Shown: piece after piece, positions 1 through 64,000 of the stretch
Position numbering within the stretch: the first letter of the stretch is position 1
How the letters are laid out: every line of letters starts with the position of its first letter
NCBI GenBank assembly: GCA_009760855.2
Contig: WPIO01000288.1
Location: 1-64,000 of the forward strand
DNA from: Cristatella mucedo
Lineage: Eukaryota; Bryozoa; Phylactolaemata; Cristatellidae
DNA: 64,000 nucleotides
Direction of reading: 5' to 3'
Notes under the pieces: generated by a model
Told to the model about the DNA's origin: nothing
What the model saw: only the letters and a program-made list of their open reading frames with translations
Database searches by the model: none
Translations under genes and position numbers: made by a program

Positions 1-57
1 GGAAGAGCCTTAGAGGCTCTCACCACTGCGGGCAGAGGCAATATATAATCGCCCTCT
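1..57 (-). repeat. tRNA-SINE fragment at the window edge
   Basis: Read on the minus strand, this stretch resembles the body of the tRNA-derived SINE seen best at 59.16-59.32 kb: a GCGAT start, a CGGTGGTGA-like core and then AGCC...AAGGCTCTTC. The tRNA head is missing and the copy is diverged. It may continue outside the window. Confidence 0.4.
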
Positions 58-179
58 TCTAGTGTAGCATCGGTGTTTGCACTGCATGGAAACTTTAAGT
101 AATAGGAGATCAGCCCAATTCTTTACACTTGAGACTAGAGAGTCATGGATTATCAATCAAACGCTATAGAATTAACGAT

Positions 180-1075
180 TAGAATAATACTACTACATTT
201 GCACAGGGACGTCAGAGAACTTAATCTCTTAAATGGTTAGTGGCAGTCTGTAAGTGACATACATGTATATATAGTTATTGGCAGCATGCACAGTTTCAGC
301 ACTCATAAGCAAACAAAAAGTCACAATCGCATAGAAACAATGAATGCTGTGATAAATGGATGTGTTTTTAACGCCTTTTAAATTTTATTCAATAAAGTTA
401 TGTCGTGCCGTTAGTCGGACATGAGCTCCAGGCTTTGGGAGCATACGAACTAAACGCACGATCTGTAAAATAAACGAGGTTCGTACGAGGTTTAGCTAAG
501 AAATTAATTCAGAAAAGCGGGTGGTACGATGCCAAGCTTTGAGGCGAGAGTATATCTGATAGGTAGGCTGGAGCCCAAGCAGGAAGGACCCTAAAAGTGA
601 GAGACAGAACTTTAAAGTCAATGAGCTTCTTGACTTTGAGTAAGTGCTATAACAACTCATATAGAAGTGGCGTGACGTGACAAATATGGCACAGAAGATA
701 GACAAGCGTAACTGCAGAGTTGTTCACTAACTTTAAGCGCCTGATTGCCAAAGCCGGTAGAACAGCAAGCAAGGAGGTACTGAGGTCGAGACGGGATGTC
801 AAAAATGCACGGACCAATTTAGATATAGTATCCCAATTTAAGGAAGGCCGAATCTTTAGCAAGGTTATGAAGCTGAAAGTAGGCAGAATCAACCGGCGAG
901 CTGATGTAATCGTCTAATGAAAGGTCAGTTTGGTGCAGGACGCCTAGATTTTTTGCACATTCAACTGGACGTATACTGACTGAGCCGATTGTGAGCGTTA
1001 ACCTTTTCAATTTCTGAATCGCACTTGGTTTGCCCATGACCAGTAAGTTGATTTGCATTCATTAACTTATATACA
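180..1075 (-). mobile_element. LINE family B, diverged 5'-truncated copy
   Basis: The minus strand carries the C-terminal part of a family B reverse-transcriptase ORF plus the 3' untranslated region. Recognisable blocks are the stretch that normally reads NLLVMGKPS, the LDDHIS-like block, the CHITPLL block and the YAPKAWNSLPTC region, here spread over three frames with several stops. The 3' end, at low coordinates, has the eroded TTAAGTTCTCT motif of the family. Many substitutions and small indels mark it as an old, dead copy. Confidence 0.75.
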
Positions 1076-2789
1076 CCGGTGTTAGACCCAATTTATTTTC
1101 AGGCTATGCGAGCGTACTGCAACATTAATAGGAGTCGCATAGAGCTACTAACTGTAACGAGCACTAATTAAATTTATGTTGGTATTCTCGCGGGTGATAT
1201 TTGGTTGTGCAACAAGTCATCAGTCTAGAGCATAAGTAATGCCTATTCCTAAAGTTGGTCGCATTCTCCCCTGCTTCTGTTATGAGAATATGATTATCGG
1301 TTAGGGCTACTCCAAGCCGTAATTGATAGCTCAGAGGCCGCCGAGAAGAGCTTTCCGCATTACCATGTTAGACCTTTAACGCAACCAAGGTAGGCACTAA
1401 TCAGACTAAGCTCTAGGCTAAACAAAGCCGCTAATATGACATTGCTATAATCCTCAACTGACCTCAAAACACTTGCATACATGATTAAAAAAACAGCACT
1501 GATACGCAAGAAATGAAATGACTTAAAAGCTGGTAGAAAGCTAAAATAGAGGGCAGCAATTGAGAATAGAAGGCTTATGCTGTTTTCAGTTGCAGTCAAT
1601 AGGTTTTTCAATTCTTACGTGAACACCGGAAATACAGGAAAAACTTGGAAAACAAAAGAAAATTTCCGGTGAAGTGCCAATAGGTAACCTGGTCTGTTTA
1701 AGAAAATATCTTCATTACTGGATTGTCGGAACAAACGTGATCAAAATTGACTGAGATCAAGAACACTAAGGAAATCTTGAATTTTAAAACCTACTTTCAC
1801 ACTTTAGCATGACACTTGTTTAGTTGCTTTAAATTGGGAAGTTGCTTATGCTGGTAAGATAAATCTCTATAGATTTCTAAAGTTGATTTTCTCAAATGTT
1901 CCTTCTTGTTTTCGTAGGTGAATCACTTTCAAAAAGGGATCAAATCCGGTGAGAAACGTAAATAGGAATAACTGGAATGGAAATAATAGAGGTTAGTTTC
2001 ATCGCAAGTGTATTCTGGATGGCCGGACAAAAGACACATTAAATGAGGCCGAGCTAGCGGCAGCTGATCTGCACCTTTCTAACTAGGCCTGTAGATTTGA
2101 CCGCAGTTCTCAGTAGATGAAATCACGACATGCTTTAAAAGGTTCACTGGAAGAGGATTACAGAGTGCTGAAGACTTTCGCAGCGAGTGGAATAGGTCTA
2201 TGCTGAGCTGAATGAGTCCAACAGCATGAGTCCACACAGAGCTGAACATGCTGACCATCCTGTGAAGCTTGGGGGAACCAGTGAATGGTCCGAAAGATAC
2301 AGAGTAAGTTTATTATGCAATGTAATATCGAATGATCTAGTGAGGCTCATGGCAGGTGTTTCATTATTCATTATTTCATTCATTCATTTTTATTATTCAT
2401 TATCGGTTAGCCAGGCCTAGCTAAACTCTTGGGGGAATTCTGAGCTGCAGAGGTAGTACAAAGGGTGCCAGTTCATTGGCCTTGATATCCAGTAAGGAGT
2501 CATTCTTAGTCAGTATTGCTGCATGAATATAACCACCTTCGCATGATTGCAGACTCGGGCAAAGCCTTTCTGCTTGCTTTGTTTAATGTTTGGGCAGAGC
2601 GCGATACTAACGATACCCAAGTCCGTCTCAAGCGCTCCCCATCTCGCTAAGGCGTCCTTGCTACTGCAACAACCCAGTGGTTTAGGTCGTTTCTCAACAG
2701 AAGACTCCAGAGCTTTAATATAAATGGGCAAATGATATGAGAAACCTATTAAGTAGTGGTAACCTAGAGCTCCGTGCTTGGCGCACTCC
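1076..2789. other. No gene seen
   Basis: This 1.7 kb stretch contains only short open frames without recognisable domains. A CATT-rich low-complexity patch lies at about 2360-2405. No repeat of families A or B is apparent. Confidence 0.5.
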
Positions 2790-3790
2790 TTTTTTGCAAT
2801 TTATATTCTCCCTCGTGCTGGTGTTGTCGCAAAGAAAGATCTAGGCTTTAATTTCTGTGCAGATGGCATTCAGTTACTTTTGCTTTGATTTCACCCAACT
2901 CCCCAGCATGTCAAATACTCTAAACTACATTTTTCCACATATTTCTGACTTTAGAACTTGGATGGTAGCAAAGTAACTCAAATTGATTTAGATATAATCA
3001 AATTACTCGTAATGAAAACCCCAGCGGTTCTCAAAAACTGAAAAACCCATCCATCAAATCGGGCCCTGCTCGCATACTTCCTGTAGCATTCGCACGACAC
3101 TGTCGTGTATTTTTTCCTCAGTGACCATTTACTAAACGACCAAATCAGCTGCACTCACGTCTTCCTACTTTCGGCCAGATAAAATCGTAAAGATTCGTGC
3201 CTAAATAGACACATGGACATCACATCCATGGTTTTCCAAAATTTTGTGACCCCTAGTTTGACTTCCTGAAGCCACTGCTCTTAGGTCTTCCAGTCTGAGA
3301 AGTGAGGCACTTTAGGCTGGTACGGAAATCAGTCAGCATCTAGGATTGGCTACCGTAAACGTCGTATCTCACATCCCAACAATTCTAACAGAGCTCCCCC
3401 AGCTCCCCGGCTTGCATAACATCAAATTGAAGGTTGTATCACTAAGTTTTAGGTTCCGTCGTTCTCTTGGTCCTGCCTATATCTACGAACGGAATCTCAA
3501 TCAGATCTGGTATTGCACCGCCCTCTGTTCTGATTCGAGTCGCTGTGCCGTTGTCGCTGTACCTCGAGACAATCCGAAATCTTTTGAGACTCGTCCTCAA
3601 AAAAATTCTCGAGTTTACTCCCGAAATAAGTCGTGACATTCCCCGTATTGACCGTATTTAAAAGGAAGCGGAAAAGCACCTGCTCCTCACAATATTTGCT
3701 AGATTTTTGCAAACTTTCCGTTTGGAGCTAATGCTTGCTGACGCTATGCATGGTACCACTCACCATAGTGATATGCTTTCTCTAATTCAT
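2790..3790 (+). mobile_element. LINE family B, old broken copy in two blocks
   Basis: Positions about 2795-3020 match the B reverse-transcriptase segment around the catalytic box; the normal YADDTQL is eroded to something like SADGIQL, followed by the eroded 'RTWMAANFL' block. Positions about 3330-3790 match the C-terminal block (CHITPLL...SLTFRS...) and the beginning of the 3' UTR (the GCTGAC..TGTGCATG..CCACTAACCA motif). The part between them is poorly conserved. All frames are broken. Confidence 0.55.
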
Positions 3791-4969
3791 TAATAAAGTG
3801 CATATACTGAGATTTAGTTACATAATGGCACTATGCAAATATCTTAATGTTCTTGTTATCATAATAGTGAGACCATGTTGGTTTGGGCTAGCATAGGTAC
3901 AACAGATTCTGGCGTGTAATACAAGTGTAATCTATTGAGGGCCACGAAGATTGCAGAGGCAGAAATGAGGTTCTCACGTCAAGATCTATTTTGTCTATTT
4001 TTAGACATCCGCACAAGGGAGCAAAAATATTCGGCGGTATGGCATTGCAGAACAACAAATTCCTTTCTGACTTAGCACCAGCTCCGACAAAAAAAGAGAA
4101 AAAAGCCGTTATAAATGGCTGCATGATACTGCAATTTAGAATCGCTGAGGCGTCCATGAAATCAATTGACAATGGACAACCCGGATGCTCGCTATCAAAG
4201 GAGTGGGTGAATCAATTGACAATGGACAACCCGGATGCTCGCTATCAAAGGAGTGGGTCATAGACAGATCAGCAAATAAGATGGTACTTATCTAAGGATC
4301 GCCCACTCGATGATTCGGCTAGCTTATGCAAGCCGCTGGGAGCCGCTTGTCGCCATCAAGTAATAGAGTTTCAAGTACGAGAGGCACTACTGAGGACAAA
4401 CATTTGCTTTGCGCGATCATAAAACCTGAGGCATAAGTGCTAATTGAAAGTGCTAATACTGGACAGAAATACAGAAGAGCAGGTCTCCACAAGCCGTGCA
4501 GTGGCTTGGATTCAACTGCTCGACGCTGGTAACCGGGCTATGTGAGTTGATACCTGTTGCGACTTCAATAGAATTGAAACGTCGAGTCAGTGTGAGTAAT
4601 GTAGTCTGACGCAGAGATAAAGGACGGCGTAAAGCTGATAGTAATAGCTGAATGCGTAATTGAGACTCAGAGAAAGTTTGAATCCGCTCCTAGCGGAAGA
4701 GCCGTCCTACCGCGTGTGGGACTGAACAGTCCCATAGTGTAGAAACGAAACGAAGAACGACGAGAGAGAAGTATAAGTCTCGAGAAGCTTCGAGGGGTCA
4801 GCGGCAGTCAGGGGTCAGGCTGAGTGACCAAACAGTGAGACCACACCAGGAGACCGAATACCTACGCTGGAGTACTTTGAAACGTGCTACAGCACGGCCA
4901 GGGCTACGGAAGCTGCTTGCAGGCACAAAGACTAGCACGTTCCAGCTAGAACGAGCGGTAAAGTGAGCT

Positions 4970-4973
<4 letters not shown>
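3791..4973. other. No gene seen
   Basis: Apart from the 50-base tandem duplication at 4160-4258 nothing is recognised. The right half (about 4480-4970) is less AT-rich than its surroundings and contains a short perfect hairpin, GGGACT-GAAC-AGTCCC, at about 4720-4736. It may be an unidentified old repeat. Confidence 0.4.
4160..4258. repeat. Perfect 50-base tandem duplication
   Basis: The 49-base unit beginning AATCAATTGACAATGGACAA and ending GGAGTGGGT occurs twice head to tail with a 50-base period and no mismatch. It is a recent local duplication. Confidence 0.95.
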
Positions 4974-5005
<32 letters not shown>

Positions 5006-5032
5006 ACACGTGCACACGTGCACACACACGTG

Positions 5033-5066
<34 letters not shown>

Positions 5067-5125
5067 CATATATTCTAAGTATATTTATCTATACGTAGAT
5101 ATATATATATATATATATATATTTT
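4974..5125. repeat. Compound (CA)n - CACGTG - (TA)n microsatellite
   Basis: A CA tract interrupted at regular intervals by CACGTG or GTGCAC units (about 4974-5055) is followed by TA-rich sequence and a (TA)n run to about 5122. Reverse-strand frames here encode only Cys-Val repeats and are not genes. Confidence 0.95.
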
Positions 5126-5519
5126 ATGAAAAATCATCCTAGGATATAGCAAAGACGCCTTCGCTGGAAGCTGTCGGTATTGGTGAGTGCAGATGCTGCG
5201 TACTAGGCGTACTACCCACTGAAGCCATAAGGCAACACACTGTAGCTCGAAAGACTAGGCTTGTGGCAATAGCTCTTCTTCAAAAAGAATAAAATAGATA
5301 TACCAAAACATACAGTCCTTAAGTCAGAAACTAGATATGCTAAGGTTCCAGTTACAGTTGCACTGTTTTTTTGCACACGTTGCAAATGCTCGGACTAGCC
5401 GCTACAGCGAGCGAAGCCCTGCCATAAGCTTCAGCACTGCTATAACCATAAACACACTACGCAGCGCTAAGGGGTAGGTGGCCAAATCCCTTATACAGCT
5501 AAAGGGAAACCATAAAAAA

Positions 5520-5612
5520 CATTTAGAATGAACAGCAAATATTAAGCGCCTAGAAAGAGATTGAGTTCTGTGAGGGAGCTTTATCAAGAGTATTATTATT
5601 ATTATTTTTATA
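5520..5612 (+). mobile_element. LINE family B, 3'-tail-only copy
   Basis: Shows the terminal signature of family B: GCAAATATTAAGCGCCTAG, AAAGAGATTGAGTTCT, GGGAGCTTTATCAAG and an (ATT)n tail. Nothing upstream belongs to the element, so it is an extreme 5' truncation. Confidence 0.8.
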
Positions 5613-8184
5613 ACAGGCTAACACCGTTTGAGCAGTCATCCCCTTGTACTAATACCAATATGTATTAAGCGTGGTTAAATTAACTCAACTTTGTTTAGCT
5701 TAAAGTGAACTGACGGGTTTAAATATCACGCATATTTACATAATCTTCTGAATTGTTTGAAATATTTGAAGAAACTTTGCTAGTAATGCAATTGCTACAA
5801 TTTGCATGCAATTTTTGAGCATTTAATTAAGCGCACCTACAAGATGCCAAATTATGTAGTCTATTTTGCAGGAAAGATGATTGAAAGTCAAACCTATTAC
5901 GAGCTGATATAGATTTTTAAGTGAACGCGTCTTACAATTGGTTGATTTGCTGGCAAATACTCAGTAGATTCTTGCTGAGAATATGGGAGTCTTCAAAAGA
6001 AGTCAAGGTTTGTGGCTTATTTGGAAATAGGTCTTCAACGGAGCTGCCTAGTATCAGCTTGGTTACTCGGATCTCACAATACGCTCTTGTATTTTAACAT
6101 GTATCTGCATGGACTGCATAAAGACTTAAAAAGTCGAAGCCTTGGTTGCCAAATTAAAGTGCACATAATAAAACAATAATTATAGTGTTCAAAGCTAACA
6201 AAGTATCCTACTAGAAATTGTACGTTGCTAGCAAAGAATTGTGAACATCGGTTAGTCATAACATTTCAAATTAGCTGAACGCATAAGCGCGTTTAGAAGC
6301 ATTAGAAAAAGGTAAATTTCTAGCGTCGTATCAAATGTCTTGTATAACGTCATTTGGCGACGTCCTGTCGGTCGGTGGTAAATTCTCTGGGCTTTAAGAA
6401 ATTTGGAGCCTTTAGCTATGATTTCCCAGGGTTTGTAGTTCATTTGAGGCTAGCTCAAATAAACTAGAGTCAAGAGAGCTGATAGTTTGTATTCAAGACC
6501 CCTGTTTAAAAATTCAATTGGAAAACTCACAGCACCAATTAAAATAACTCACTTCACGTTTTTTATTTGAGGTAGGCTGGGAAATGTAACTATAATATAA
6601 ACAGTAAAATGCATTAATAGTGGCATGAACTTGTGGACGTCAATGTAAGGAGCTTGCAAAAACTCGTGGTTCGCTTACAATATTTTAACAGTAGGTCTCA
6701 TTAAACGCACGGCAAATTTATATCATTTGTATAATCTCACTCAAATCGCGACGCAATGGTCGGCCGTACTAAAAAGTAATTTTGATGACTAGAGGTATTA
6801 AGTGCATTTAAAAAAACAGTTTTTGGGATAGCATAGCTAGCTGTCGGTCCTTAAGTGATGCCTAAATTAGTCCCTTGGGCATAAATAATATCGCAGGGCA
6901 TGACACTCTGTAAATTAACGCTCCAAAAAACATCCAAAGGTCAACCAAAAGTTACTTAAAATCTGTTTCAAGCGAGTGATATTAGAGAAACGCTTCTATC
7001 GATGGCTACCGCCGTGTGTGCAAAGCCTAGATTGGACATGTCAGTGTATTCAAGCTCTTACCTGCTGAGAAACGACGTTTGCAGAATGTCTCAATACCAG
7101 AAGCGTAAAAGTCCGCTGGTAACCGCGTGGAGTAAGAGCGAGTCCACAACACGCTCCTAACAGCAGTACGCAGTATATCCACTACGTAGCGATTGCCGCC
7201 ATCGAGCTCAGCGGATACGTGCCTCCTTTCTTCATGCCTGCCAGCTACCGGAGAGTCAACAGCTAGGAATGCGATCTCTTTACACAGCCAAGCGGCGGAG
7301 CAGCGATAACACTATTACACGGTGGAGGAAAGATAAAAGCCGGCCGAGAACTCGGCTGGCGATAGATCGGCCTGAGTAGCTGCTCTGCTGCGCCGTTTCT
7401 GCACCGATCAATTTGTGCTTCGTCTGACGCAGTTCCTGTGCCAAATACTGGAGAACGTTAAACCAGCCGGTTAACAATTAACGTTTCCTCGCTCGATCGA
7501 TATGCTTTCCACATGCCGTTAGAGTCCCCGTAAGTGGTGCCTTTCAGGACTACCACTGCTTACCACGAGTTCTCTCTTTTTTGTTTCCATCATAAATTAT
7601 CATAATGGCATCGGGCTAAAGCTATACTGTTATAAACGGGATTTAGTCGCTTCTAATTCCGAAAGAACTAGACCAAAAACAATGCGCTCATGATGGTTCT
7701 AGTTTCAGTCGACTATGAAGAATTCTAGCGAAGCCCAGAGCCTCGGTATCAGTGCAAGCTACTTGTAGGTCCTGCACTAATGCACTCATGCACTGCGGCA
7801 GCAGCGTAGTAAGACAGCAATAATGAAACCAGTGCCGTATGATAAAAAACCCATATTCGTAGCTTAGTGGAGCTTATTTGACTGCTATACAGGGTTACGG
7901 GTGGTCCACGGCGGCCATTAATTTACAGCAATCGTCGTACAGTTCACTGCCTAGAGCTCAAATTCGCTCGCGTGCCATGAACCCGACTTTCGGTGCACAA
8001 CTCACTGCCCATTAAACCGCTTCGGCTTTTACTGTGGGTTGCCATGTATTACTGCACAATCTTTCCCAGAAGTAAAAAATCAGTAACTGCGATCGATGAA
8101 TATCATTTTTATTAACGCTTATTTAGCGCGCCACCGTATCAACATTAGTTAAAGAATAAAGTAAAAAACTAGCACATTTGATAT
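5613..8184. other. No gene seen; GC-richer island near 7.06-7.48 kb
   Basis: No frame longer than about 65 codons and no recognised domain in 2.6 kb. The segment at about 7060-7480 is clearly richer in G+C than its surroundings and holds the inverted repeat GCCGAG-AA-CTCGGC at about 7343-7356. It could be an old mobile element, LTR-like piece or regulatory region; no function is assigned. Confidence 0.4.
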
Positions 8185-8275
8185 AGCACCCTCAGAGAAC
8201 CCAATCTCTTTCTATGCACTTTAAATTTGCTGCAAAGGCAATGCCTTTCAGTAATTCTTGTCAAATTTTGCAGAA
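8185..8275 (-). mobile_element. LINE family B, 3'-tail-only copy
   Basis: Reverse complement of the B terminus: GCACCCTCAGAGAACCCAAT, CTCTTTCTATGCACTTTAAA and TTTGCTGCAAAGG. Confidence 0.7.
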
Positions 8276-8543
8276 GATAGTTCTTCTCCACATGATTAAC
8301 AACATTGTCAATAATTAAGGATAGATAATGAAAAGGCTACATTGGCTCATCTCAGTATGTCATATCGTCTAATGCCACTGATAACTAGATTTGCATTAAA
8401 GTATTAGCGTACGATTTATTATTAAACGATTAAAAATAATGGTAAGTGTACACTCCAGTTAGGAAACGCGAATGCAATAGAAATGTTTTACTCAGAAGAC
8501 CACCTCCACAGCTGGCCCTCACTTTACGGCAAATGTATAGAGC

Positions 8544-8642
<99 letters not shown>

Positions 8643-8660
8643 TGAGAGAGAGAGTGAGGA
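8544..8660. repeat. (GA)n microsatellite
   Basis: Over 100 bases of AGAGAG with a few AAAG and GTGAG interruptions. Arg-Glu repeat frames read through it are artefacts. It directly abuts a B tail at about 8661. Confidence 0.97.
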
Positions 8661-8712
8661 AGATTGAGTTCTCTGAGGGGGCTTTATCAAGTAAATTATT
8701 ATTGTTAACATC
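8661..8712 (+). mobile_element. LINE family B, last 50 bases
   Basis: GATTGAGTTCTCTGAGGGGG, CTTTATCAAG and a short ATTATT tail match the B 3' end exactly where the GA tract stops. Confidence 0.65.
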
Positions 8713-9593
8713 ATGTTAGATGCCCGTCAAGGATTAGGGACTACGTGCTGTGGTGATCACCTGCAGTAATCAATGGTTTCACGAATCTGTCTAGACCAGG
8801 CTGATGGAATGTGAGATACTAGGTCTTCGGGGGTCACTGTTATCAAACTCCAAGTCACTACTGTACCTATTTAATAAGGTGATTATTACTTCAAAGTAAT
8901 ATTAAATAGTGTGAGTGAAATATGCTTCAGCCGAGAATTCAGGATTTGACACGCATGACAATTGAATTTTAATTGATATTAACTAATTAGGTGTGCTGTA
9001 TAGGTACGTAGAGGGTCTCTGAGTGTCGCTGTCTTCCTCGCTTTGCTTGCCCGAATCCTATCAGCCAAGTGTATATTTCACTAAGTTTATCCTTTAGATT
9101 TCTTGCACTATGAAAGCATTCTAGTTTATCTTTTACCTCTAAACTCACCACTATCTTCGGATCAAAATGGACTACTGTTATTAGATTTTTGCAGGATTAT
9201 CAAAAAGACATTAAACCTCTACAGGTGATGATGATCGCTGCAATTTTTTTTAACTAACTCCAAGAATTGTCTGAGTGAGTTTCTTTGGCAGAAGGAGCTG
9301 TGATTGCTCCCGCACAAACTTAGAGTCTCGTTTCTTTTTACCTTAAACTAGAAATCCTTCTCTCTTTCATAACTAACTAAACCGCTCCACAAGTTTTATC
9401 CTACTCGAGCCCTCACGTCTTCTTTGGAAAAGAGAGATGTGCTGCTTAATTCTTTCACTTACATACTGTTTCTAACGAAAGCTTTTTTATTTTACTCATT
9501 ATTGAAAATTGAAATAATTCCTGCAACTCTTACTAAATGACACCTTCTCCCCTGCTCTTACCTCTAGTATATCCTTACTAGGCGTCTTTTCCT
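8713..9593. other. No gene seen
   Basis: AT-rich sequence with no recognised frame or repeat. Confidence 0.5.
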
Positions 9594-9782
9594 CGTGAGC
9601 CTTGAAGGCACTATAGGTAAAGCGGTTGCTTTTCATGACCTTGAACCCGAGATTATTGATTCGAATCCTGCGGTGGGAAAGCCTTCACCGTCACTCCAAG
9701 CGGCTGTGGCAGCCGTAAAGGCATTTCTGCCACTATAAAATGTTAACTGCTAAATCAGCTAGAATTTTTAATATATTTTAAT
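9594..9782 (+). repeat. tRNA-derived SINE copy
   Basis: The tRNA-like head (GGTAAAGCGGTTGCTTTTCA, then a B-box-like GATTCGAATCC) is followed by the family body (GGCAGCCGTAAAGGCATTTC, TGCCACTATAAAA) and an AT-rich tail. The head is mutated in the anticodon arm. Pol III SINE by structure. Confidence 0.75.
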
Positions 9783-10198
9783 GCTATTAAATTCCTTAAC
9801 AGTCTAGCCGGATAAGCCATACATAAAACATCCTATTTGTTTAGCTGAATAAAGTTTGTTAGCTACCGCATGCCAATCAAAATACCGCACTGCTTCGCAG
9901 TCGAGAAATCTCCAGCGTAGCAACCACTGAGCATTCATGGCTTTATACAGCAGCTTTGTCAGGATCTGCTGAAGGGTTGCGGTACCGCCGAAAGAAAACC
10001 CGTCTGGCGGGATATCCTGCGAACCGTCGGACTGCACTAGAAAACCAAAATGCGCAAATACAAAGTGCTTGGTTGAATGTTTTATTATCAGGAGTTTTAT
10101 AGTTAATGAAATATTATGTGCTTCAAGCTTCTTCGCGTGTACTAAGTAAATGCTAGCATGTTAAATTGAGCTCCGTTGGACAGCTGTAATAAGTAAAA
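9783..10198. other. No gene seen
   Basis: No recognised feature between the SINE and the MITE. One 77-codon minus-strand frame (10037-9804) has no domain I recognise. Confidence 0.5.
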
Positions 10199-10382
10199 CA
10201 CTGGCTCTCAACCTTCCTAATGGCTCGACCCGCGTTCATGATGTTGGGGAGTCCCCCAACCACACAATTTAATTATTTTGGTCAAGATGTGGAAATGAGT
10301 GTTTTCTGACTGTCTTGGCGTTCAATGGGAAAGGGTCGGTCGACCCCCAAAAAGTTTGTGACCCACAGGTAAAAAGCTGCTG
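10199..10382. mobile_element. hAT-like MITE with 8-base target duplication
   Basis: A 184-base element begins CACTGGCTCTCAACCTTC and ends with GTGACCCACAGGTAAAAAGC plus TGCTG, whose reverse complement resembles the start. Inside are GTCGACCC-type motifs. This is the pattern of the widespread palindromic non-autonomous hAT elements (CAGTGGTTCTCAACC ends). It is flanked by AAGTAAAA (10191-10198) and AACGAAAA (10383-10390), agreeing at 6 of 8 positions, the target-duplication length of hAT transposons. It has no coding capacity. Confidence 0.65.
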
Positions 10383-10534
10383 AACGAAAAGATGGCAAAG
10401 CTTCCGGCTGGCCGGCAGACACATTTGCGGCCAAGACGTCTACTGAGAAAGCACACAGTGGTGATACAAATGCAAAATATTGCAATAATAATATCCAAGT
10501 AAAGATTCCAATAAGTATCCTCGTTAATGTTTCC

Positions 10535-10912
10535 CTATTAATTATTTGTTGCCTGCATTTCTAAAATTTGGGCTCGTTTAAACAGGGATACCACATCTAA
10601 ATTGGTCCAAGCATTTTTAACATCCCGTATTAACTTCTGTAGCTCGCATCTTGCTGGTCTACCAGCCTGTACAATAAAACACTTACAGCTTGTGAGCAAT
10701 TCTGCAGCTAGGCTTGCCTGTCACGAGTGTCGCAGTTGCCACCTCATGCCGCTTCTTACCGACCGGCAGTGGTTCCCAGTCAAGCAAAACGTAGAATTCA
10801 AGGTTCTGTCACTCACTTTTAGGTCTCTTCATTCTTTGGCTCCAGCCTACATATCAGACATATTGCCGCACAAGGCTAAGCATCGTACCGCCCACTTTTT
10901 GATTTAAGACTG
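10535..10912 (+). mobile_element. LINE family B, internal fragment
   Basis: Encodes the block after the RT catalytic region: the VQAFLTSRINFCSSHLAGL segment, the CHLMPLLTDRQW block and SLTFRSLHSLAPAYISDIL. The open frame (10602-10907, about 101 codons) is intact, but both ends of the element are missing, including the 3' tail. Confidence 0.85.
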
Positions 10913-11325
10913 CGGAGTACGTCTATGGCACAGGCTGCATCAGCGATTGGCTAAAAACAGCCTGGGAACTGACCCTCATCATGTTTACGTAGAATAACCG
11001 TTATAGAAGCAACATAACGTAAATCCGTTGTGATGTAGAAGAGCTTGCTGCAAAAAACTAAAGTTTATCTTAACGTATTCCTGAGATGCCAATATAATAA
11101 CATGCACGAGAACGTCAGGTCTTCTCAATAATCTGCATTTATCGAAACAATCTCACTTCATCCAAGGTTGACACGCATTCATGATTCGCATGATGTAGAA
11201 AGCGTAATCGTTATTAATGAAAAGCGCTTTTGTAACTAATATACTGGTAGCATTTTAATTAGGTTATTGAAATATGAAAATGCTAGATATTGTTTTGGTG
11301 TTTCCTGAACTAAAAGTGGTTATAT
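10913..11325. other. No gene seen
   Basis: AT-rich sequence with no recognised frame or repeat. Confidence 0.5.
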
Positions 11326-11533
11326 TCAGAAAGCCACAGTTAAAAAAATTAAATAAATACAAGCCGATTTAACAGCCTCTTTTTTGTATAGCGACAGAAA
11401 AGCCTCGACGGCTATCACCACCGCTTGTAGTGGCGATAAAGGATCGCCTACCACAAGATTTGAACCCACGACCTCGGGGCCGAGGTCGTGAAAAGCAACC
11501 GCCTTAACTAGTGAGCCATTATGGCTCACCAAG
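11326..11533 (-). repeat. tRNA-derived SINE, near complete
   Basis: On the minus strand: a head with A-box-like TGGCTCACTAGTTAAGGCGG, the CACGACCTCGG/CCGAGGTCGTG arm, the B-box-like GGGTTCAAATC, a body with TTTATCGCCACTACAAGCGG, and a tail TGTATTTATTTAATT. This and the 59.16 kb copy define the family: about 75 bases of tRNA-like head, 90 of body and an AT-rich tail. Confidence 0.8.
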
Positions 11534-11699
11534 TTCTGACGCTTCCAAAGTATCAAAGTATGTCTTAAATATTATACGGTCATTCGTTATCTGGGCTTAA
11601 AATTAGTATTATGCGATAGCTGGAGCTGTGCAGTTGTGGCCTCCGTACTGTAAGATTACATAATCGCGCTTTGTATCTGGACTAACCACTCAATTTTGC

Positions 11700-11790
11700 A
11701 TCCTTGGAGGCAATATAAAGCGCCTAGAAAGAGAATGATTTCTATAAGGGCACTTTATTAAATCTATTGTTATCATTATTATTACGTGTA
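11700..11790 (+). mobile_element. LINE family B, 3'-tail-only copy
   Basis: GCAATATAAAGCGCCTAGAA, AGAGAATGATTTCT, GGGCACTTTATTAAAT and a short ATT-rich tail; slightly diverged. Confidence 0.75.
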
Positions 11791-12650
11791 GTTAAGGTAA
11801 GTGGCATTTATGGCTGCTGGGCGCTGCGATGGTCAAAATATCTGCATTTATCAGTGCGGTTTAAAAATTTATTGTTTATTCTACAAGCCTCTAGCAACCC
11901 CAGTTATCATCACGAATCTCAAGCAAGGATTCCTGGTCCTTAAACTACCTAAAATACTGCAATAAATTCAGCCATTTCTGGACCTCGAGAAATTTTGTCG
12001 TGTACCGCACGTTAATAAAAAGACTTCGATCATGCACGGACGGTGACTGAGGGCATAAATGTGACCAAGAAAAAACTGTGATCGGCCTACATTTCAAAGT
12101 ACAATAATCCCTCCATAACAGTATGCAGACAACTAAGATTAAATGACACTGCTCATCCAAAGAGCTTCCAGCAAGCTGCCGAGGATAGGGCTACTGTTGA
12201 GACTCGGTGAATACGCATGTGAGGAGAAGTACAGACTTTTCTTATTTGCACAGATACATTTTTAGTTATTCCAATAGTTGCAATAGTAGCATCAAGACCC
12301 TGCAAACTTCGCAGTCATTATTTAATAAGTTAATTATCCCCATGAAATGGGAACCGTTAATAAAGGTCGCTTAGCAGACAAGAGTTCCAAAAAAATAATT
12401 GCTCATCGTTAGTGAGACAGTCAGGAAGCTTTCACAATTCAAGCAGTCGTGATTTCTATACTTGACCACGCAAAGCAAAGAGAGCTCTTCGTTAGTTCAG
12501 CACGAATGAATGCTGAACTTAACTAGGGCGAAAATCCAAGATACTAAACAGTAAGGGTATATGAAAAAACGGAAGCCGCAGATTTAGAGCAATTTAAGTA
12601 GAGCACACCTTTCTATTAAAACGGCTGGTTGCTTATTAAAACTTGAGAAT
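11791..12650. other. No gene seen
   Basis: No recognised frame or repeat in about 860 bases. Confidence 0.5.
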
Positions 12651-13620
12651 AGTAATAATAATCCACTTGATAAAGCGCCCTAAGAGACCTCAATCTCTCT
12701 CTAGGCGATTTACATTTGCTGCACAGGGAAACGCGATTGAATAGTGATTAATAACCTGCTTGAAAAAGGACATGATTAAAATGCTCAGGGTCAGCATGCA
12801 AGTGCGAATAGTGGCAGCAAGCACAGTGTCAGCACGCATAAGCACATGAAGGACGAATTACAGGGTCCAACTAAATGCTGTCCTAAATAGGTGTTTTTAA
12901 GTTCTTTTTAAATGTGGTCAAGTCAAGGGATGTCCTGACGCAAGTCAGGAGTGAATTTCAGGCTTTGGGGGCATACGAACTAAATGCACCTTCTCCAAGC
13001 GATTTGAGGTTTGTACGAGGCATTGGAAAACTGATGAATTCCGAAAATCGGGTGTTACGATGCTTGGCCTGGTGGGCAGTAGTTCTGATACATAGGCAAG
13101 AGCCAAATAATGAAGTGACCTAAAAGTGAGCGACAAAACTTTGAGGTCAATCCGTTGCTTGACTTGTAGCCAGTGCAGATTGGCGAGAAGTGGTGTGATG
13201 TGGCAACTTCGACGCGCACGACAAACAAGCATAGCTGCAGAGTTTTGGGGCAGTTCTAATCTCCTGATTGTGCATGGCAGTAGGCCAGCAAGAAAGTTAC
13301 AGAAGTCAAGACGGGATGTCACAAATGTATGGACCAACTTAGACGTGGTACCCTTATCTAAACAAGGCTGAACTTTAGCAATGTTATGTAGCTGAAAGTA
13401 GGCAGATTCGACTGTGGAGCTGATGTGGTCGTCTAACGAGAGGTCACTTTGGCAAATGACACCTAGATTTCGAGCTGATTGAACAGGAGATATGCTGGCA
13501 GAGCCAATTTTGAGCGTCAGCCTTTCCAATTTGTGAATCACAGTGGGTTTGCCCATAACTAGTAAGTTAGTTTTGTCATCGTTTAGTTTAAGAAAGTTTG
13601 CTGCCATCCATGTCGGGATG
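12651..13620 (-). mobile_element. LINE family B, 5'-truncated copy with long open frame
   Basis: The minus strand holds an uninterrupted 220-codon frame (13607-12945) coding for the C-terminal part of the B reverse-transcriptase protein: MAANFLKLNDDKTNLLVMGK at the thumb, SARNLGV, LDDHIS, TSRLDFCNF, SCHITPLLANLHWLQVKQRI and SLTFRSLHYLALAYVSELL. The complete 3' UTR follows, ending at the CGCTTTATCAAGTG signature near 12660. The far end stops abruptly at about 13620, where an oppositely oriented B copy begins. The YADD catalytic part is missing. Confidence 0.9.
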
Positions 13621-13624
13621 TCAA

Positions 13625-14328
13625 AATTACTGGCCTTCTGGGATGCGGGATCAGGTGATTGCTGCTAGAGCAAAACTCGGCTTGTCTGTCGTGAGCGTCG
13701 AAGTTGCAACATCACACCACTTCTCGCCTTCTTCGCGACCTCACGACATCACGCCAATTCTCGCCGACCTGCACTGGCTACAAGTCAAGTAACGGATGGA
13801 CTTCAAGGTTTCGTCGCTCACTTTTAGGTCACTTCATTCTTTGGCTCCAGCCTATATCTCAGATCTACTCCCTCACTAGGGCAAGCTTCGTACCACCCGC
13901 TTTTCGGAATCCAACAGTCTACCAATACCTTGCGCAAACCTCAAATCCTTTAGAGACCGTGCACTTAGTTTGTATGCTCCCAATGCCTGGATCTCCCTTC
14001 CGACTTGCGTCAGAACATTTCCTGACTTGACCACATTTAAAAAGAACTTAAAAAACACTCTTATTTAGGACAGCATTTAGTGGGTCCCAGTGATTCTTCC
14101 TTGATGTGCTTATGCGTGCTGACACTGTGCATGCTCCCACTAACCACGTTTGCATACTGAGCCTGTGCATGTATCCCCTAACCATGTTATTCACGTTGTT
14201 TATCAAGCATGATATTACTTACCGTTCAATTGCATTTCCCTTTGCGGCAAATGTGAAGCACTTACAAAAGATTGAGTTCTCTGCGGGCGCTTTATCAAGT
14301 GCATCAGTTTTATTTTTGTTATTATAAA
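13625..14328 (+). mobile_element. LINE family B, 3' third, inverted next to the preceding copy
   Basis: Begins in the conserved stretch before CHITPLL and runs through the SLTFRSLHSLAPAYISDLL equivalent, the YAPKAWNSLPTC region (mutated and in shifted frames), the 3' UTR and the CTTTATCAAGTGCAT tail. A short internal duplication near 13715-13765 repeats the ACATCACACCACTTCTCGCC segment in altered form. It forms a head-to-head pair with the 12.65-13.62 kb copy. Confidence 0.85.
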
Positions 14329-15248
14329 TAAAAAACTTATGTGTGATACGAGTGCAGATCAAAGTGGTGTGGAAAGAACGGTTTTGTGTGGGTCAATTTG
14401 GTAACCACAGCAATCATGGGTGTTACTCAGGGTGTTATCCCAGGATTACTTAAAAAATTCCATTACCCAGGTCAAGTGTTGGGGAGCTGCAGCAGGTTCT
14501 AATGTATTGCCCACTGCAAGCTAGACGAACAGCTATAACGGATCTTCAAACACTATATAAATAAGGCTGTTTACGGGAATACATATACTCAAATGGTGGC
14601 GACTTAATTTGCAAGTCACTTAAGTTATTGATTAAAACTTTGAGGTGATCTCCTGCTGCCACTTCTAAGATGGACAAATAATTTTAAAAGTTCCGGACGC
14701 AGTATCGTAGGTGCTAGCTAGTTTGTGCCGCCTGGGATGTTATTGAGCATATTGCGTGGATCTGACTACAGACTCTGAGTTTAATCGCTTCGGTAAACTT
14801 GGATCTACAATTTTAAGACCCTTAAAGACAAGTAAATGTATATATATATATAATGAAATTTTCGCGTCAAGCTTTGTGGTTAGCATTGGATGGGTTGTGA
14901 GAATATTCTTCAAGCACCATGGCAACCTAGTGATTTCAGAGCAAGTAGTTAGTTAGTATGCTAATCAGTCACGATTGGAATGAAAAGTATTTCCGCCTCT
15001 AACTGTACAAAGCTACAAAGACTACGTGGGTCTTACACAGGAGGATTTGTATATCGAATGCTCGACGCCTGAGCGCTTTAGTTACGCATATGGTAGCCTA
15101 AATATTTCATATAACGAAACAAAAAGAAAGTAAGAAACACAGAGTCAGGAGAGCATTACAGGTATTGATTAGAAAGTATCTGCATTTGCATAAAGTTTGT
15201 ATTTAATAATTTTCTAGTTGGAATATACCTCCGACCAGGTTACTATTA
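14329..15248. other. No gene seen
   Basis: No recognised element; a short (TA)n run lies at about 14837-14852. Confidence 0.5.
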
Positions 15249-15346
15249 CGCCGTGGTGGCACACTAGATAATGCAGTTTTGATTTTCATACGACCTTGGT
15301 CTGAGGTCATGGTTTAAAATCCTGCGCGCGTTGGGCGATTCTTTAT
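15249..15346 (+). repeat. tRNA-derived SINE, truncated
   Basis: The sequence CCGTGGTGGCACACTAGATAATGCAG followed by CGACCTTGG, a decayed B box and GGGCGATTCTTTATT matches the SINE head. The body is cut off exactly where the (AAT)n tail of the next B copy starts, so B inserted into the SINE. Confidence 0.65.
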
Positions 15347-15451
15347 TAATAATAATAATAATAATAATATTCCACTTGATAAAGCGCCATCAGAGAACTT
15401 AATCTCTTTCTACGCGCTTTACATTTGCTGCAAAGTGATATGCAATTGAAT
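15347..15451 (-). mobile_element. LINE family B, 3' end, left half of a copy split by element A
   Basis: An (AAT)n tail, the CACTTGATAAAGCGCC signature and TTTGCTGCAAAG, ending at GCAATTGAATT. The same copy resumes at 18948 with AGTAAGTAAAATCATGCTTG. The uninterrupted order is seen in the B copy at 61.9 kb. Confidence 0.85.
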
Positions 15452-18400
15452 TCCTCCCCGAGCTAAAGAGCGGCCTCGGGCGACTCCTAGCGTGGTGTGG
15501 ACCTTTACTTGATTTCTCCGTAATACCTTCGGGTATTCCGCTGCTATCTTCGCTGTGACTATTTATGAGCTGTCCTCGGATATGCTACACAAAACAGGAC
15601 CTGCTTAGCATAAGATGCGATGTCGCCATTAGTCGATACCTACCGGCGTACCTTCCCCGGCGGGTCAGTGAGAACCTTCCTGCATCCTGCGTTCACCCCA
15701 TCAACAGCTCGGACATCAAACCTACGACTCGTAAGTTTAAAGCGCTAAATAGTACTTGTTGCGGTAGTAGCCCACCCGCTGTAGCCCAGCACGTTGTGAA
15801 ACGTCGTCCCACGGCCGTTACCAAGGTCCAATTCAAATTCGAAGAGCCAGCGTCCGCGAGGCCGGACGCAAACGGTAGAGAATACGAGTCACTCCATCGC
15901 CGTCGCCCAGTTGTTGGACAGCCTCTTAAATTCCGCCTACTAAATGTCCGATCGCTAAAAACCAAGGGGTTACTTATCCGCGATCAGGTGGTCCAGGAGA
16001 AGCTAGATACATTTCTGCTTACCGAAACCTGGATGATGCCTTGCTCCAGCAGCTGTATTTCCGAGACCACCCCACCCGGGTTCTCATTCTATCAGTCCTT
16101 GCGTTCTGACAAGGTTGGTGGCGGGGTTGCAATTGTTGTTCGCGAATCGTTTGGCTATAAAATGTGCAGTTTCTCGCATGGGTCATCGTTTGAATCGGTT
16201 GCTATCAGGTCTTCATCAAAGACAATGCCTCTCACCGTTGTGATATACCGGCCTCCTTCTGGCTGTCTAAACTTGTTTATAGAGGAGTTTTCAGAGTTCC
16301 TCGCTAAAATATTTGTGTGTGACAGGCCGCAACTGATTGTAGGAGACTTCAATATTCACATCGACAACCCTAACAACAGCCAGGTCCGCTCATTTCTTGA
16401 CTGTCTGGAGAATCTTGGTTTGGCCCAACACGTTAATCATAGCACCCACTTCGGTGGCCACATTCTAGATCTCGTGATCACTAAGGATGTCCTCCCCACT
16501 GTCTTTGTGGTGTGCCCACTGACCCTCTCAGATCATTGTTCGGTCTCGTTTACTGTTCCTGCTCCCTCGTATGTGCAGGGTAATGTCGAATTTGCCAAAC
16601 GACGTAACCTACAAAGAATTGACATGGACAAGTTTTTGAAATCTGTTTGTGATGCAGGCCTTCTTGATCTGCATTCAGACTCGACCGGCAGCCTCGATAC
16701 CCTCACTGATGCGATGAACATGACACTCAGGAGTGCTCTTGACAAGCATGCTCCCGTTCACACAATCTGTGTTCAAAGTCGTCGAGATTGCTTTCAATTT
16801 ACAAAAAAACTCCTTAAGATGCGCCGTGTTAAGCGCAGGCTGGAACGTCATTTCAAGAAATCGGGGTCTGAGGCAGACCTAGTCAATTTTAAAGACTTCC
16901 TTCGAGTTTACACCTGAAAGCTTAAAAAAGCCAGGGCTTCTTTTTTCATTAGAAAACTGAATTCCTGCCAGTCGGACACTAAACAGATTTATAAGACAGT
17001 AAACGATTTACTGGCCAATGCTGCCAGGTCTGACTCCCCAGATATTAAGGGCTCAGCCGAAAAGTTTTTAGCCTTCTTTACTGAAAAAATTGTGCACATT
17101 CGTGCTTCCATTAAGCCCCCTCTGACCAAAGCAATCGCCGTTCCTCAACCTGTGACCTTTCTTAAAAGGTTCTCTGAAGTTTCTGCCTGTGATGTGGCTG
17201 CCTTAATAAGGTCTAGCAAAAAGAGCTCGTCTCCTGAAGACCCTATACCTTCATCTCTGTGGTCTTCACTTGCAGACCAACTTAGCCCTGCCATAACCAA
17301 GATTTTAATGCATCTTTGGGAAAAGGGGTCGTCCCCAAAGCCTTCAAATCGGCAATCGTTAGACCTATTCTTAAAAAGCCTAGATTAGACACAGAGGTCC
17401 TAGCAAACTATTGTCCAGTTTCCCTTCTCCCGTTCCTATCAAAGATTCTTGAAAAAATTGTTGCTAAGCAGCTAGTTGAACATATTGAAAATAATGGAAT
17501 GTCAGAAACATTTCAATCAGGTTTCAAGAGGCAGCACTCTACTGAAACTGCTCTCCTTCGTGTTAACAATGACATTCTACGTGGCAACGACGACGGGAAT
17601 GTCACTGCCTTAGCTCTGCTAGATGTGTCTGCTGCCTTCGACACCATTGATCACGAAGTTGTGCTTGAACGATTGAGAACAACGATCGGTCTGGCAGACG
17701 AAGCACTGGCGTGGTTTAAATCATACTTGTCTGATCGTGTTCAATCCGTGTCGTGTGGGGGTCAGGTCTCAGACATGACAAGGGTCACCTGTGGAGTCCC
17801 TCAAGGGTCTGTACTTGGTCCCTTGCTGTTCTCCATTAATACGCAACCTCTGGGGAAAGTGATTAAGGCCCATGGAATAGGATATCATTTCTATGCTGAC
17901 GATACTCAGTTGTATTTGTCATTTAAACCGTCGGAATCTGCTGCAGCAACTGAGAAACTGAACGCTTGCCTTGCCGATATTCGACCCTGGATGTCGGAAA
18001 ACTTCCTGAAATTAAATGACGATAAAACCGAACTGCTGCTCACAGGACACCCTAAGTGTGTGGCTGGATTAAAAGGCTTTGCTACTCTAATAGGTGATGC
18101 TATTGTGCGACCTTCACCACGTGCTCGTAATCTAGGTGTCGTGTTCGACAGCTGCCTCAATTTCAAAAGCTTCATTCAGAAGACTGCTTTTACAGCTAGC
18201 CATCACATCCGATCCCTATCCAAGATTAGAAGCTGTCTCCCACAGTGGCTTGTAAAAAATTTAACTAGCTCTTTAGTTCTGTCTCGGCTTGATTATTGTA
18301 ATTCCCTCTTGGCTGGGCTACCAAAGAAAGCTATTATGCCACTACAGTGGACTATGAATATAGCTGCAAGGCTGGTCTTCAAGTCCCAGCGGTTTGAGCA

Positions 18401-18947
18401 CGTGTCACCTTTGCTGGAAGAGCTAGGATGGTTGCCGGTTGAGCAAAGGATACAGAGCAAATTTCTTAAGCTGACCCACAAGTCCCGCCATGGCTTGGCT
18501 CCTTCATATTTAGCTGAACTGCTGCATCAGTTTCAGCCTCTTCGCGCCCTCAGGTCCTGTATGGAGAATAAATTAGCTGTCCCATTCCTCCGCTTAAAGA
18601 CAGTTGGCGACGGAAGCTTTAGCTCTGCAGGTCCTAGACTGTGGAACTCGCTTCCACAATTCTTACGCAACGACATCTACTCTCCAACTGCCGACTATTG
18701 CACATCTTTTTCAGCGGTCCTGAACTGCTACTGCTATGCTACTCACTACCTCAACTGCTCTCTTGACTCTGATATGCTTCCCACTTTCTCTTTGTCGCGT
18801 GAGACGAAGTCTGTTGGCTGCCGAATGCGTACCGAAAGCCGCTTAAGCTGTGAGTGAGCTATACAAAACTGTCCTGCGTAACACTCACATGGTCTTTATG
18901 ACTTAGTGGAGTTAGTGACGGAGATACATTACATTACATTACATAGT
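15452..18947 (+). mobile_element. LINE family A, essentially full-length CR1/L2-like element
   Basis: About 3.5 kb inserted into a B copy. It starts at about 15452 (CCTCCCCGAGCTAAAGAGCG), has about 110 bases of leader, one long coding region (endonuclease then reverse transcriptase), a short 3' UTR and an (ACATT)n tail at about 18926-18947. Non-LTR elements of the CR1/L2 group end in short tandem repeats rather than poly(A) and often 5'-truncate. This copy reaches back to an ATG and leader, so it is probably full length. Flanking target duplications are not clear. Confidence 0.9.
15565..18857 (+). pseudogene. Family A endonuclease-reverse transcriptase ORF with one stop and one frameshift
   Basis: From the ATG at 15565 the frame codes for an apurinic-like endonuclease with its usual landmarks: LLNVRSLKTKG near residue 122, LLTETW near 150, VVIYRPPSG near 225, IVGDFNIH near 257, GHILDLVIT and LTLSDHCSVSF near 320. 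A TGA at 16915-16917 interrupts it; the related copy at 61.6 kb has CGA there, so this is a C-to-T change. The same frame then continues to about 17328, where a GGGG run (17325-17328) appears one base short and the protein continues in another frame from 17316. That frame carries the RT: LLDVSAAFDTIDH (about 17616), GVPQGSVLGPLLF (about 17793), the catalytic YADDTQLY (17892) and a C-terminal LAPSYLAELL / LWNSLPQFL region typical of CR1/L2. The ORF would be about 1,100 codons. No separate gag-like ORF1 is visible. Confidence 0.9.
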
Positions 18948-19267
18948 AAGTAAAATCATGCTTGAAGAACAAACAAAATGAATAGTATGGTTAGGGGTGA
19001 CATGCACAGGGTCAGCATGCAAACGTGGTTAGTGGCAGCATGCACAGTGTCAGCATGCATAAGCACATCAAGGACGAATTAAAGGGACCCACTAAATGGT
19101 GTCCTAAATAGGTGTGTTTTTAAGTTTCTTTTAAATGTGGTCAGGTCAGGGGATGTTCTGATGCAGGTCGGGAGGGAGTTCCAGGCTTTTGGAGCATACG
19201 AGCTGAATGCACGGTCTGCAAAGGATTGAAGGTTTGTACGAGGTATTTCCATACGGTTCGAAAAGCG
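18948..19267 (-). mobile_element. LINE family B, right half of the split copy
   Basis: Continues the B 3' UTR (ATGGTTAGGGGTGACATGCA, CAGGGTCAGCATGCAAACG) and the end of the ORF on the minus strand, stopping at about 19267. Confidence 0.85.
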
Positions 19268-19320
19268 GTACTGGAGGCAGTGGTCATCGCCATAAAGGCT
19301 CTTCTGCAGCTGAACAAAAG
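19268..19320 (+). repeat. SINE body fragment
   Basis: GGCAGTGGTCATCGCCATAA followed by AGGCTCTTCTGCAGCTG resembles the middle of the tRNA SINE; the head is missing. Confidence 0.4.
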
Positions 19321-19584
19321 ATGCTGACGAATAAGCTACTATTGGACCTAAGGGTCTGTTTTGGAGACGGTCAAATTTTTTTTATCATAAATGAATGCCA
19401 TTTAAAAAATTGTTGACCGTTTAAGTTTTCCGGTGTATTAGTGCCGCATAAGATACACATGATTGTCTTGAGAAATTCCTAGCCATGTATGTGATATTTC
19501 AGAAATAACAACTACGGAAACTAAAAATGCAGATCGTCTTGCCTGACTGCTTTGTATTATTATCATGCCGAATAGCAGGTGAAT
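19321..19584 (-). other. Presumed 3' UTR of the Ig receptor gene
   Basis: Lies directly downstream of the stop codon at 19587-19585. Its only visible structure is an inverted repeat at 19367-19420. No canonical AATAAA is present on the minus strand; a GATAAA-like variant occurs near 19388-19383. UTR status is inferred from position. Confidence 0.35.
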
Positions 19585-19891
19585 TTAAGAGCCATCGCCC
19601 ACCAGTAGCCTAGATCCTTGCCATTCAAGCTTGTTGTAGTCAGTGCGGCCATCTATTTCAGCAGACGCCGAGGCAGAGGTCGGGTGTAGAGAAATGTAGG
19701 GAACTAGTCCCACAGTAGTAATTGGCTGGCTAAGGGATTCCATTTCGCTATCATTTTTGCCCGTTCTAGTGTAGTCTTTAATGTCCTCATATATGTGCAT
19801 TTCGTTTTCATCTGACGTCATCTGCTTTTCTGGAAGTTTCTTTGAACGCTTCAATACGTCCATGGGGTTGATCGGTTGACCATTGATGATT
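19585..19891 (-). CDS. Last exon: cytoplasmic tail with ITIM/ITSM-like motifs
   Basis: The acceptor TTACTTTTTAG (ends 19892) opens an exon that begins with one base completing a codon (phase 2) and runs 101 codons to TAA at 19587-19585. The product is hydrophilic with four tyrosines: MHIYEDI (Tyr about 34 of the exon, YxxI, close to the pYEEI type bound by Src-family SH2 domains), DYTRT (Tyr 40), LVPYISL (Tyr 65, an exact V-x-Y-x-x-L ITIM) and RTDYNKL (Tyr 85, T-x-Y-x-x-L, ITSM-like). Lysine-rich sequence (KRSKKLPEK) lies near the start. Spacings between the YxxL/I motifs do not fit an ITAM. In other animals such tails recruit SHP-type phosphatases; that use here is inference. Confidence 0.8.
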
Positions 19892-21774
19892 CTAAAAAGT
19901 AAGTTCCTAATACAATAACAGTTACATAAAATTTGCTAGATTTCATGAGCTACGAATAACCCCATAGCTTTAGAAATAAGCAGCCTCACCATTGAAATGA
20001 ATTTGCACAGAATTTTTCAGATTATTAAGGCTCTTTTAGTTGTCAAATAAGTTTGAGCGCTTGAATTTTCCTTGAAGAAAATTCGCACTAAAGTAGGATT
20101 AATAATAAAAAGTGTTGTTTTGTTCAGAGAAAATGAAGAATATAATGTAAAAAGTATAGATTAAGAATATCTGCAAATCACGGCAAAAGAAGCTATAACC
20201 AACCGTCGAGATTAGCCAAGGTATTACGACACGACAAACATTTAAAGGCCCACAAAAAGCAAACTAGGCAGCTGGCTAATTGGGAGTTTAAATTAGTCCC
20301 ATGCTCTGACTTGCATTCCTACCCAGGGAGCTCCGGGAATAGGCACGTACCATTGGGCGAAGGGAAAGCTCAGCAAAACAGATGCGTCTTTGACTGTAAT
20401 TAAAAATGACTTAAAGTCAATCCACAGAGATTATGGCCGGACGGGTAGTCAGACTTTTTTACAAATCACAAAATGTAAATAAGATGACTAAGATGACGCT
20501 GGAAAGCATGAAGAAATTACATTTTTCAATGAATATTTAATTTTAGTGGGCGTTATTTCTCTAAAAGACTCCTTGAACTTTTCTGACCAAAGATGTTTTA
20601 TTGTCATCAGATCTTCACCAAGGTTAATTATTAGTTATACAGTTATTAATATATCAAGAATTAAGGCACATCACTGAGCAGGTATCGCATATGCCACTGC
20701 TTGAGTAGGTCTGTGAGAATTTCTCTTCAAGTATTCAATGCGACGAATACTATTACCTGAAAATGTTGTATGCTGAAGGCGACTTAAGATTGGGCATTAA
20801 TTGTTACCTTGATTGTGTTGAATTACTGGACTCCACCATTTGTACATGGAAGCAGTGGTCAATATGATTTCCCTTAAAGGCTTCTAGTTTTCGAACACAT
20901 TGAAAACTAAGTAATGAAAAAATACCTTCACTTTCTTTATCAAACTTTAATTACCACGAAAGCCACAAATAATGTAAGTACTCAAATTTAAAATATGATA
21001 AAGGCGATTACAAGTAACCAATAAGGAGGATACTTTCCTTTTTTTTAATTTTAAGCCTAGAATATCTCAGAATAGCTCGCTGTAGATCGTGCAATATTTA
21101 TTTTTACGGTCAAGGGATAGCAAAAATACCTTTCACATGCATTTCGCCTAATCACTAATTAATAATGCAAAAACCAGATTAATAGTATTTTTAAAGATTA
21201 AGGTCACAATCTCAACACTATTCGAGGAAATATGGAAATGTGAAATGAGATGCGTTTCACTCAATAAACTAAAACGAAGTCAGGCTACACTTAGGATTTA
21301 ATTTTATGAAGTACCAAGTCCAATGGGAGGCGATAACCAGCCTTTAAAGGAATACATAATACGAGTTTATTAATGAAATCTGTATAGTGAATATTAAAAT
21401 CCAAAAGCATCATACTTGCTCGCTAAAATATTTTGCAAGCTATTTTTATTATTACTATGGGAATATGAGAGTTTGTCGACTGCAGCTAAGCCTCAGAGCG
21501 AGCTTACTCAGGTATTTCTGCTCAGGGGATTTACAATAACGGGCATTGCACAAGTATCAGGTGTTCTCTTACTAATCGTCTTGTAGGAGCTCTTTAGAGC
21601 CTCTAATATCTTTATAGATCAAATTTATGGAAAGCCGGAAGTTAAGCACACAAGGCAGTACGCCCGAAGCTTTTTTTGAAACGTTAAGCTACTCGGCTGG
21701 GCAATTATACCCGTCATATACACTACTACCTGCAAGTAACCCTTCCAAAATGTCACCAGCTTCTCAAATTCTTA
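19892..21774. other. Intron sequence, no element recognised
   Basis: About 1.9 kb of AT-rich sequence without open frames of note or copies of families A, B or the SINE. Confidence 0.5.
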
Positions 21775-22605
21775 GCACATAATAATAATAATAATAATAA
21801 ACTTGATAATGCGTCCTCAGAGAACTCAATCTCTTTCTAGGGGCTTTACATTTTCTGCAAAGGAAGCACGATCGCATGGTTATTGGTAGCACAAACAATA
21901 AGCAACAAGAATAAAATGGTTAGGGGTGACATGTACAGGGTCAACATGCAAGTTTTGTTCGCAGCAGCATGCAGAGTGTCAGCACGCATAAGCACATAAA
22001 TAGCGAATGACAGGGACTCACTACATGCTGTGATGACTAGGTGTGTTTTTAATTTCCTTTTAAATGTGGTCAAGTGAGGGAATGTCTTGACGCAAGTCGG
22101 GAGTGAATTCCATGCTTTGGGAGCATACAAACTAAAGGCACGGTTACCAAATGATTTGAGGTTTATACGAGGTACGGGTAAACATTTAGATTGCGAAAAG
22201 CAGGTCGTACGATGCTTAGACTGGTGAGGCAGTAGATCTGAAAGGATGTCAACTAAGCTAAATGTAGATTTAATAAACTCCTCCCAAAGCACACCCCAAT
22301 TTAGAGCCTAGAAAGAGATTGAAATCTCTGAGGGCGCATTATCAAGTGTATCATTATCATTATTATTATTAACAGTTAGACTCCGCAAAGGTGATAGTAG
22401 CAAGCTTAGCCTGGTAAGAAAGTAGTGCTGATAGTTAGGCTGAAGCCAAATAATGAAGATATCTAAAAGTGAGCGACGAAATCTTGAAGTCGATGCAGAC
22501 AACCTGTAGCCAGCTTAGGTCGGCAATAAGTGGTGTGACATGGCAACTGTGCCGCTCACGACAGACTAGCGTTGCTCCAGAGCTTTGAACCACGTGTAAG
22601 CGCCT
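21775..22605 (-). mobile_element. LINE family B, interrupted copy
   Basis: An (AAT)n tail at 21780, the GATAATGCGTCCTCAGAGAA terminus, 3' UTR and the ORF end (YAPKAWNSLPTC, open at 22292-21846) run on the minus strand to about 22270. After a 60-base plus-strand B tail the minus copy resumes at about 22360 and ends near 22605 around the CHVTPLIADLSWLQ block. Frames are broken. Confidence 0.8.
22296..22356 (+). mobile_element. LINE family B tail inserted inside the minus-strand B copy
   Basis: AGAGCCTAGAAAGAGATTGA, AATCTCTGAGGGCGCATTAT and an (ATT)n run in the opposite orientation to its host. Simplest reading: a 5'-truncated B of about 60 bases inserted into an older B. Confidence 0.65.
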
Positions 22606-23766
22606 CTCGAAACAAAGACTAAAGCAGCACGCCGAATGTGAGCCTCTAGTAAAGCGTCTGCAGCCCACTTAAAAATATAGCAGCTTCCTATAAATTGTCG
22701 CGGTGAAATGTACTAGAAATAGTAGAAAATAGCCCCTGGAATCAGCTTTACAAGCATCCAGAAGGTGTGCCTCTGTAAGAAACACCAACAATGCCCCAAT
22801 TTAAGATTGCATGCAATTCTGAATAAATTATTTTTCTCGGATGCTTTTAGGGACACAATCTAAAGAGGATGAATTTTGAAGAACCACTTTAAAGAGCCTA
22901 AATCTGCCTCTCAAGTGCTGAGTGTCCGTGAGATTAATGTAGCCTCTCCTAAAGAAATAACGTCAGGCTTTCATTGAAGAAATCCTTTGAAGCCACCCCT
23001 TCTGATATTTTTAATAATTAATAGAAACACACGAGAAAGCTTAAAAATGTAATGCCAGAATCACCATAGGTGGGATCTCTACGGAGTTTTGATACAACTC
23101 CATTACGCTAATTTAGAGATTAATTGTAATTCCATTTGGTATTATAATCCAATGAAACCAAGTAAAAATGAACCATAGCGCCAGTCTGTAACTGATGCAC
23201 CAGTGAGACTTCTCAAGGAACTTAAATTAAACAAAGGAATAACTAGTTGTAGAACTGGTCAATATCCTGACTTTGATAACAAGAGTTTTATCTAAATGAG
23301 GGAGTAAGAAGAAATGTAAAAACAGAAGACATAAGGTTTTGATTTAACTCAGAGACAGAGTGGAGAGTTATATCGATCAGAAAGCAAGTTTGGGAAGTAG
23401 ACTTAAATTCTAGCTCACAAAATAAAACTAAAAAAAGCTAGCTTTTATCGAAAGAAAAATCACGTGGAAATAGCGATTTGTGGAAGAGAATCTCTCAAGT
23501 TTTAGTTGTAAGGCACCGGCGGATCTCAGTATTCAAGAATTACGAGCACCATGGATAACAATTTCAATATCGGTAGGACTAAAAAGGATATTTCATTAAT
23601 TAAGTGTGCTATTTTCTCGCGTCATTTAGGTATACCGGCACTTCAATAAGGGATGCCAGATTTTATGTAGTTTATATGATCGGTATTTTTTCTTGGCAGT
23701 TTTTCTGCACTAGGTAAAGATGATTAGGCAGGCATTCATTTTTGTGACTCCGTGTGATTCGTCTTT
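22606..23766. other. Intron sequence, no element recognised
   Basis: About 1.15 kb of AT-rich sequence without a recognised frame or repeat. Confidence 0.5.
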
Positions 23767-24224
23767 TGTATCTCCGTCTGTAACTCCGCAAAGTCATAAA
23801 GACCACGTGGGTGTTACGCAGGAGAGTTTTTGTCTAGCTCACTCACAGCCGAAGCGGCTTTCGGTACGCATTAGGTAGCCAACAGACTTCGTCTCACGAA
23901 GCAAAGAGAAAGTGGGAAGTATAGCAGAGTCAGGAGAGCAGTTGAGGTAGTGAGTAGCGTGGAAGTAGCAGCTCAGGACCGCTGAAAAGGATGAGCCGTA
24001 GTCGGCAGTAGGAAAGTAGATGTCGTTGCGTAAGAATTGTGGAGGAGAGTTCCACAGTCTTCGACCTGCAGAGCTAAAGCTTCTGTCGCCAACGGTCTTT
24101 AAGCAGAGGAAAGGAACCGCTAATTTATCGTTCACATAGGACCTGAGGGCACGAACAGGCTGAAACTGGTGCAGCAGTTCAGCTAGGTACGAAGGAGCCA
24201 AGCCGTGGTGGGCTTTTGTGCACT
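23767..24224 (-). mobile_element. LINE family A, 3' end copy
   Basis: The minus strand encodes the A C-terminus in an intact 120-codon frame (24201-23839): APSYLAELLHQFQPVRALRS, SAGRRLWNSPPQFLRND, then the 3' UTR ending at TATCTCCGTCTGTAACTCCG. The copy is 5'-truncated at about 24224 and lacks an obvious ACATT tail. Confidence 0.88.
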
Positions 24225-24334
24225 AATGCATGCTGACTCTGTGGCTGGAGATACTACAAATTTCTACATGCTTGATATCATTACCAACGTTACCACTAAT
24301 CACGTGATCATTCTTGGTTTACAGCATCGGTTGT

Positions 24335-24424
24335 AGGACCTTCCCCTTTGACGTTCCTTCCCCCTGACATCCGCCCCCCTGGTGAACCCTAGGACATTTC
24401 CCCGGGGTTGGACATTTGCCCCTA
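24335..24424. repeat. Degenerate array of C-rich GACATT/GACGTT units
   Basis: Successive units read GGACCTTCCCC, TGACGTTCCTTCCCCC, TGACATCCGCCCCCC, AGGACATTTCCCCGGGG and TGGACATTTGCCCC. Each joins a GACRTT/GACATC core to a run of C, with a period of roughly 15-22 bases. An (AT)n run follows at 24454-24479. Confidence 0.6.
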
Positions 24425-24614
24425 TGTTGATAAATGTATAACTAAAATACAGAAATATATATATATATATATATATATACATGGTTAAGTAAAGTTCATG
24501 CTCTATTAAAATAAAGTCGACTCAGTATAATAGGAGGTATGGATGCTAAAAAAGGATGGTTTCTAATAGAGTGAGCGGCTGCAGTTTTGGCGGCTGGTGC
24601 AGCCACGAGCTATA

Positions 24615-25990
24615 ATATTAAGAATAATAGTAATGCACTTGATACAGCACCTGCAGAGAACTCAATCTCTTTCTAGGTGCTTTAAATTTGTACCAAAGGG
24701 AAAAGCGATTGAATGGTGAGTTATATCATGCTTGAAAAACAACATGAATGGCATGGTTGATGGTGACATGCACAGGGTCAGCTTGCGAGTTTGGTTATTG
24801 GCAGAATGTAATGTATCAGCACGCATAAGCACATGAAGGATGAATCAAAGGGACCCATTTAATGCTGTCCTAAATAAGTGTGTTTTCATGTTCTTTTAAA
24901 GTGTGGTAAAGTCAGGGGATGCTATGACGTAAGTCGGGAGTTAGTTCCAAGCTTTAGTAGCATCCGAACTAAATGCATGGTCTCCAAAGGATTTGAGGTT
25001 TATACGAAATGTGGTCCAGTCAGGGGATGTTCTGACGCAAGTCGCGAGGGAGTTTCAGACTTTGGGAGAATACGAGCTAAATGCACGGCCTCCAAAACAT
25101 TTGATGTTAGTACGAGGTATCGGTAAACTGTTGGAGTCCGGAAAACCAGTGATACGATGCTTGGCCTGGTTGGGGAGTAGATCTGAGAGACATGGCTAAA
25201 GCAAAAAAATGAAGTGACCTAAAAGTGAGCGACAAAATCTTGAAGTCGATCCGTTACTTGAATGGGAGCCAGTGCAGGTCGGCGAGAATTGGTGCGATGT
25301 AGCAACTGCCACGCTCAAGACAGATAAGCCTAGCTGCGGAGTTTTGCACCAGCTGTAGTCACCTGATTGCACATGCCGGTAGGCTGGCAAGCATTGAGTT
25401 TCTGAAGTCCAGACCGGATGTCAGAAATGCATTGACCAACTTAGACGAGGTATCCTTATTTAAACAGGCTCAAATTTGAGCAATATTACGTAGCTGAAAG
25501 TAGGCAGACTTGACTGTAGAGCTGACATCTTCGTCTAAAGAGAGGCCACTTTGGAACAGGACACCTAGATTTCGTGGTAATCCAACAGGAGATATGCTGG
25601 CAGAGCCACTTTTGAGCGTCAGCCATTCTAATTTCTGAATCAGACTGGCTTTGCCCATAACTAGTAAGTTAGTTTTGTCATCGTTTAGTTTTAGAAAATT
25701 TGCTGCCATCTATGCGCGGATGTCATCAATACAGGAAGCGAGTGAGTTGAGAGAATTTGAGGTGCTCGTCAGCTGGGAGGGATCAAAGCAAAGGTACAAC
25801 TGAGTGTCATCCGCATAAAAGTGAAAGCCTGGATCGTGCTTAGCAATCAAATTAGCAAGAGTGAGAGTATAAACAATGAAAATAACTGGACCTAGCACGG
25901 AGCCCTGAGGTAATCCATATTTCAGAGGTACCTCTGATGATCTTTGTCCACTCACGTCAATACTCTAGAGTCTCCCACTCAGATAGGACC
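24615..25990 (-). mobile_element. LINE family B, 1.4 kb copy with RT catalytic box
   Basis: From the tail (TGATACAGCACCTGCAGAGA at 24640) the minus strand carries the 3' UTR, C-terminal region and RT palm. Two open pieces, 25955-25710 and 25709-25470, encode [30 protein letters not shown], then MAANFLKLNDDKTNLLVMGK. It is 5'-truncated in the RT. The 3' part contains a tandem duplication of 108-base period (about 24903-25118). Confidence 0.9.
24903..25118. repeat. Tandem duplication, 108-base period, within a B copy
   Basis: The block GTGGTAAAGTCAGGGGATGC ... GATTTGAGGTTTATACG is followed by a second, diverged version starting GTGGTCCAGTCAGGGGATGT. Other B copies have it once. The two halves differ at many sites, so this is an old duplication or a recombination between two B copies. 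Confidence 0.75.
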
Positions 25991-26479
25991 TGAAACCTCG
26001 CCGAGCGTTAGAGCGCTATATATAAAATAACCAGGATAACACATTATTTGTCGTTTATACGTGTGAAGTAAGAAACGGAAATCACTGGTCACTGTAAATA
26101 ATTGCAAATAGAAACCATGCAGATGCATTCAAGCAGTATACAAGGAACGGTCTAACTAATTAGATGGTCATATAAAGATCAACGAATTTAAGTTGGGAAG
26201 AGAGAAAGTCTTGAACACTTAATCAGACCCAGAAAAACACTGATATCAGAAACAACACTTTGTAGTATAGATATCGATCGGGACAAAGATATGCACGTGG
26301 TCCGATAGAAACTGTAAAATTATAAATTACCACGTGCAAGTGGCTTTGATAAATTCACCAAAAATTGAGTGTTTTGGAATACAGATTGATTTTATATTTA
26401 GTTATTTGGACCCACATTTACGCCACAGCTTGAAAACCTCGTAGTTGCCCTTCTACCAGTCCAAAAATAGTAATCATAT

Positions 26480-27445
26480 TACTTTTGCAGAGCAACTTTA
26501 GACGACTTTAATCTAATCTTGTTCTAGGCACTTTACAAATAGGAGCATGATCGGAAAGTTAGTGGTGACATTCGAAGTATCAACAAGCAATGTATAACTA
26601 GAAATAATATGCACTATGTTGACCATTGACTATAATTAGTGGTAGCACGCACAGTGTCAGCACACATAAACTCACAAAGAAAAAACTTACAAGACCCAAA
26701 AAACTCTTTAAGACATAGACGTGCTCTTAGCTTTTTTCTAAATGCCGTCAACTTTGGAGATAACATGAAATTAGTCGCAAATGAATTCCATATTTTGGAA
26801 GCATACGAGCGAAAGGATTTCAGGCTTGTTTGAGGTGTAGCTACACGATTTGATTCAGAAAATTGAGTGGGACAATGCCTAGCTAGGTAGAAGACTGGTT
26901 ATGGTAGGTTGGCTAGAGCCAAAGAATGAAGTTCAAAATATGTACATATTAATTGATGTAATCGTATTTAATTTAAAAAGTTTTCTCGGTCGTGATTCGG
27001 TCCAGCTTTAGTCTTCATTCTTTTCAGAAAGTAGCCAGGTCTGAACTGTGAAGAGAAGTGAAGAAAGTACAAAGCTGAGAGGTAACCCAATCTTCAGGGG
27101 TTTCTCTGATAATCTGTTTCCGTTCAAATCAATACTTTGGAGTCTACCACGAAGCTATGACTTGAACCATTGTAGTATAGTGCCAGTGATGCGCAGGCAA
27201 GATGTGAGGAACTAAGAAGGAGGGAGATCAATATCAGACGCTGCTAAACGATCAAACGGAACAAAAAGAGAGACTTTAACTATGTTGGCATTCCCGAAAA
27301 GGTCGTTATACACCCGAAGCAATTCTAAATCTGTTTAGTGATCAGCTCTAAAACCAAACTGAAACCTATGTGCTTGGCTTGATGATTATATACAAGAGTT
27401 TAGTTGGATAGTTACAACTCGTCAAAGTGCCTTAGACGGGACAGC
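26480..27445 (-). mobile_element. LINE family B, old diverged copy
   Basis: Minus-strand matches to the B 3' UTR (26480-26700), ORF end (26700-26930) and RT palm (27050-27440, including a remnant of the GVPQGS region as CAGAGGTTACCC-like sequence in antisense). It carries many indels and has no long frame. Confidence 0.65.
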
Positions 27446-27544
27446 AGTAGGGAAACTGAGCCTCAGTGCGTTATTTATTTATTAATTTGTGGCATGGAAA
27501 AGGCTTTTTTAACAGTGATGAGACAACACCAAAGGCGATTATTT

Positions 27545-28740
27545 TCCGGTTAATAATAATAACATATTTGATAAAGCACACGCAGGGAATTCAATCTCTT
27601 TCTAGGCCCTTTAAAATTTGCGGCAAAGGAAGCAAGATCGAATAGTTAGTGGGGGCGTGCTGAATAAACGACAAGAATAAACATGGTTAGGGGTTAAATA
27701 ATCAGGGTAAGCATGCACGTATGGTTAGTGGCAGCATGCACAATCTTTGCACGCATAAGCACATAAAGTTCAAATCAAAGGGACTCACTAAATGCTGTGA
27801 TAAATGGATGCGTTTTTTGAGTTTCTTCTTAAATGTGGTAAAGTCAGGAGACGCGAGGCAAATTTGGAGTGAGTTCCAGGCTTTGGGAGCATAAAAACTG
27901 ACGTTACGAACGTTAAGTGAATCTAGTTAAGTAGGCCGTTATGAACTCGAAGGAATGCTGACTCTGTGCAGCATTTAGCTCTGAAAACAGACTGGAACTT
28001 ACTAGCAAAGTTTGAAGTTTCAATCCATGAGTTCAGCTGGTCTGCCAAGACTTGTTTCCATGTCTTTTAAAGGATCGGTAGAAGGTAGACTGGGCGGAAG
28101 TTACCCAATTCCGATTAATTTAGTTTGCTTTTTGAGCAGGCGCCTTACTACCTTTTTTCAAAGGTATTTGGACATGACCTGAGGCTAATGACATATTAAA
28201 GCCATTAGTAATGACTGGAAGCTGCAGATAAAAGCATCGTACAAACGGGGCAGTGGAAAAAGGGTCCAGAGGAATAGTTGTCTGGTTTGATTGTGGTATG
28301 AAATTCAGGTCGAGGTCACTAGTGACCTTGAATGTTGACATTGAGGGGCTGCATGGAATTGAGGGACATGATTTCCGGAGGAATGCTGCCACCTTAGGAA
28401 TGGACTCACTGATTTTGCCTATCTTATTGGTAAAGAGGCTACAGGACTGATCAGCTAGATCATCACAGCGATCATTAGTTAAGGAGCTAACCTGGGAGCG
28501 GTTGAGGAGATTGTTTGGCGTCGTCATTAGCATATTAGGATTGTGCATCTGTGATTCAAAACTGCTTTTATAGAAGCTAGACTTCGCATTTGCTACGATC
28601 CATTGGGATAATCTAAAGTAGCCCGCAAATGCCTGTCGGTGGGAAATTATTCCTGATATTGTGTATGCTTTTTCAAGCTTGCACTCACTAGACCTAGCTA
28701 GTTTAACGGTTACTCAGTTGGTTACTCAGTAATTTCACTG
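27545..28740 (-). mobile_element. LINE family B, rearranged copy: 3' end joined to the linker region
   Basis: The tail and 3' UTR (27555-27910) are followed directly by sequence that in B lies between endonuclease and RT: a 142-codon frame (28548-28120) with MHNPNMLMTTPNNLLNRSQV and a DDLADQ...IGKISESIP stretch, matching the plus-strand B copies at 39.55 and 44.26 kb. Most of the RT is therefore deleted. Confidence 0.75.
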
Positions 28741-28839
28741 AATACTCAGAGGAGAGCTGTTTAAGTGGAGTGGTGGTGCTTATATTCCAACTGAAATGCT
28801 GCTGAAAATTTATTGTTTTTAAGTGTGTCCTGCAAGCTG

Positions 28840-29085
28840 CGTAGCATCATTTTCAAAAATCGTGGACTTAAACGGCAGAAGAGAAACTCGGCGATAATTC
28901 GTTAGAAGCTCCGAATCGAATAAGGCTTTATAAGTATCGGTGCCATAATGGCCATTTGAAGTACTGAGGTACAACTCTGTTTTCCAGATAAGGGCTAGAA
29001 ATCTCTGTTACGGCTAAACTAAGTTTGTCTGGCAGTGAAGACCACAGAGGCGATGGTATAGCGCCTTCAAGAGATGAGTTCTTTT
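28840..29085 (-). mobile_element. LINE family A-like, old internal fragment
   Basis: On the minus strand it aligns with the A region just before and at the start of the RT (equivalent to about 17225-17450 of the full-length copy): the LEDAIPSPLWSSLPDKLS-like stretch, then a VLSTSNGHYGTDTYKAL-like region and NELSPSFSSAV-like remains. Heavily mutated. Confidence 0.6.
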
Positions 29086-29540
29086 TTATTAGACATAAGG
29101 TAGCTATAGCTCTTACAAAAACTTGATAAAGTTATCTACGGATGGTCAAAGATTTCGATAAAAAATTGCTTCAGTCTAAAGGGCATTAAAATGCGTAAAT
29201 ATAAAAGGCATTGATATTTAATAGAGATAAGGAAACGCATTTCTGGTGTTAAGCATCACCCAAGTCGGTGTCCAGATTTAAAGAGAAACGTATAAAAACA
29301 TCAAAAAAGTGTATTCTGCAGCTGGACTTGCATTCAGGCAAATGGGGGACCCTCGACTATCGTAAGGATGATTGTTAAGATTGTTTATCAAGAAAAGCCA
29401 CCCATCGTTCGCTTTTTCTAAAGAACCTGAACCACCAATGCTCTGAGCGATTTTAAAATTGTCCAATTATAACAGGAAATGCTGCGAGAATGTTTCAGAC
29501 AAATAAGCGAAGACAGCCGTTTAGAATTTTCTGGACATAC

Positions 29541-29562
29541 CTCATACGACATCGCCGCCGAC
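29541..29562 (-). CDS. 22-base micro-exon: Arg-rich stop-transfer sequence
   Basis: On the minus strand an acceptor TATATTTTTTTAG (ends 29563) precedes 22 bases, and a donor GTATGT follows at 29540. Entered in phase 1 and left in phase 2, it joins the phase-1 end of the TM exon to the phase-2 start of the tail exon without a frame break. The joined residues after the helix read FFRRRRCRMR, a textbook cytoplasmic basic anchor. The preceding intron is only 105 bases (29667-29563) with GTAAGT and a T-rich tract. The next intron is 9.6 kb. Confidence 0.75.
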
Positions 29563-29667
29563 CTAAAAAAATATAAGCTTGAAAATGTAGCTTCGGCAGG
29601 TCTTGAGATAGAGTAATAACTTTGACCGTAATTTAGCATTAATTAGAAGCGCTTCAAGCACACTTAC

Positions 29668-30048
29668 GAAAAAACATGACCATAGCCACAGCTGACGCTG
29701 CCACAAATATTATCACTGCCGAAACAATTGATACCATGGGTTGAAGAGCCATATGTTCTACAGAATCTGTCAGAATGGCATTACTTGATGCAGCTGGGTC
29801 ACTTTCAGTTGTCAGAAACATTACGGATACGCTTGATCTGGTCACCATGTTTGTGGCTATGCATACAAAAGACAATCCGGCTTCCGTAGTATTGATTAGA
29901 TAATCAGGTCCTTTGGCAGAAATGAATTCTTTCGGCACTGACCAAAAGTATGATGCCTCTGGATAGCTCTCTATGTAAGAACTGCAATTTATTATTGCTT
30001 TTGATCTGTAAACCGGTATTCGCACAATGCTCTCTTTTGCGTAGATGT
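29668..30048 (-). CDS. Exon: third Ig-like domain plus transmembrane helix
   Basis: Acceptor GTTTATTTTACAG ends at 30049; donor TTC|GTAAGT is at 29668/29667. The 381 bases are phase 1 at both ends. The Ig fold is marked by Cys about 21 (IINCSS), Trp about 35 (YFWSV) and Cys about 62 (SFVCIATN), which gives a short C2/I-like domain. N-glycosylation sites are at NCS and NTT. A Ser/Ala/Thr-rich stalk follows, then a hydrophobic helix at residues about 103-126 (PMVSIVSAVIIFVAA and onward to MFF). The arginine-rich micro-exon comes next, so this domain is membrane-proximal. Confidence 0.85.
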
Positions 30049-30849
30049 CTGTAAAATAAACACATGGAAAGTAGGAACTCTGCATAACAGGAACTTCATC
30101 ATATTTTTGGGTGTATATAAAACCACCAAAATCCGCAAGTTCAAAACTTAGTACTAGTAAAATTTCTACAATCTCTGGTCAAAGCTCAAAGTTCTGTCAA
30201 TTTACCCGTTTTCCATATCACCTGGGCCAAGGTTAAGATCTGTCTGACTAACATTGACTATCTACTTTGGTCATACATTTAAGCCACGTGTCTCAGAACG
30301 TGGTAGCTTGTATAGAAGGGATAGCATTGCGTCCAATTGATACATTTGAAAGGAATGTGGCATATAGTTGCAGTTGTTCTGTCAAATTTCTAACTGCGAG
30401 CTCTTACAATCAATACTTTTTGCCTAGAAATTCCCCTATTTCAGCTCAAAATATAAATTTGAGTCGTACCTTTTCAAGAAACAGACTCTTTATTTGCACA
30501 CAATTTTTATTTTTGTAAGGTTGACTTAGAAAATTCCAGCCTGGTAATTTATATTTAACTTATAGGCATGCTTTCAGGTTTTTTGTAAGAGTGAAATGGC
30601 TGCTTATGATAGCCAAATAATCTAATAGTAGGTTTTTTATTTAGCACTCTCAGCGAAAAAAAATATTCGTTTTTTAAGACGCGTGACATTCGTGGAAAAG
30701 GAAGCACTTAAATTGGTTTGTCTTGTATTTCACTATTCTGTTGAGATCAAATAATAGACAAGCTTATCTGGTGAATATGAATTTTTGAAACATTGATCGA
30801 CTGAAAACATTAAAATTTAAACGTTTTAGCACAAAAGTTCAGTAAATGT
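30049..30849. other. Intron sequence, no element recognised
   Basis: An 83-codon plus-strand frame at 30267-30518 is Cys-rich but has no flanking splice signals or domain I recognise. Nothing else is seen. Confidence 0.45.
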
Positions 30850-31245
30850 ACCCCGTGCAAACTATGAATCCTTTAGAAAACGTGCATTTAGTTCGCATGC
30901 TCCCAAAGCCTGGAACTCACTCCCGACTTGTGCCACAGCATCCCAAATATTGACAACATTTAAAAAGAACATAAAAGCACATCTATTTAGGACATCATTT
31001 AGTTGGTCCCTATGTTTCTTCCTTCATTGCTTATGTGTGCTGACACTGTGCATACTGTCACTAACCACACTTGCATGCTGATCCTGTGCATGTCACCCCT
31101 AACCATGGTATTCATGTTGTTTATCAAGCATGATATTACTCAACATTCAATCGTGTTTCACTTCGCAGCATATGTAAAGCACCTAGAAAGAGATTGAGTT
31201 CTCTGAGGCCGCTTTATCAAGTGCATTGTTATTATTAATAATGTA
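30850..31245 (+). mobile_element. LINE family B, 3' end copy
   Basis: Begins near the NLKSFGDRAF-equivalent region, continues through YAPKAWNSLPTC-like sequence (as SHAPKAWNSLPTC), the 3' UTR and GCACCTAGAAAGAGATTGAG, CTTTATCAAGTGCATTG with an ATT tail. Confidence 0.85.
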
Positions 31246-33100
31246 ATATATTGTAATATATAACTAAAAGTAAATTGCTATCTGCATGCAATTTCTGCAT
31301 TCTTTTCCAGTCTGGCTAATCCCAAAATAAAATAATTTCAGTAAAATTATAAATTGTCACTCACAGTTAAGTTTACCCCAAATTCCTCGTTAGCTGTCAA
31401 AACTCCCAATCCTTCAGTCTGATCAGGGTTAGGTGAGCTTCTCATTTCACTGAAGGTACCTCAAGCCGCACTAAAGAGACCTTAGCTTGATTAGCTCCTA
31501 CGTGGTGCATTAATGAAGCCCCTTTGAGTGTTAAACAAGTTGAAGAACCTAGTCATTTTTTATTTTAACCCAAACCAATGGACCAGTATCTTGGAATACA
31601 TGGCCCTGTCAGGTTCAATCCATTTCCTACTGCTATAGTCATGCCAATGTTCTGAGCATGAGAAGGCGATAATTAATCCCACGATATGTAAGATTTGTCT
31701 TTTATCCATCGTTAGCGTTAATCATTATTATTCAGCTGTAATAGAATATCCAGACCGCCGAATTGTGGCTAGTAATTGGAATGGTGGCGTTAGCTGGCAT
31801 AGTCATGTAGCCGTAATTAGTTGGGATTCTCTTATAATAACTGAACAATGGTAAAAAAGCGTAGCTTTAAGCGTGGATCCAAACCAGATGGCACCGCCTG
31901 AATATTTTCACGCAAACCAGAAAAACGCTTCGATAACAATCACTGTAATATTTGGAGCTGTCTTCTTCATGTCTATCACCAGAACAATACTTTTGAAGAT
32001 ATGTTAAGATAAAATAAAATTCTTGGAGGAAAACTAAAAAAATAGGAGTCGCTAATAGGTGTTAGTAATAAGTTGTTAATAAGTGCTTAATAAGTTTGCA
32101 TGCTTTTGAACCAGCTGTAGATTTCTACCGATTCTTAATGTTAAATCCTAATTTTGAAAATAGTGACTCGTAAAATTTTTAACCCAATCAGCGAAACATG
32201 CATACACAGCTTCTTTGGCTTTATCAAGTGATTCAGCTTGTCGTAGGTTGAACTTCACCTAGTCACTGCACCCTAACGCTTTGAGCTGTTCTGGAATGGA
32301 AAAAAGGCATATGGTAGAATTTTAAGAATTATGAAAATGTTCCACAGTATTTCTTTTGATTACTGTCAGCTCAGAAACCTATTGCTGTCATGAAATAGCA
32401 TCAAATAAAGCCAGCAAAAGTACGTGGAAATTAGTGATGCTGGAAACATCTGCATTACGTATTGCACTCGCCATTTTGGCTCTTCCATAATGTCAATTAC
32501 GTAAGGGCTAAATTCCATAATTCTATAATGACCAAGAGAACTGAATTTTTTCCAAAATTTCGGGTTTTTTTATGTCCTTCAGAGTGCCAGCTAGTCAAAT
32601 TTTGATGTGCTGTCCGTCAAACGCTTGGAAACGGAAGACTTCAGCTCGCCCTGAAAATTGATATTAAATCTATTCTATTCTCAAGCTTGTGATTGAGACA
32701 GTCATTTTCTATGACACCAAAGTCTAGGTATTAAGAAAATAAAGTTTTCTTCACTTATGGCAGCCCGAACACGACTCTTAACTGTACCACCGTCTCACGT
32801 ACGATTTTTCACAAAAAATTAACAGCTTGGTAGCACGAATTTTGATCAGAGTAAATCAATCAATTTTACAAAGCGACGATCATCATCAATTAAGTAAAGC
32901 TGGTTGCCAATGTCTATAACTTTTCCGAAGGCCCAGTGCATTTTTGAGCCTTTGGGCTTTCAAGGCTCTATTTAAATTTCGCGACTGATTTATTTCTCAA
33001 ATGAAATGACCCTGCAGCCAACTTTCTGATTACCGGCAAATTGAGCGTGACTTTGGAACTGGAATGCTTCCAGCTCAAAACCAATGCTTCTAGATTATCA
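31246..33100. other. Intron sequence, no element recognised
   Basis: About 1.85 kb with no gene-like frame and no clear copy of the repeat families. Confidence 0.5.
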
Positions 33101-33104
33101 CTTG

Positions 33105-33215
33105 TTGCATCTCTTTGCAGCAAATGTGAAGCGCCTAGAGAGAGATTGAGTTCTCTAAGGGCGCTTTATCAAGTGCATTATTATTATTATAATTATCATT
33201 ATTATCTGCATATGA
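33105..33215 (+). mobile_element. LINE family B, 3'-tail-only copy
   Basis: TTTGCAGCAAATGTGAAGCG, CCTAGAGAGAGATTGAGTTC, GGGCGCTTTATCAAGTGCAT and (ATT)n. Confidence 0.85.
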
Positions 33216-33279
33216 TGTAAGAGTCTTTTTCAATTTAGCGAAGTATTGGACGACTTAATCTGCTCCCGAGTCAAATCTG

Positions 33280-33498
33280 CATACTTTCAGCTGCATATAA
33301 CTGCTAAAATGTGGTCTTGCTTAGACGTACCACGTCTAAATTCATCCATAAACCTATGGCGTCCGGTCTTGAAATGTGTTACTGACTGATTTCCGGTCTA
33401 ACGGCTTCTGCTATTAGGCATGCACGCCTGTTGGAAGTCTCTGCAGCTAGTCTTGTCTCTCGTGAGCGTACGAGTTACCTCATTACCTCGTCGTAGTT
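33280..33498 (+). mobile_element. LINE family B, internal fragment
   Basis: TTCAGCTGCATATAACTGCT through CTCGTGAGCGTACGAGTTAC corresponds to the B region between the HNIAKIQ and CHITPLL blocks. Decayed, no open frame. It directly precedes the compound A insertion. Confidence 0.6.
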
Positions 33499-33504
33499 AT
33501 CTCA

Positions 33505-33692
33505 TGGACAAAGATTTAACTCGCTGCTTTGTTCTGTCTCGGCTTGATCTTTGTAATTCCCTTTTGGTAGGGCTACCAAAGAGGCAACTAAGCTACTAAA
33601 ATGCTATGAATATGCCTGCAAGGCCAATTTTCAAATCCCAGAGGTTTTACCATTTGTCTTCATTACTAAAAGAGCTAGGATGGCTGCTGGTT
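33505..33692 (+). mobile_element. LINE family A, left piece of an interrupted plus-strand copy
   Basis: Matches A from the SRLDYCNSLLAGLPKKA equivalent to GAGCTAGGATGGCTGCTGGTTG. The continuation of the same copy is found at 35110 (GATAAACGGATACAGAGCAA). Confidence 0.75.
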
Positions 33693-35109
33693 GTAATGTA
33701 ATGTATCTCCGTCTGTAACTCCACAAAGTCATAAAGACCATGTGGGTGTTACGCAGGACAGTTTTGTATAGCTCACTCACAGCCTAAGCGGCTTTCGGTA
33801 CGCATTCGGTAGCCAACAGACTTCGTCTTACGCAACGACAAATAAGTGGAAAGCATAGCAGAGTCAGCATAGCAGTTTAGGTAGGGAGTAGCATGGAAAT
33901 ATCAGCTCAGGACAGCTTAAAAGGATAAGCTGTAGTCGGCAATTGTAGAGTAGCTGTCATTGCGTGAAAATTTTTAAAGCAAGTTCCACAGTCTACGACC
34001 TGCAGAGCTAAAGCTTCTGTCGCCAACGGTCTTTAAGCGGAGAAATGGGAAAGCTAATTTATTATCCACACAGGACCTAGGGGCGCAAAACAGGCTGAAA
34101 CTGATGCAGCAGTTCAGCTAGGTACGAAGGAGCCAAGCCGTGGCGGGCTTTGTGGGTCAGTATAAGAACTTTGCTCTGTATCCGTCGCTCAACCGACATC
34201 CATCCTAGCTCTTTTAGCAAAGGAGACACGCGCTCAAACCTTTAAGACTTGAAGACTAGCTTTGCAGCCATATTCATAGCCAGCTGCACAGGCCTAATTG
34301 CTTTCTTCAGTAGCTCAGCCAAAAGAGAATTACAATAATCAAGCCGACACGGAACTAGGGAGCTAGTTAAATTTTTTCCAAGCCACTATGAAAGACAGCC
34401 CCTAATCTTAGATAGGCATTGGACGTGATGGCTAGCTGTAAAAGCAGTCTTCTGAATGAAGCTTTGAAAATTGAGGCAACTGTCTAAAAACCTAAATTTC
34501 GAGCACGCTGTGACGGACGCACAACAGCAACAATCACCTATTAGAAGAGAAAAGCCTTTTAATCCAGTAACATGCTTAGGGTGTCCTTTGAGCAGTAGTT
34601 CAGTTTTATCGTCATTTAATTTCAGAAAGTTTTCCCACAATCAGGATCGAATATCAGCAAGACAACCATTCAGTTTCTTAGTTGCAGTAGCAGTTTCCGA
34701 CGGTTAGAATGACAAATACAACTGAGTATCCTCAGCATAAAGGTGATATCCTATTCTACGGACGTTAATCACTTTTCCCAGAGGTTTTGTATAAATAGAA
34801 AACAGAAACCTACTAAGTACAGACCCTTGAGGGACTCCACAGGTGACTCTTCTCGTGTGTGAGGCCCAACTCCCATACGACACAGATTGAGCACGATCAG
34901 ACAAGTATGATTTAAACCATGCAAGTGCTTTGTCTGCCAGAACGATCGTTATCCTCAATCGTTCAAGCAAAACATTATGATCTATGGTGTCGAAGGCATC
35001 AGACAGATCTAGCGGAGCTAGGGCAGTGACATTCCCGTCGTTTTTGCCACGTAGAATGTCATTGTTAACACGGAGGAGAGCAGTTTCAGTGGGGGGGGGC
35101 ACTGCCTCT
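33693..35109 (-). mobile_element. LINE family A, 1.4 kb copy inserted in opposite orientation into another A
   Basis: Starts with the (TGTAA)n tail at 33693 and TATCTCCGTCTGTAACTCCA. On the minus strand the RT is well preserved between 35102 and 34704: ETALLRVNNDILRGKNDGN, LDLSDAFDTIDH, GVPQGSVLSRF. The catalytic box is altered from YADDTQ to YAEDTQ. After a stop, frames 34640-34386 follow (FLKLNDDKTELLLKGHPKH). A poly-G run at 35091-35099 marks an expanded or misread homopolymer. It is 5'-truncated at the start of the RT. The junctions share CCTGGTTGAT / CTGGTTG, a possible short target duplication or microhomology. Confidence 0.85.
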
Positions 35110-35432
35110 TAAACCCTGGTTGATAAACGGATACAGAGCAAAGTTCTTATGCTGACAAACAAGGCCCACCGCTGCTCGGCTCCTCCATACCTAGCTGAAC
35201 TGCTGCACCTGTTTCGGCCTCATCGTGCCCCGCAGGTCCTGTATGGACAGTAAATTAACTGTTTAATTCCTCAGCTTAAAGTCCATTGGTGACAGGAGCT
35301 TTAGCTCTGCAGGTCGTAGACTGTGGAACTCGCTTCCACAATTCCGATGCACCGAAAACTACTCTCCTCCTGCCGACCATGCTCATCCTTTTCAGCGGTC
35401 CTGAGCTGCTGTTTTTCATGCCATTACTACCT
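35110..35432 (+). mobile_element. LINE family A, right piece of the interrupted plus-strand copy
   Basis: Continues from 33692: GGATACAGAGCAAAGTTCTT, AAGGCCCACC, TAGCTGAACTGCTGCACCTG, CTCTGCAGGTCGTAGACTGT and the FSAVLSCCF-type end. It stops at CCATTACTACCTGAG, where the sequence flips strand. Confidence 0.75.
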
Positions 35433-35562
35433 GAGTTTTGTACAGCTCACTCACAGCCTAAGTGGCTTTTGGTACGCATTCGGTAGCCACCAGAAATCGT
35501 CTCACGCAACAAAGAGAAAGTGAGGACCATAACACTGTCAGGAGAGCAGTTGAGGTAGTCCC
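35433..35562 (-). mobile_element. Inverted 3' end of the same family A copy
   Basis: TTTTGTACAGCTCACTCACA through GGAGAGCAGTTGAGGTAGT is the reverse complement of the next part of A. The plus copy breaks at ACTACCT and the inverted part ends at AGGTAGT, i.e. the missing 3' segment is present but inverted. Confidence 0.7.
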
Positions 35563-36477
35563 TCCCCTGGGTGGGGGACCAGCTATTTCCAGGAGAGAGA
35601 GGAAATTGAGAGAGTGAGGAGAATATTGAAGATCTACATTCCTAATTTACAGTCGTGGCTCAACAGAAAAAGTCTTATTTACTGAAAACAAAATACCTTG
35701 GCGATATGATAAGGGACCTTGATGATACCATGGCAGACGGTTAGCTTCTGAAATGAATGCTATATGACTTGAACTGGTTGAATGAAATAAAAAGTAACTG
35801 ATCAGAGAAATGTTACCAGGTTTTATTACGTTTATGTAGTTGGCAAAAGGGGCGGTGCTTCTGCATAAACTTGGTCAATCTATTTGAGGATGATGAAATC
35901 ACCTTTAACCACAGTGAATAGTGCGTATTAATTGAAAGTTTATCCAGACGTGGCACGGCCGTTTTCTGCTTCATAATGGGATCAAGTAGATTGCTATCCG
36001 CGTGGCTTACTCTGTACATCTAAAAAAGGATCATCTCTGTTTCAAGGTACTGAAGAGCTCATTGAAGTGCGCCGACAATGGTTGAGAGTTAACCTGAGAT
36101 TTTTAAAATTATGTCCCTTCTTAACGCGTCCATGGTGGTTTCACCAAAATTCATTGTTTCCTTCACCTGCGAGACAGCTGGAGCTCAATGGTGCGCTACC
36201 AAAGTAGGTGCTGGCCAAAGTGAACTGAGTTATTTGTAGAAAAAACAATACCAAGTGGGAGCCTTGTGTTGACCCATCAAAACGTACAGACACACAACTG
36301 CACATCAAGTTACTATTACTGAAGTAGTTGGGTGCGGCTGCAGATGATAAGTAAGCCGCTTGTAGATGAATAACTCCAGCCTGTATTTCCAGCTATTGGA
36401 TGCAAAGTTTCAAGCTACTATTTTCATCGGATAACTTAGAAGGAAAACTATGATATCTGTATAGCATCCCGGACAGC

Positions 36478-36480
<3 letters not shown>
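35563..36480. other. Intron sequence, no element recognised
   Basis: Starts with a small C/G-rich palindromic patch (CCCTCCCCTGGGTGGGGGAC). Nothing else recognised. Confidence 0.45.

Positions 36481-36511
<31 letters not shown>
36481..36511. repeat. (CT)n microsatellite
   Basis: About 31 bases of CTCTCT. Confidence 0.95.
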
Positions 36512-36515
<4 letters not shown>

Positions 36516-36549
36516 TCTTTCTCCCTTGAAACCTTACAAGTATTACCGC

Positions 36550-36626
36550 CCTGGTTTGGGGAGTTGTTAAAGTGCTCGCCCAGACCGAGATCTTGCCAAG
36601 GTCGGGGGCTCAAGCCCCGTGTCATT
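36550..36626 (+). repeat. tRNA-like sequence, second SINE head candidate
   Basis: An A-box-like GAGTTGTTAAAGTGCTCGCC is followed by an arm AGACCGAG..., CCAAGGTCGG and a strong B box GGGGCTCAAGCCCC. It differs from the common SINE head and has no normal anticodon arm, so it is probably a tRNA-derived SINE or tRNA pseudogene. A T-run follows at about 36660-36670. Confidence 0.45.
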
Positions 36627-37019
36627 TGTGAAGGGCCAGATTGCAGATTGAGTCTTAGCTTTTTTTTTTATTAAGGAATTATATAAAAAATATTGTGCAG
36701 TCTTGTAAGGGAAAGATACCATACAGTGTAACGATTTCACTAACCATCCGAGTGGAAAGTGGCTTGCAGCACTTTAATAGCAGTACTTCATGGCTTTCAA
36801 AGCTATAATGTGGCTACAAACAAAGAGCAACTTGTTAAATCTCTCAAATAAAGTTATCCTAATATTAGATGCCTTTGCTAACCTAAGTCTTCATCATTAA
36901 TACTGATCTTAATAACTTCAAGGACAGCATGTTGGTATCTTTAGAGTGGTTGGATGAGTGCCTTCACCAGGATATACTGTATTTTTTCATTAAGCCTTAC
37001 CCTTTAGGCCCTTCATTCT

Positions 37020-37235
37020 CTGGCTGTAGGACGCTTATCAGTTCCCTGTCAGGCGAAGACTAGTACAAGCCGCTGCTCTGACTCAACTCCTTAAGCCATA
37101 CCTCTTACGAATCTCGCAATGGTTGGAGACCGTGCCTTTAGTAGCTACGTCCGCAAAGGACGCTGGTAACTACCGACACACGCCACAGCATCCTGACAGG
37201 ACGACGTAAAAAGATGTCATGATTGTCATGATGAT
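37020..37235 (+). mobile_element. LINE family B, heavily decayed fragment
   Basis: CCCTTCATTCTCTGGCTGTA, then GAGACCGTGCCTTTAGTAGC and ACACGCCACAGCATCCTGAC follow the order of the B ORF end, with many deletions. Confidence 0.45.
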
Positions 37236-37379
37236 TAAAAAGATGCATAAAGCGCTCCTGTTAATTACTGCATTTGTTGAGTCTTTGTGATTCTGCAATC
37301 GTGGTCATGCACCTGATTATAATGTGTTCACCGCTTGTTGATATAACAGCCAAGCATTTGGTAAAGCTTTATAATAGTA

Positions 37380-37740
37380 ATAGTAACAGTAATAACACAC
37401 TTGATAAAGCGGACCTCAGAAAACTCAACCTCTTTCAATACATTTTATCTTTGCTGCAAAGGAAACGTAATTTAATTGTTAGTGGTAGCACGCTCGATAA
37501 ATGACAAGAATAGCATCCTAAGGGGTGACGTGCACGTAGTCAGCATGCAAGTATGGTTAGTGGCAGCATGCAGTATCAGCAAGCATAAGCGCATAAAGGT
37601 GGAATCGCAGGGACCCACTAAAGGCTGTGACAAATGGATGCGTTTTAGTTTCTTTTTGAATTCTGTCAACACAAGAAATGTAGTGACACAAGTTTGAAGT
37701 ACTAAAGTGAGTTCCGATCTTTGAAAACACACGAACTAAA
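37380..37740 (-). mobile_element. LINE family B, 3' end copy
   Basis: CACACTTGATAAAGCGGACC, CTTTGCTGCAAAGG, 3' UTR motifs and the end of the ORF on the minus strand, cut at about 37740 where the next B tail begins. Confidence 0.8.
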
Positions 37741-39275
37741 TAAAAATAATAAATATGCACTTGATAAAGCACCCTCTGAGAACAAAATCTCTTTCTAGGC
37801 GCTTTACATTTTCTACTAAGGCCAATGCAATTGAATGGTTAGTAATATCATGTTTGATAAACAAACAACATGAATAATATGGTTAGGGGTGACATGCACA
37901 GGGTCAGCATGCAAATGTGGTTAGTGGCAGCATTCACAGTGTCAGCAAGCATAAGCACATGAAGGACGAATCACAGGTACCCACTAAAAGTTGTCCTAAA
38001 TAGGTGTGTTTTTAAGTTATTTTTAAATGTGGTCAAGTCAGGGGATGTTCTGACGCAGGTTGGGAGGGAGTTCCCGGCTTTGGGTGCGTACGAACTAAAT
38101 GTACTGTCTCCAATGGATTCGAGGTTTGTAAGAGGTAGTGGTAGACTGTTGTATTCCGAAAAGCGGGTCGTAGATGCATGGCCTGATGGATTAAATGAAG
38201 GGTGTTCACAGGATTTGAGACTCGTACGAGGTGTAGGTAAACAGCTAGATTCAGAAAAGTGAACGGTACGATGCTTAGACTGGCGAGTAAGTAGATCGGA
38301 TAGGTAGGCTGGAGCCAAAGAATAAAGGGACCTAAAAGTGAGAGACGAACCTTGCAGTCGATGCGTTTCTTGACTGGTAACTAGTGCAGGCCAGCAGGAA
38401 GCGGTGTGATGTGGCAACTGTGAGTTTCACGACAGACAAGTCTAGCTGCAGAGTTTTGCTTAAGCTGTAGGTGCCTGATTGCACAGGCCGGTAGACGAGC
38501 AAACACTAAATTACAGAAGTCAAGACGATATGTCACAAATGCATGCCAACTTTGATGTTTAAAAAAAGCCAAAGTTTTAGCGAAGCTATTTAGCTGAAAG
38601 TGGGCGGACATGATTTTGGAGTTGATGTGGTCGTCTATAGGAAGGTCACTTTGGTACATGATGCCAAGAATTTTTGAGCAGATTCAACCGGGGATAAACT
38701 GGCAGGGCACATTTTTGGGGTCAGACTTTTTAATTTCTGAGTGACCCTTGGTAAAACATTACTAGTGAATTGGTTTGACCATCATTCATTAAAAAAAGAA
38801 TTTCTGCCATCTATGTGTGGATGTCATCAATACAAAAAGCATGGTAGTTGAGCGAATTTGACATGCTGCATAGCTCAGAGGAATCAACGCAAAGTACAAC
38901 TGATTTTCGTCAACATAGAATGAAAGCCTACATTGTACTACGCGATCGAATCAGCAAGAGGACGTGTAAAAGAAAACTATGAAAAAAATACCGTCAAAAA
39001 CAGAACTCTGATGTGCCTGATATTTTAGAGGTTCCTCGGATGATCTTTATTTATTCACATCAATACCCGGGAATCTCCAACTGCTAAAGGACTTGAACCA
39101 TTACAATTCAGCGCCTGTAATGCCCGGGCGAGATGAGAGGCACTCAAGAAGGACTCGGTGATTGATAGCTTAAAATTCTGCCAAAAGATCGAGCAAAACA
39201 AACAGATCTACTCTTACCCATGTCTGCATTATTAAGTGGGTCGTTGTACACGAGAAGCAATGCTAACTGCAAGGA
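37741..39275 (-). mobile_element. LINE family B, 1.5 kb copy
   Basis: An AAT tail at 37741, TGCACTTGATAAAGCACCCT and 3' UTR. Then C-terminal blocks (open at 38417-37971 and 38659-38381: TLTFRSLYSLAPAYLSDLL-like, RETHSCHITPLPAGLH) and eroded RT palm up to about 39270. An internal partial duplication of about 97 bases (near 38114-38280) repeats the 'GATTTGAG..GTACGAGG' segment with subfamily differences. Confidence 0.85.
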
Positions 39276-39299
39276 GTGATTAGCTATAAACCGTACTTA

Positions 39300-39815
39300 A
39301 GGGCCTATGGTTTACCCTAAAGGCCTTTGGTTTACCACGGACGTCTAACAAGCTAAGTCTACTAAGCCCAAGCTTGAAAATGAATACAAAGATCAGCACT
39401 GACTGTTCAGCGACAGGCATAGGAGGTGGGTCGTAAAAGAATTGATCAACTGTGGGTCGTAAAAGAATTGAAAACTGTGGGTCGTAAAAGAATTGATCAC
39501 TAGCAAAGGCCAAGTTTAGCTTCGCTAAAAACATGCTGAGTTACATATGCATAATCTAAAACACTGATGTCGACGATCAACCATCTTCTAAACCACTCAC
39601 TTGTTTCCTTTTTACCTAGTGATCCCTGTGATAATCTAGCTGATCGCATCTTTAGCTTCTTCGTCCAGAAGATAGACAACATCAGGGAGTTCATTGCTAA
39701 GTTAATGGCATCCCCACTAGAATTATTAACCTTAATTTCTTGCAGCAACTCCAAGTCTACCGTCAAGGGGGTCACTAATGACCTCATCCTGATATTTGTA
39801 CCCAAGCAAGGTTCG
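39300..39815 (+). mobile_element. LINE family B, linker-region fragment (left part)
   Basis: Plus-strand sequence between endonuclease and RT: CTATGGTTTACC, AAGCCCAAGCTTGAAAATGA, the MSTINHLLNHSLVS-like stretch (39567 on) and DPCDNLADRIFSFFVQK. It parallels the 44.05-44.5 kb copy. It contains a threefold 25/26-base tandem repeat at 39427-39495. Confidence 0.75.
39427..39495. repeat. Threefold tandem repeat, 25-26 base period
   Basis: TGGGTCGTAAAAGAATTG occurs at 39427, 39453 and 39478, joined by ATCAACTG and AAAACTG. The related B copy at 44.19 kb has the motif once. Confidence 0.9.
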
Positions 39816-40520
39816 GATGGCTGGTAATATAATACGGGTAGGGGTCACCGGTTCAGCCGGGGTCGGACCTAGGGCATGGCCTTATGTGCAGTGACGGGAG
39901 GTCACCGGGGCTCTTGGGTAGGAGAAGTTGGCCTAGTAGGTCGTGGTGTTGGAGGCTCCCGGTCTCGCCGCGTTGTGCACCTGGATGTTTGCAGGCGTGC
40001 TCCGGCAATGCGGCCACTCACGCAAGGCGACGAGTACCCAAGGCCCGAGCTGAGCTGGATAGCACCCTCGTTGTCGAGACTTGTATATTCCATGCTCTCA
40101 GTGTAGCTTGTTCGTGACCCCCTATGTGTTGGCGTCTTTCGGCGGAAGGTCTCAACTTCTGTGGGCGTCAGCTCCATCTATCCTAGAATACTCAGCTAGC
40201 CGGGTCTTATATGGCGTGCGCTTGTACAGGTGTGACTGAGGCCGGCGATAGTGTAACTGTGGAAGCTAACTGACCAACTAACACGTTTGTTCACGCTTGC
40301 TGCGGCGTCTTGAGCTCCTATAGCGTGCCTTGTTTAGGACCCTCCGTCTAGACTTGTTTCGTTCCCCTGTTGTTGTCTCCGCATACATTGTTATAAAGAG
40401 GTTTATCCCGACGGCCGCTCGTCTTACCCTAGCTCAGCGGCATGGCGAGCAGCAGCATGGCCGGAGGATTAGGGGGTTTAGCATGAACTAGCCTTTAACC
40501 CATGGAACTCCACTACAACA
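39816..40520. mobile_element. Unidentified ~700-base GC-rich insertion in a B copy
   Basis: The B sequence stops near TTTGTACCCAAGC (39795-39810) and resumes near AGTACATCCCCATC (40521). The intervening block is much more GC-rich than anything around it, begins near TGGTAATATAATACGGGTAG and ends near CCACTACAACA. Possible GTAC duplicates flank it. TATAAA-like motifs lie at about 40206 and 40391. There is no convincing ORF, though overlapping frames of 76-91 codons exist. A solo LTR or a non-autonomous element are options; identity unknown. Confidence 0.45.
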
Positions 40521-40605
40521 GTACATCCCCATCATAGAAGACAAAAAGTCCTCCAGACCCTATTTCCTCTGTCCTACTTGTACGATGCATTGATCTGCTG
40601 CTGCA
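40521..40605 (+). mobile_element. LINE family B, linker-region fragment (right part)
   Basis: AAGTCCTCCAGACCCTATTT followed by GTACGATGCATTGATCTGCT matches the B copy at 44.54-44.59 kb and continues the fragment interrupted at 39815. Confidence 0.6.
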
Positions 40606-41932
40606 GCACATATATAACAATGACATTCTACGTGGCAACGACGACGGGAATGTCACTGCCCTAGCTCTGCTAGATCTGTCTGCTGCCTTCAACACCATTG
40701 ATCACGAAGTTCTGCTTGAACGATTGAGAATAACGATCGGTCTGGCAGACGAAGCACTGGCGTGGTTTAAATCATACTTGTCTGATCGTGTTCAATCCGT
40801 GTCGTGTGGGGGTCAGGTCTCAGACATGAGAAGGGTCACCTGTGGAGTCCCTCAAGGGTCTGTACTTGGTCCCTTGCTGTTCTCCATTTATACGCAACCT
40901 CTGGGAAAAGTGATTAAGGCCCATGGAATAGGATATCACTTCTATGCTGACGATACTCAGTTGTATTTGTCATTTAAACCGTCGGAATCTGCTGCAGCAA
41001 CTGAGAAACTGAATGCTTGCCTTGCCGATATTCGATCCTGGATGTCGGAAAACTTCCTGAAATTAAATGACGATAAAACCAAACTGCTTCTAATAGGACA
41101 CCCTGAGCGTGTGGCTGGATTAAAAGGCTTTGCTGTTCTAATAGGTGATGCTATTGTGCGACCTTCACCACGTGCTCGTAATCTAGGTGTCGTGTTCGAC
41201 AGCTGCATCAATTTCAAAAGCTTCATTCAGAAGACTGCTTTTACAGCTAGCCATCACATCCGATCCCTATGCAAGATTAGAAGCTGTCTCCCACAGTGGC
41301 TTGTAAAAAATTTAACTAGCTCTTTAGTTCTGTCTCGGCTTGATTAGTGTAATTCCCTTTTGGCTGGGCTACCAAAGAAAGCTATTATGCCACTACAGTG
41401 GACTATGAACATAGCTGCAAGGCTGGTCTTCAAGTCCCAGCGGTTTAAACACGTGTCACCTTTGCTGAAAGAGCTAGAATGGTTGCCGGTTGAGCAAAGG
41501 ATACAGAGCCAAGTGCTTATGCTGACCCACAAGGCCCACCACGGCTTGGCCCCTTCGTACCTAGCTGAACTGCTGCGTCAGTTTCAGCCTGTTCGCGCCC
41601 TCAGGTCCTGTTTGGACAATAAATTAGCTGTCCCATTCCTCCGCTTAAAGACAGTTGGCGACAGAAGCTTTAGCTCTGCAGGTCCCAGACTGTGGAACTC
41701 GCTTCCACAATTCTTACGAAACGACAACTACTCTCTAACTGCTGACTATGGCACATCTTTTTCAGCGGTCCTGAAATGCTACTTCTATGGTACTCACTAC
41801 CTCAAATGCTCTCCTGACTCAGCTATGCTTCCCACTTTGTCTTTGTTACGGGAGACGAAGTCTGTTGGCTACCGAATGCGTACCGAAAGCCGCTTAGGCT
41901 GTGAGTGGGCAATACAAAACTGTCCTGCGTAA
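40606..41932 (+). pseudogene. Truncated family A reverse transcriptase, one in-frame stop
   Basis: Lacks the endonuclease and the RT N-terminus. Reads [82 protein letters not shown], then TAG at 41345-41347, then GLPKKAIMPLQWTMNIAARL to RTESRLGCEWAIQNCPA. A motif Asp in the first RT block is Asn (AFNTID in place of AFDTID), so it would be inactive even without the stop. Confidence 0.88.
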
Positions 41933-41978
41933 CGCCCACATGGTCTTTATGACTTTGTGGAGTTACTGACGGAGATAC
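40606..41978 (+). mobile_element. LINE family A, young 5'-truncated copy
   Basis: Begins inside the RT (AACAATGACATTCTACGTGG) and runs to the 3' UTR end GTTACTGACGGAGATACAA. It is almost identical over its whole length to the full-length copy at 15.45 kb, and the RT boxes GVPQGSVLGPLLF and YADDTQLYLSF are intact. The frame is open from the start to 41347 and again 41360-41932, broken by one TAG at 41345-41347 where the other copy has a Tyr codon. The ACATT tail is nearly absent. Confidence 0.93.
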
Positions 41979-42204
41979 AAATATCCTCAATATACTCTCG
42001 TTAGCCTCAGGTCACGTCTTAGCATCTCTCAAAAGGCCGTTGTCAGGCCAAACTCAAGAAAGCATTACTCGAGTCACAGAACTTGAGTCATGCTTCAGCC
42101 TAGTTTTCCTCCTACCGTTACTATTAAAGACATAGAGTGAGTCTTAACAGACCAGCTAAACTCATGAATTGAAACTGAAAACATTCACAATGAGTTCAAG
42201 TAAT

Positions 42205-42725
42205 AATAATAGCAATGATATTAATTCACTTGATAAAGTGCCTTAAGAGAACTCAGTCTCTTTCTAGGCACTTTAAATTTGCTACAAAGAAAGCACAATC
42301 GAATGGTCAGTGGTAGCTCGCTCGATTAACAGCATGAATAACATGGTTAGGGCTGTCATGCACATGGTCAACAAGTAAGTGCGGTTAGTGGCAGCATGCA
42401 TCAAAGTCAGCAGGCATGTGCACGTAAAGGAGGAATTACACGGACCCACTAAATGCTGTGATCGATGGGTTCGTTTTAGTTTCTTTTTAAATATGGTCAA
42501 GTCAAGGGATGTCATGACACAAGTCGCAAATGAGTTCCAGGCTTTGGGAGCATACGAACTAAATGAAAGGTCTTCAATAGATTCGAGTTTTGTAAGACAT
42601 ATGGGTAAACAGTTGGATTTCGAAAAGCGTTTGGTACGATGCTCAGCCTGATGGGTGAGTAGATCTGATAGGTAGGCTGGAGCTAAAGAATGAAGGCACC
42701 TAAGAGTGACCGAGAAAACCTAGAT
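42205..42725 (-). mobile_element. LINE family B, 3' end copy
   Basis: TTCACTTGATAAAGTGCCTT, TTTGCTACAAAG, 3' UTR blocks and the ORF end (KLKRTHRSQHLVGP-like) on the minus strand, fading at about 42725. Confidence 0.8.
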
Positions 42726-43092
42726 ATTTTACATGGTTTTATAGGCCGTCAGGGAAATGGTGCACAGTGCACATAGTCCGAAATGCAAACTCGTCGAGCA
42801 TATCAGCTAATGTCATGGTGCAGCAATCTACCAAGCATGACAGATTGGAAGGGGGACTGAGCAGCAGAGGCGAGGCTGAGATTCTCTAACTGACAGCATC
42901 GATGTCAAAGGCCTTTAGGTTTCGCAGGTCACAGGTGATTTAGAAAAAGGGTGAGGATGGTGCACACTGTGAACTGAATGAGATCGACATGTGGTCATAT
43001 AAGCATAATATGGTAATAATTTCTGATGAAAAAGTGCAATTGTACCAGATAATCTGGTAGAGTATGTGATCTTTCATGTTTAGAGGGCAGAG
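42726..43092. other. Intron sequence, no element recognised
   Basis: About 370 bases with no recognised repeat or frame; may include decayed B sequence. Confidence 0.4.
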
Positions 43093-46051
43093 CACGCTCT
43101 CCCTCATGCGTCGCTGTGAATCTCTCCAACTTAGTCGTCATCAGGCCTGTTATAAGTCTGTCGCCCCGACTTAACGCTTGCCTTAGGATTCATCGCTCAA
43201 TGTGCAATAGACCTCTGGTATTAAGCGACCTTATTTCTGAAAATGGTCTGGACCTGCTCGCCCTAACTGAGACTTAATAATAATAATAATAATAATAATT
43301 CGCTTGATAAAGCGCCCGACTTAGCTTAAATCGATAAACTGTCCAACGATTAGGATGCTACCCGGACTGTTTTCTCATTCTTTCACACCCCTACACCAAT
43401 CAAAACAGGAGTTGGAGTTTCTATAAACGTATGCTCGAAATTCAACTTAAAGCCATTTGCAGTACCCTCAAAGCTGTCATTTGAATAGAGTGTCATGGTC
43501 CGAAAACCGAAAACAGGCTCCCATTTTGGTAGTAGCCTATTGCCCACCAGATACCAAATAATCCTTTATCTCAGATTTCTGCGATCTCATTTTGATTCTG
43601 TATGCAAGAAATCGATCCTTCCTCGTTACGGGTGATTTCAACGTACACTTTGAAAACTTATCTGTCAATTCCAGTGCTGAAATTCGTGCATTGACTGACT
43701 CATTGTCTGTTGTTGCTCATGTGCACGGCTATACTCACATCAAGGGTCACACACTCGACCAAATTTTCTCATACAACTGCTCTCTGCCATCACAAATTAT
43801 TGCGAAGCACTGCTTATCTGACCTTATGCAGATCTCATTCAGTCTACAGTGTGTGCCAGCCTCCTCCTACTCCAAAATCACATGTGAATTGTGAAACATC
43901 ACGACCATTGACATCGATGCTGACATTTGAGAATATCTGCCTCTACTCTCCTGCTTAGTCACCCCTCCAATCTGTTATCATTGGTAGATAGCTGAGACGC
44001 GACACAAGCTAACGAGCTCGATGAGTCACTACCTCTGACTAAGCCCACTGTGAGATCCAGCCCAGAGGGCCTATGGTTTACCACAAACAGTAAATTAGCT
44101 AGGTCTACTAAGCACAAGCTTGAAAAAGAAAACAAAAGATCAGAACTGACTGTCTATCGACAGGCATACGAGGACTACTGTAGGTCGTAAAAATTGATCC
44201 TAGCAAAGGTAAAGTCTAGCTTCTAAAGCAACATTTCTGAATCATTGATGCACAATCCAAAAAAGCTGATGTCGACGATCAACCATCTCCTCAACCACTC
44301 CCAGATTAGCTCCTTACCATAAGATCCTTGTGATGATCTGACCGGTTGCTTCTCTCAACGTTTTTTCCAGATGATAGATAAAATCAGGGAGTCCATCCCT
44401 GCGATGGAAGCATACCCCTAGAATGCCGTCCCTCGTTTCCTGGCTGCATCTGAATGTCTACATTCAAGTAGGTCACCAGTGGTCTCGTCTTTGAGTTCAT
44501 ATCTCAATTAAAGTCGAGAACAAGTCCTTTGAACCTCATTCCCAATTTCCTACTCCTACGTTGCATTGATCTGGTGCTTCCATGCAAACTAACATCATTA
44601 CTTTGTCATTAGCCCCAGGTAATGTCCCAGGACCTTCCAAAAAAGCTGTTGTCTAGCCATTTCTCAGAAAGCTACACTCGACAAAGAGAACTTGAGCAAC
44701 TACCAACCAGTATACCACCTACCACTTGTATCTAAGACACTGGAACGAGTCGTGGCAGACCTTCCGACCTTATATATTGAAACTTCCAACCTTGCTAGTT
44801 AGATCCAGTCTGGCTTTAGAGCTAATCACTCTACAGAGTCAACATTGCTATGGCGTACAACGACCTACTAAATAATGCAGACATGGGTAGAGTTTATCTG
44901 CTTGTTTTGCTCAATCTTCCGGCAGCTTTTGATACAATCGATCCTTAATTTCTCCTAGAGCACCTCTCATCTCGCCTGGGCACCACTGGAACTGCTCTGC
45001 AATAGCACAGGTCCTATCTCAGTGGGAGACTCCAGAGTATTGACGTGAATGGACAAAGATCATTCGAGGTGCCTCTGAACTATGGCGTACCTCAGGGCTC
45101 TGTGCTAGGTCCGGTTCTTTGCACGGTTTATACTCTCTCTCTCTTGCTGGCGTGATTGACAGGCACAATCTAGGCTTTCACTTCTCTGCGGATGACACTC
45201 AGCTGCACCATTGATTTGATCTCTCCCAGCCTTCAAGCACCTAGAATTCTCTCAACTCCCTTGCTGCTAGCATTGATGATATCCGCACATGGATGGCAGC
45301 AAATTTTCTTGAATCAAGTTATAATGAAACTAACTTCCTATTTATGGGCGAACCAAGTTTGATTCAGAAATTAGAAAGTATCATGCTTAAAATTGGCTCT
45401 GCTAGCATATCATCTCTTGAATCTGCACACAGTCCTCGTGTCACGTTCCAAGCGACCTCTTGTTAGACGACCACATTAGCTTCACTGTCAAGTCGGCCTA
45501 CTTTAAGCGACATAACATTGCTAAAATTCAGGCGTGTATAGATAAGGATACCGCATCTAAATTACACCATGCATTTGTGGCATCCCGTCTTGATTTCTGT
45601 AACTCACTGCTTGCTGGCGTATGGACACGTGTAATCAGGCGCTTACAACTTGTTAAGCGCTCTGCAGCTAGGCTTGCCTGTCGTGAGCCTGAAAATTGCC
45701 ACATCACACCACTCTCGCCAACCTACACTGTTTACCAGTCAAGCAATCGATCGACTTTATAGTTTTGTCGCTCACTATAAGGCTCCTCCATTCTGTGGCT
45801 CCAGCCTATCCGTCAGATCTACTCCCCCACCAGGCAAAGTGTCCTACCAACTGCTTTTTGGAGCCTAACTGTTGACTAATACCTCGTAAAAACCTCAAAT
45901 CCTTTGGAGACCATGCATTTAGTTCGTATGCTCCCACGGCCTGGAACTCATTCCAGCATCGAGTCACGACATCCCCTGATTTCTCCACATCTAAAATGAA
46001 CTTAAGCTGCACCTATTTATGACAGCATTTAGTGGGTCCCTGTGGTTTAGT
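43093..46051 (+). mobile_element. LINE family B, longest copy (endonuclease through 3' UTR), dead
   Basis: Order on the plus strand: an early endonuclease block resembling NVRSMCNRPLVLSDLISENG ...LLALTET (43190-43275, frame-broken); a short foreign B tail (43276-43365); more endonuclease with the diagnostic LVTGDFNVHFENLS (about 43620-43660), GHTLDQIFS and the SDH position mutated to SDL; the linker region (44050-44500); RT with [13 protein letters not shown] (about 45090-45120), a degraded catalytic box (SADDTQLHH at about 45185); and the C-terminal blocks, ending at about 46050. Multiple frameshifts and stops throughout. This copy shows that B, like A, encodes an endonuclease and an RT. Confidence 0.88.
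43276..43365 (-). mobile_element. LINE family B tail inserted into a B endonuclease region
   Basis: GAGACTTAATAATAATAATAAT followed by TTCGCTTGATAAAGCGCCCG is the reverse-complement B terminus (about 45 bases) sitting inside plus-strand endonuclease sequence. The exact right edge is unclear. Confidence 0.6.
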
Positions 46052-46838
46052 CAAACATGCCTATTTTCAGCTTCATATTATTTTTAAAATTCGGGCTTGT
46101 TAGGCTATGGATACCACATCTAAGTTGGTCCATGCATTTTTGACTTCCCGTCTTGACTTCTTTAACTTTCTTGCTGGCCTACTGGCATGCACAATCAGGA
46201 GATTAGAGCTGCCGCAAAACTCTGAAGCTATGCTTGTTTCTCGTGAGCTTCGAAGTTGCCACATTACTCCACTGCTCGCCGGACTGCACTGGCTACCAGT
46301 CAAGCAACTGATTTACTTCAAGGTTTTGTCGCTCACTTTTAGGTCACTTCATTCATTGGCTCCAGCCTATCTCTCAGATCTAGTCCTCCATCAGGCCAAG
46401 CATCGTACCACCCACTTTTTGGAATTGAACAGTCTAAAAATACCCCGTATAAACCTCAAATCCTTTGGAGACCGTGCATTTAGTTCGTATGCTCCCAAAG
46501 CCTGGAACTCCCTCCCGACCTGCGTCAGAACATCTCCTGAAGTGACCACATTTAACAAGAACTTAAAAACACACCTATTTAGGACAGCATGTAGTGGGTC
46601 CCTGTGATTTGTCCTTGATATGCTTATGCGTGCTGACACTGTGCATGCTGCCACTAACCACATTTGCATGCTGACCCTGTGCATGCCACCCCAAACTATG
46701 TTATTCATTTTGTTTGTTTATCAAGCATGATTTTACTCACCGTTCAATTGCATTTCCCTTTACAGCAAATATAAAGCACCTAGAAAGAGATTAGGTTCTC
46801 CGAGGTTGCTTCATCAAGTGCATTACAATTATTATTAT
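46052..46838 (+). mobile_element. LINE family B, intact 3' third
   Basis: Starts at TTTTCAGCTTCATATTATTT, then an open frame 46107-46607 of 166 codons: MDTTSKLVHAFLTSRLDFFN, RRLELPQNSEAMLVSRELRS, CHITPLLAGLHWLPVKQLI, SLTFRSLHSLAPAYLSDLV, YAPKAWNSLPTCVRTS, ending LKTHLFRTACSGSL. The complete 3' UTR and tail GTTGCTTCATCAAGTGCATT follow, with (ATT)n. One of the best preserved B 3' ends. Confidence 0.92.
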
Positions 46839-46844
46839 TGTTAT

Positions 46845-47440
46845 TCGTTCTTTATGTGCTTATGTGTGCTGACACTGTGCATGCTGCCACAGTCGTTTGG
46901 TTCCCACGGCAATCCGAACACTGGCACATGACCAACACCAATAGCTTATTTTAAGACGCATGGAGCCGAGGGACCCACGGTTCCCTTTGCCTTCTTCTTT
47001 CACTGGTCTCTCAGCTCCTCTAGCATGGCTGTCCCCTGGCCGACCCAGATGATTTATCTGATGCAGACCACAGCTGTGTATCTGCCGAAACTGATGATGA
47101 ATCCACCATCTGTTCACCAGTGGGTTACAGGCCTGTGTCCATGCCACATCACAGGTGGACCACAGCTGTGCATTGGCCACTCTCGGTGATGCTGAAAACA
47201 GCGGTTCACCAGTGGTTTAGCAGCCGAGCAGTACCGGCCTGCATGCAATGGAACTACACCAACTAGCCATTCTTGCATGCTGACCCTGTGCACGTCACCC
47301 GTAACAGTGTTATTCATGTTATTTATAAGGAATAATCTTATTCGCCATTCAATCGCGTTTCTCTTTGCAGCCAATATAAAGCGCATAGAAACTGACTGAG
47401 TTCTCTGACGGTGCTTCATCAAGTGTATGATTATTATTAT
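46845..47440 (+). mobile_element. LINE family B 3' UTR split by an unknown insert
   Basis: TTATGTGCTTATGTGTGCTG, ACACTGTGCATGCTGCCAC ends at 46893, and the same UTR resumes at about 47259 with TTCTTGCATGCTGACCCTGT, running to the GCTTCATCAAGTGTATGATT tail. Confidence 0.75.
46894..47258. repeat. ~365-base unknown insert with two 92-base repeats
   Basis: Interrupts the B 3' UTR. It contains two degenerate tandem units starting GACCACAGCTGTG at 47066 and 47158 (period 92), both with TTCACCAGTGG and a GGCCTG end. GC-richer than its surroundings. Not recognised. Confidence 0.55.
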
Positions 47441-47940
47441 GCACATCGGCCACAAGACGAAATAAGTCGGTGAATGCACAAAATTCAGTGCTGAAGGCGT
47501 CCGATAAGTTATCAAAGTGAATGTTGAATACGCTCATAGCGAGAAAGGATCGATTTCGCACTCACAGAATCAAAATTAGATCGGAGAAATCTGAGATGTA
47601 GGAGGAATTGGTACCCGGTAGGCAATTGACGGCTGCAAAAATCGGTAGCTTGTTGTCTCGCGAAATCAAGACAATAGATTTGAAAGACTGCTTCGAGCGT
47701 AGTGCAAATGGCTTGTGAGGGAACGTGCTGAGAGATTTGCGACAAGAATTGGAATACCAAACGAAAGGGTACTCTGCTTGCTGTTCCAACTAAAGGAGCG
47801 ACCTCTATCCTGGTGGCCCGGCCATGGCGTAAGCTCAGGGGCGCTTTTTTGTTTACGCATAATTCACGAATCTTATCCAGAACAGTAACATCTATTAATG
47901 CATTTAAACTTCCATAACGAAGCAATAATAGGTATGTATG
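47441..47940 (-). mobile_element. LINE family B, endonuclease fragment
   Basis: Minus-strand frames (47925-47512, 47789-47562, 47561-47349) encode endonuclease pieces: a FKSIVLIS...PIFAAVNCLPG stretch, then MRNRSFLAMSVFNIHFDNLS, in which the usual GDFN is altered to SVFN, a loss of the catalytic Asp. A second B region broken by frameshifts, with no RT attached. Confidence 0.75.
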
Positions 47941-48109
47941 GTCGTAAAAGACATCAAAGTTACCAGCCGCTGGAGTAGGTAATACCCCCCTTAGGAGGGG
48001 AGACCTAACATCCCGGAGCTATAAGCGTTTAGATGTCGATATGCATATCATGTCTAATGAGCTATGGTCAAGCAACAAACAGAACAAGTTTTAAACAGGT
48101 TTTATATGC

Positions 48110-48195
48110 AGCATCTATAAAGTGCATAAAGAGAGATTTAGTTCTCCGAAGGTGCTATACAAATGTGTTACTAATATTACTATTAAGTCTATGCA
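48110..48195 (+). mobile_element. LINE family B, decayed 3' tail
   Basis: ATCTATAAAGTGCATAAAGAG, ATTTAGTTCTCCGAAGGTGC and ACTATTAAG show the terminal signature with about a quarter of positions changed. Confidence 0.5.
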
Positions 48196-48282
48196 TTAGA
48201 GAAATAAATTAACCGTAATACATCCAAATATATTAGATTTTTCTCTTGGCTGCAAAATCATAAGTTGTGGAAAACTACTTAC

Positions 48283-48561
48283 GATTGACCGATATTTGCT
48301 TTCTTGTACTTGCAGAAGGTAATGGGTGGTTAGTTGCCGTGCAAGTTACTATCGCTAGATGAAGATCCGATGAAATATTCATTGAGAGTGATGCTATTTC
48401 CTTTCCTATCGCACCATAGTGCAAATTGAACCGATTGATAAATACAGAGAGGCTGAGCTCGGCTGGAGGACGACCGTTAAACGCTGAGCAGTTGATGTAG
48501 GCAGTATCGTCTTCGTCGTAAACGAGACGATTAAGCAGGATTATTGGCACATCCGGGGGAA
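48283..48561 (-). CDS. Exon: second Ig-like domain
   Basis: The minus-strand acceptor CTTTTGTAG ends at 48562 and the donor AATC|GTAAGT is at 48283/48282. The 279 bases (93 codons) are phase 1 at both ends. The domain has Cys about 24 (YINCSAF) and Cys about 73 (VTCTATN) with 48 residues between. The Trp normally present after the first Cys is missing (AELSLSVF stands there), and the usual Tyr two residues before the second Cys is replaced (AIVTC). N-glycosylation sites NCS and NIS are present. Open throughout. Sitting between the V-like exon and the TM exon, it is the middle domain. Confidence 0.83.
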
Positions 48562-49317
48562 CTACAAAAGTACTGTATAGTAAGTAATCACAAGTTAATT
48601 AAAGAGCTTGTGTGAAATGTCATGTATTCATTCAGTAATTTTCATGATGCATTTTTAGAGCACTGATGTTAAACTTGGTTGTTATGATTGCATTATCCAA
48701 AGCCCTAGGAGGTGAAAGAGATAGCGTATCTTCCCTAAAACAAGGGTTAATATATGTGGAATCAATAGCTGCAGTATCCTTATTGTAACCATCCCTGAAG
48801 TTCCTGTAGCGCCAAATTAGTAAAAATCAAAAAGGCTGAAGCTATCAAGCAAAGTAAGAATAATCGTATGTTTTCAAGCTAAAATTATTCGGAACAAGAG
48901 TTCATTGTAATTTTAAAAGCCTTTTTAATGACATTCAAAAGTTAGCTAGTGGGAGTTAATCGTGAATAATTCTATAGGTCATTGAAACAATTTAAATTCT
49001 TCAATCCTGAATTGTTGTGCTAGAAATGCTTGCTGCCTAATATTTGCTGATTGAAGAATCGGCTGCTTTCAATATTTTTGCTAATGCAAGGGTTGCCTCA
49101 ATGTAAAGTAGGAAGTAATTGTTTGCCGATCACAGTGAACTCACATTGTGCTTACTCCGGTTTTACAGATTCAGGCTTTCTTCAAGAAAAAAATACCTTT
49201 TCGGATCGTTTTTTAAGTTCAGAAGGCATAATATTTTCTCTGCTAATTACATTTTAGGTAGACAAACTTGCGTATTGACTTCATCGTATCCCAAACGACC
49301 ATCCCTAGTTTTTAATT
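48562..49317. other. Intron sequence, no element recognised
   Basis: About 750 bases. Two overlapping plus-strand frames (49051-49257 and 49119-49376) have no domain I recognise. Confidence 0.45.
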
Positions 49318-50540
49318 ACAATAATATTAGTAGTGCAAATAATAAAGCGCCCTTAGAGAACTCAATCTCTTTCTAGGCGCTTAACATTTGCTGCAAAGGG
49401 AAACACGATTTAATGATGAATGACATCATGCTTGATAAACAACGTGAATAACATGGTTAGGGGTGACATGCACAGGTTCAGTATGCAAACGTGGTTAGTT
49501 AGATCATGCACAGTGTCAACACCCGTAAGCATAGGAAGGACGAATCACAGGGACGCACTAAATGCTGTCCTAAATAGGTGTTTTGAAGTTCTTTTTAAAT
49601 CTGGTCAACTAAGGGGATGGTGTAAAGCAAGTCAGGAGTTAGTTCTTGGCTTTTGGAGGATGCGAACTAAATGCACGGTCTCCAAAGGATTTGAGGTTTG
49701 TACGAGGTATTGGTAAAGTGTTAGATTCGGAAAAGCAGGCGGTACGACGCTTGGCCCGGTGAGAGAGTAGGTCTGTGAAATACTCTGTAGACAAAGAATT
49801 AAGCGACCTAAAAGTAAGCGACAGAACGTTGAAGTCTAACCTTTGCTTGACTGGGAGCCAGTGTAGGTTGGGAAGAAGCGGTGTGATGTGGCAACTGAGA
49901 CGCTCACGACAGACAAGCCTAGCTGCAGAGTTTTGCACCAGCTCTAAGCCTCTGATTGTACATGCCAGATGGCCCGCAAAAAAGTTAAAGAAGTCATGAC
50001 GGGTTGTCACAAATGTATGGACCAACTTAGACGTGGTATTCTCATCTAAAGAAGCCTGAATTTTAGCAATGTCATGTAGCTGAAAATAGGCGGACTATAT
50101 TGTGGAACTTATGTCATCGTGCAACGAGAGGTCACTTTGGAACATGCCACCTAGATTTTGAACTGATTCAACAGGATATATGCTGGCAGAGCTAAGTTTG
50201 AGCTTCAGCCTTTCCTTTTTTCTGAATCACACAGGCTTTGCACATAACCAGTAAGTTAGTTTTGTCATCGTTTAATTTTAGAAAATTTGCTGCCATCCAT
50301 GTGCGGATGTCATCAATACATGCAGCAAGGGAGTTGAGAGAATTCGAGGTACTCGATGGCTGGGAGGCGTAAAAGCAAAGGTACTACTGAGTGTCATCCG
50401 CATAGAAGTGAAAGCCTAGATTGTGCTTGGAAATCACATCAGCAAGAGGGAGAGTAAAAACCGTGAAAAGAACCGGACCTAGCACGGAGCCGGGAGTTAC
50501 CACATACTACAGAGGTACCTCAGCTGATTTTTTTTTATAT
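49318..50540 (-). mobile_element. LINE family B, 1.2 kb copy
   Basis: Tail and terminus AATAATAAAGCGCCCTTAGA, 3' UTR, then on the minus strand an open piece of 128 codons (50025-49639: RLVCRERLSCHITPLLPNLH, SLTFRSLNSLSTEYFTDLL), the MAANFLKLNDDKTN block and the palm with an eroded GVPQGS / YADDTQ. 5'-truncated at about 50540. Confidence 0.88.
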
Positions 50541-52400
50541 CAGCACTCCTTAAGCGTTTCTTTATTCGTGGTATGACTTCCTTTCCTGACCTAGTGACTC
50601 AGTCATACATATCACTTCCTTTTTGTGACCTTGCAATTAACTCCTTTCTAGCTTGTGGGGTATAGAACTTTATTCTTTATCATGAGGTCCCCCACATAGT
50701 CTTTATTAGCTGAAAGCCAATCAGACTACGTTGCTGTTGAGCTTAAAAGGCCGTTAAAGGCCAATTGACAATATTTTTTCAAATCGGACAAAATGACTTC
50801 ATTTGAAACTAGACAGTGAACGTCAGCCGTTTAGTCTCACGGAGAAATCAGCTGAGATAACAGGGGTGTGGAATTAGTGATTCAGAGTTGGCTAAAAGAA
50901 AAGAGATGTCGTCGCCAGAGAAATTTAGATGGTAATCGTCATTCTACAATTTCCTCAAGAAAAAGTTGTGTCTCCCAACCTAGGGTTTGTTCGAATGAAT
51001 AAAAAACACGACCATGTATTGGTTTGAGATAAACTGCGACACGAAGAGGCTGAACAAGTTATAGCATTTTAGCTAGTTATTAAGGACCCAATACATGACA
51101 TGTTTGTGGGGCGGGTACACAATTTTTATTGGTATACAATAATCATCTGGAAGCCATCAGAGTTTGTTTCGAAATAAGGCGCACAGTTAAATTTTTTTAA
51201 ATAAAGGTTTTAAATATGGTTTTCATTAAGTGTGCGTTGTACCTTTTTGGATAAATCTTGCAAGTCAATAGCGATTAGGCTACCCTGAAAGTGTAATGCT
51301 TGTTATCATAGAGCATGCTACCACAAACCATTCGAATATACATCCTTCGCAGAATATGTAATGTTCCTACAAATGGGTTAATTTCTTCGAGGGTGCTATC
51401 TAACGTGCTAAGAATCTATCGTAGCCAAATATGTTTAAAAAATATAAACTGAACAGAAGCAGCAGGCTTCAAATTGTTTTAGTTTGCCTAAGTAACGAAG
51501 TCACAAATCCTGGGCATAGATTGAGCGTATTTCCGAGCAATGAAGGCAGTCCTATAAAAACTTGACACAATTAGGTGTTCATGAAAAATATCATCTGAAT
51601 TTCCTGGGAGAAAAGCTTGTCGGTAAGTTTGTGGCATGCCTTGAAAAGCCGCTGGGTTGTAAAATAATTAAATGTAGGCAATTTCATAATTCCACGACCG
51701 ACTCTCAGCTCATTAAATATACATTTTATCATCCATCCTATGATTTTAGTGGTTTGAATGAAAAAAGCCATGTGTGACAGCATTATGACCGATACCTCAA
51801 GCTTGCAGGACTTTCCTTGGAGAATAGATTTAAATAATCTGCAGCAAAGCAAGGAAAAGATCCAAAACTCTACCGAACCAAGCTTGAATAATCCAAACAT
51901 CCGATGAATGAGGCTTAACCATAATTTTAAATGTTTCGACACAATCTTGTTCGGTTCTATTTAGTAAAGCTTCATAAGCCATTCCAATCCCAGTACTAAA
52001 TTGTTAGACAAGACATTGCGATGAATATTATTGCATCCGATGGATCAAGAAATAGCAAGAAATTGGCGTACCTATAAATATCAATTCGAAAAAATTAATT
52101 TGATAATGAAAAAACGAAAAGTATTGTCCCGTGAGATTCTACAGAAATTGTCAACATTTTCTATTAATAATTGGCATACAATCTGCTTAGTCATAGCATT
52201 TTTCGAAAATCCTTAATAGAAACTAAAAGTGGCAGTCTGCGTGATAATTTCCAGGGAATTAATCAAATCCAGGCTTTTTAAGTATCCTTCGGACAATGGC
52301 AGATTTGACTTTAACTGGAACAATCCTTTATTAAATCCTTCATAAAGTCTGTGAGCTACGGCTAGGTTTAGTTTTTCTCCCACAATAAACTAAAAAAGGA
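50541..52400. other. Intron sequence, no element recognised
   Basis: About 1.86 kb. A 123-codon minus-strand frame (51942-51571) is Lys/Phe/Leu-rich without a recognisable domain and looks like chance AT-rich frame. A possible very decayed B tail lies near 51340-51410. Confidence 0.45.
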
Positions 52401-52404
52401 TGGA

Positions 52405-52492
52405 GTAGGTTTGCAGCAAACTTAAAGCGCTTAGAAAGAGATTGAGTTCTTTGAGAACGCTTTATCAAGTGCATTAATATTAGTGTTATTAG
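52405..52492 (+). mobile_element. LINE family B, 3'-tail-only copy
   Basis: TTTGCAGCAAACTTAAAGCG, CTTAGAAAGAGATTGAGTTC, GCTTTATCAAGTGCATTAAT. Confidence 0.85.
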
Positions 52493-52687
52493 GTTAGAAT
52501 TCTTCCAGTACAGCGTGAGTTTTAAAAGTCCCACTTATCTTACTATTACATCCATTGAAGCCTTGGAAATATTCGTTGGAGATTGCAGGTAGCGATTTAA
52601 TGCGAGTAGCTTGTGGAGGAGGTCATATGGAGACAATAATATGAGCTCACTATAACGTTTAGTTTCTAATAATGTAACAATAAATTC

Positions 52688-52880
52688 ACATAGCGCCTTC
52701 CAACAACATAGCATCTTTCTACGCCCTTTAATCCTCTGAATAGGAAGCATGATAATATAGTTAGTGAGAGATACAGTGTGTCAGCTTGTCTACAGGTGTC
52801 AGTACAGTCAGCCCTGAAATGATAACTATGAAGGATTCAGCAAATGCTTTGAGGAAAATGTGCTTTTTAGCTACCCAATA
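52688..52880 (-). mobile_element. LINE family B, decayed 3' end
   Basis: AGCGCCTTCCAACAACATAG, TCTTTCTACGCCCTTTAA and later GATTCAGCAAATGCTTTGAG align with the reverse-complement B 3' UTR at low similarity. Confidence 0.5.
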
Positions 52881-53055
52881 ATTGTAGTTAGGAAAGGGAA
52901 TACTTCGACGCTATTCATGCACGATTTAGATGTTTCGAAGATATGCAAACTAAAAGTAGAATCTTCATTGGTTTCGAGGAACAGCCTAACGAAATAAATA
53001 ATAATGATAGGTGCCATATTTCTAATAAATCGAGAGGCTAAAGGAGTTGTAATGT

Positions 53056-53170
53056 AAGATATTGTAATGTATCTCTTTCTGTAACTCCGCAAAGCCACTA
53101 AGACTATGTGGGTGTTTGGCAGGAGATTCTCCTATAGTCCACTAAAAGTTTAGGCTTCTTTTGGTGGTTT
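53056..53170 (-). mobile_element. LINE family A, 3' end fragment
   Basis: TTGTAATGTATCTCTTTCTG, TAACTCCGCAAAGCCAC and TAGTCCACTAAAAGTTTAGG match the reverse complement of the A 3' UTR with its ACATT-type tail. Only about 110 bases remain. Confidence 0.7.
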
Positions 53171-54086
53171 GGCTCCTTAAGCTCCTTATATTGGCGGTTT
53201 GGACGAAGAATTAGAAATTACAAAGGCTATAGGAAATCACATTACCCTCAATAATGTTATTAGGCAGCAAGCGGTAGGCTAAACCCAATAATACGGCTTT
53301 TAAGCAATAATTACATTCAAAGTTGGTGCCTTCGTGCAAATCCTTCATATCGGCATCTTATATTGGTTGGTAGACAAGGTATAGAACTTAAATCCGCTGC
53401 AAGGCAGTTAAATTGCAGGTATCTCTCTTCGCCGTATCACCAGAAAATATCGGTTGATACTTTCTTTTAATATTTGAATGATTCAAACGTGTCTGTAGCC
53501 TACTAGGATTGAAGAAACAACGAATACAAGTAAATTCACTTCCCGAAAAATAAATTGTCAGTTATGTCGAGGATTTTACTGCCGTCTACTAATGGACGAC
53601 TCTACGAGTAAAGTTTATTGACATGACTTGCTGATTCTCTTGGTTCCCAGCTACAGTGCAAAGCTATGTAAAAAAGCAGGCTTGCTCATTGAAGGGAAAT
53701 CTTCAAATTATTTTTAACGGGAGCGTTGCGACAGATATAATTACAGTGAACTGGTTTAAAAGAGGTTGAATATAGTACGCAAAGAAACAGTGAAGCATTA
53801 AAGGGGTAAGTCAGCCAAATTATTGAAGGCGGAGAGATAAAAAAGTATTACAACCACATTAAAAGTTTGTTAGTAAATATCATTCAGTGATTGCCTAAGC
53901 CTCATAATTATACGAAATGGCGATTGGCCTGCTCAAATTCTGCTATCGTGACAGGGAGTCATGACATTGGAAGTGCACCTCTGAAGCTGCTTAGCACATG
54001 TTATTTCCAAATTACTTGCTCCTCAGAAACATACTGATTTATTCTTTTTTTTGAGCATGCTACCACGTAACAGATTCAGCTGCGAT
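53171..54086. other. Intron sequence, no element recognised
   Basis: About 900 bases with no frame or repeat recognised. Confidence 0.5.
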
Positions 54087-54087
54087 T

Positions 54088-54172
54088 CAGGTGCGCTTTT
54101 TTGTAGCAAATATGAAGCGCCTAGACGGAAATTGAGTTATCTGAGGGTGCTTTATTAAACGCATCATTGTTT
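54088..54172 (+). mobile_element. LINE family B, 3'-tail-only copy
   Basis: TTTTGTAGCAAATATGAAGC, GCCTAGACGGAAATTGAGTT, GGTGCTTTATTAAACGCATC, ending where family A sequence begins. Confidence 0.75.
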
Positions 54173-55186
54173 TTCACTCAAGCCGTCAAAATCTGCAGCA
54201 GCAACTGATAAACTGAATGCTTGCCTTGCCGAAATTCGATCCTGAATGTCGGAAAACGTCTTGAAACTACATGAAGATAAAACCAAAGTGCTACTCATTG
54301 GACACCCTAAGCACACGGCTGGGGTAAAAGGCTTTACTCTTCTAATAGGAGGAATTTTTGTGCGACCATCACCTCGTGCTCGAAATTTTGGTTTTGTTAT
54401 CAACAGCTGCCTCAATTTTAAAAGCTTCATTCAGATTACTGCATCAACAGAACGCCGTCACATCCGATCCTATCAAAGAATAGGAGCTTTCTTCCAAAGT
54501 GGCTTGCAAAACATTTAACTAGCTCCTTGGTTCAGCCTCGGCTTGATCACTGCAATTCCCTTTTGGCTGGTCTACCAAATAAAGCAACTAGGCCACTGCA
54601 GCTTACTATTAATATGGCTGCAAGGCTAGCTTTCGAGTGCCAGAGGTTTGAGCACGTGTCTTTATTGCTAAAAGAGCTAAGATGGATTCCGGTTGAGACA
54701 CGGATACAGAGTAGAATTCTTACGCTGATCCACAAGGCCCGCCACGGCGTGGCTACTTCGTACCTAGCTGAACTGATGCACCAGTTTCAGCGTCTTCGAA
54801 CCATCAGGTCATGTGTGGACAATAAATTAGCTGCTCCCTTCCTCGCTTAAGGACCGTTGGCGACAGAAGCTTTAGCTCTGCAATTCCTAGATGGTGGAAC
54901 TCGCTTCCAGAATTATTACGCAACGACAACTACTCTCCTACTGCCGACTATGGCTCATCCTTTTCAGCGGTCCTAAGCTGCTACTTCTATGCAAATCACT
55001 CATCTAAACCGCTCTCCTGACTGCTATATTTCCCACTTCCTTTGTTGCGTGAGACGATGTATGTTGGCTACCAAATGCATACCGAAAGCCGCATAGGCTT
55101 TGAGTGGGCTATAATAAACTGTCCTGCGTAACAACCACATAGTCTTTACGGCTTTGTGGAGTTACAGAAGCAGATACATTGCATTA
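54173..55186 (+). mobile_element. LINE family A, 1 kb 5'-truncated copy
   Basis: Starts just past the RT catalytic box (TCAAGCCGTCAAAATCTGCA) and carries the A C-terminus in two open pieces, 54246-54518 (LKLHEDKTKVLLIGHPKHTA) and 54527-54850 (RLDHCNSLLAGLPNKATRPL ... GVATSYLAELMHQFQRLR). The 3' UTR follows to GAAGCAGATACATTGCATTA. Moderately diverged from the young copies. Confidence 0.88.
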
Positions 55187-56010
55187 AATCGTTGTTATTA
55201 AAATTTATAATCTGTAAATTCCATTTTTCTTTCACGTAATTAGAATTCAGTCTGAAAGTACTGCAAACGATTCACGATTTATGGCGTTGCGGTTCTGACG
55301 TCATTAAAAGGTTTACTGAACAGGGGTCCAATAGAAATATGAGATAATGCTAGGCTGACTGTCACTCTTGCGAAAACTCTTGAATGTTCTTCCGTTATGC
55401 CTTTTTTAGTAAGTCCTAAATAACGTAGCTGATAGTCCAATATATTCAGGTTAAAGTACCCACTCTGCTTTTATTAAAAGGCATTCAAGTCGTCCTGGAA
55501 AATGTGAACATGAGCAAACATCAAGTATTTTAAATTTGAGAGGTGTTTTGTAAGGCATAGTTAGACATAAAAACCTGAAAGATGGCTCTTAGTCGTCAAG
55601 TTAGTTATCACCGTGAAGGCCTTGAACCACTGGACCAAAAGGTTCCCATCCAATAAGACCGTCATCTTTGGCTTCTGGTCTTGTACTTGGCATTTATCCG
55701 TTGCCTTTCAAAACGTTAAAATCTTTAAAAATTCCTCGCAGCCTTTGCTGAAGAACTCTCTTCATTTTGAAAGTAAACTTTCGCATATGCAACAGACATA
55801 TAATCCGCTAAGTAAACTTTGACTTACGACACTTCCGCAATTGGAAATGACAAACGGAGTTTGGTTATCATATCTCCATTAGCATCTGCATGATAACTGG
55901 GTATTGGAGGTCAAAATGATATTACAGTAAGCGAACATATCAGCTACACTATTCACCATTGTTAGCTCAGTCTTGTTGAACAACTTAGGAAGATACGCGA
56001 TCTGCTCAAC
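55187..56010. other. Intron sequence, no element recognised
   Basis: About 820 bases, AT-rich, no recognised feature. Confidence 0.5.
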
Positions 56011-56011
56011 T

Positions 56012-56360
56012 TTTAGCTTCACGTCTTGACCTCTTTAAGTTCCTAAATGCCAGAGCAATACAAAGCTGGCGGTTATTGCTAATTCAGCCAGATTTGTCTG
56101 TCATAAGCATCACAGTTGCCACACTATGCCATTTCCTACCTGCCATCACTAGTTCTCTATCAAGCAATGCATCGACTTAAAGTTTGTGTCACCTAATAAA
56201 GCACCCTTGTTTACTTGCTATTGCTTGCCAATCCAAAATACTTCACAATTTTGATAGGCATCGTGCAACCTGCTGTACTGACTAAAGTGTCTTAGATGTT
56301 TTCCAACATAAAAATAAATCTTTGGTAGACCACGTCTTTAGTTCATCTGCCTATTATTCC
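56012..56360 (+). mobile_element. LINE family B, decayed internal fragment
   Basis: CTTCACGTCTTGACCTCTTT, GCCAGATTTGTCTGTCATAA, CACAGTTGCCACACTATGCC and TATCAAGCAATGCATCGACT follow the order of the B ORF around CHITPLL. Frames are closed. Confidence 0.6.
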
Positions 56361-56582
56361 CGGAGGTAACTCGCGAACGAAATACGACGATTTGATATGA
56401 CACTACTCCTCGTATCAATAGCTGGATTCATACTAGCTGTCCAGTATTCGTGGTTAAACATATTAAGGATGAGCGTGTGATCCCAAAATGAATGATTCTC
56501 TTTAGGGGCAGCAAATTTAAAATTCTCAGAATTAAGAGCATGTTTTCTCTGGGTACTGTACATATACGTCATTATTAGGCGA

Positions 56583-56772
56583 ATTATAAATAAATAAATA
56601 CCAGCTGATTAAACAGCCTCTTTTTTATAGCGACAAAAGAGCCTTTATGGCTATCCCCACCGCTTGCAGTGGCGATAAAGGATCGTCCACCACAGGAATC
56701 AAACCTACAACCTCGATACCCAGGTCGTGAAGGCAACTGCCTTACCAAGTGTGCCATCACGGCTAACCAATG
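56583..56772 (-). repeat. tRNA-derived SINE, near complete
   Basis: On the minus strand: TTGGTTAGCCGTGATGGCAC, ACTTGGTAAGGCAGTTGCC, CACGACCTGGG, the B-box-like AGGTTTGATTCC, GACGATCCTTTATCGCCACT and a TATTTATTTATTTATAA tail. Confidence 0.8.
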
Positions 56773-57445
56773 ATAGCTGCTATGTGTGACATACGCAATC
56801 GGTAGAATAATGATGGATATTGACTCCTCTTTGTTTCCTTGGGTGCAGGGGGAGCTCTTAAATCATCACACAGTTACTTTTCTCTAGTGAAATCGATCGC
56901 TTATGATCTTATCGCTGGATAATACAGGGGTGTAACAGAGACATACAACCCTAGAGGTCTTTGGGTGACAAAGATGAATGATGCAGGAGGACAGGGAAAC
57001 ATTTTCTGAGACATTTTATATCACTCTCATATCGATTTGAGCATGTTCCTTTTGAAAAGTCACAACGATAGATCTTTTAATGGAAAAATGTGGTGCAACC
57101 AAGCTTGTAATTAGGGCACGCCCAGAAATGAGCTTTGATCAAATTGCTGGCGAGAAATCCAACTGATATGCCATAGTTAGTCTTTGCCAGGAGTCCAAAA
57201 TCAGTGGTGATGCACATATAGAATCTCAGCTCTCGTACATCAGGTGCACAGATTGACAAGTTGCAATCAAGGACTTGACTTCGCGATCTTGCTTGCTGCA
57301 TAGGACCTCAGCTAAATAGATCAAAAATACGCTAGATTTAAGCCTGATTCCGTTATTAACCAAGCCCTGACATACCTTTAGCCTACCATCCACGCTCTTT
57401 CTGAGATATTTTTGGGTTCTCGCTCACATGAACATCTCCGTGTAT
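56773..57445. other. Intron sequence, no element recognised
   Basis: A 74-codon minus-strand frame (57301-57077) contains eight Cys/His-rich positions but no domain I recognise and no matched splice sites. Nothing else is seen. Confidence 0.45.
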
Positions 57446-57446
57446 C

Positions 57447-58022
57447 TGTATCTCCGTCAGTAACTCCACAAAGTCATAAAGACCATGTGGGTGTTACGCA
57501 GGAGAGTTTTGTATAGCGCACTCACAGCTTAAGCGGCTTTCGGTACGCATTCGGTAGCCAAAAGACTTCGTCTCACGCAACAAAGAGAAAGTGGGAAGCA
57601 TAGCAGAGTCAAGAGAGCAGTTGAGGTAGTGAGTAGCATGGAAGTAGCATTTCAGGACCGCTGAAAAAGATGTGTCATAGTCGGTAGTTGGAGTGTAGTT
57701 GTCGTTGCGTAAAATTGTGGAAGCGAGTTCCACAGTCTAGGACCTGCAGAGGTAAAGCTTCTGTCGCCAACTGTCTTTAAGCGGAGGAATAGGACAGCTC
57801 ATTTATTGTCCACACAGGACCTGAGGGCGCGAACAGGCTGAAACCGATGCAGCAGTTCAGCTAGGTACGAAGGAGCCAAGCCGTGGCGGGTCTTGTGGGT
57901 CAGCGTAAGAACTTTGCTCTGTATCCTTTGCTCAACCGGCAACCATCCTTGCTCTTTCAGAAGAGGTGACACGTGCTCAAACCGCTGGGACTTGAGGACC
58001 AGCCTTGCAGCCATATTCATAT
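57447..58022 (-). mobile_element. LINE family A, 3' end copy
   Basis: TATCTCCGTCAGTAACTCCA at the 3' end, then the minus-strand C-terminus in two pieces (57733-57494 and 58077-57799; the latter runs past the element): HVSPLLKEQGWLPVEQRIQS, APSYLAELLHRFQPVRALRS. Truncated at the NMAARLV block, about 58022. No ACATT tail. Confidence 0.87.
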
Positions 58023-59150
58023 GCAAGCACGACCTCCATATAAACATGGACAACTGTCCGACGGAAAGAATGTTCACAAAGTGAATATACCAAATTCTAC
58101 GTATTATCCACCAAATCGCAAGAGAAAGTAGCTATCGAAAGATTTAATTCTCTCAGAATGCTATATTCCAGTAAATGTTTACTATTACTTATCTAATTGC
58201 ATGTTTCAGCTGGCAAGCGTCGTTGCAGCTGTAAAATCTGACTGAAATAATCAATTGCATCACCCTATAAACTGACCGGTAAATTTGAAGTTAATATTGA
58301 TGCTACTCTCCTTAAAAATTGATAGATTTCAAAGTACTGAATTTTTTTAAAAGAGATTACAGCAGCTTCGGAAATAAAGTCCCAAAGCTAATAGAACAGA
58401 GAATGCGATGGTTGCTGATCCAGGCAGACGCTTGAAAAATGCTGGTTGGTGCTTATGCAATTTAGCGTGCCGTTAGAGCCTTAATTTAATTGTCACACCT
58501 TATTTTAACAGTAGCAGAGCATGACACTAAATAAAAGCACCCACGTCTTGATAGAAGAAGTCAAAGTCACTAATTGAAAATAGTCTAGTCTATCTGCACA
58601 CGCTGTGATTAGTCCAAAAAAAGAGTACGACTCTCTAACTAGGAGCCCAGAGTTAAATTGCCCTCTATCAGTCTTATTTTAATTTTCCTTTACCGTTTCC
58701 ACAGATTCTAAAATATCCTCGAACAAATCGCAAAATTAATGAACATTTAATAATTTAAATCACATTCATATTCTAATTCCTTTGCTAGAATAATTTTTAC
58801 TTGCTCTACTTCAGTTCCCTAGTTGACTAGGTTAAGAGAAAAATAACAGTAAAATTCAGAGTACAGTTGATAACTAAGCTTTGCCATGTCGTTATTGTTT
58901 GATATAGCAAGTGTAATAATAATAATGACAATAATAAATATATAAAACGTCTATTGGGTCGTTTTCAAAGTACCATTAACTAACCAAGCATCTGACCGTG
59001 GTCTTTAATTTCAGTGTGAAGATGGGTGCCCAAAGGAGTAGCTTGCCGAATAGTGTCAGTGTGCTTGTCAATCTAATGCTGTTTTCAGTAAGCTTAGTGA
59101 AACCGTAGGTGCGTAAATATTCGATCGCGCCACTTTACCACCGCCACTAG
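58023..59150. other. Intron sequence, no element recognised
   Basis: About 1.1 kb AT-rich sequence. A very weak B-tail-like stretch lies near 58125-58180. Confidence 0.45.
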
Positions 59151-59151
59151 G

Positions 59152-59325
59152 AATGCAGGATATAGGTAAGGCGGTAGCTTTCACGACCTCGGACCCGAGG
59201 TCGCGGGTTCGATTCCTGCGGTGGGCAATTCTTTATCGCCAGTGCAAGTGGTGGTAATAGCCGTAAAGGCTCTTCTGTCACTATAAAAAAGAGGCTAGTT
59301 AATCAGCTAGGATTTATTTTATTTA
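59152..59325 (+). repeat. tRNA-derived SINE, best-preserved copy
   Basis: GGTAAGGCGGTAGCTTTCAC, CGACCTCGG-ACC-CGAGGTCG, the B box GGGTTCGATTCC, then TTTATCGCCAGTGCAAGTGG, TAATAGCCGTAAAGGCTCTT and a TATTTTATTTATGAAA tail. The arm between the A and B boxes forms a long perfect hairpin in place of a normal 5-bp anticodon stem, so it is not a functional tRNA. Confidence 0.85.
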
Positions 59326-59654
59326 TGAAAGCTCCGCTTGCGCTAGGAGTATTCCCTCTGGAAAAGCTTTTACAATGCATTTTTTCTTCCACGAGCAACT
59401 TTTTTATTGGTAGAAATGTTAGATCTTAAAAAACTGAAAGGTTAATCATAAGTCGATGTTATCTATAGTTTACTTAAGGATATGTGGTTTGAACCAAAGT
59501 TTGATGCTAATTGGTGAGGAAAGACTTGTTTTACATCGCACAAACACCATGTTTTATATCGGAAAGCATATTTTATCAAATGAAAAACCAATGAATAAAT
59601 CGTAATTGCCACAGAATGATGGAGCCTCTGTAAATTTATCAGGTTTATACTTAC
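59326..59654. other. Intron sequence, nothing recognised
   Basis: Short AT-rich stretch between the SINE and the Ig1 donor site. Confidence 0.5.
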
Positions 59655-60011
59655 CTAATATTGATAGAGCAACCTTTCCGCTTACACTCGTTTTGGTTTC
59701 TTGGCCAACAAGGTATTCTATTCGACAGCTGTAATCTGTCTCAGATGACCTGTTTATGGGAACTATAAATGTAACGTTCTGTAATTCACTGTTACAGCCG
59801 AGCATTTTAACTCTTAACGGCATGACACGGTCGTTAGAACTGCTAAATGATCCAGTAAATTTACACTGTAGAAAGCTGTCACTGCCGCCGGTCCTATTGT
59901 GAGCTGTAAGCCTCATGCTCCAAATATTTTTTTCAATCTGAGTCGTACAACTAAAGGTCACTCTACTTCCTGCGTATTGAGTCGGAGGATGTATGTGTAT
60001 GTCCACCAGTC
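59655..60011 (-). CDS. Exon: first Ig-like (V-type) domain
   Basis: The minus-strand acceptor is a long T tract ending TATAG (60012); the donor is TTAG|GTAAGT at 59655/59654. The 357 bases (119 codons) are phase 1 at both ends, typical of Ig exons. Landmarks: Cys about 21 (VTFSC), Trp about 30 (NIWSM), Cys about 95 (TDYSCRIEYL) with 73 residues between, the spacing of a V-set domain, and a strand-G-like KVALSIL. A second Cys pair (about 49 in FLQC, about 72 in LGC) could add a disulphide. Glycosylation sites NRT, NVT and NRS are present. Open and unmutated, it is the outermost domain found. Confidence 0.83.
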
Positions 60012-60412
60012 CTATAAAAAAAAATTTTTTCACAACACAGTACAACGGCTAAGGGGAATATACATGCTGTTTGAGGAAAGCTGAAAGACCAACCATATTT
60101 TCCTGCGTACAACGAATCATTAAGGAGACCTCAAACTGACGGCCGGATTTTCTCGAATTAATTTGATTGTTATGTAATTTTTTCCTGTAGTTTACACTTT
60201 CTATCGTAGCGGGGTATTATTATATGTATCATTTAGTTGTCATCATTACCGTTCGTAGGCGCATATGTTACCACAGCAGCTTTGATGCACTATCAAGATA
60301 TGGATTGAGGACCTTCAACGTCTCCTAAGAGCAAGCATCGAAATGTTTCAATAACACCTTTTTCGGTTTGATGGCCATAAAACAGGCAGTTTTAAGTAAC
60401 AAATCCCACTTT
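60012..60412. other. Intron sequence, no signal-peptide exon found
   Basis: Searched by eye for an ATG plus hydrophobic stretch ending in phase 1 at a GT donor on the minus strand; none convincing. Confidence 0.4.
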
Positions 60413-60545
60413 TCTCTCTCTCTATATATAATATATATATATATATATACAAATATATATACATATATATGTATATATATATATATATATATTGTCACTA
60501 TATGCATATAACCACAAGAATATATATATATATATATATATATTT
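60413..60545. repeat. (CT)n and (AT)n microsatellites
   Basis: Short CTCTCTCT then several long TATATA runs with ACATA interruptions. Tyr-Ile repeat frames here are artefacts. Confidence 0.95.
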
Positions 60546-60593
60546 ACATAGTAGCAACATTAGGTGTCACATATGTTTAATGCAAGCCACTTC

Positions 60594-61838
60594 ATCTGAG
60601 TCGCTCAGCTGTTGGACAGCATCGTAAATTCTGCTTACTAAATGTCTGCTCACTAAAAGTCTAAGGGATTAATTGTCCACGATCAGGTTGTCCAGGAGAA
60701 GCTAGATGCCTTTCTGCTTACCGAAACTTGGATGACGCCTTGTTCACTAGCTATATATCTGAGACCACCACACCCGGGTTTTCATTCTATCAGTCCATGC
60801 GTTCTGACAAGGTTTGTGGCGGGATTGCAATTGTTAGGGAATCGTTTGGCTATAAGATGACCAGTTTTTCGCATGGGCCATCGTTTGAATCCGTTGCAAT
60901 CAGGTCTTCATCAAAGGCAATGCCTCTCACTGTTGTGATATACCGAGCTCCTTCTGCCTGTCTAAACTTGTTTAAAGCAGAGTTTTCAGAGTTCCTCACT
61001 AAAACAAAATTGCTTATGACAGGCCGCCACTGAGTGCTGAAGACTTCAGTATTCACTTTAACAACCCTATCAACAGTCAATTCCGCTCATTTCCTGGCTG
61101 TATGGAGATTTGCAATTTGGTCCTTAGCGTTAATCATCCCACCCAAATCGGTGGCCATATCCTAGATCTCACGATCTAACTAAGAAACTTCCCCACTGAG
61201 CTTGTGGTGTGCCCACTGACCCTCTCGGATCATTGTACGGTTTTGTTTACTGTTCTTGCTCCCTTTTATGCACAGGTTAACGTTGGACTTGTTAAGCGAC
61301 GTAACTTGAAAACCATTGACTTAATTTTTGAAATCCATTTGTGTGCAGGTCTTCTTGATCTGCATTCAGAATTGACCAACAACCTTGATACCCTCATTGA
61401 TGTAGTGGTCGTGACACCTAGGAGCGCTCTTGACTAGCGTGCTCCCATTCATTCTCCCCGTGTTCAGAGTCTTGGAGATTACTTTCAAGTTACAAAAATT
61501 CAAAATATGTGCCGTGTTAAGCACAGGGTTGAACTTTGTTTTAAGAAATCGGGGTTTGATACAGATCTAGCCAATTTTAAAGAGTTTTTTTGAGTTTTCA
61601 CCCGAAAGCTTAAAAAGGAGAGGGCTTTTTTTTTCACCCCGAGATTGAATTCCTCCCAGTCAGATCAAACAAAGATTTGTAAGACAATAAAGATTTTTCT
61701 GGCTAATGCTGAGAGGACTCACTGCCCACGTTTTAACGGCTTAGGCGAAAAGCTTCCAGCTTTATGTACGGAAACGATTGCTCACACTCCTGCTTCCGTA
61801 AAGCCCCCTTCGAGTGAAGCAATGGTGCAATCACAAAC
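60594..61838 (+). mobile_element. LINE family A, endonuclease half of an old copy
   Basis: Aligns with 15895-17125 of the full-length A. An open piece 60728-61033 carries GFSFYQSMRSDKVCGGIAIV and VVIYRAPSACLNLF, where the YRPP motif has become YRAP. The DFN region is destroyed (GCTGAAGACTTCAG) and the 61204-61437 piece has PLTLSDHCTVLF. The codon corresponding to the TGA in the 15 kb copy is CGA here (about 61600). Broken by B at 61839 and continued at 62536. Confidence 0.87.
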
Positions 61839-62535
61839 TGTAATAATAATAACGATAATAATATTGTACTTGATAAAGCACCATCAGAGAACCTAATCTC
61901 TTTCTAAACGCTCTACATTTGCTGCAATGGGAAATGCAATTAAATGGTAAGTAAAATCATGCTTGAAAAACAAGCAAAATGAATAACATGGTTAGGGGTG
62001 ACATGCACAGGGTCAGCATGCAAATGTGGTGGTTAGTGGCAGCATGCACAGTGTCAGCACGAATAAGCATATCAAGGACGAATCACAGGGACCCACTAAA
62101 TGCTGACCTAAATAGGTGTGTTTTTAAGTTCTTTTTAAATGTGGTCAGGTCATGGGATGTTCTGACGCAGGTCGGGAGGGAGTTCCAGGCTTTGGGAGCA
62201 TACGAACTAAATGCACGGTCTCCAAAGGATTTGAGGTTTGTACGAGGTATTTCTAGACGGTTGGATTCCGAAAAGCGGGTGGTACGATGCTTGGCCTGAT
62301 GGGGGAGTATATCTGAGAGATAGGCTGGAGCCATAGAATGAAGGGACCTAAAAGTGAGTGTCAAGACCTTAAAGTCAATCCGTTGCCCGACTGGTAGCCA
62401 GTGCAGGTCGGCGAGAAGTGGTGTAATGTGGCAACTGCGATGTTCACGACAGACAAGCCTAGCTGCGGAGTTTTGCACCCGCTGCAATCGCCTGATCGCA
62501 CATGCTGGTAGGCCAGTAAGCAGCGAGTTGCAGTG
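61839..62535 (-). mobile_element. LINE family B, well-preserved copy inserted into A
   Basis: An (AAT)n tail, TACTTGATAAAGCACCATCA, full 3' UTR, then an intact 134-codon frame (62487-62083): RLVCREHRSCHITPLLADLH, LTLTFRSLHSMAPAYLSDIL, YAPKAWNSLPTCVRTS, LKTHLFRSAFSGSL. 5'-truncated at GTAAGCAGCGAGTTGCA. The A sequence on the two sides joins at about AAACTGT / GTGACC. Little decayed, hence younger than its A host. Confidence 0.92.
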
Positions 62536-63565
62536 ACCTCGCTTAAACGGTTTTATGAGTTTTGTGCATCCGATGTTGCTACGTCGATAAAGTTTAGCAA
62601 AAACAGCTTGACTCCAGAAGACCCTATACCCTCATCTCTGTTGTCTTAACTGGCAGACCAACAACTAGCAGGCCTGCCACAGCCGAGATTTGTATACTTC
62701 TTTGGAAAAAGGTTCGTATACAGGTCCTTCAAACCGGAAATCATTGGCAAAATAATTAAAAGCCTAGTTCAGGTACAGAGGTTCTTGCAAAATATCGTCC
62801 GGTTTCTATTCTTCCATTTTTGTGGCCAACGATTCTTAAAAGAATTGTAGTTAAGCGGCTGGTCGCAGATATTAATAAGAATAAAATGTTGGAAACATTT
62901 CAATTGGGGTCTAAGAGGCAGCAATCCGTTGACACAGCTCTCCTCAGTCAACAATTACATACGCGGCACTGATTACAAGATATTCACTGCCCAAGCTCTG
63001 CTAGATCTATCAGCTGCCTGCGTTATCATTGATCAAGATGTTCTACTTGGACCATTGAGAACACAGTCCGGTCTTACAGGCGAGGCACTGGCTTCGTTTA
63101 ACTCTGACTTGTCTCATCGTTTTAATCCATGTTGTGTGGTCAGGTTTCATCTAGTAGACCGGTCACCTGTGGAGTCTCTCACGGATCCATCCTCGGTCCC
63201 TTGCTGTTCCCCATTTATACTTAAACTCCGGGAAAAGTGATTAAGGCCCGTGGATAAGGATATAACTTTTATGCTGATGATGCTCAGTGGTATTTGTCAT
63301 TCAAACCGTCGGAGTCTACTGCCAGTCAACTAGTAAACTAAATGCTTACCCTGCCGGAATTCGATCCTGGATGTCAAAACAATTCTTCAAGCTAAACGGT
63401 GTTAGAACTGAACTACTGCTCATAGGTCACCCAAAGCGTGCAGCTAGGTTCAAAGGACTTTGCTCTTCTAATAAGTGATGCTGTTGTGTGACCATTACCA
63501 CCTGCTCAAAATTTAGGTTTAGTTTTTGACAGCTGCCTCAATTTTAAAGTCGTTTATGAGTTCAC
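62536..63565 (+). mobile_element. LINE family A, RT half of the old copy
   Basis: Resumes with GTGACCTCGCTTAAACGGTT and carries the RT in several frames: QALLDLSAACVIIDQDVLL-like (62990-63050; the AFDTID Asp is lost), a damaged GVPQGS (GVSHGSI) and YADDAQWYLSF near 63260. It ends at CAGCTGCCTCAATTTTAAAG, about 63565, without the C-terminus or 3' UTR. Confidence 0.82.
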
Positions 63566-63880
63566 AAGAAAGCGAGGATGTTAGATAGATAGGATTACAC
63601 AAATGAGCACATCTGCATTTAAGCAGAAAAATAATCTTGAAGTTAATTCCATACGAATAGGGAACCATTGAAGCTCAGACAGAGATGGTTAGTCAAACAT
63701 TTAGGCCCTTGAAGGCTGATTAGATCAGCTGCTACCTTTTACATAAGTCACAAGCGAAAGGCACAAGCCAAGAGGCATGAATACAGTGTATGGTAGTAAT
63801 ACAGATTTGAAGTTAAGCAAGCAAGATTTACTGGTTTGAATTTTTTACTACGTTTATCTGTTGAAGTTTGTCTGCTGCCA
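63566..63880. other. No feature recognised
   Basis: About 315 bases with neither a repeat family nor an exon-like frame. Confidence 0.45.
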
Positions 63881-63937
63881 CGAGAGAAAGAGAGGGAGAG
63901 AGAAGGAGAGGGAGAGAGAGAGAGAGAGAGAGACAGG

Positions 63938-64000
<63 letters not shown>
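63881..64000. repeat. (GA)n microsatellite running off the window
   Basis: AGAGAG with GGGAG and GAAAG interruptions at first, pure (GA)n at the end; the true length is not visible. Confidence 0.97.

What the first reader, a model, noticed from the sequence alone, without database searches (positions are those of the whole stretch)
19585..60011. Split Ig-superfamily receptor gene hidden among LINEs
Five minus-strand exons spread over 40 kb join in frame (phases 1,1,1,2) into a three-Ig, single-pass receptor with a signalling tail. Every splice site is consensus, every exon is free of stops, and no LINE cuts an exon although the introns are saturated with them. That contrast suggests the gene is maintained. 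Architecture resembles inhibitory immune receptors and cnidarian Alr-type allorecognition proteins; the relationship is inference.
Basis: partly seen in the sequence, partly recalled or inferred. Interest (0 to 1): 0.88.

Follow-up and report, generated by a model that had tools for sequence, protein, structure and literature searches.

The report
Animal immunoglobulin-type receptor gene
This stretch holds most of a probably real animal gene for a cell-surface receptor of the immunoglobulin superfamily, perhaps signalling through tyrosines in its tail; it is a new example of a familiar kind of gene, and a link to allorecognition is not shown.

Summary
Five minus-strand exons join with phases 1,1,1,2 into 448 stop-free codons ending in TAA. 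This exceeds chance: three non-repeat, phase 1-1, exon-like loci of 270 nt or more lie on this strand, against a mean of 0.1 (maximum 1) in 60 shuffles. The product is a type I membrane protein: three Ig-like domains, one membrane span, a basic stop-transfer and a tail with YEDI, VPYISL (ITIM) and TDYNKL (ITSM-like). The Ig assignment rests on weak matches; no Pfam model reaches its cut-off. No signal-peptide exon was found in the 4 kb upstream.

Better: LINE relics in these introns carry 46 stops in 3513 codons; the exons carry 0 in 447. No relative was found in a database of 5.8 billion proteins by a word-based search, so membership of the cnidarian Alr family is unsupported. The species is unknown and its genome could not be searched. 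I rate it a divergent, possibly inhibitory IgSF receptor of a known kind.

The parts
59655..60011 (-). Exon 1: V-like Ig domain D1 (residues 1-118); Cys 21 and 95 spaced as a B-F pair, extra Cys 49 and 72; F-strand-like motif DYSC; phase 1 in, phase 1 out
   Evidence: found by unbiased scans; no Pfam hit alone; weak antibody light-chain match E=0.3; single-sequence fold too poor to use
48283..48561 (-). Exon 2: C2-like or FnIII-like domain D2 (VPPDVP linker, Cys 143 and 192, no Trp); phase 1 in and out
   Evidence: found by the looser scan, missed by the strict one; aligns with the D1-D2 region of Roughest; predicted seven-strand beta sandwich, pLDDT 62, structural neighbours FnIII and Ig domains
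29668..30048 (-). Exon 3: Ig-like domain D3 (Cys 233 and 274, Trp 247), stalk and transmembrane helix (about residues 315-338)
   Evidence: Pfam Ig_2 E=4.5e-4 in the whole protein, below its cut-off, no Pfam hit for D3 alone; CEA and CD276 weak matches; TM hydropathy 2.7 over 19 residues
29541..29562 (-). Exon 4: 22-nt microexon; the codons it completes and contains encode the basic stop-transfer RRRRCRM
   Evidence: AG/GT sites, changes phase 1 to phase 2
19585..19891 (-). Exon 5: cytoplasmic tail with YEDI (Y380), VPYISL (Y411, ITIM), TDYNKL (Y431, ITSM-like) and the TAA stop; alternative acceptor 15 nt upstream

Best explanation
The exons are the 3' five-exon part of one functional animal gene for a type I, single-pass IgSF receptor. 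A V-like outer domain on two further Ig-like domains binds a ligand on another cell or a microbe; a membrane span and RRRRCRMR stop-transfer follow; the tail carries three tyrosines in YxxI/L settings. Most likely a Src-family kinase phosphorylates them, with pYEDI as a Src-SH2-type site and VPYISL plus TDYNKL as an ITIM/ITSM-like pair 20 residues apart that recruits an SH2 phosphatase (SHP-2/Corkscrew type) and damps activation. Shown: exons, frame, splice sites, hydrophobic span, motifs. Supported but weak: the Ig fold of each domain. Inferred only: transcription, ligand, phosphorylation, partners, cell type, inhibitory sign. My split: a real gene, about 0.93; an IgSF receptor, about 0.88; tyrosine-based signalling, about 0.55; net inhibitory, about 0.35.
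For: Consistent frame and splice sites over 40 kb. Three exon-like loci of at least 270 nt against a shuffle mean of 0.1. Purine excess at codon position 1 in 4 of 4 long exons against 4 of 82 control stretches, by a threshold set after seeing the exons; joined chi-square p = 1.6e-6. LINE relics in the same introns: 46 stops in 3513 codons; exons 0 in 447, expectation 5.9, P about 0.003. Best solved-structure match Roughest (4of8) E = 2.8e-5, then JAM, CEACAM6, DIP-eta and CD276, all IgSF proteins. Eight ectodomain cysteines, spaced as one B-F pair per domain plus one extra pair. Seven N-glycosylation sequons in 316 ectodomain residues, shuffle mean 3.5, p = 0.04. Three YxxI/L/V motifs in the tail, shuffle p = 0.018.
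Against: No Pfam Ig model reaches its cut-off; D1 and D3 alone give no Pfam hit at E of 10 or less, and D2 alone only C2-set_2 at E = 0.19. The fold of D1 failed (pLDDT 44); the D2 model resembles FnIII at least as much as Ig, and no Foldseek match reaches E 0.001. Codon-position bias is significant alone in exons 1 and 3 (p 0.04, 7e-7), not in exons 2 and 5 (p 0.17, 0.07). No relative found among 5.8 billion proteins, so dN/dS and exon order could not be checked. No 5' exon, start codon or nearby polyA signal found. At least one strict ITIM occurs in 18% of shuffled tails. YxxI/L may be only endocytic sorting signals.
Confidence: 0.55

Rival explanations
1. An adhesion or axon-guidance IgSF protein (Roughest/Kirre, JAM, DIP or nectin-like in behaviour) whose tail tyrosines are YxxPhi endocytic or scaffold sites, with no immune role.
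For: The best solved-structure matches are Roughest, JAM, CEACAM6 and DIP-eta. YEDI, YISL and YNKL all also fit the YxxPhi sorting motif (motif recalled). A single strict ITIM is not rarer than chance.
Against: The best match covers mainly the D1-D2 region; conserved adhesion families should be easy to find in nr/UniRef, and this protein found nothing. High divergence is commoner in recognition receptors (general knowledge).
Confidence: 0.3
2. An Alr-type or other allorecognition receptor of a colonial animal.
For: Alr proteins are single-pass IgSF proteins with polymorphic ectodomains (PMC11067881, passages); ITIM/ITAM-type motifs are reported on Hydractinia candidates and in Botryllus FcoRs (PMC12065747, passages). 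Same gross layout here.
Against: No sequence match at E of 10 or less; no paralogous exon in 64 kb, whereas most Alr genes are clustered (in Podocoryna 22 lie in the complex and 8 elsewhere); taxon unknown; no polymorphism data.
Confidence: 0.07
3. A recently dead gene or a mix of exons from separate genes that happen to be phase-compatible.
For: No transcript data, no 5' exon found, a LINE relic starts about 200 bp after the stop, and no polyA signal nearby.
Against: 0 stops in 447 codons against 5.9 expected at the decay rate of LINE relics in the same introns; coding bias in the four long exons; the microexon supplies exactly the needed phase and a basic stop-transfer.
Confidence: 0.07

Closest known systems
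Oyster CgIgIT2 (Crassostrea gigas; PMC11999971, passages read)
   Same: Multi-Ig, single-pass receptor of an invertebrate with tyrosine-based motifs in the tail
   Different: CgIgIT2 has five Ig domains and an ITAM; here three Ig-like domains and no ITAM by pattern; no sequence relationship found
Oyster CgSiglec-1 (PMC5877582, passages read)
   Same: Invertebrate Ig-domain recognition protein; the cited paper's title gives it inhibitory activity on apoptosis, phagocytosis and cytokine release
   Different: Two I-set domains reported; sialic-acid binding was not testable here
Botryllus fester co-receptors FcoR (PMC12065747, passages read)
   Same: Type I receptor, V-type then C2-type Ig domains, tail with ITIM and core YxxI/L/V motifs
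   Different: FcoRs also carry a sushi domain and belong to a family of 53 loci paired with fester genes; neither seen here
Hydractinia Alr1/Alr2 family (PMC11067881 and PMC13119343, passages read; the defining PNAS 2022 paper was not held)
   Same: Single-pass IgSF membrane protein; V-set and I-set domains are reported for Alr (PMC11999971, passages)
   Different: No sequence match found, no gene cluster in the window, taxon unknown
Drosophila Roughest (PDB 4of8)
   Same: D1-D2 region aligns, E = 2.8e-5
   Different: Best match covers residues 19-155 only; D2 alone drops to E = 0.11; Roughest is a five-Ig adhesion protein (recalled)
Vertebrate PD-1/BTLA-type inhibitory receptors (recalled, no call)
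   Same: ITIM followed by an ITSM-like motif some 20-25 residues on
   Different: Those have one Ig ectodomain (recalled); the second motif here ends in L rather than V/I

Membership tests
Immunoglobulin superfamily | Recognisable Ig-domain profile | tested here: inconclusive
   Ig_2 E=4.5e-4 and ig E=0.0029, both below gathering cut-off, next to a bacterial MHYT at 0.07; single domains mostly no hit; IgSF chains are the best six of eight PDB sequence matches
Immunoglobulin superfamily | A suitably spaced cysteine pair in each domain | tested here: met
   Cys 21/95, 143/192, 233/274; both D2 cysteines fall in predicted strands; the disulfides themselves are not shown
Immunoglobulin superfamily | Ig-type beta-sandwich fold | tested here: inconclusive
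   D2 model seven strands, pLDDT 62, neighbours both FnIII and Ig; D1 model unusable; D3 not folded
ITIM-bearing inhibitory receptors | Tail motif S/I/V/L-x-Y-x-x-I/V/L | tested here: met
   VPYISL at 409-414, but 18% of shuffled tails also have at least one
ITIM-bearing inhibitory receptors | Phosphorylation and recruitment of an SH2 phosphatase | not testable with these tools
   Needs a bench test
ITAM receptors (CgIgIT2 type) | YxxL/I-x6-12-YxxL/I in the tail | tested here: not met
   Pattern absent
Hydractinia-type Alr | Sequence homology to known Alr proteins (BLASTP over 50 bits, as used in PMC13119343) | tested here: inconclusive
   No hit in a database including nr and UniRef, but that search needs shared 5-residue words and no Alr sequence was compared directly
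Hydractinia-type Alr | Membership of a clustered multigene family | tested here: inconclusive
   No paralogous exon in the 64-kb window; the rest of the genome could not be searched
Hydractinia-type Alr | Signal peptide | tested here: inconclusive
   No signal-peptide exon found in the 4 kb upstream; the 5' end may lie outside the window
Hydractinia-type Alr | Polymorphic ectodomain | not testable with these tools
   No population data

The most novel reading that the evidence does not exclude
This is a member of an undescribed, fast-evolving, lineage-specific family of animal recognition receptors. Its tail would combine a Src-SH2 site (YEDI) with an ITIM/ITSM-like switch, as an independent invention of NK- or PD-1-style checkpoint signalling in a poorly sampled phylum, possibly for self/non-self recognition.
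Probability: 0.12. Interest if true: 0.6.

Novelty: new member of a known kind. Interest (0 to 1): 0.3.

Why it matters
If confirmed, it adds a divergent receptor with checkpoint-like tail motifs to the scattered set known from oyster, Botryllus and Hydractinia. It also shows a practical point: genes diluted in tens of kilobases of LINE-rich intron, with exons of 22-381 nt and sub-threshold Ig domains, can be recovered by joint phase, splice and decay tests when profile searches fall short.

Tried and rejected
Upstream signal-peptide exon in 60012-64000, minus strand, strict and relaxed: 0 candidates. Further Ig exons: a cysteine-pattern scan of both strands found exon 1 only (it did not recover D2 or D3, so it is weak). 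Paralogous exons in the window: tblastn of exons 1, 2, 3 and 5 gave nothing better than E 0.18 besides themselves. Other exon-like loci: two more on the minus strand and two on the plus strand, without evident Ig features on the minus strand; the plus ones were not examined. Pfam on ten other window ORFs of unknown nature: nothing better than E 0.024. Protein relatives of the joined product and of exon 3: none at E of 10 or less. Exon 3 in genome contigs and exon 1 in viral contigs: none confirmed. Naming the organism through its LINE: only the 8000 candidates sharing most words were scored and the best 120 of 7925 listed. The closest are unnamed metagenome proteins (90% identity over 64% of the query and 77% over 66%, both JGI; then about 60%). 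Viral and genome collections gave nothing. Rfam and tRNA scans: none. Fold of D1: pLDDT 44, not searched further. Alr, FcoR or CgIgIT2 membership: not established. The LINE-avoidance argument was set aside as weak. Papers on sponge ITIM receptors and gastropod ITAM IgSF expansions: listings only, nothing direct seen. Other listings.
Full report
What is there. On the minus strand, five blocks join as described: 60011-59655, 48561-48283, 30048-29668, 29562-29541 and 19891-19585. All four introns are GT-AG, with donors GTAAGT (three) and GTATGT (one); phases are 1,1,1,2; the join gives 448 codons including the final TAA, with no internal stop. Exon 5 has a second in-frame acceptor 15 nt upstream. 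Exon 4 is a 22-nt microexon; without it exons 3 and 5 would not be in frame. If the exon 3 donor is not used, translation ends four codons later, which would give a tailless form.

More than chance. A scan blind to the finding looked for non-repeat intervals with an acceptor, a pyrimidine tract, an open phase 1-1 frame of at least 180 nt and a fair donor. It found 5 loci on the minus strand and 2 on the plus strand; three of the five are exons 1, 2 and 3 (the exon 3 locus also takes in a weaker acceptor at 30174). Sixty dinucleotide shuffles of the non-repeat sequence, one strand, gave a mean of 0.72 loci (maximum 4), and 0.1 (maximum 1) of 270 nt or more. With stricter donors and tract both strands gave 5 intervals: exons 1 and 3, and three within LINE reading frames; exon 2 was missed; 30 shuffles averaged 0.03. 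Codon position 1 is purine-rich in the four long exons (0.65, 0.57, 0.66, 0.64), with a lead of at least 0.10 over the other positions; 4 of 82 stop-free control stretches of at least 60 codons from the rest of the window do this, by a threshold set after seeing the exons. Taken singly, the composition test is significant for exons 1 and 3 (p 0.04, 7e-7) and not for exons 2 and 5 (p 0.17, 0.07); joined, p = 1.6e-6.

Is it maintained? Repeats detectable within the window do cover 20,838 of 40,427 bases of the span and no exon base, but the exons are 3.3% of the span. With 19 merged LINE blocks in the span (my count), all exons would be missed by chance with probability 0.53; with 30 insertions, 0.36. 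A better test uses the LINE relics as a clock: 29 non-overlapping LINE matches inside the span carry 46 stops in 3513 codons, which predicts 5.9 stops in 447 codons; the exons have none, P about 0.003. Nine of the 29 relics have no stop. This supports constraint. It is not dN/dS, because no orthologue was found.

The tail. It has four tyrosines, three in YxxI/L settings: YEDI, VPYISL and TDYNKL. Three such motifs in shuffled tails: p = 0.018; two or more ITIM/ITSM-like: p = 0.02; at least one strict ITIM: p = 0.18. No ITAM by pattern. pYEDI resembles the Src-SH2 consensus pYEEI (recalled). The working reading, an ITIM/ITSM-like inhibitory tail, is an inference; endocytic YxxPhi use is the main rival.

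What is missing. No signal-peptide exon with a phase 1 donor was found in the 3,989 bases left upstream. The gene therefore starts beyond the window, or its first exon was missed. No AATAAA or ATTAAA lies within 2.2 kb after the stop. The window has no detectable second copy of exons 1, 2, 3 or 5.

Relatives and host. The joined protein and exon 3 alone found nothing at E of 10 or less among 5.8 billion proteins. The LINE search shows that this database contains nr, UniRef and NCBI animal proteins. That search needs shared 5-residue words, so distant relatives may be missed. Among the best 120 LINE hits shown of 7925, the closest are unnamed metagenome proteins at 90%, 77% and about 60% identity; the named ones are the coral Oculina and many fishes at 44-50%, and two records labelled as bacteria at 48%. 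The LINE-filled introns and the gene type point to an animal host (inference); its phylum is unknown. The host genome could not be searched.

Comparison with known systems. Invertebrate receptors of this kind are in print. Oyster CgIgIT2 has five Ig domains, a membrane span and an ITAM (PMC11999971, passages). CgSiglec-1 is described as inhibitory (PMC5877582, passages and a cited title). Botryllus FcoRs have V and C2 Ig domains with ITIM, hemITAM and core motifs (PMC12065747, passages). Hydractinia Alr proteins are single-pass IgSF proteins, mostly in gene clusters (PMC11067881, passages), and Podocoryna candidates were defined by BLASTP score, signal peptide and structural match (PMC13119343, passages). 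The present gene works plausibly like these but was not shown to belong to any. PMC10815962 (passages) mentions three Ig-like domains in the alr2 product, the same number as here, which is no evidence of kinship.

Verdict. It is a divergent IgSF receptor with possible inhibitory signalling, a new member of a known kind. The allorecognition link is speculation.

Noticed in passing
15559-18857 (+): A long LINE copy: endonuclease frame (Exo_endo_phos E 4.5e-10) followed by a 523-aa reverse-transcriptase frame (RVT_1 E 6.9e-30); nearest relative 90% identical over 64% of the query on a short JGI metagenome contig.
   Followed up: partly
40538-41932 (+): A second copy of the same LINE family, about 90% identical over 430 codons with one in-frame stop, inside the largest intron of the receptor gene.
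   Followed up: partly
about 59180-59240: A stretch read on the minus strand contains a tRNA-like B-box phrase (AATCGAACCC, judged by eye), possibly a SINE relic in intron 1; ARAGORN calls no tRNA.
   Followed up: no
60423-60543, 8545-8658, 63882-64000: Dinucleotide arrays (TA)n, (AG)n and (GA)n; the last runs to the window's end.
   Followed up: no
4160-4258: A perfect tandem duplication of 50 bp, about two copies at 100%, probably recent.
   Followed up: no
24323-24520 and 7062-7244 (-): Two further exon-like phase 1-1 intervals from the blind scan, with weaker donors and no evident Ig features; probably chance.
   Followed up: partly
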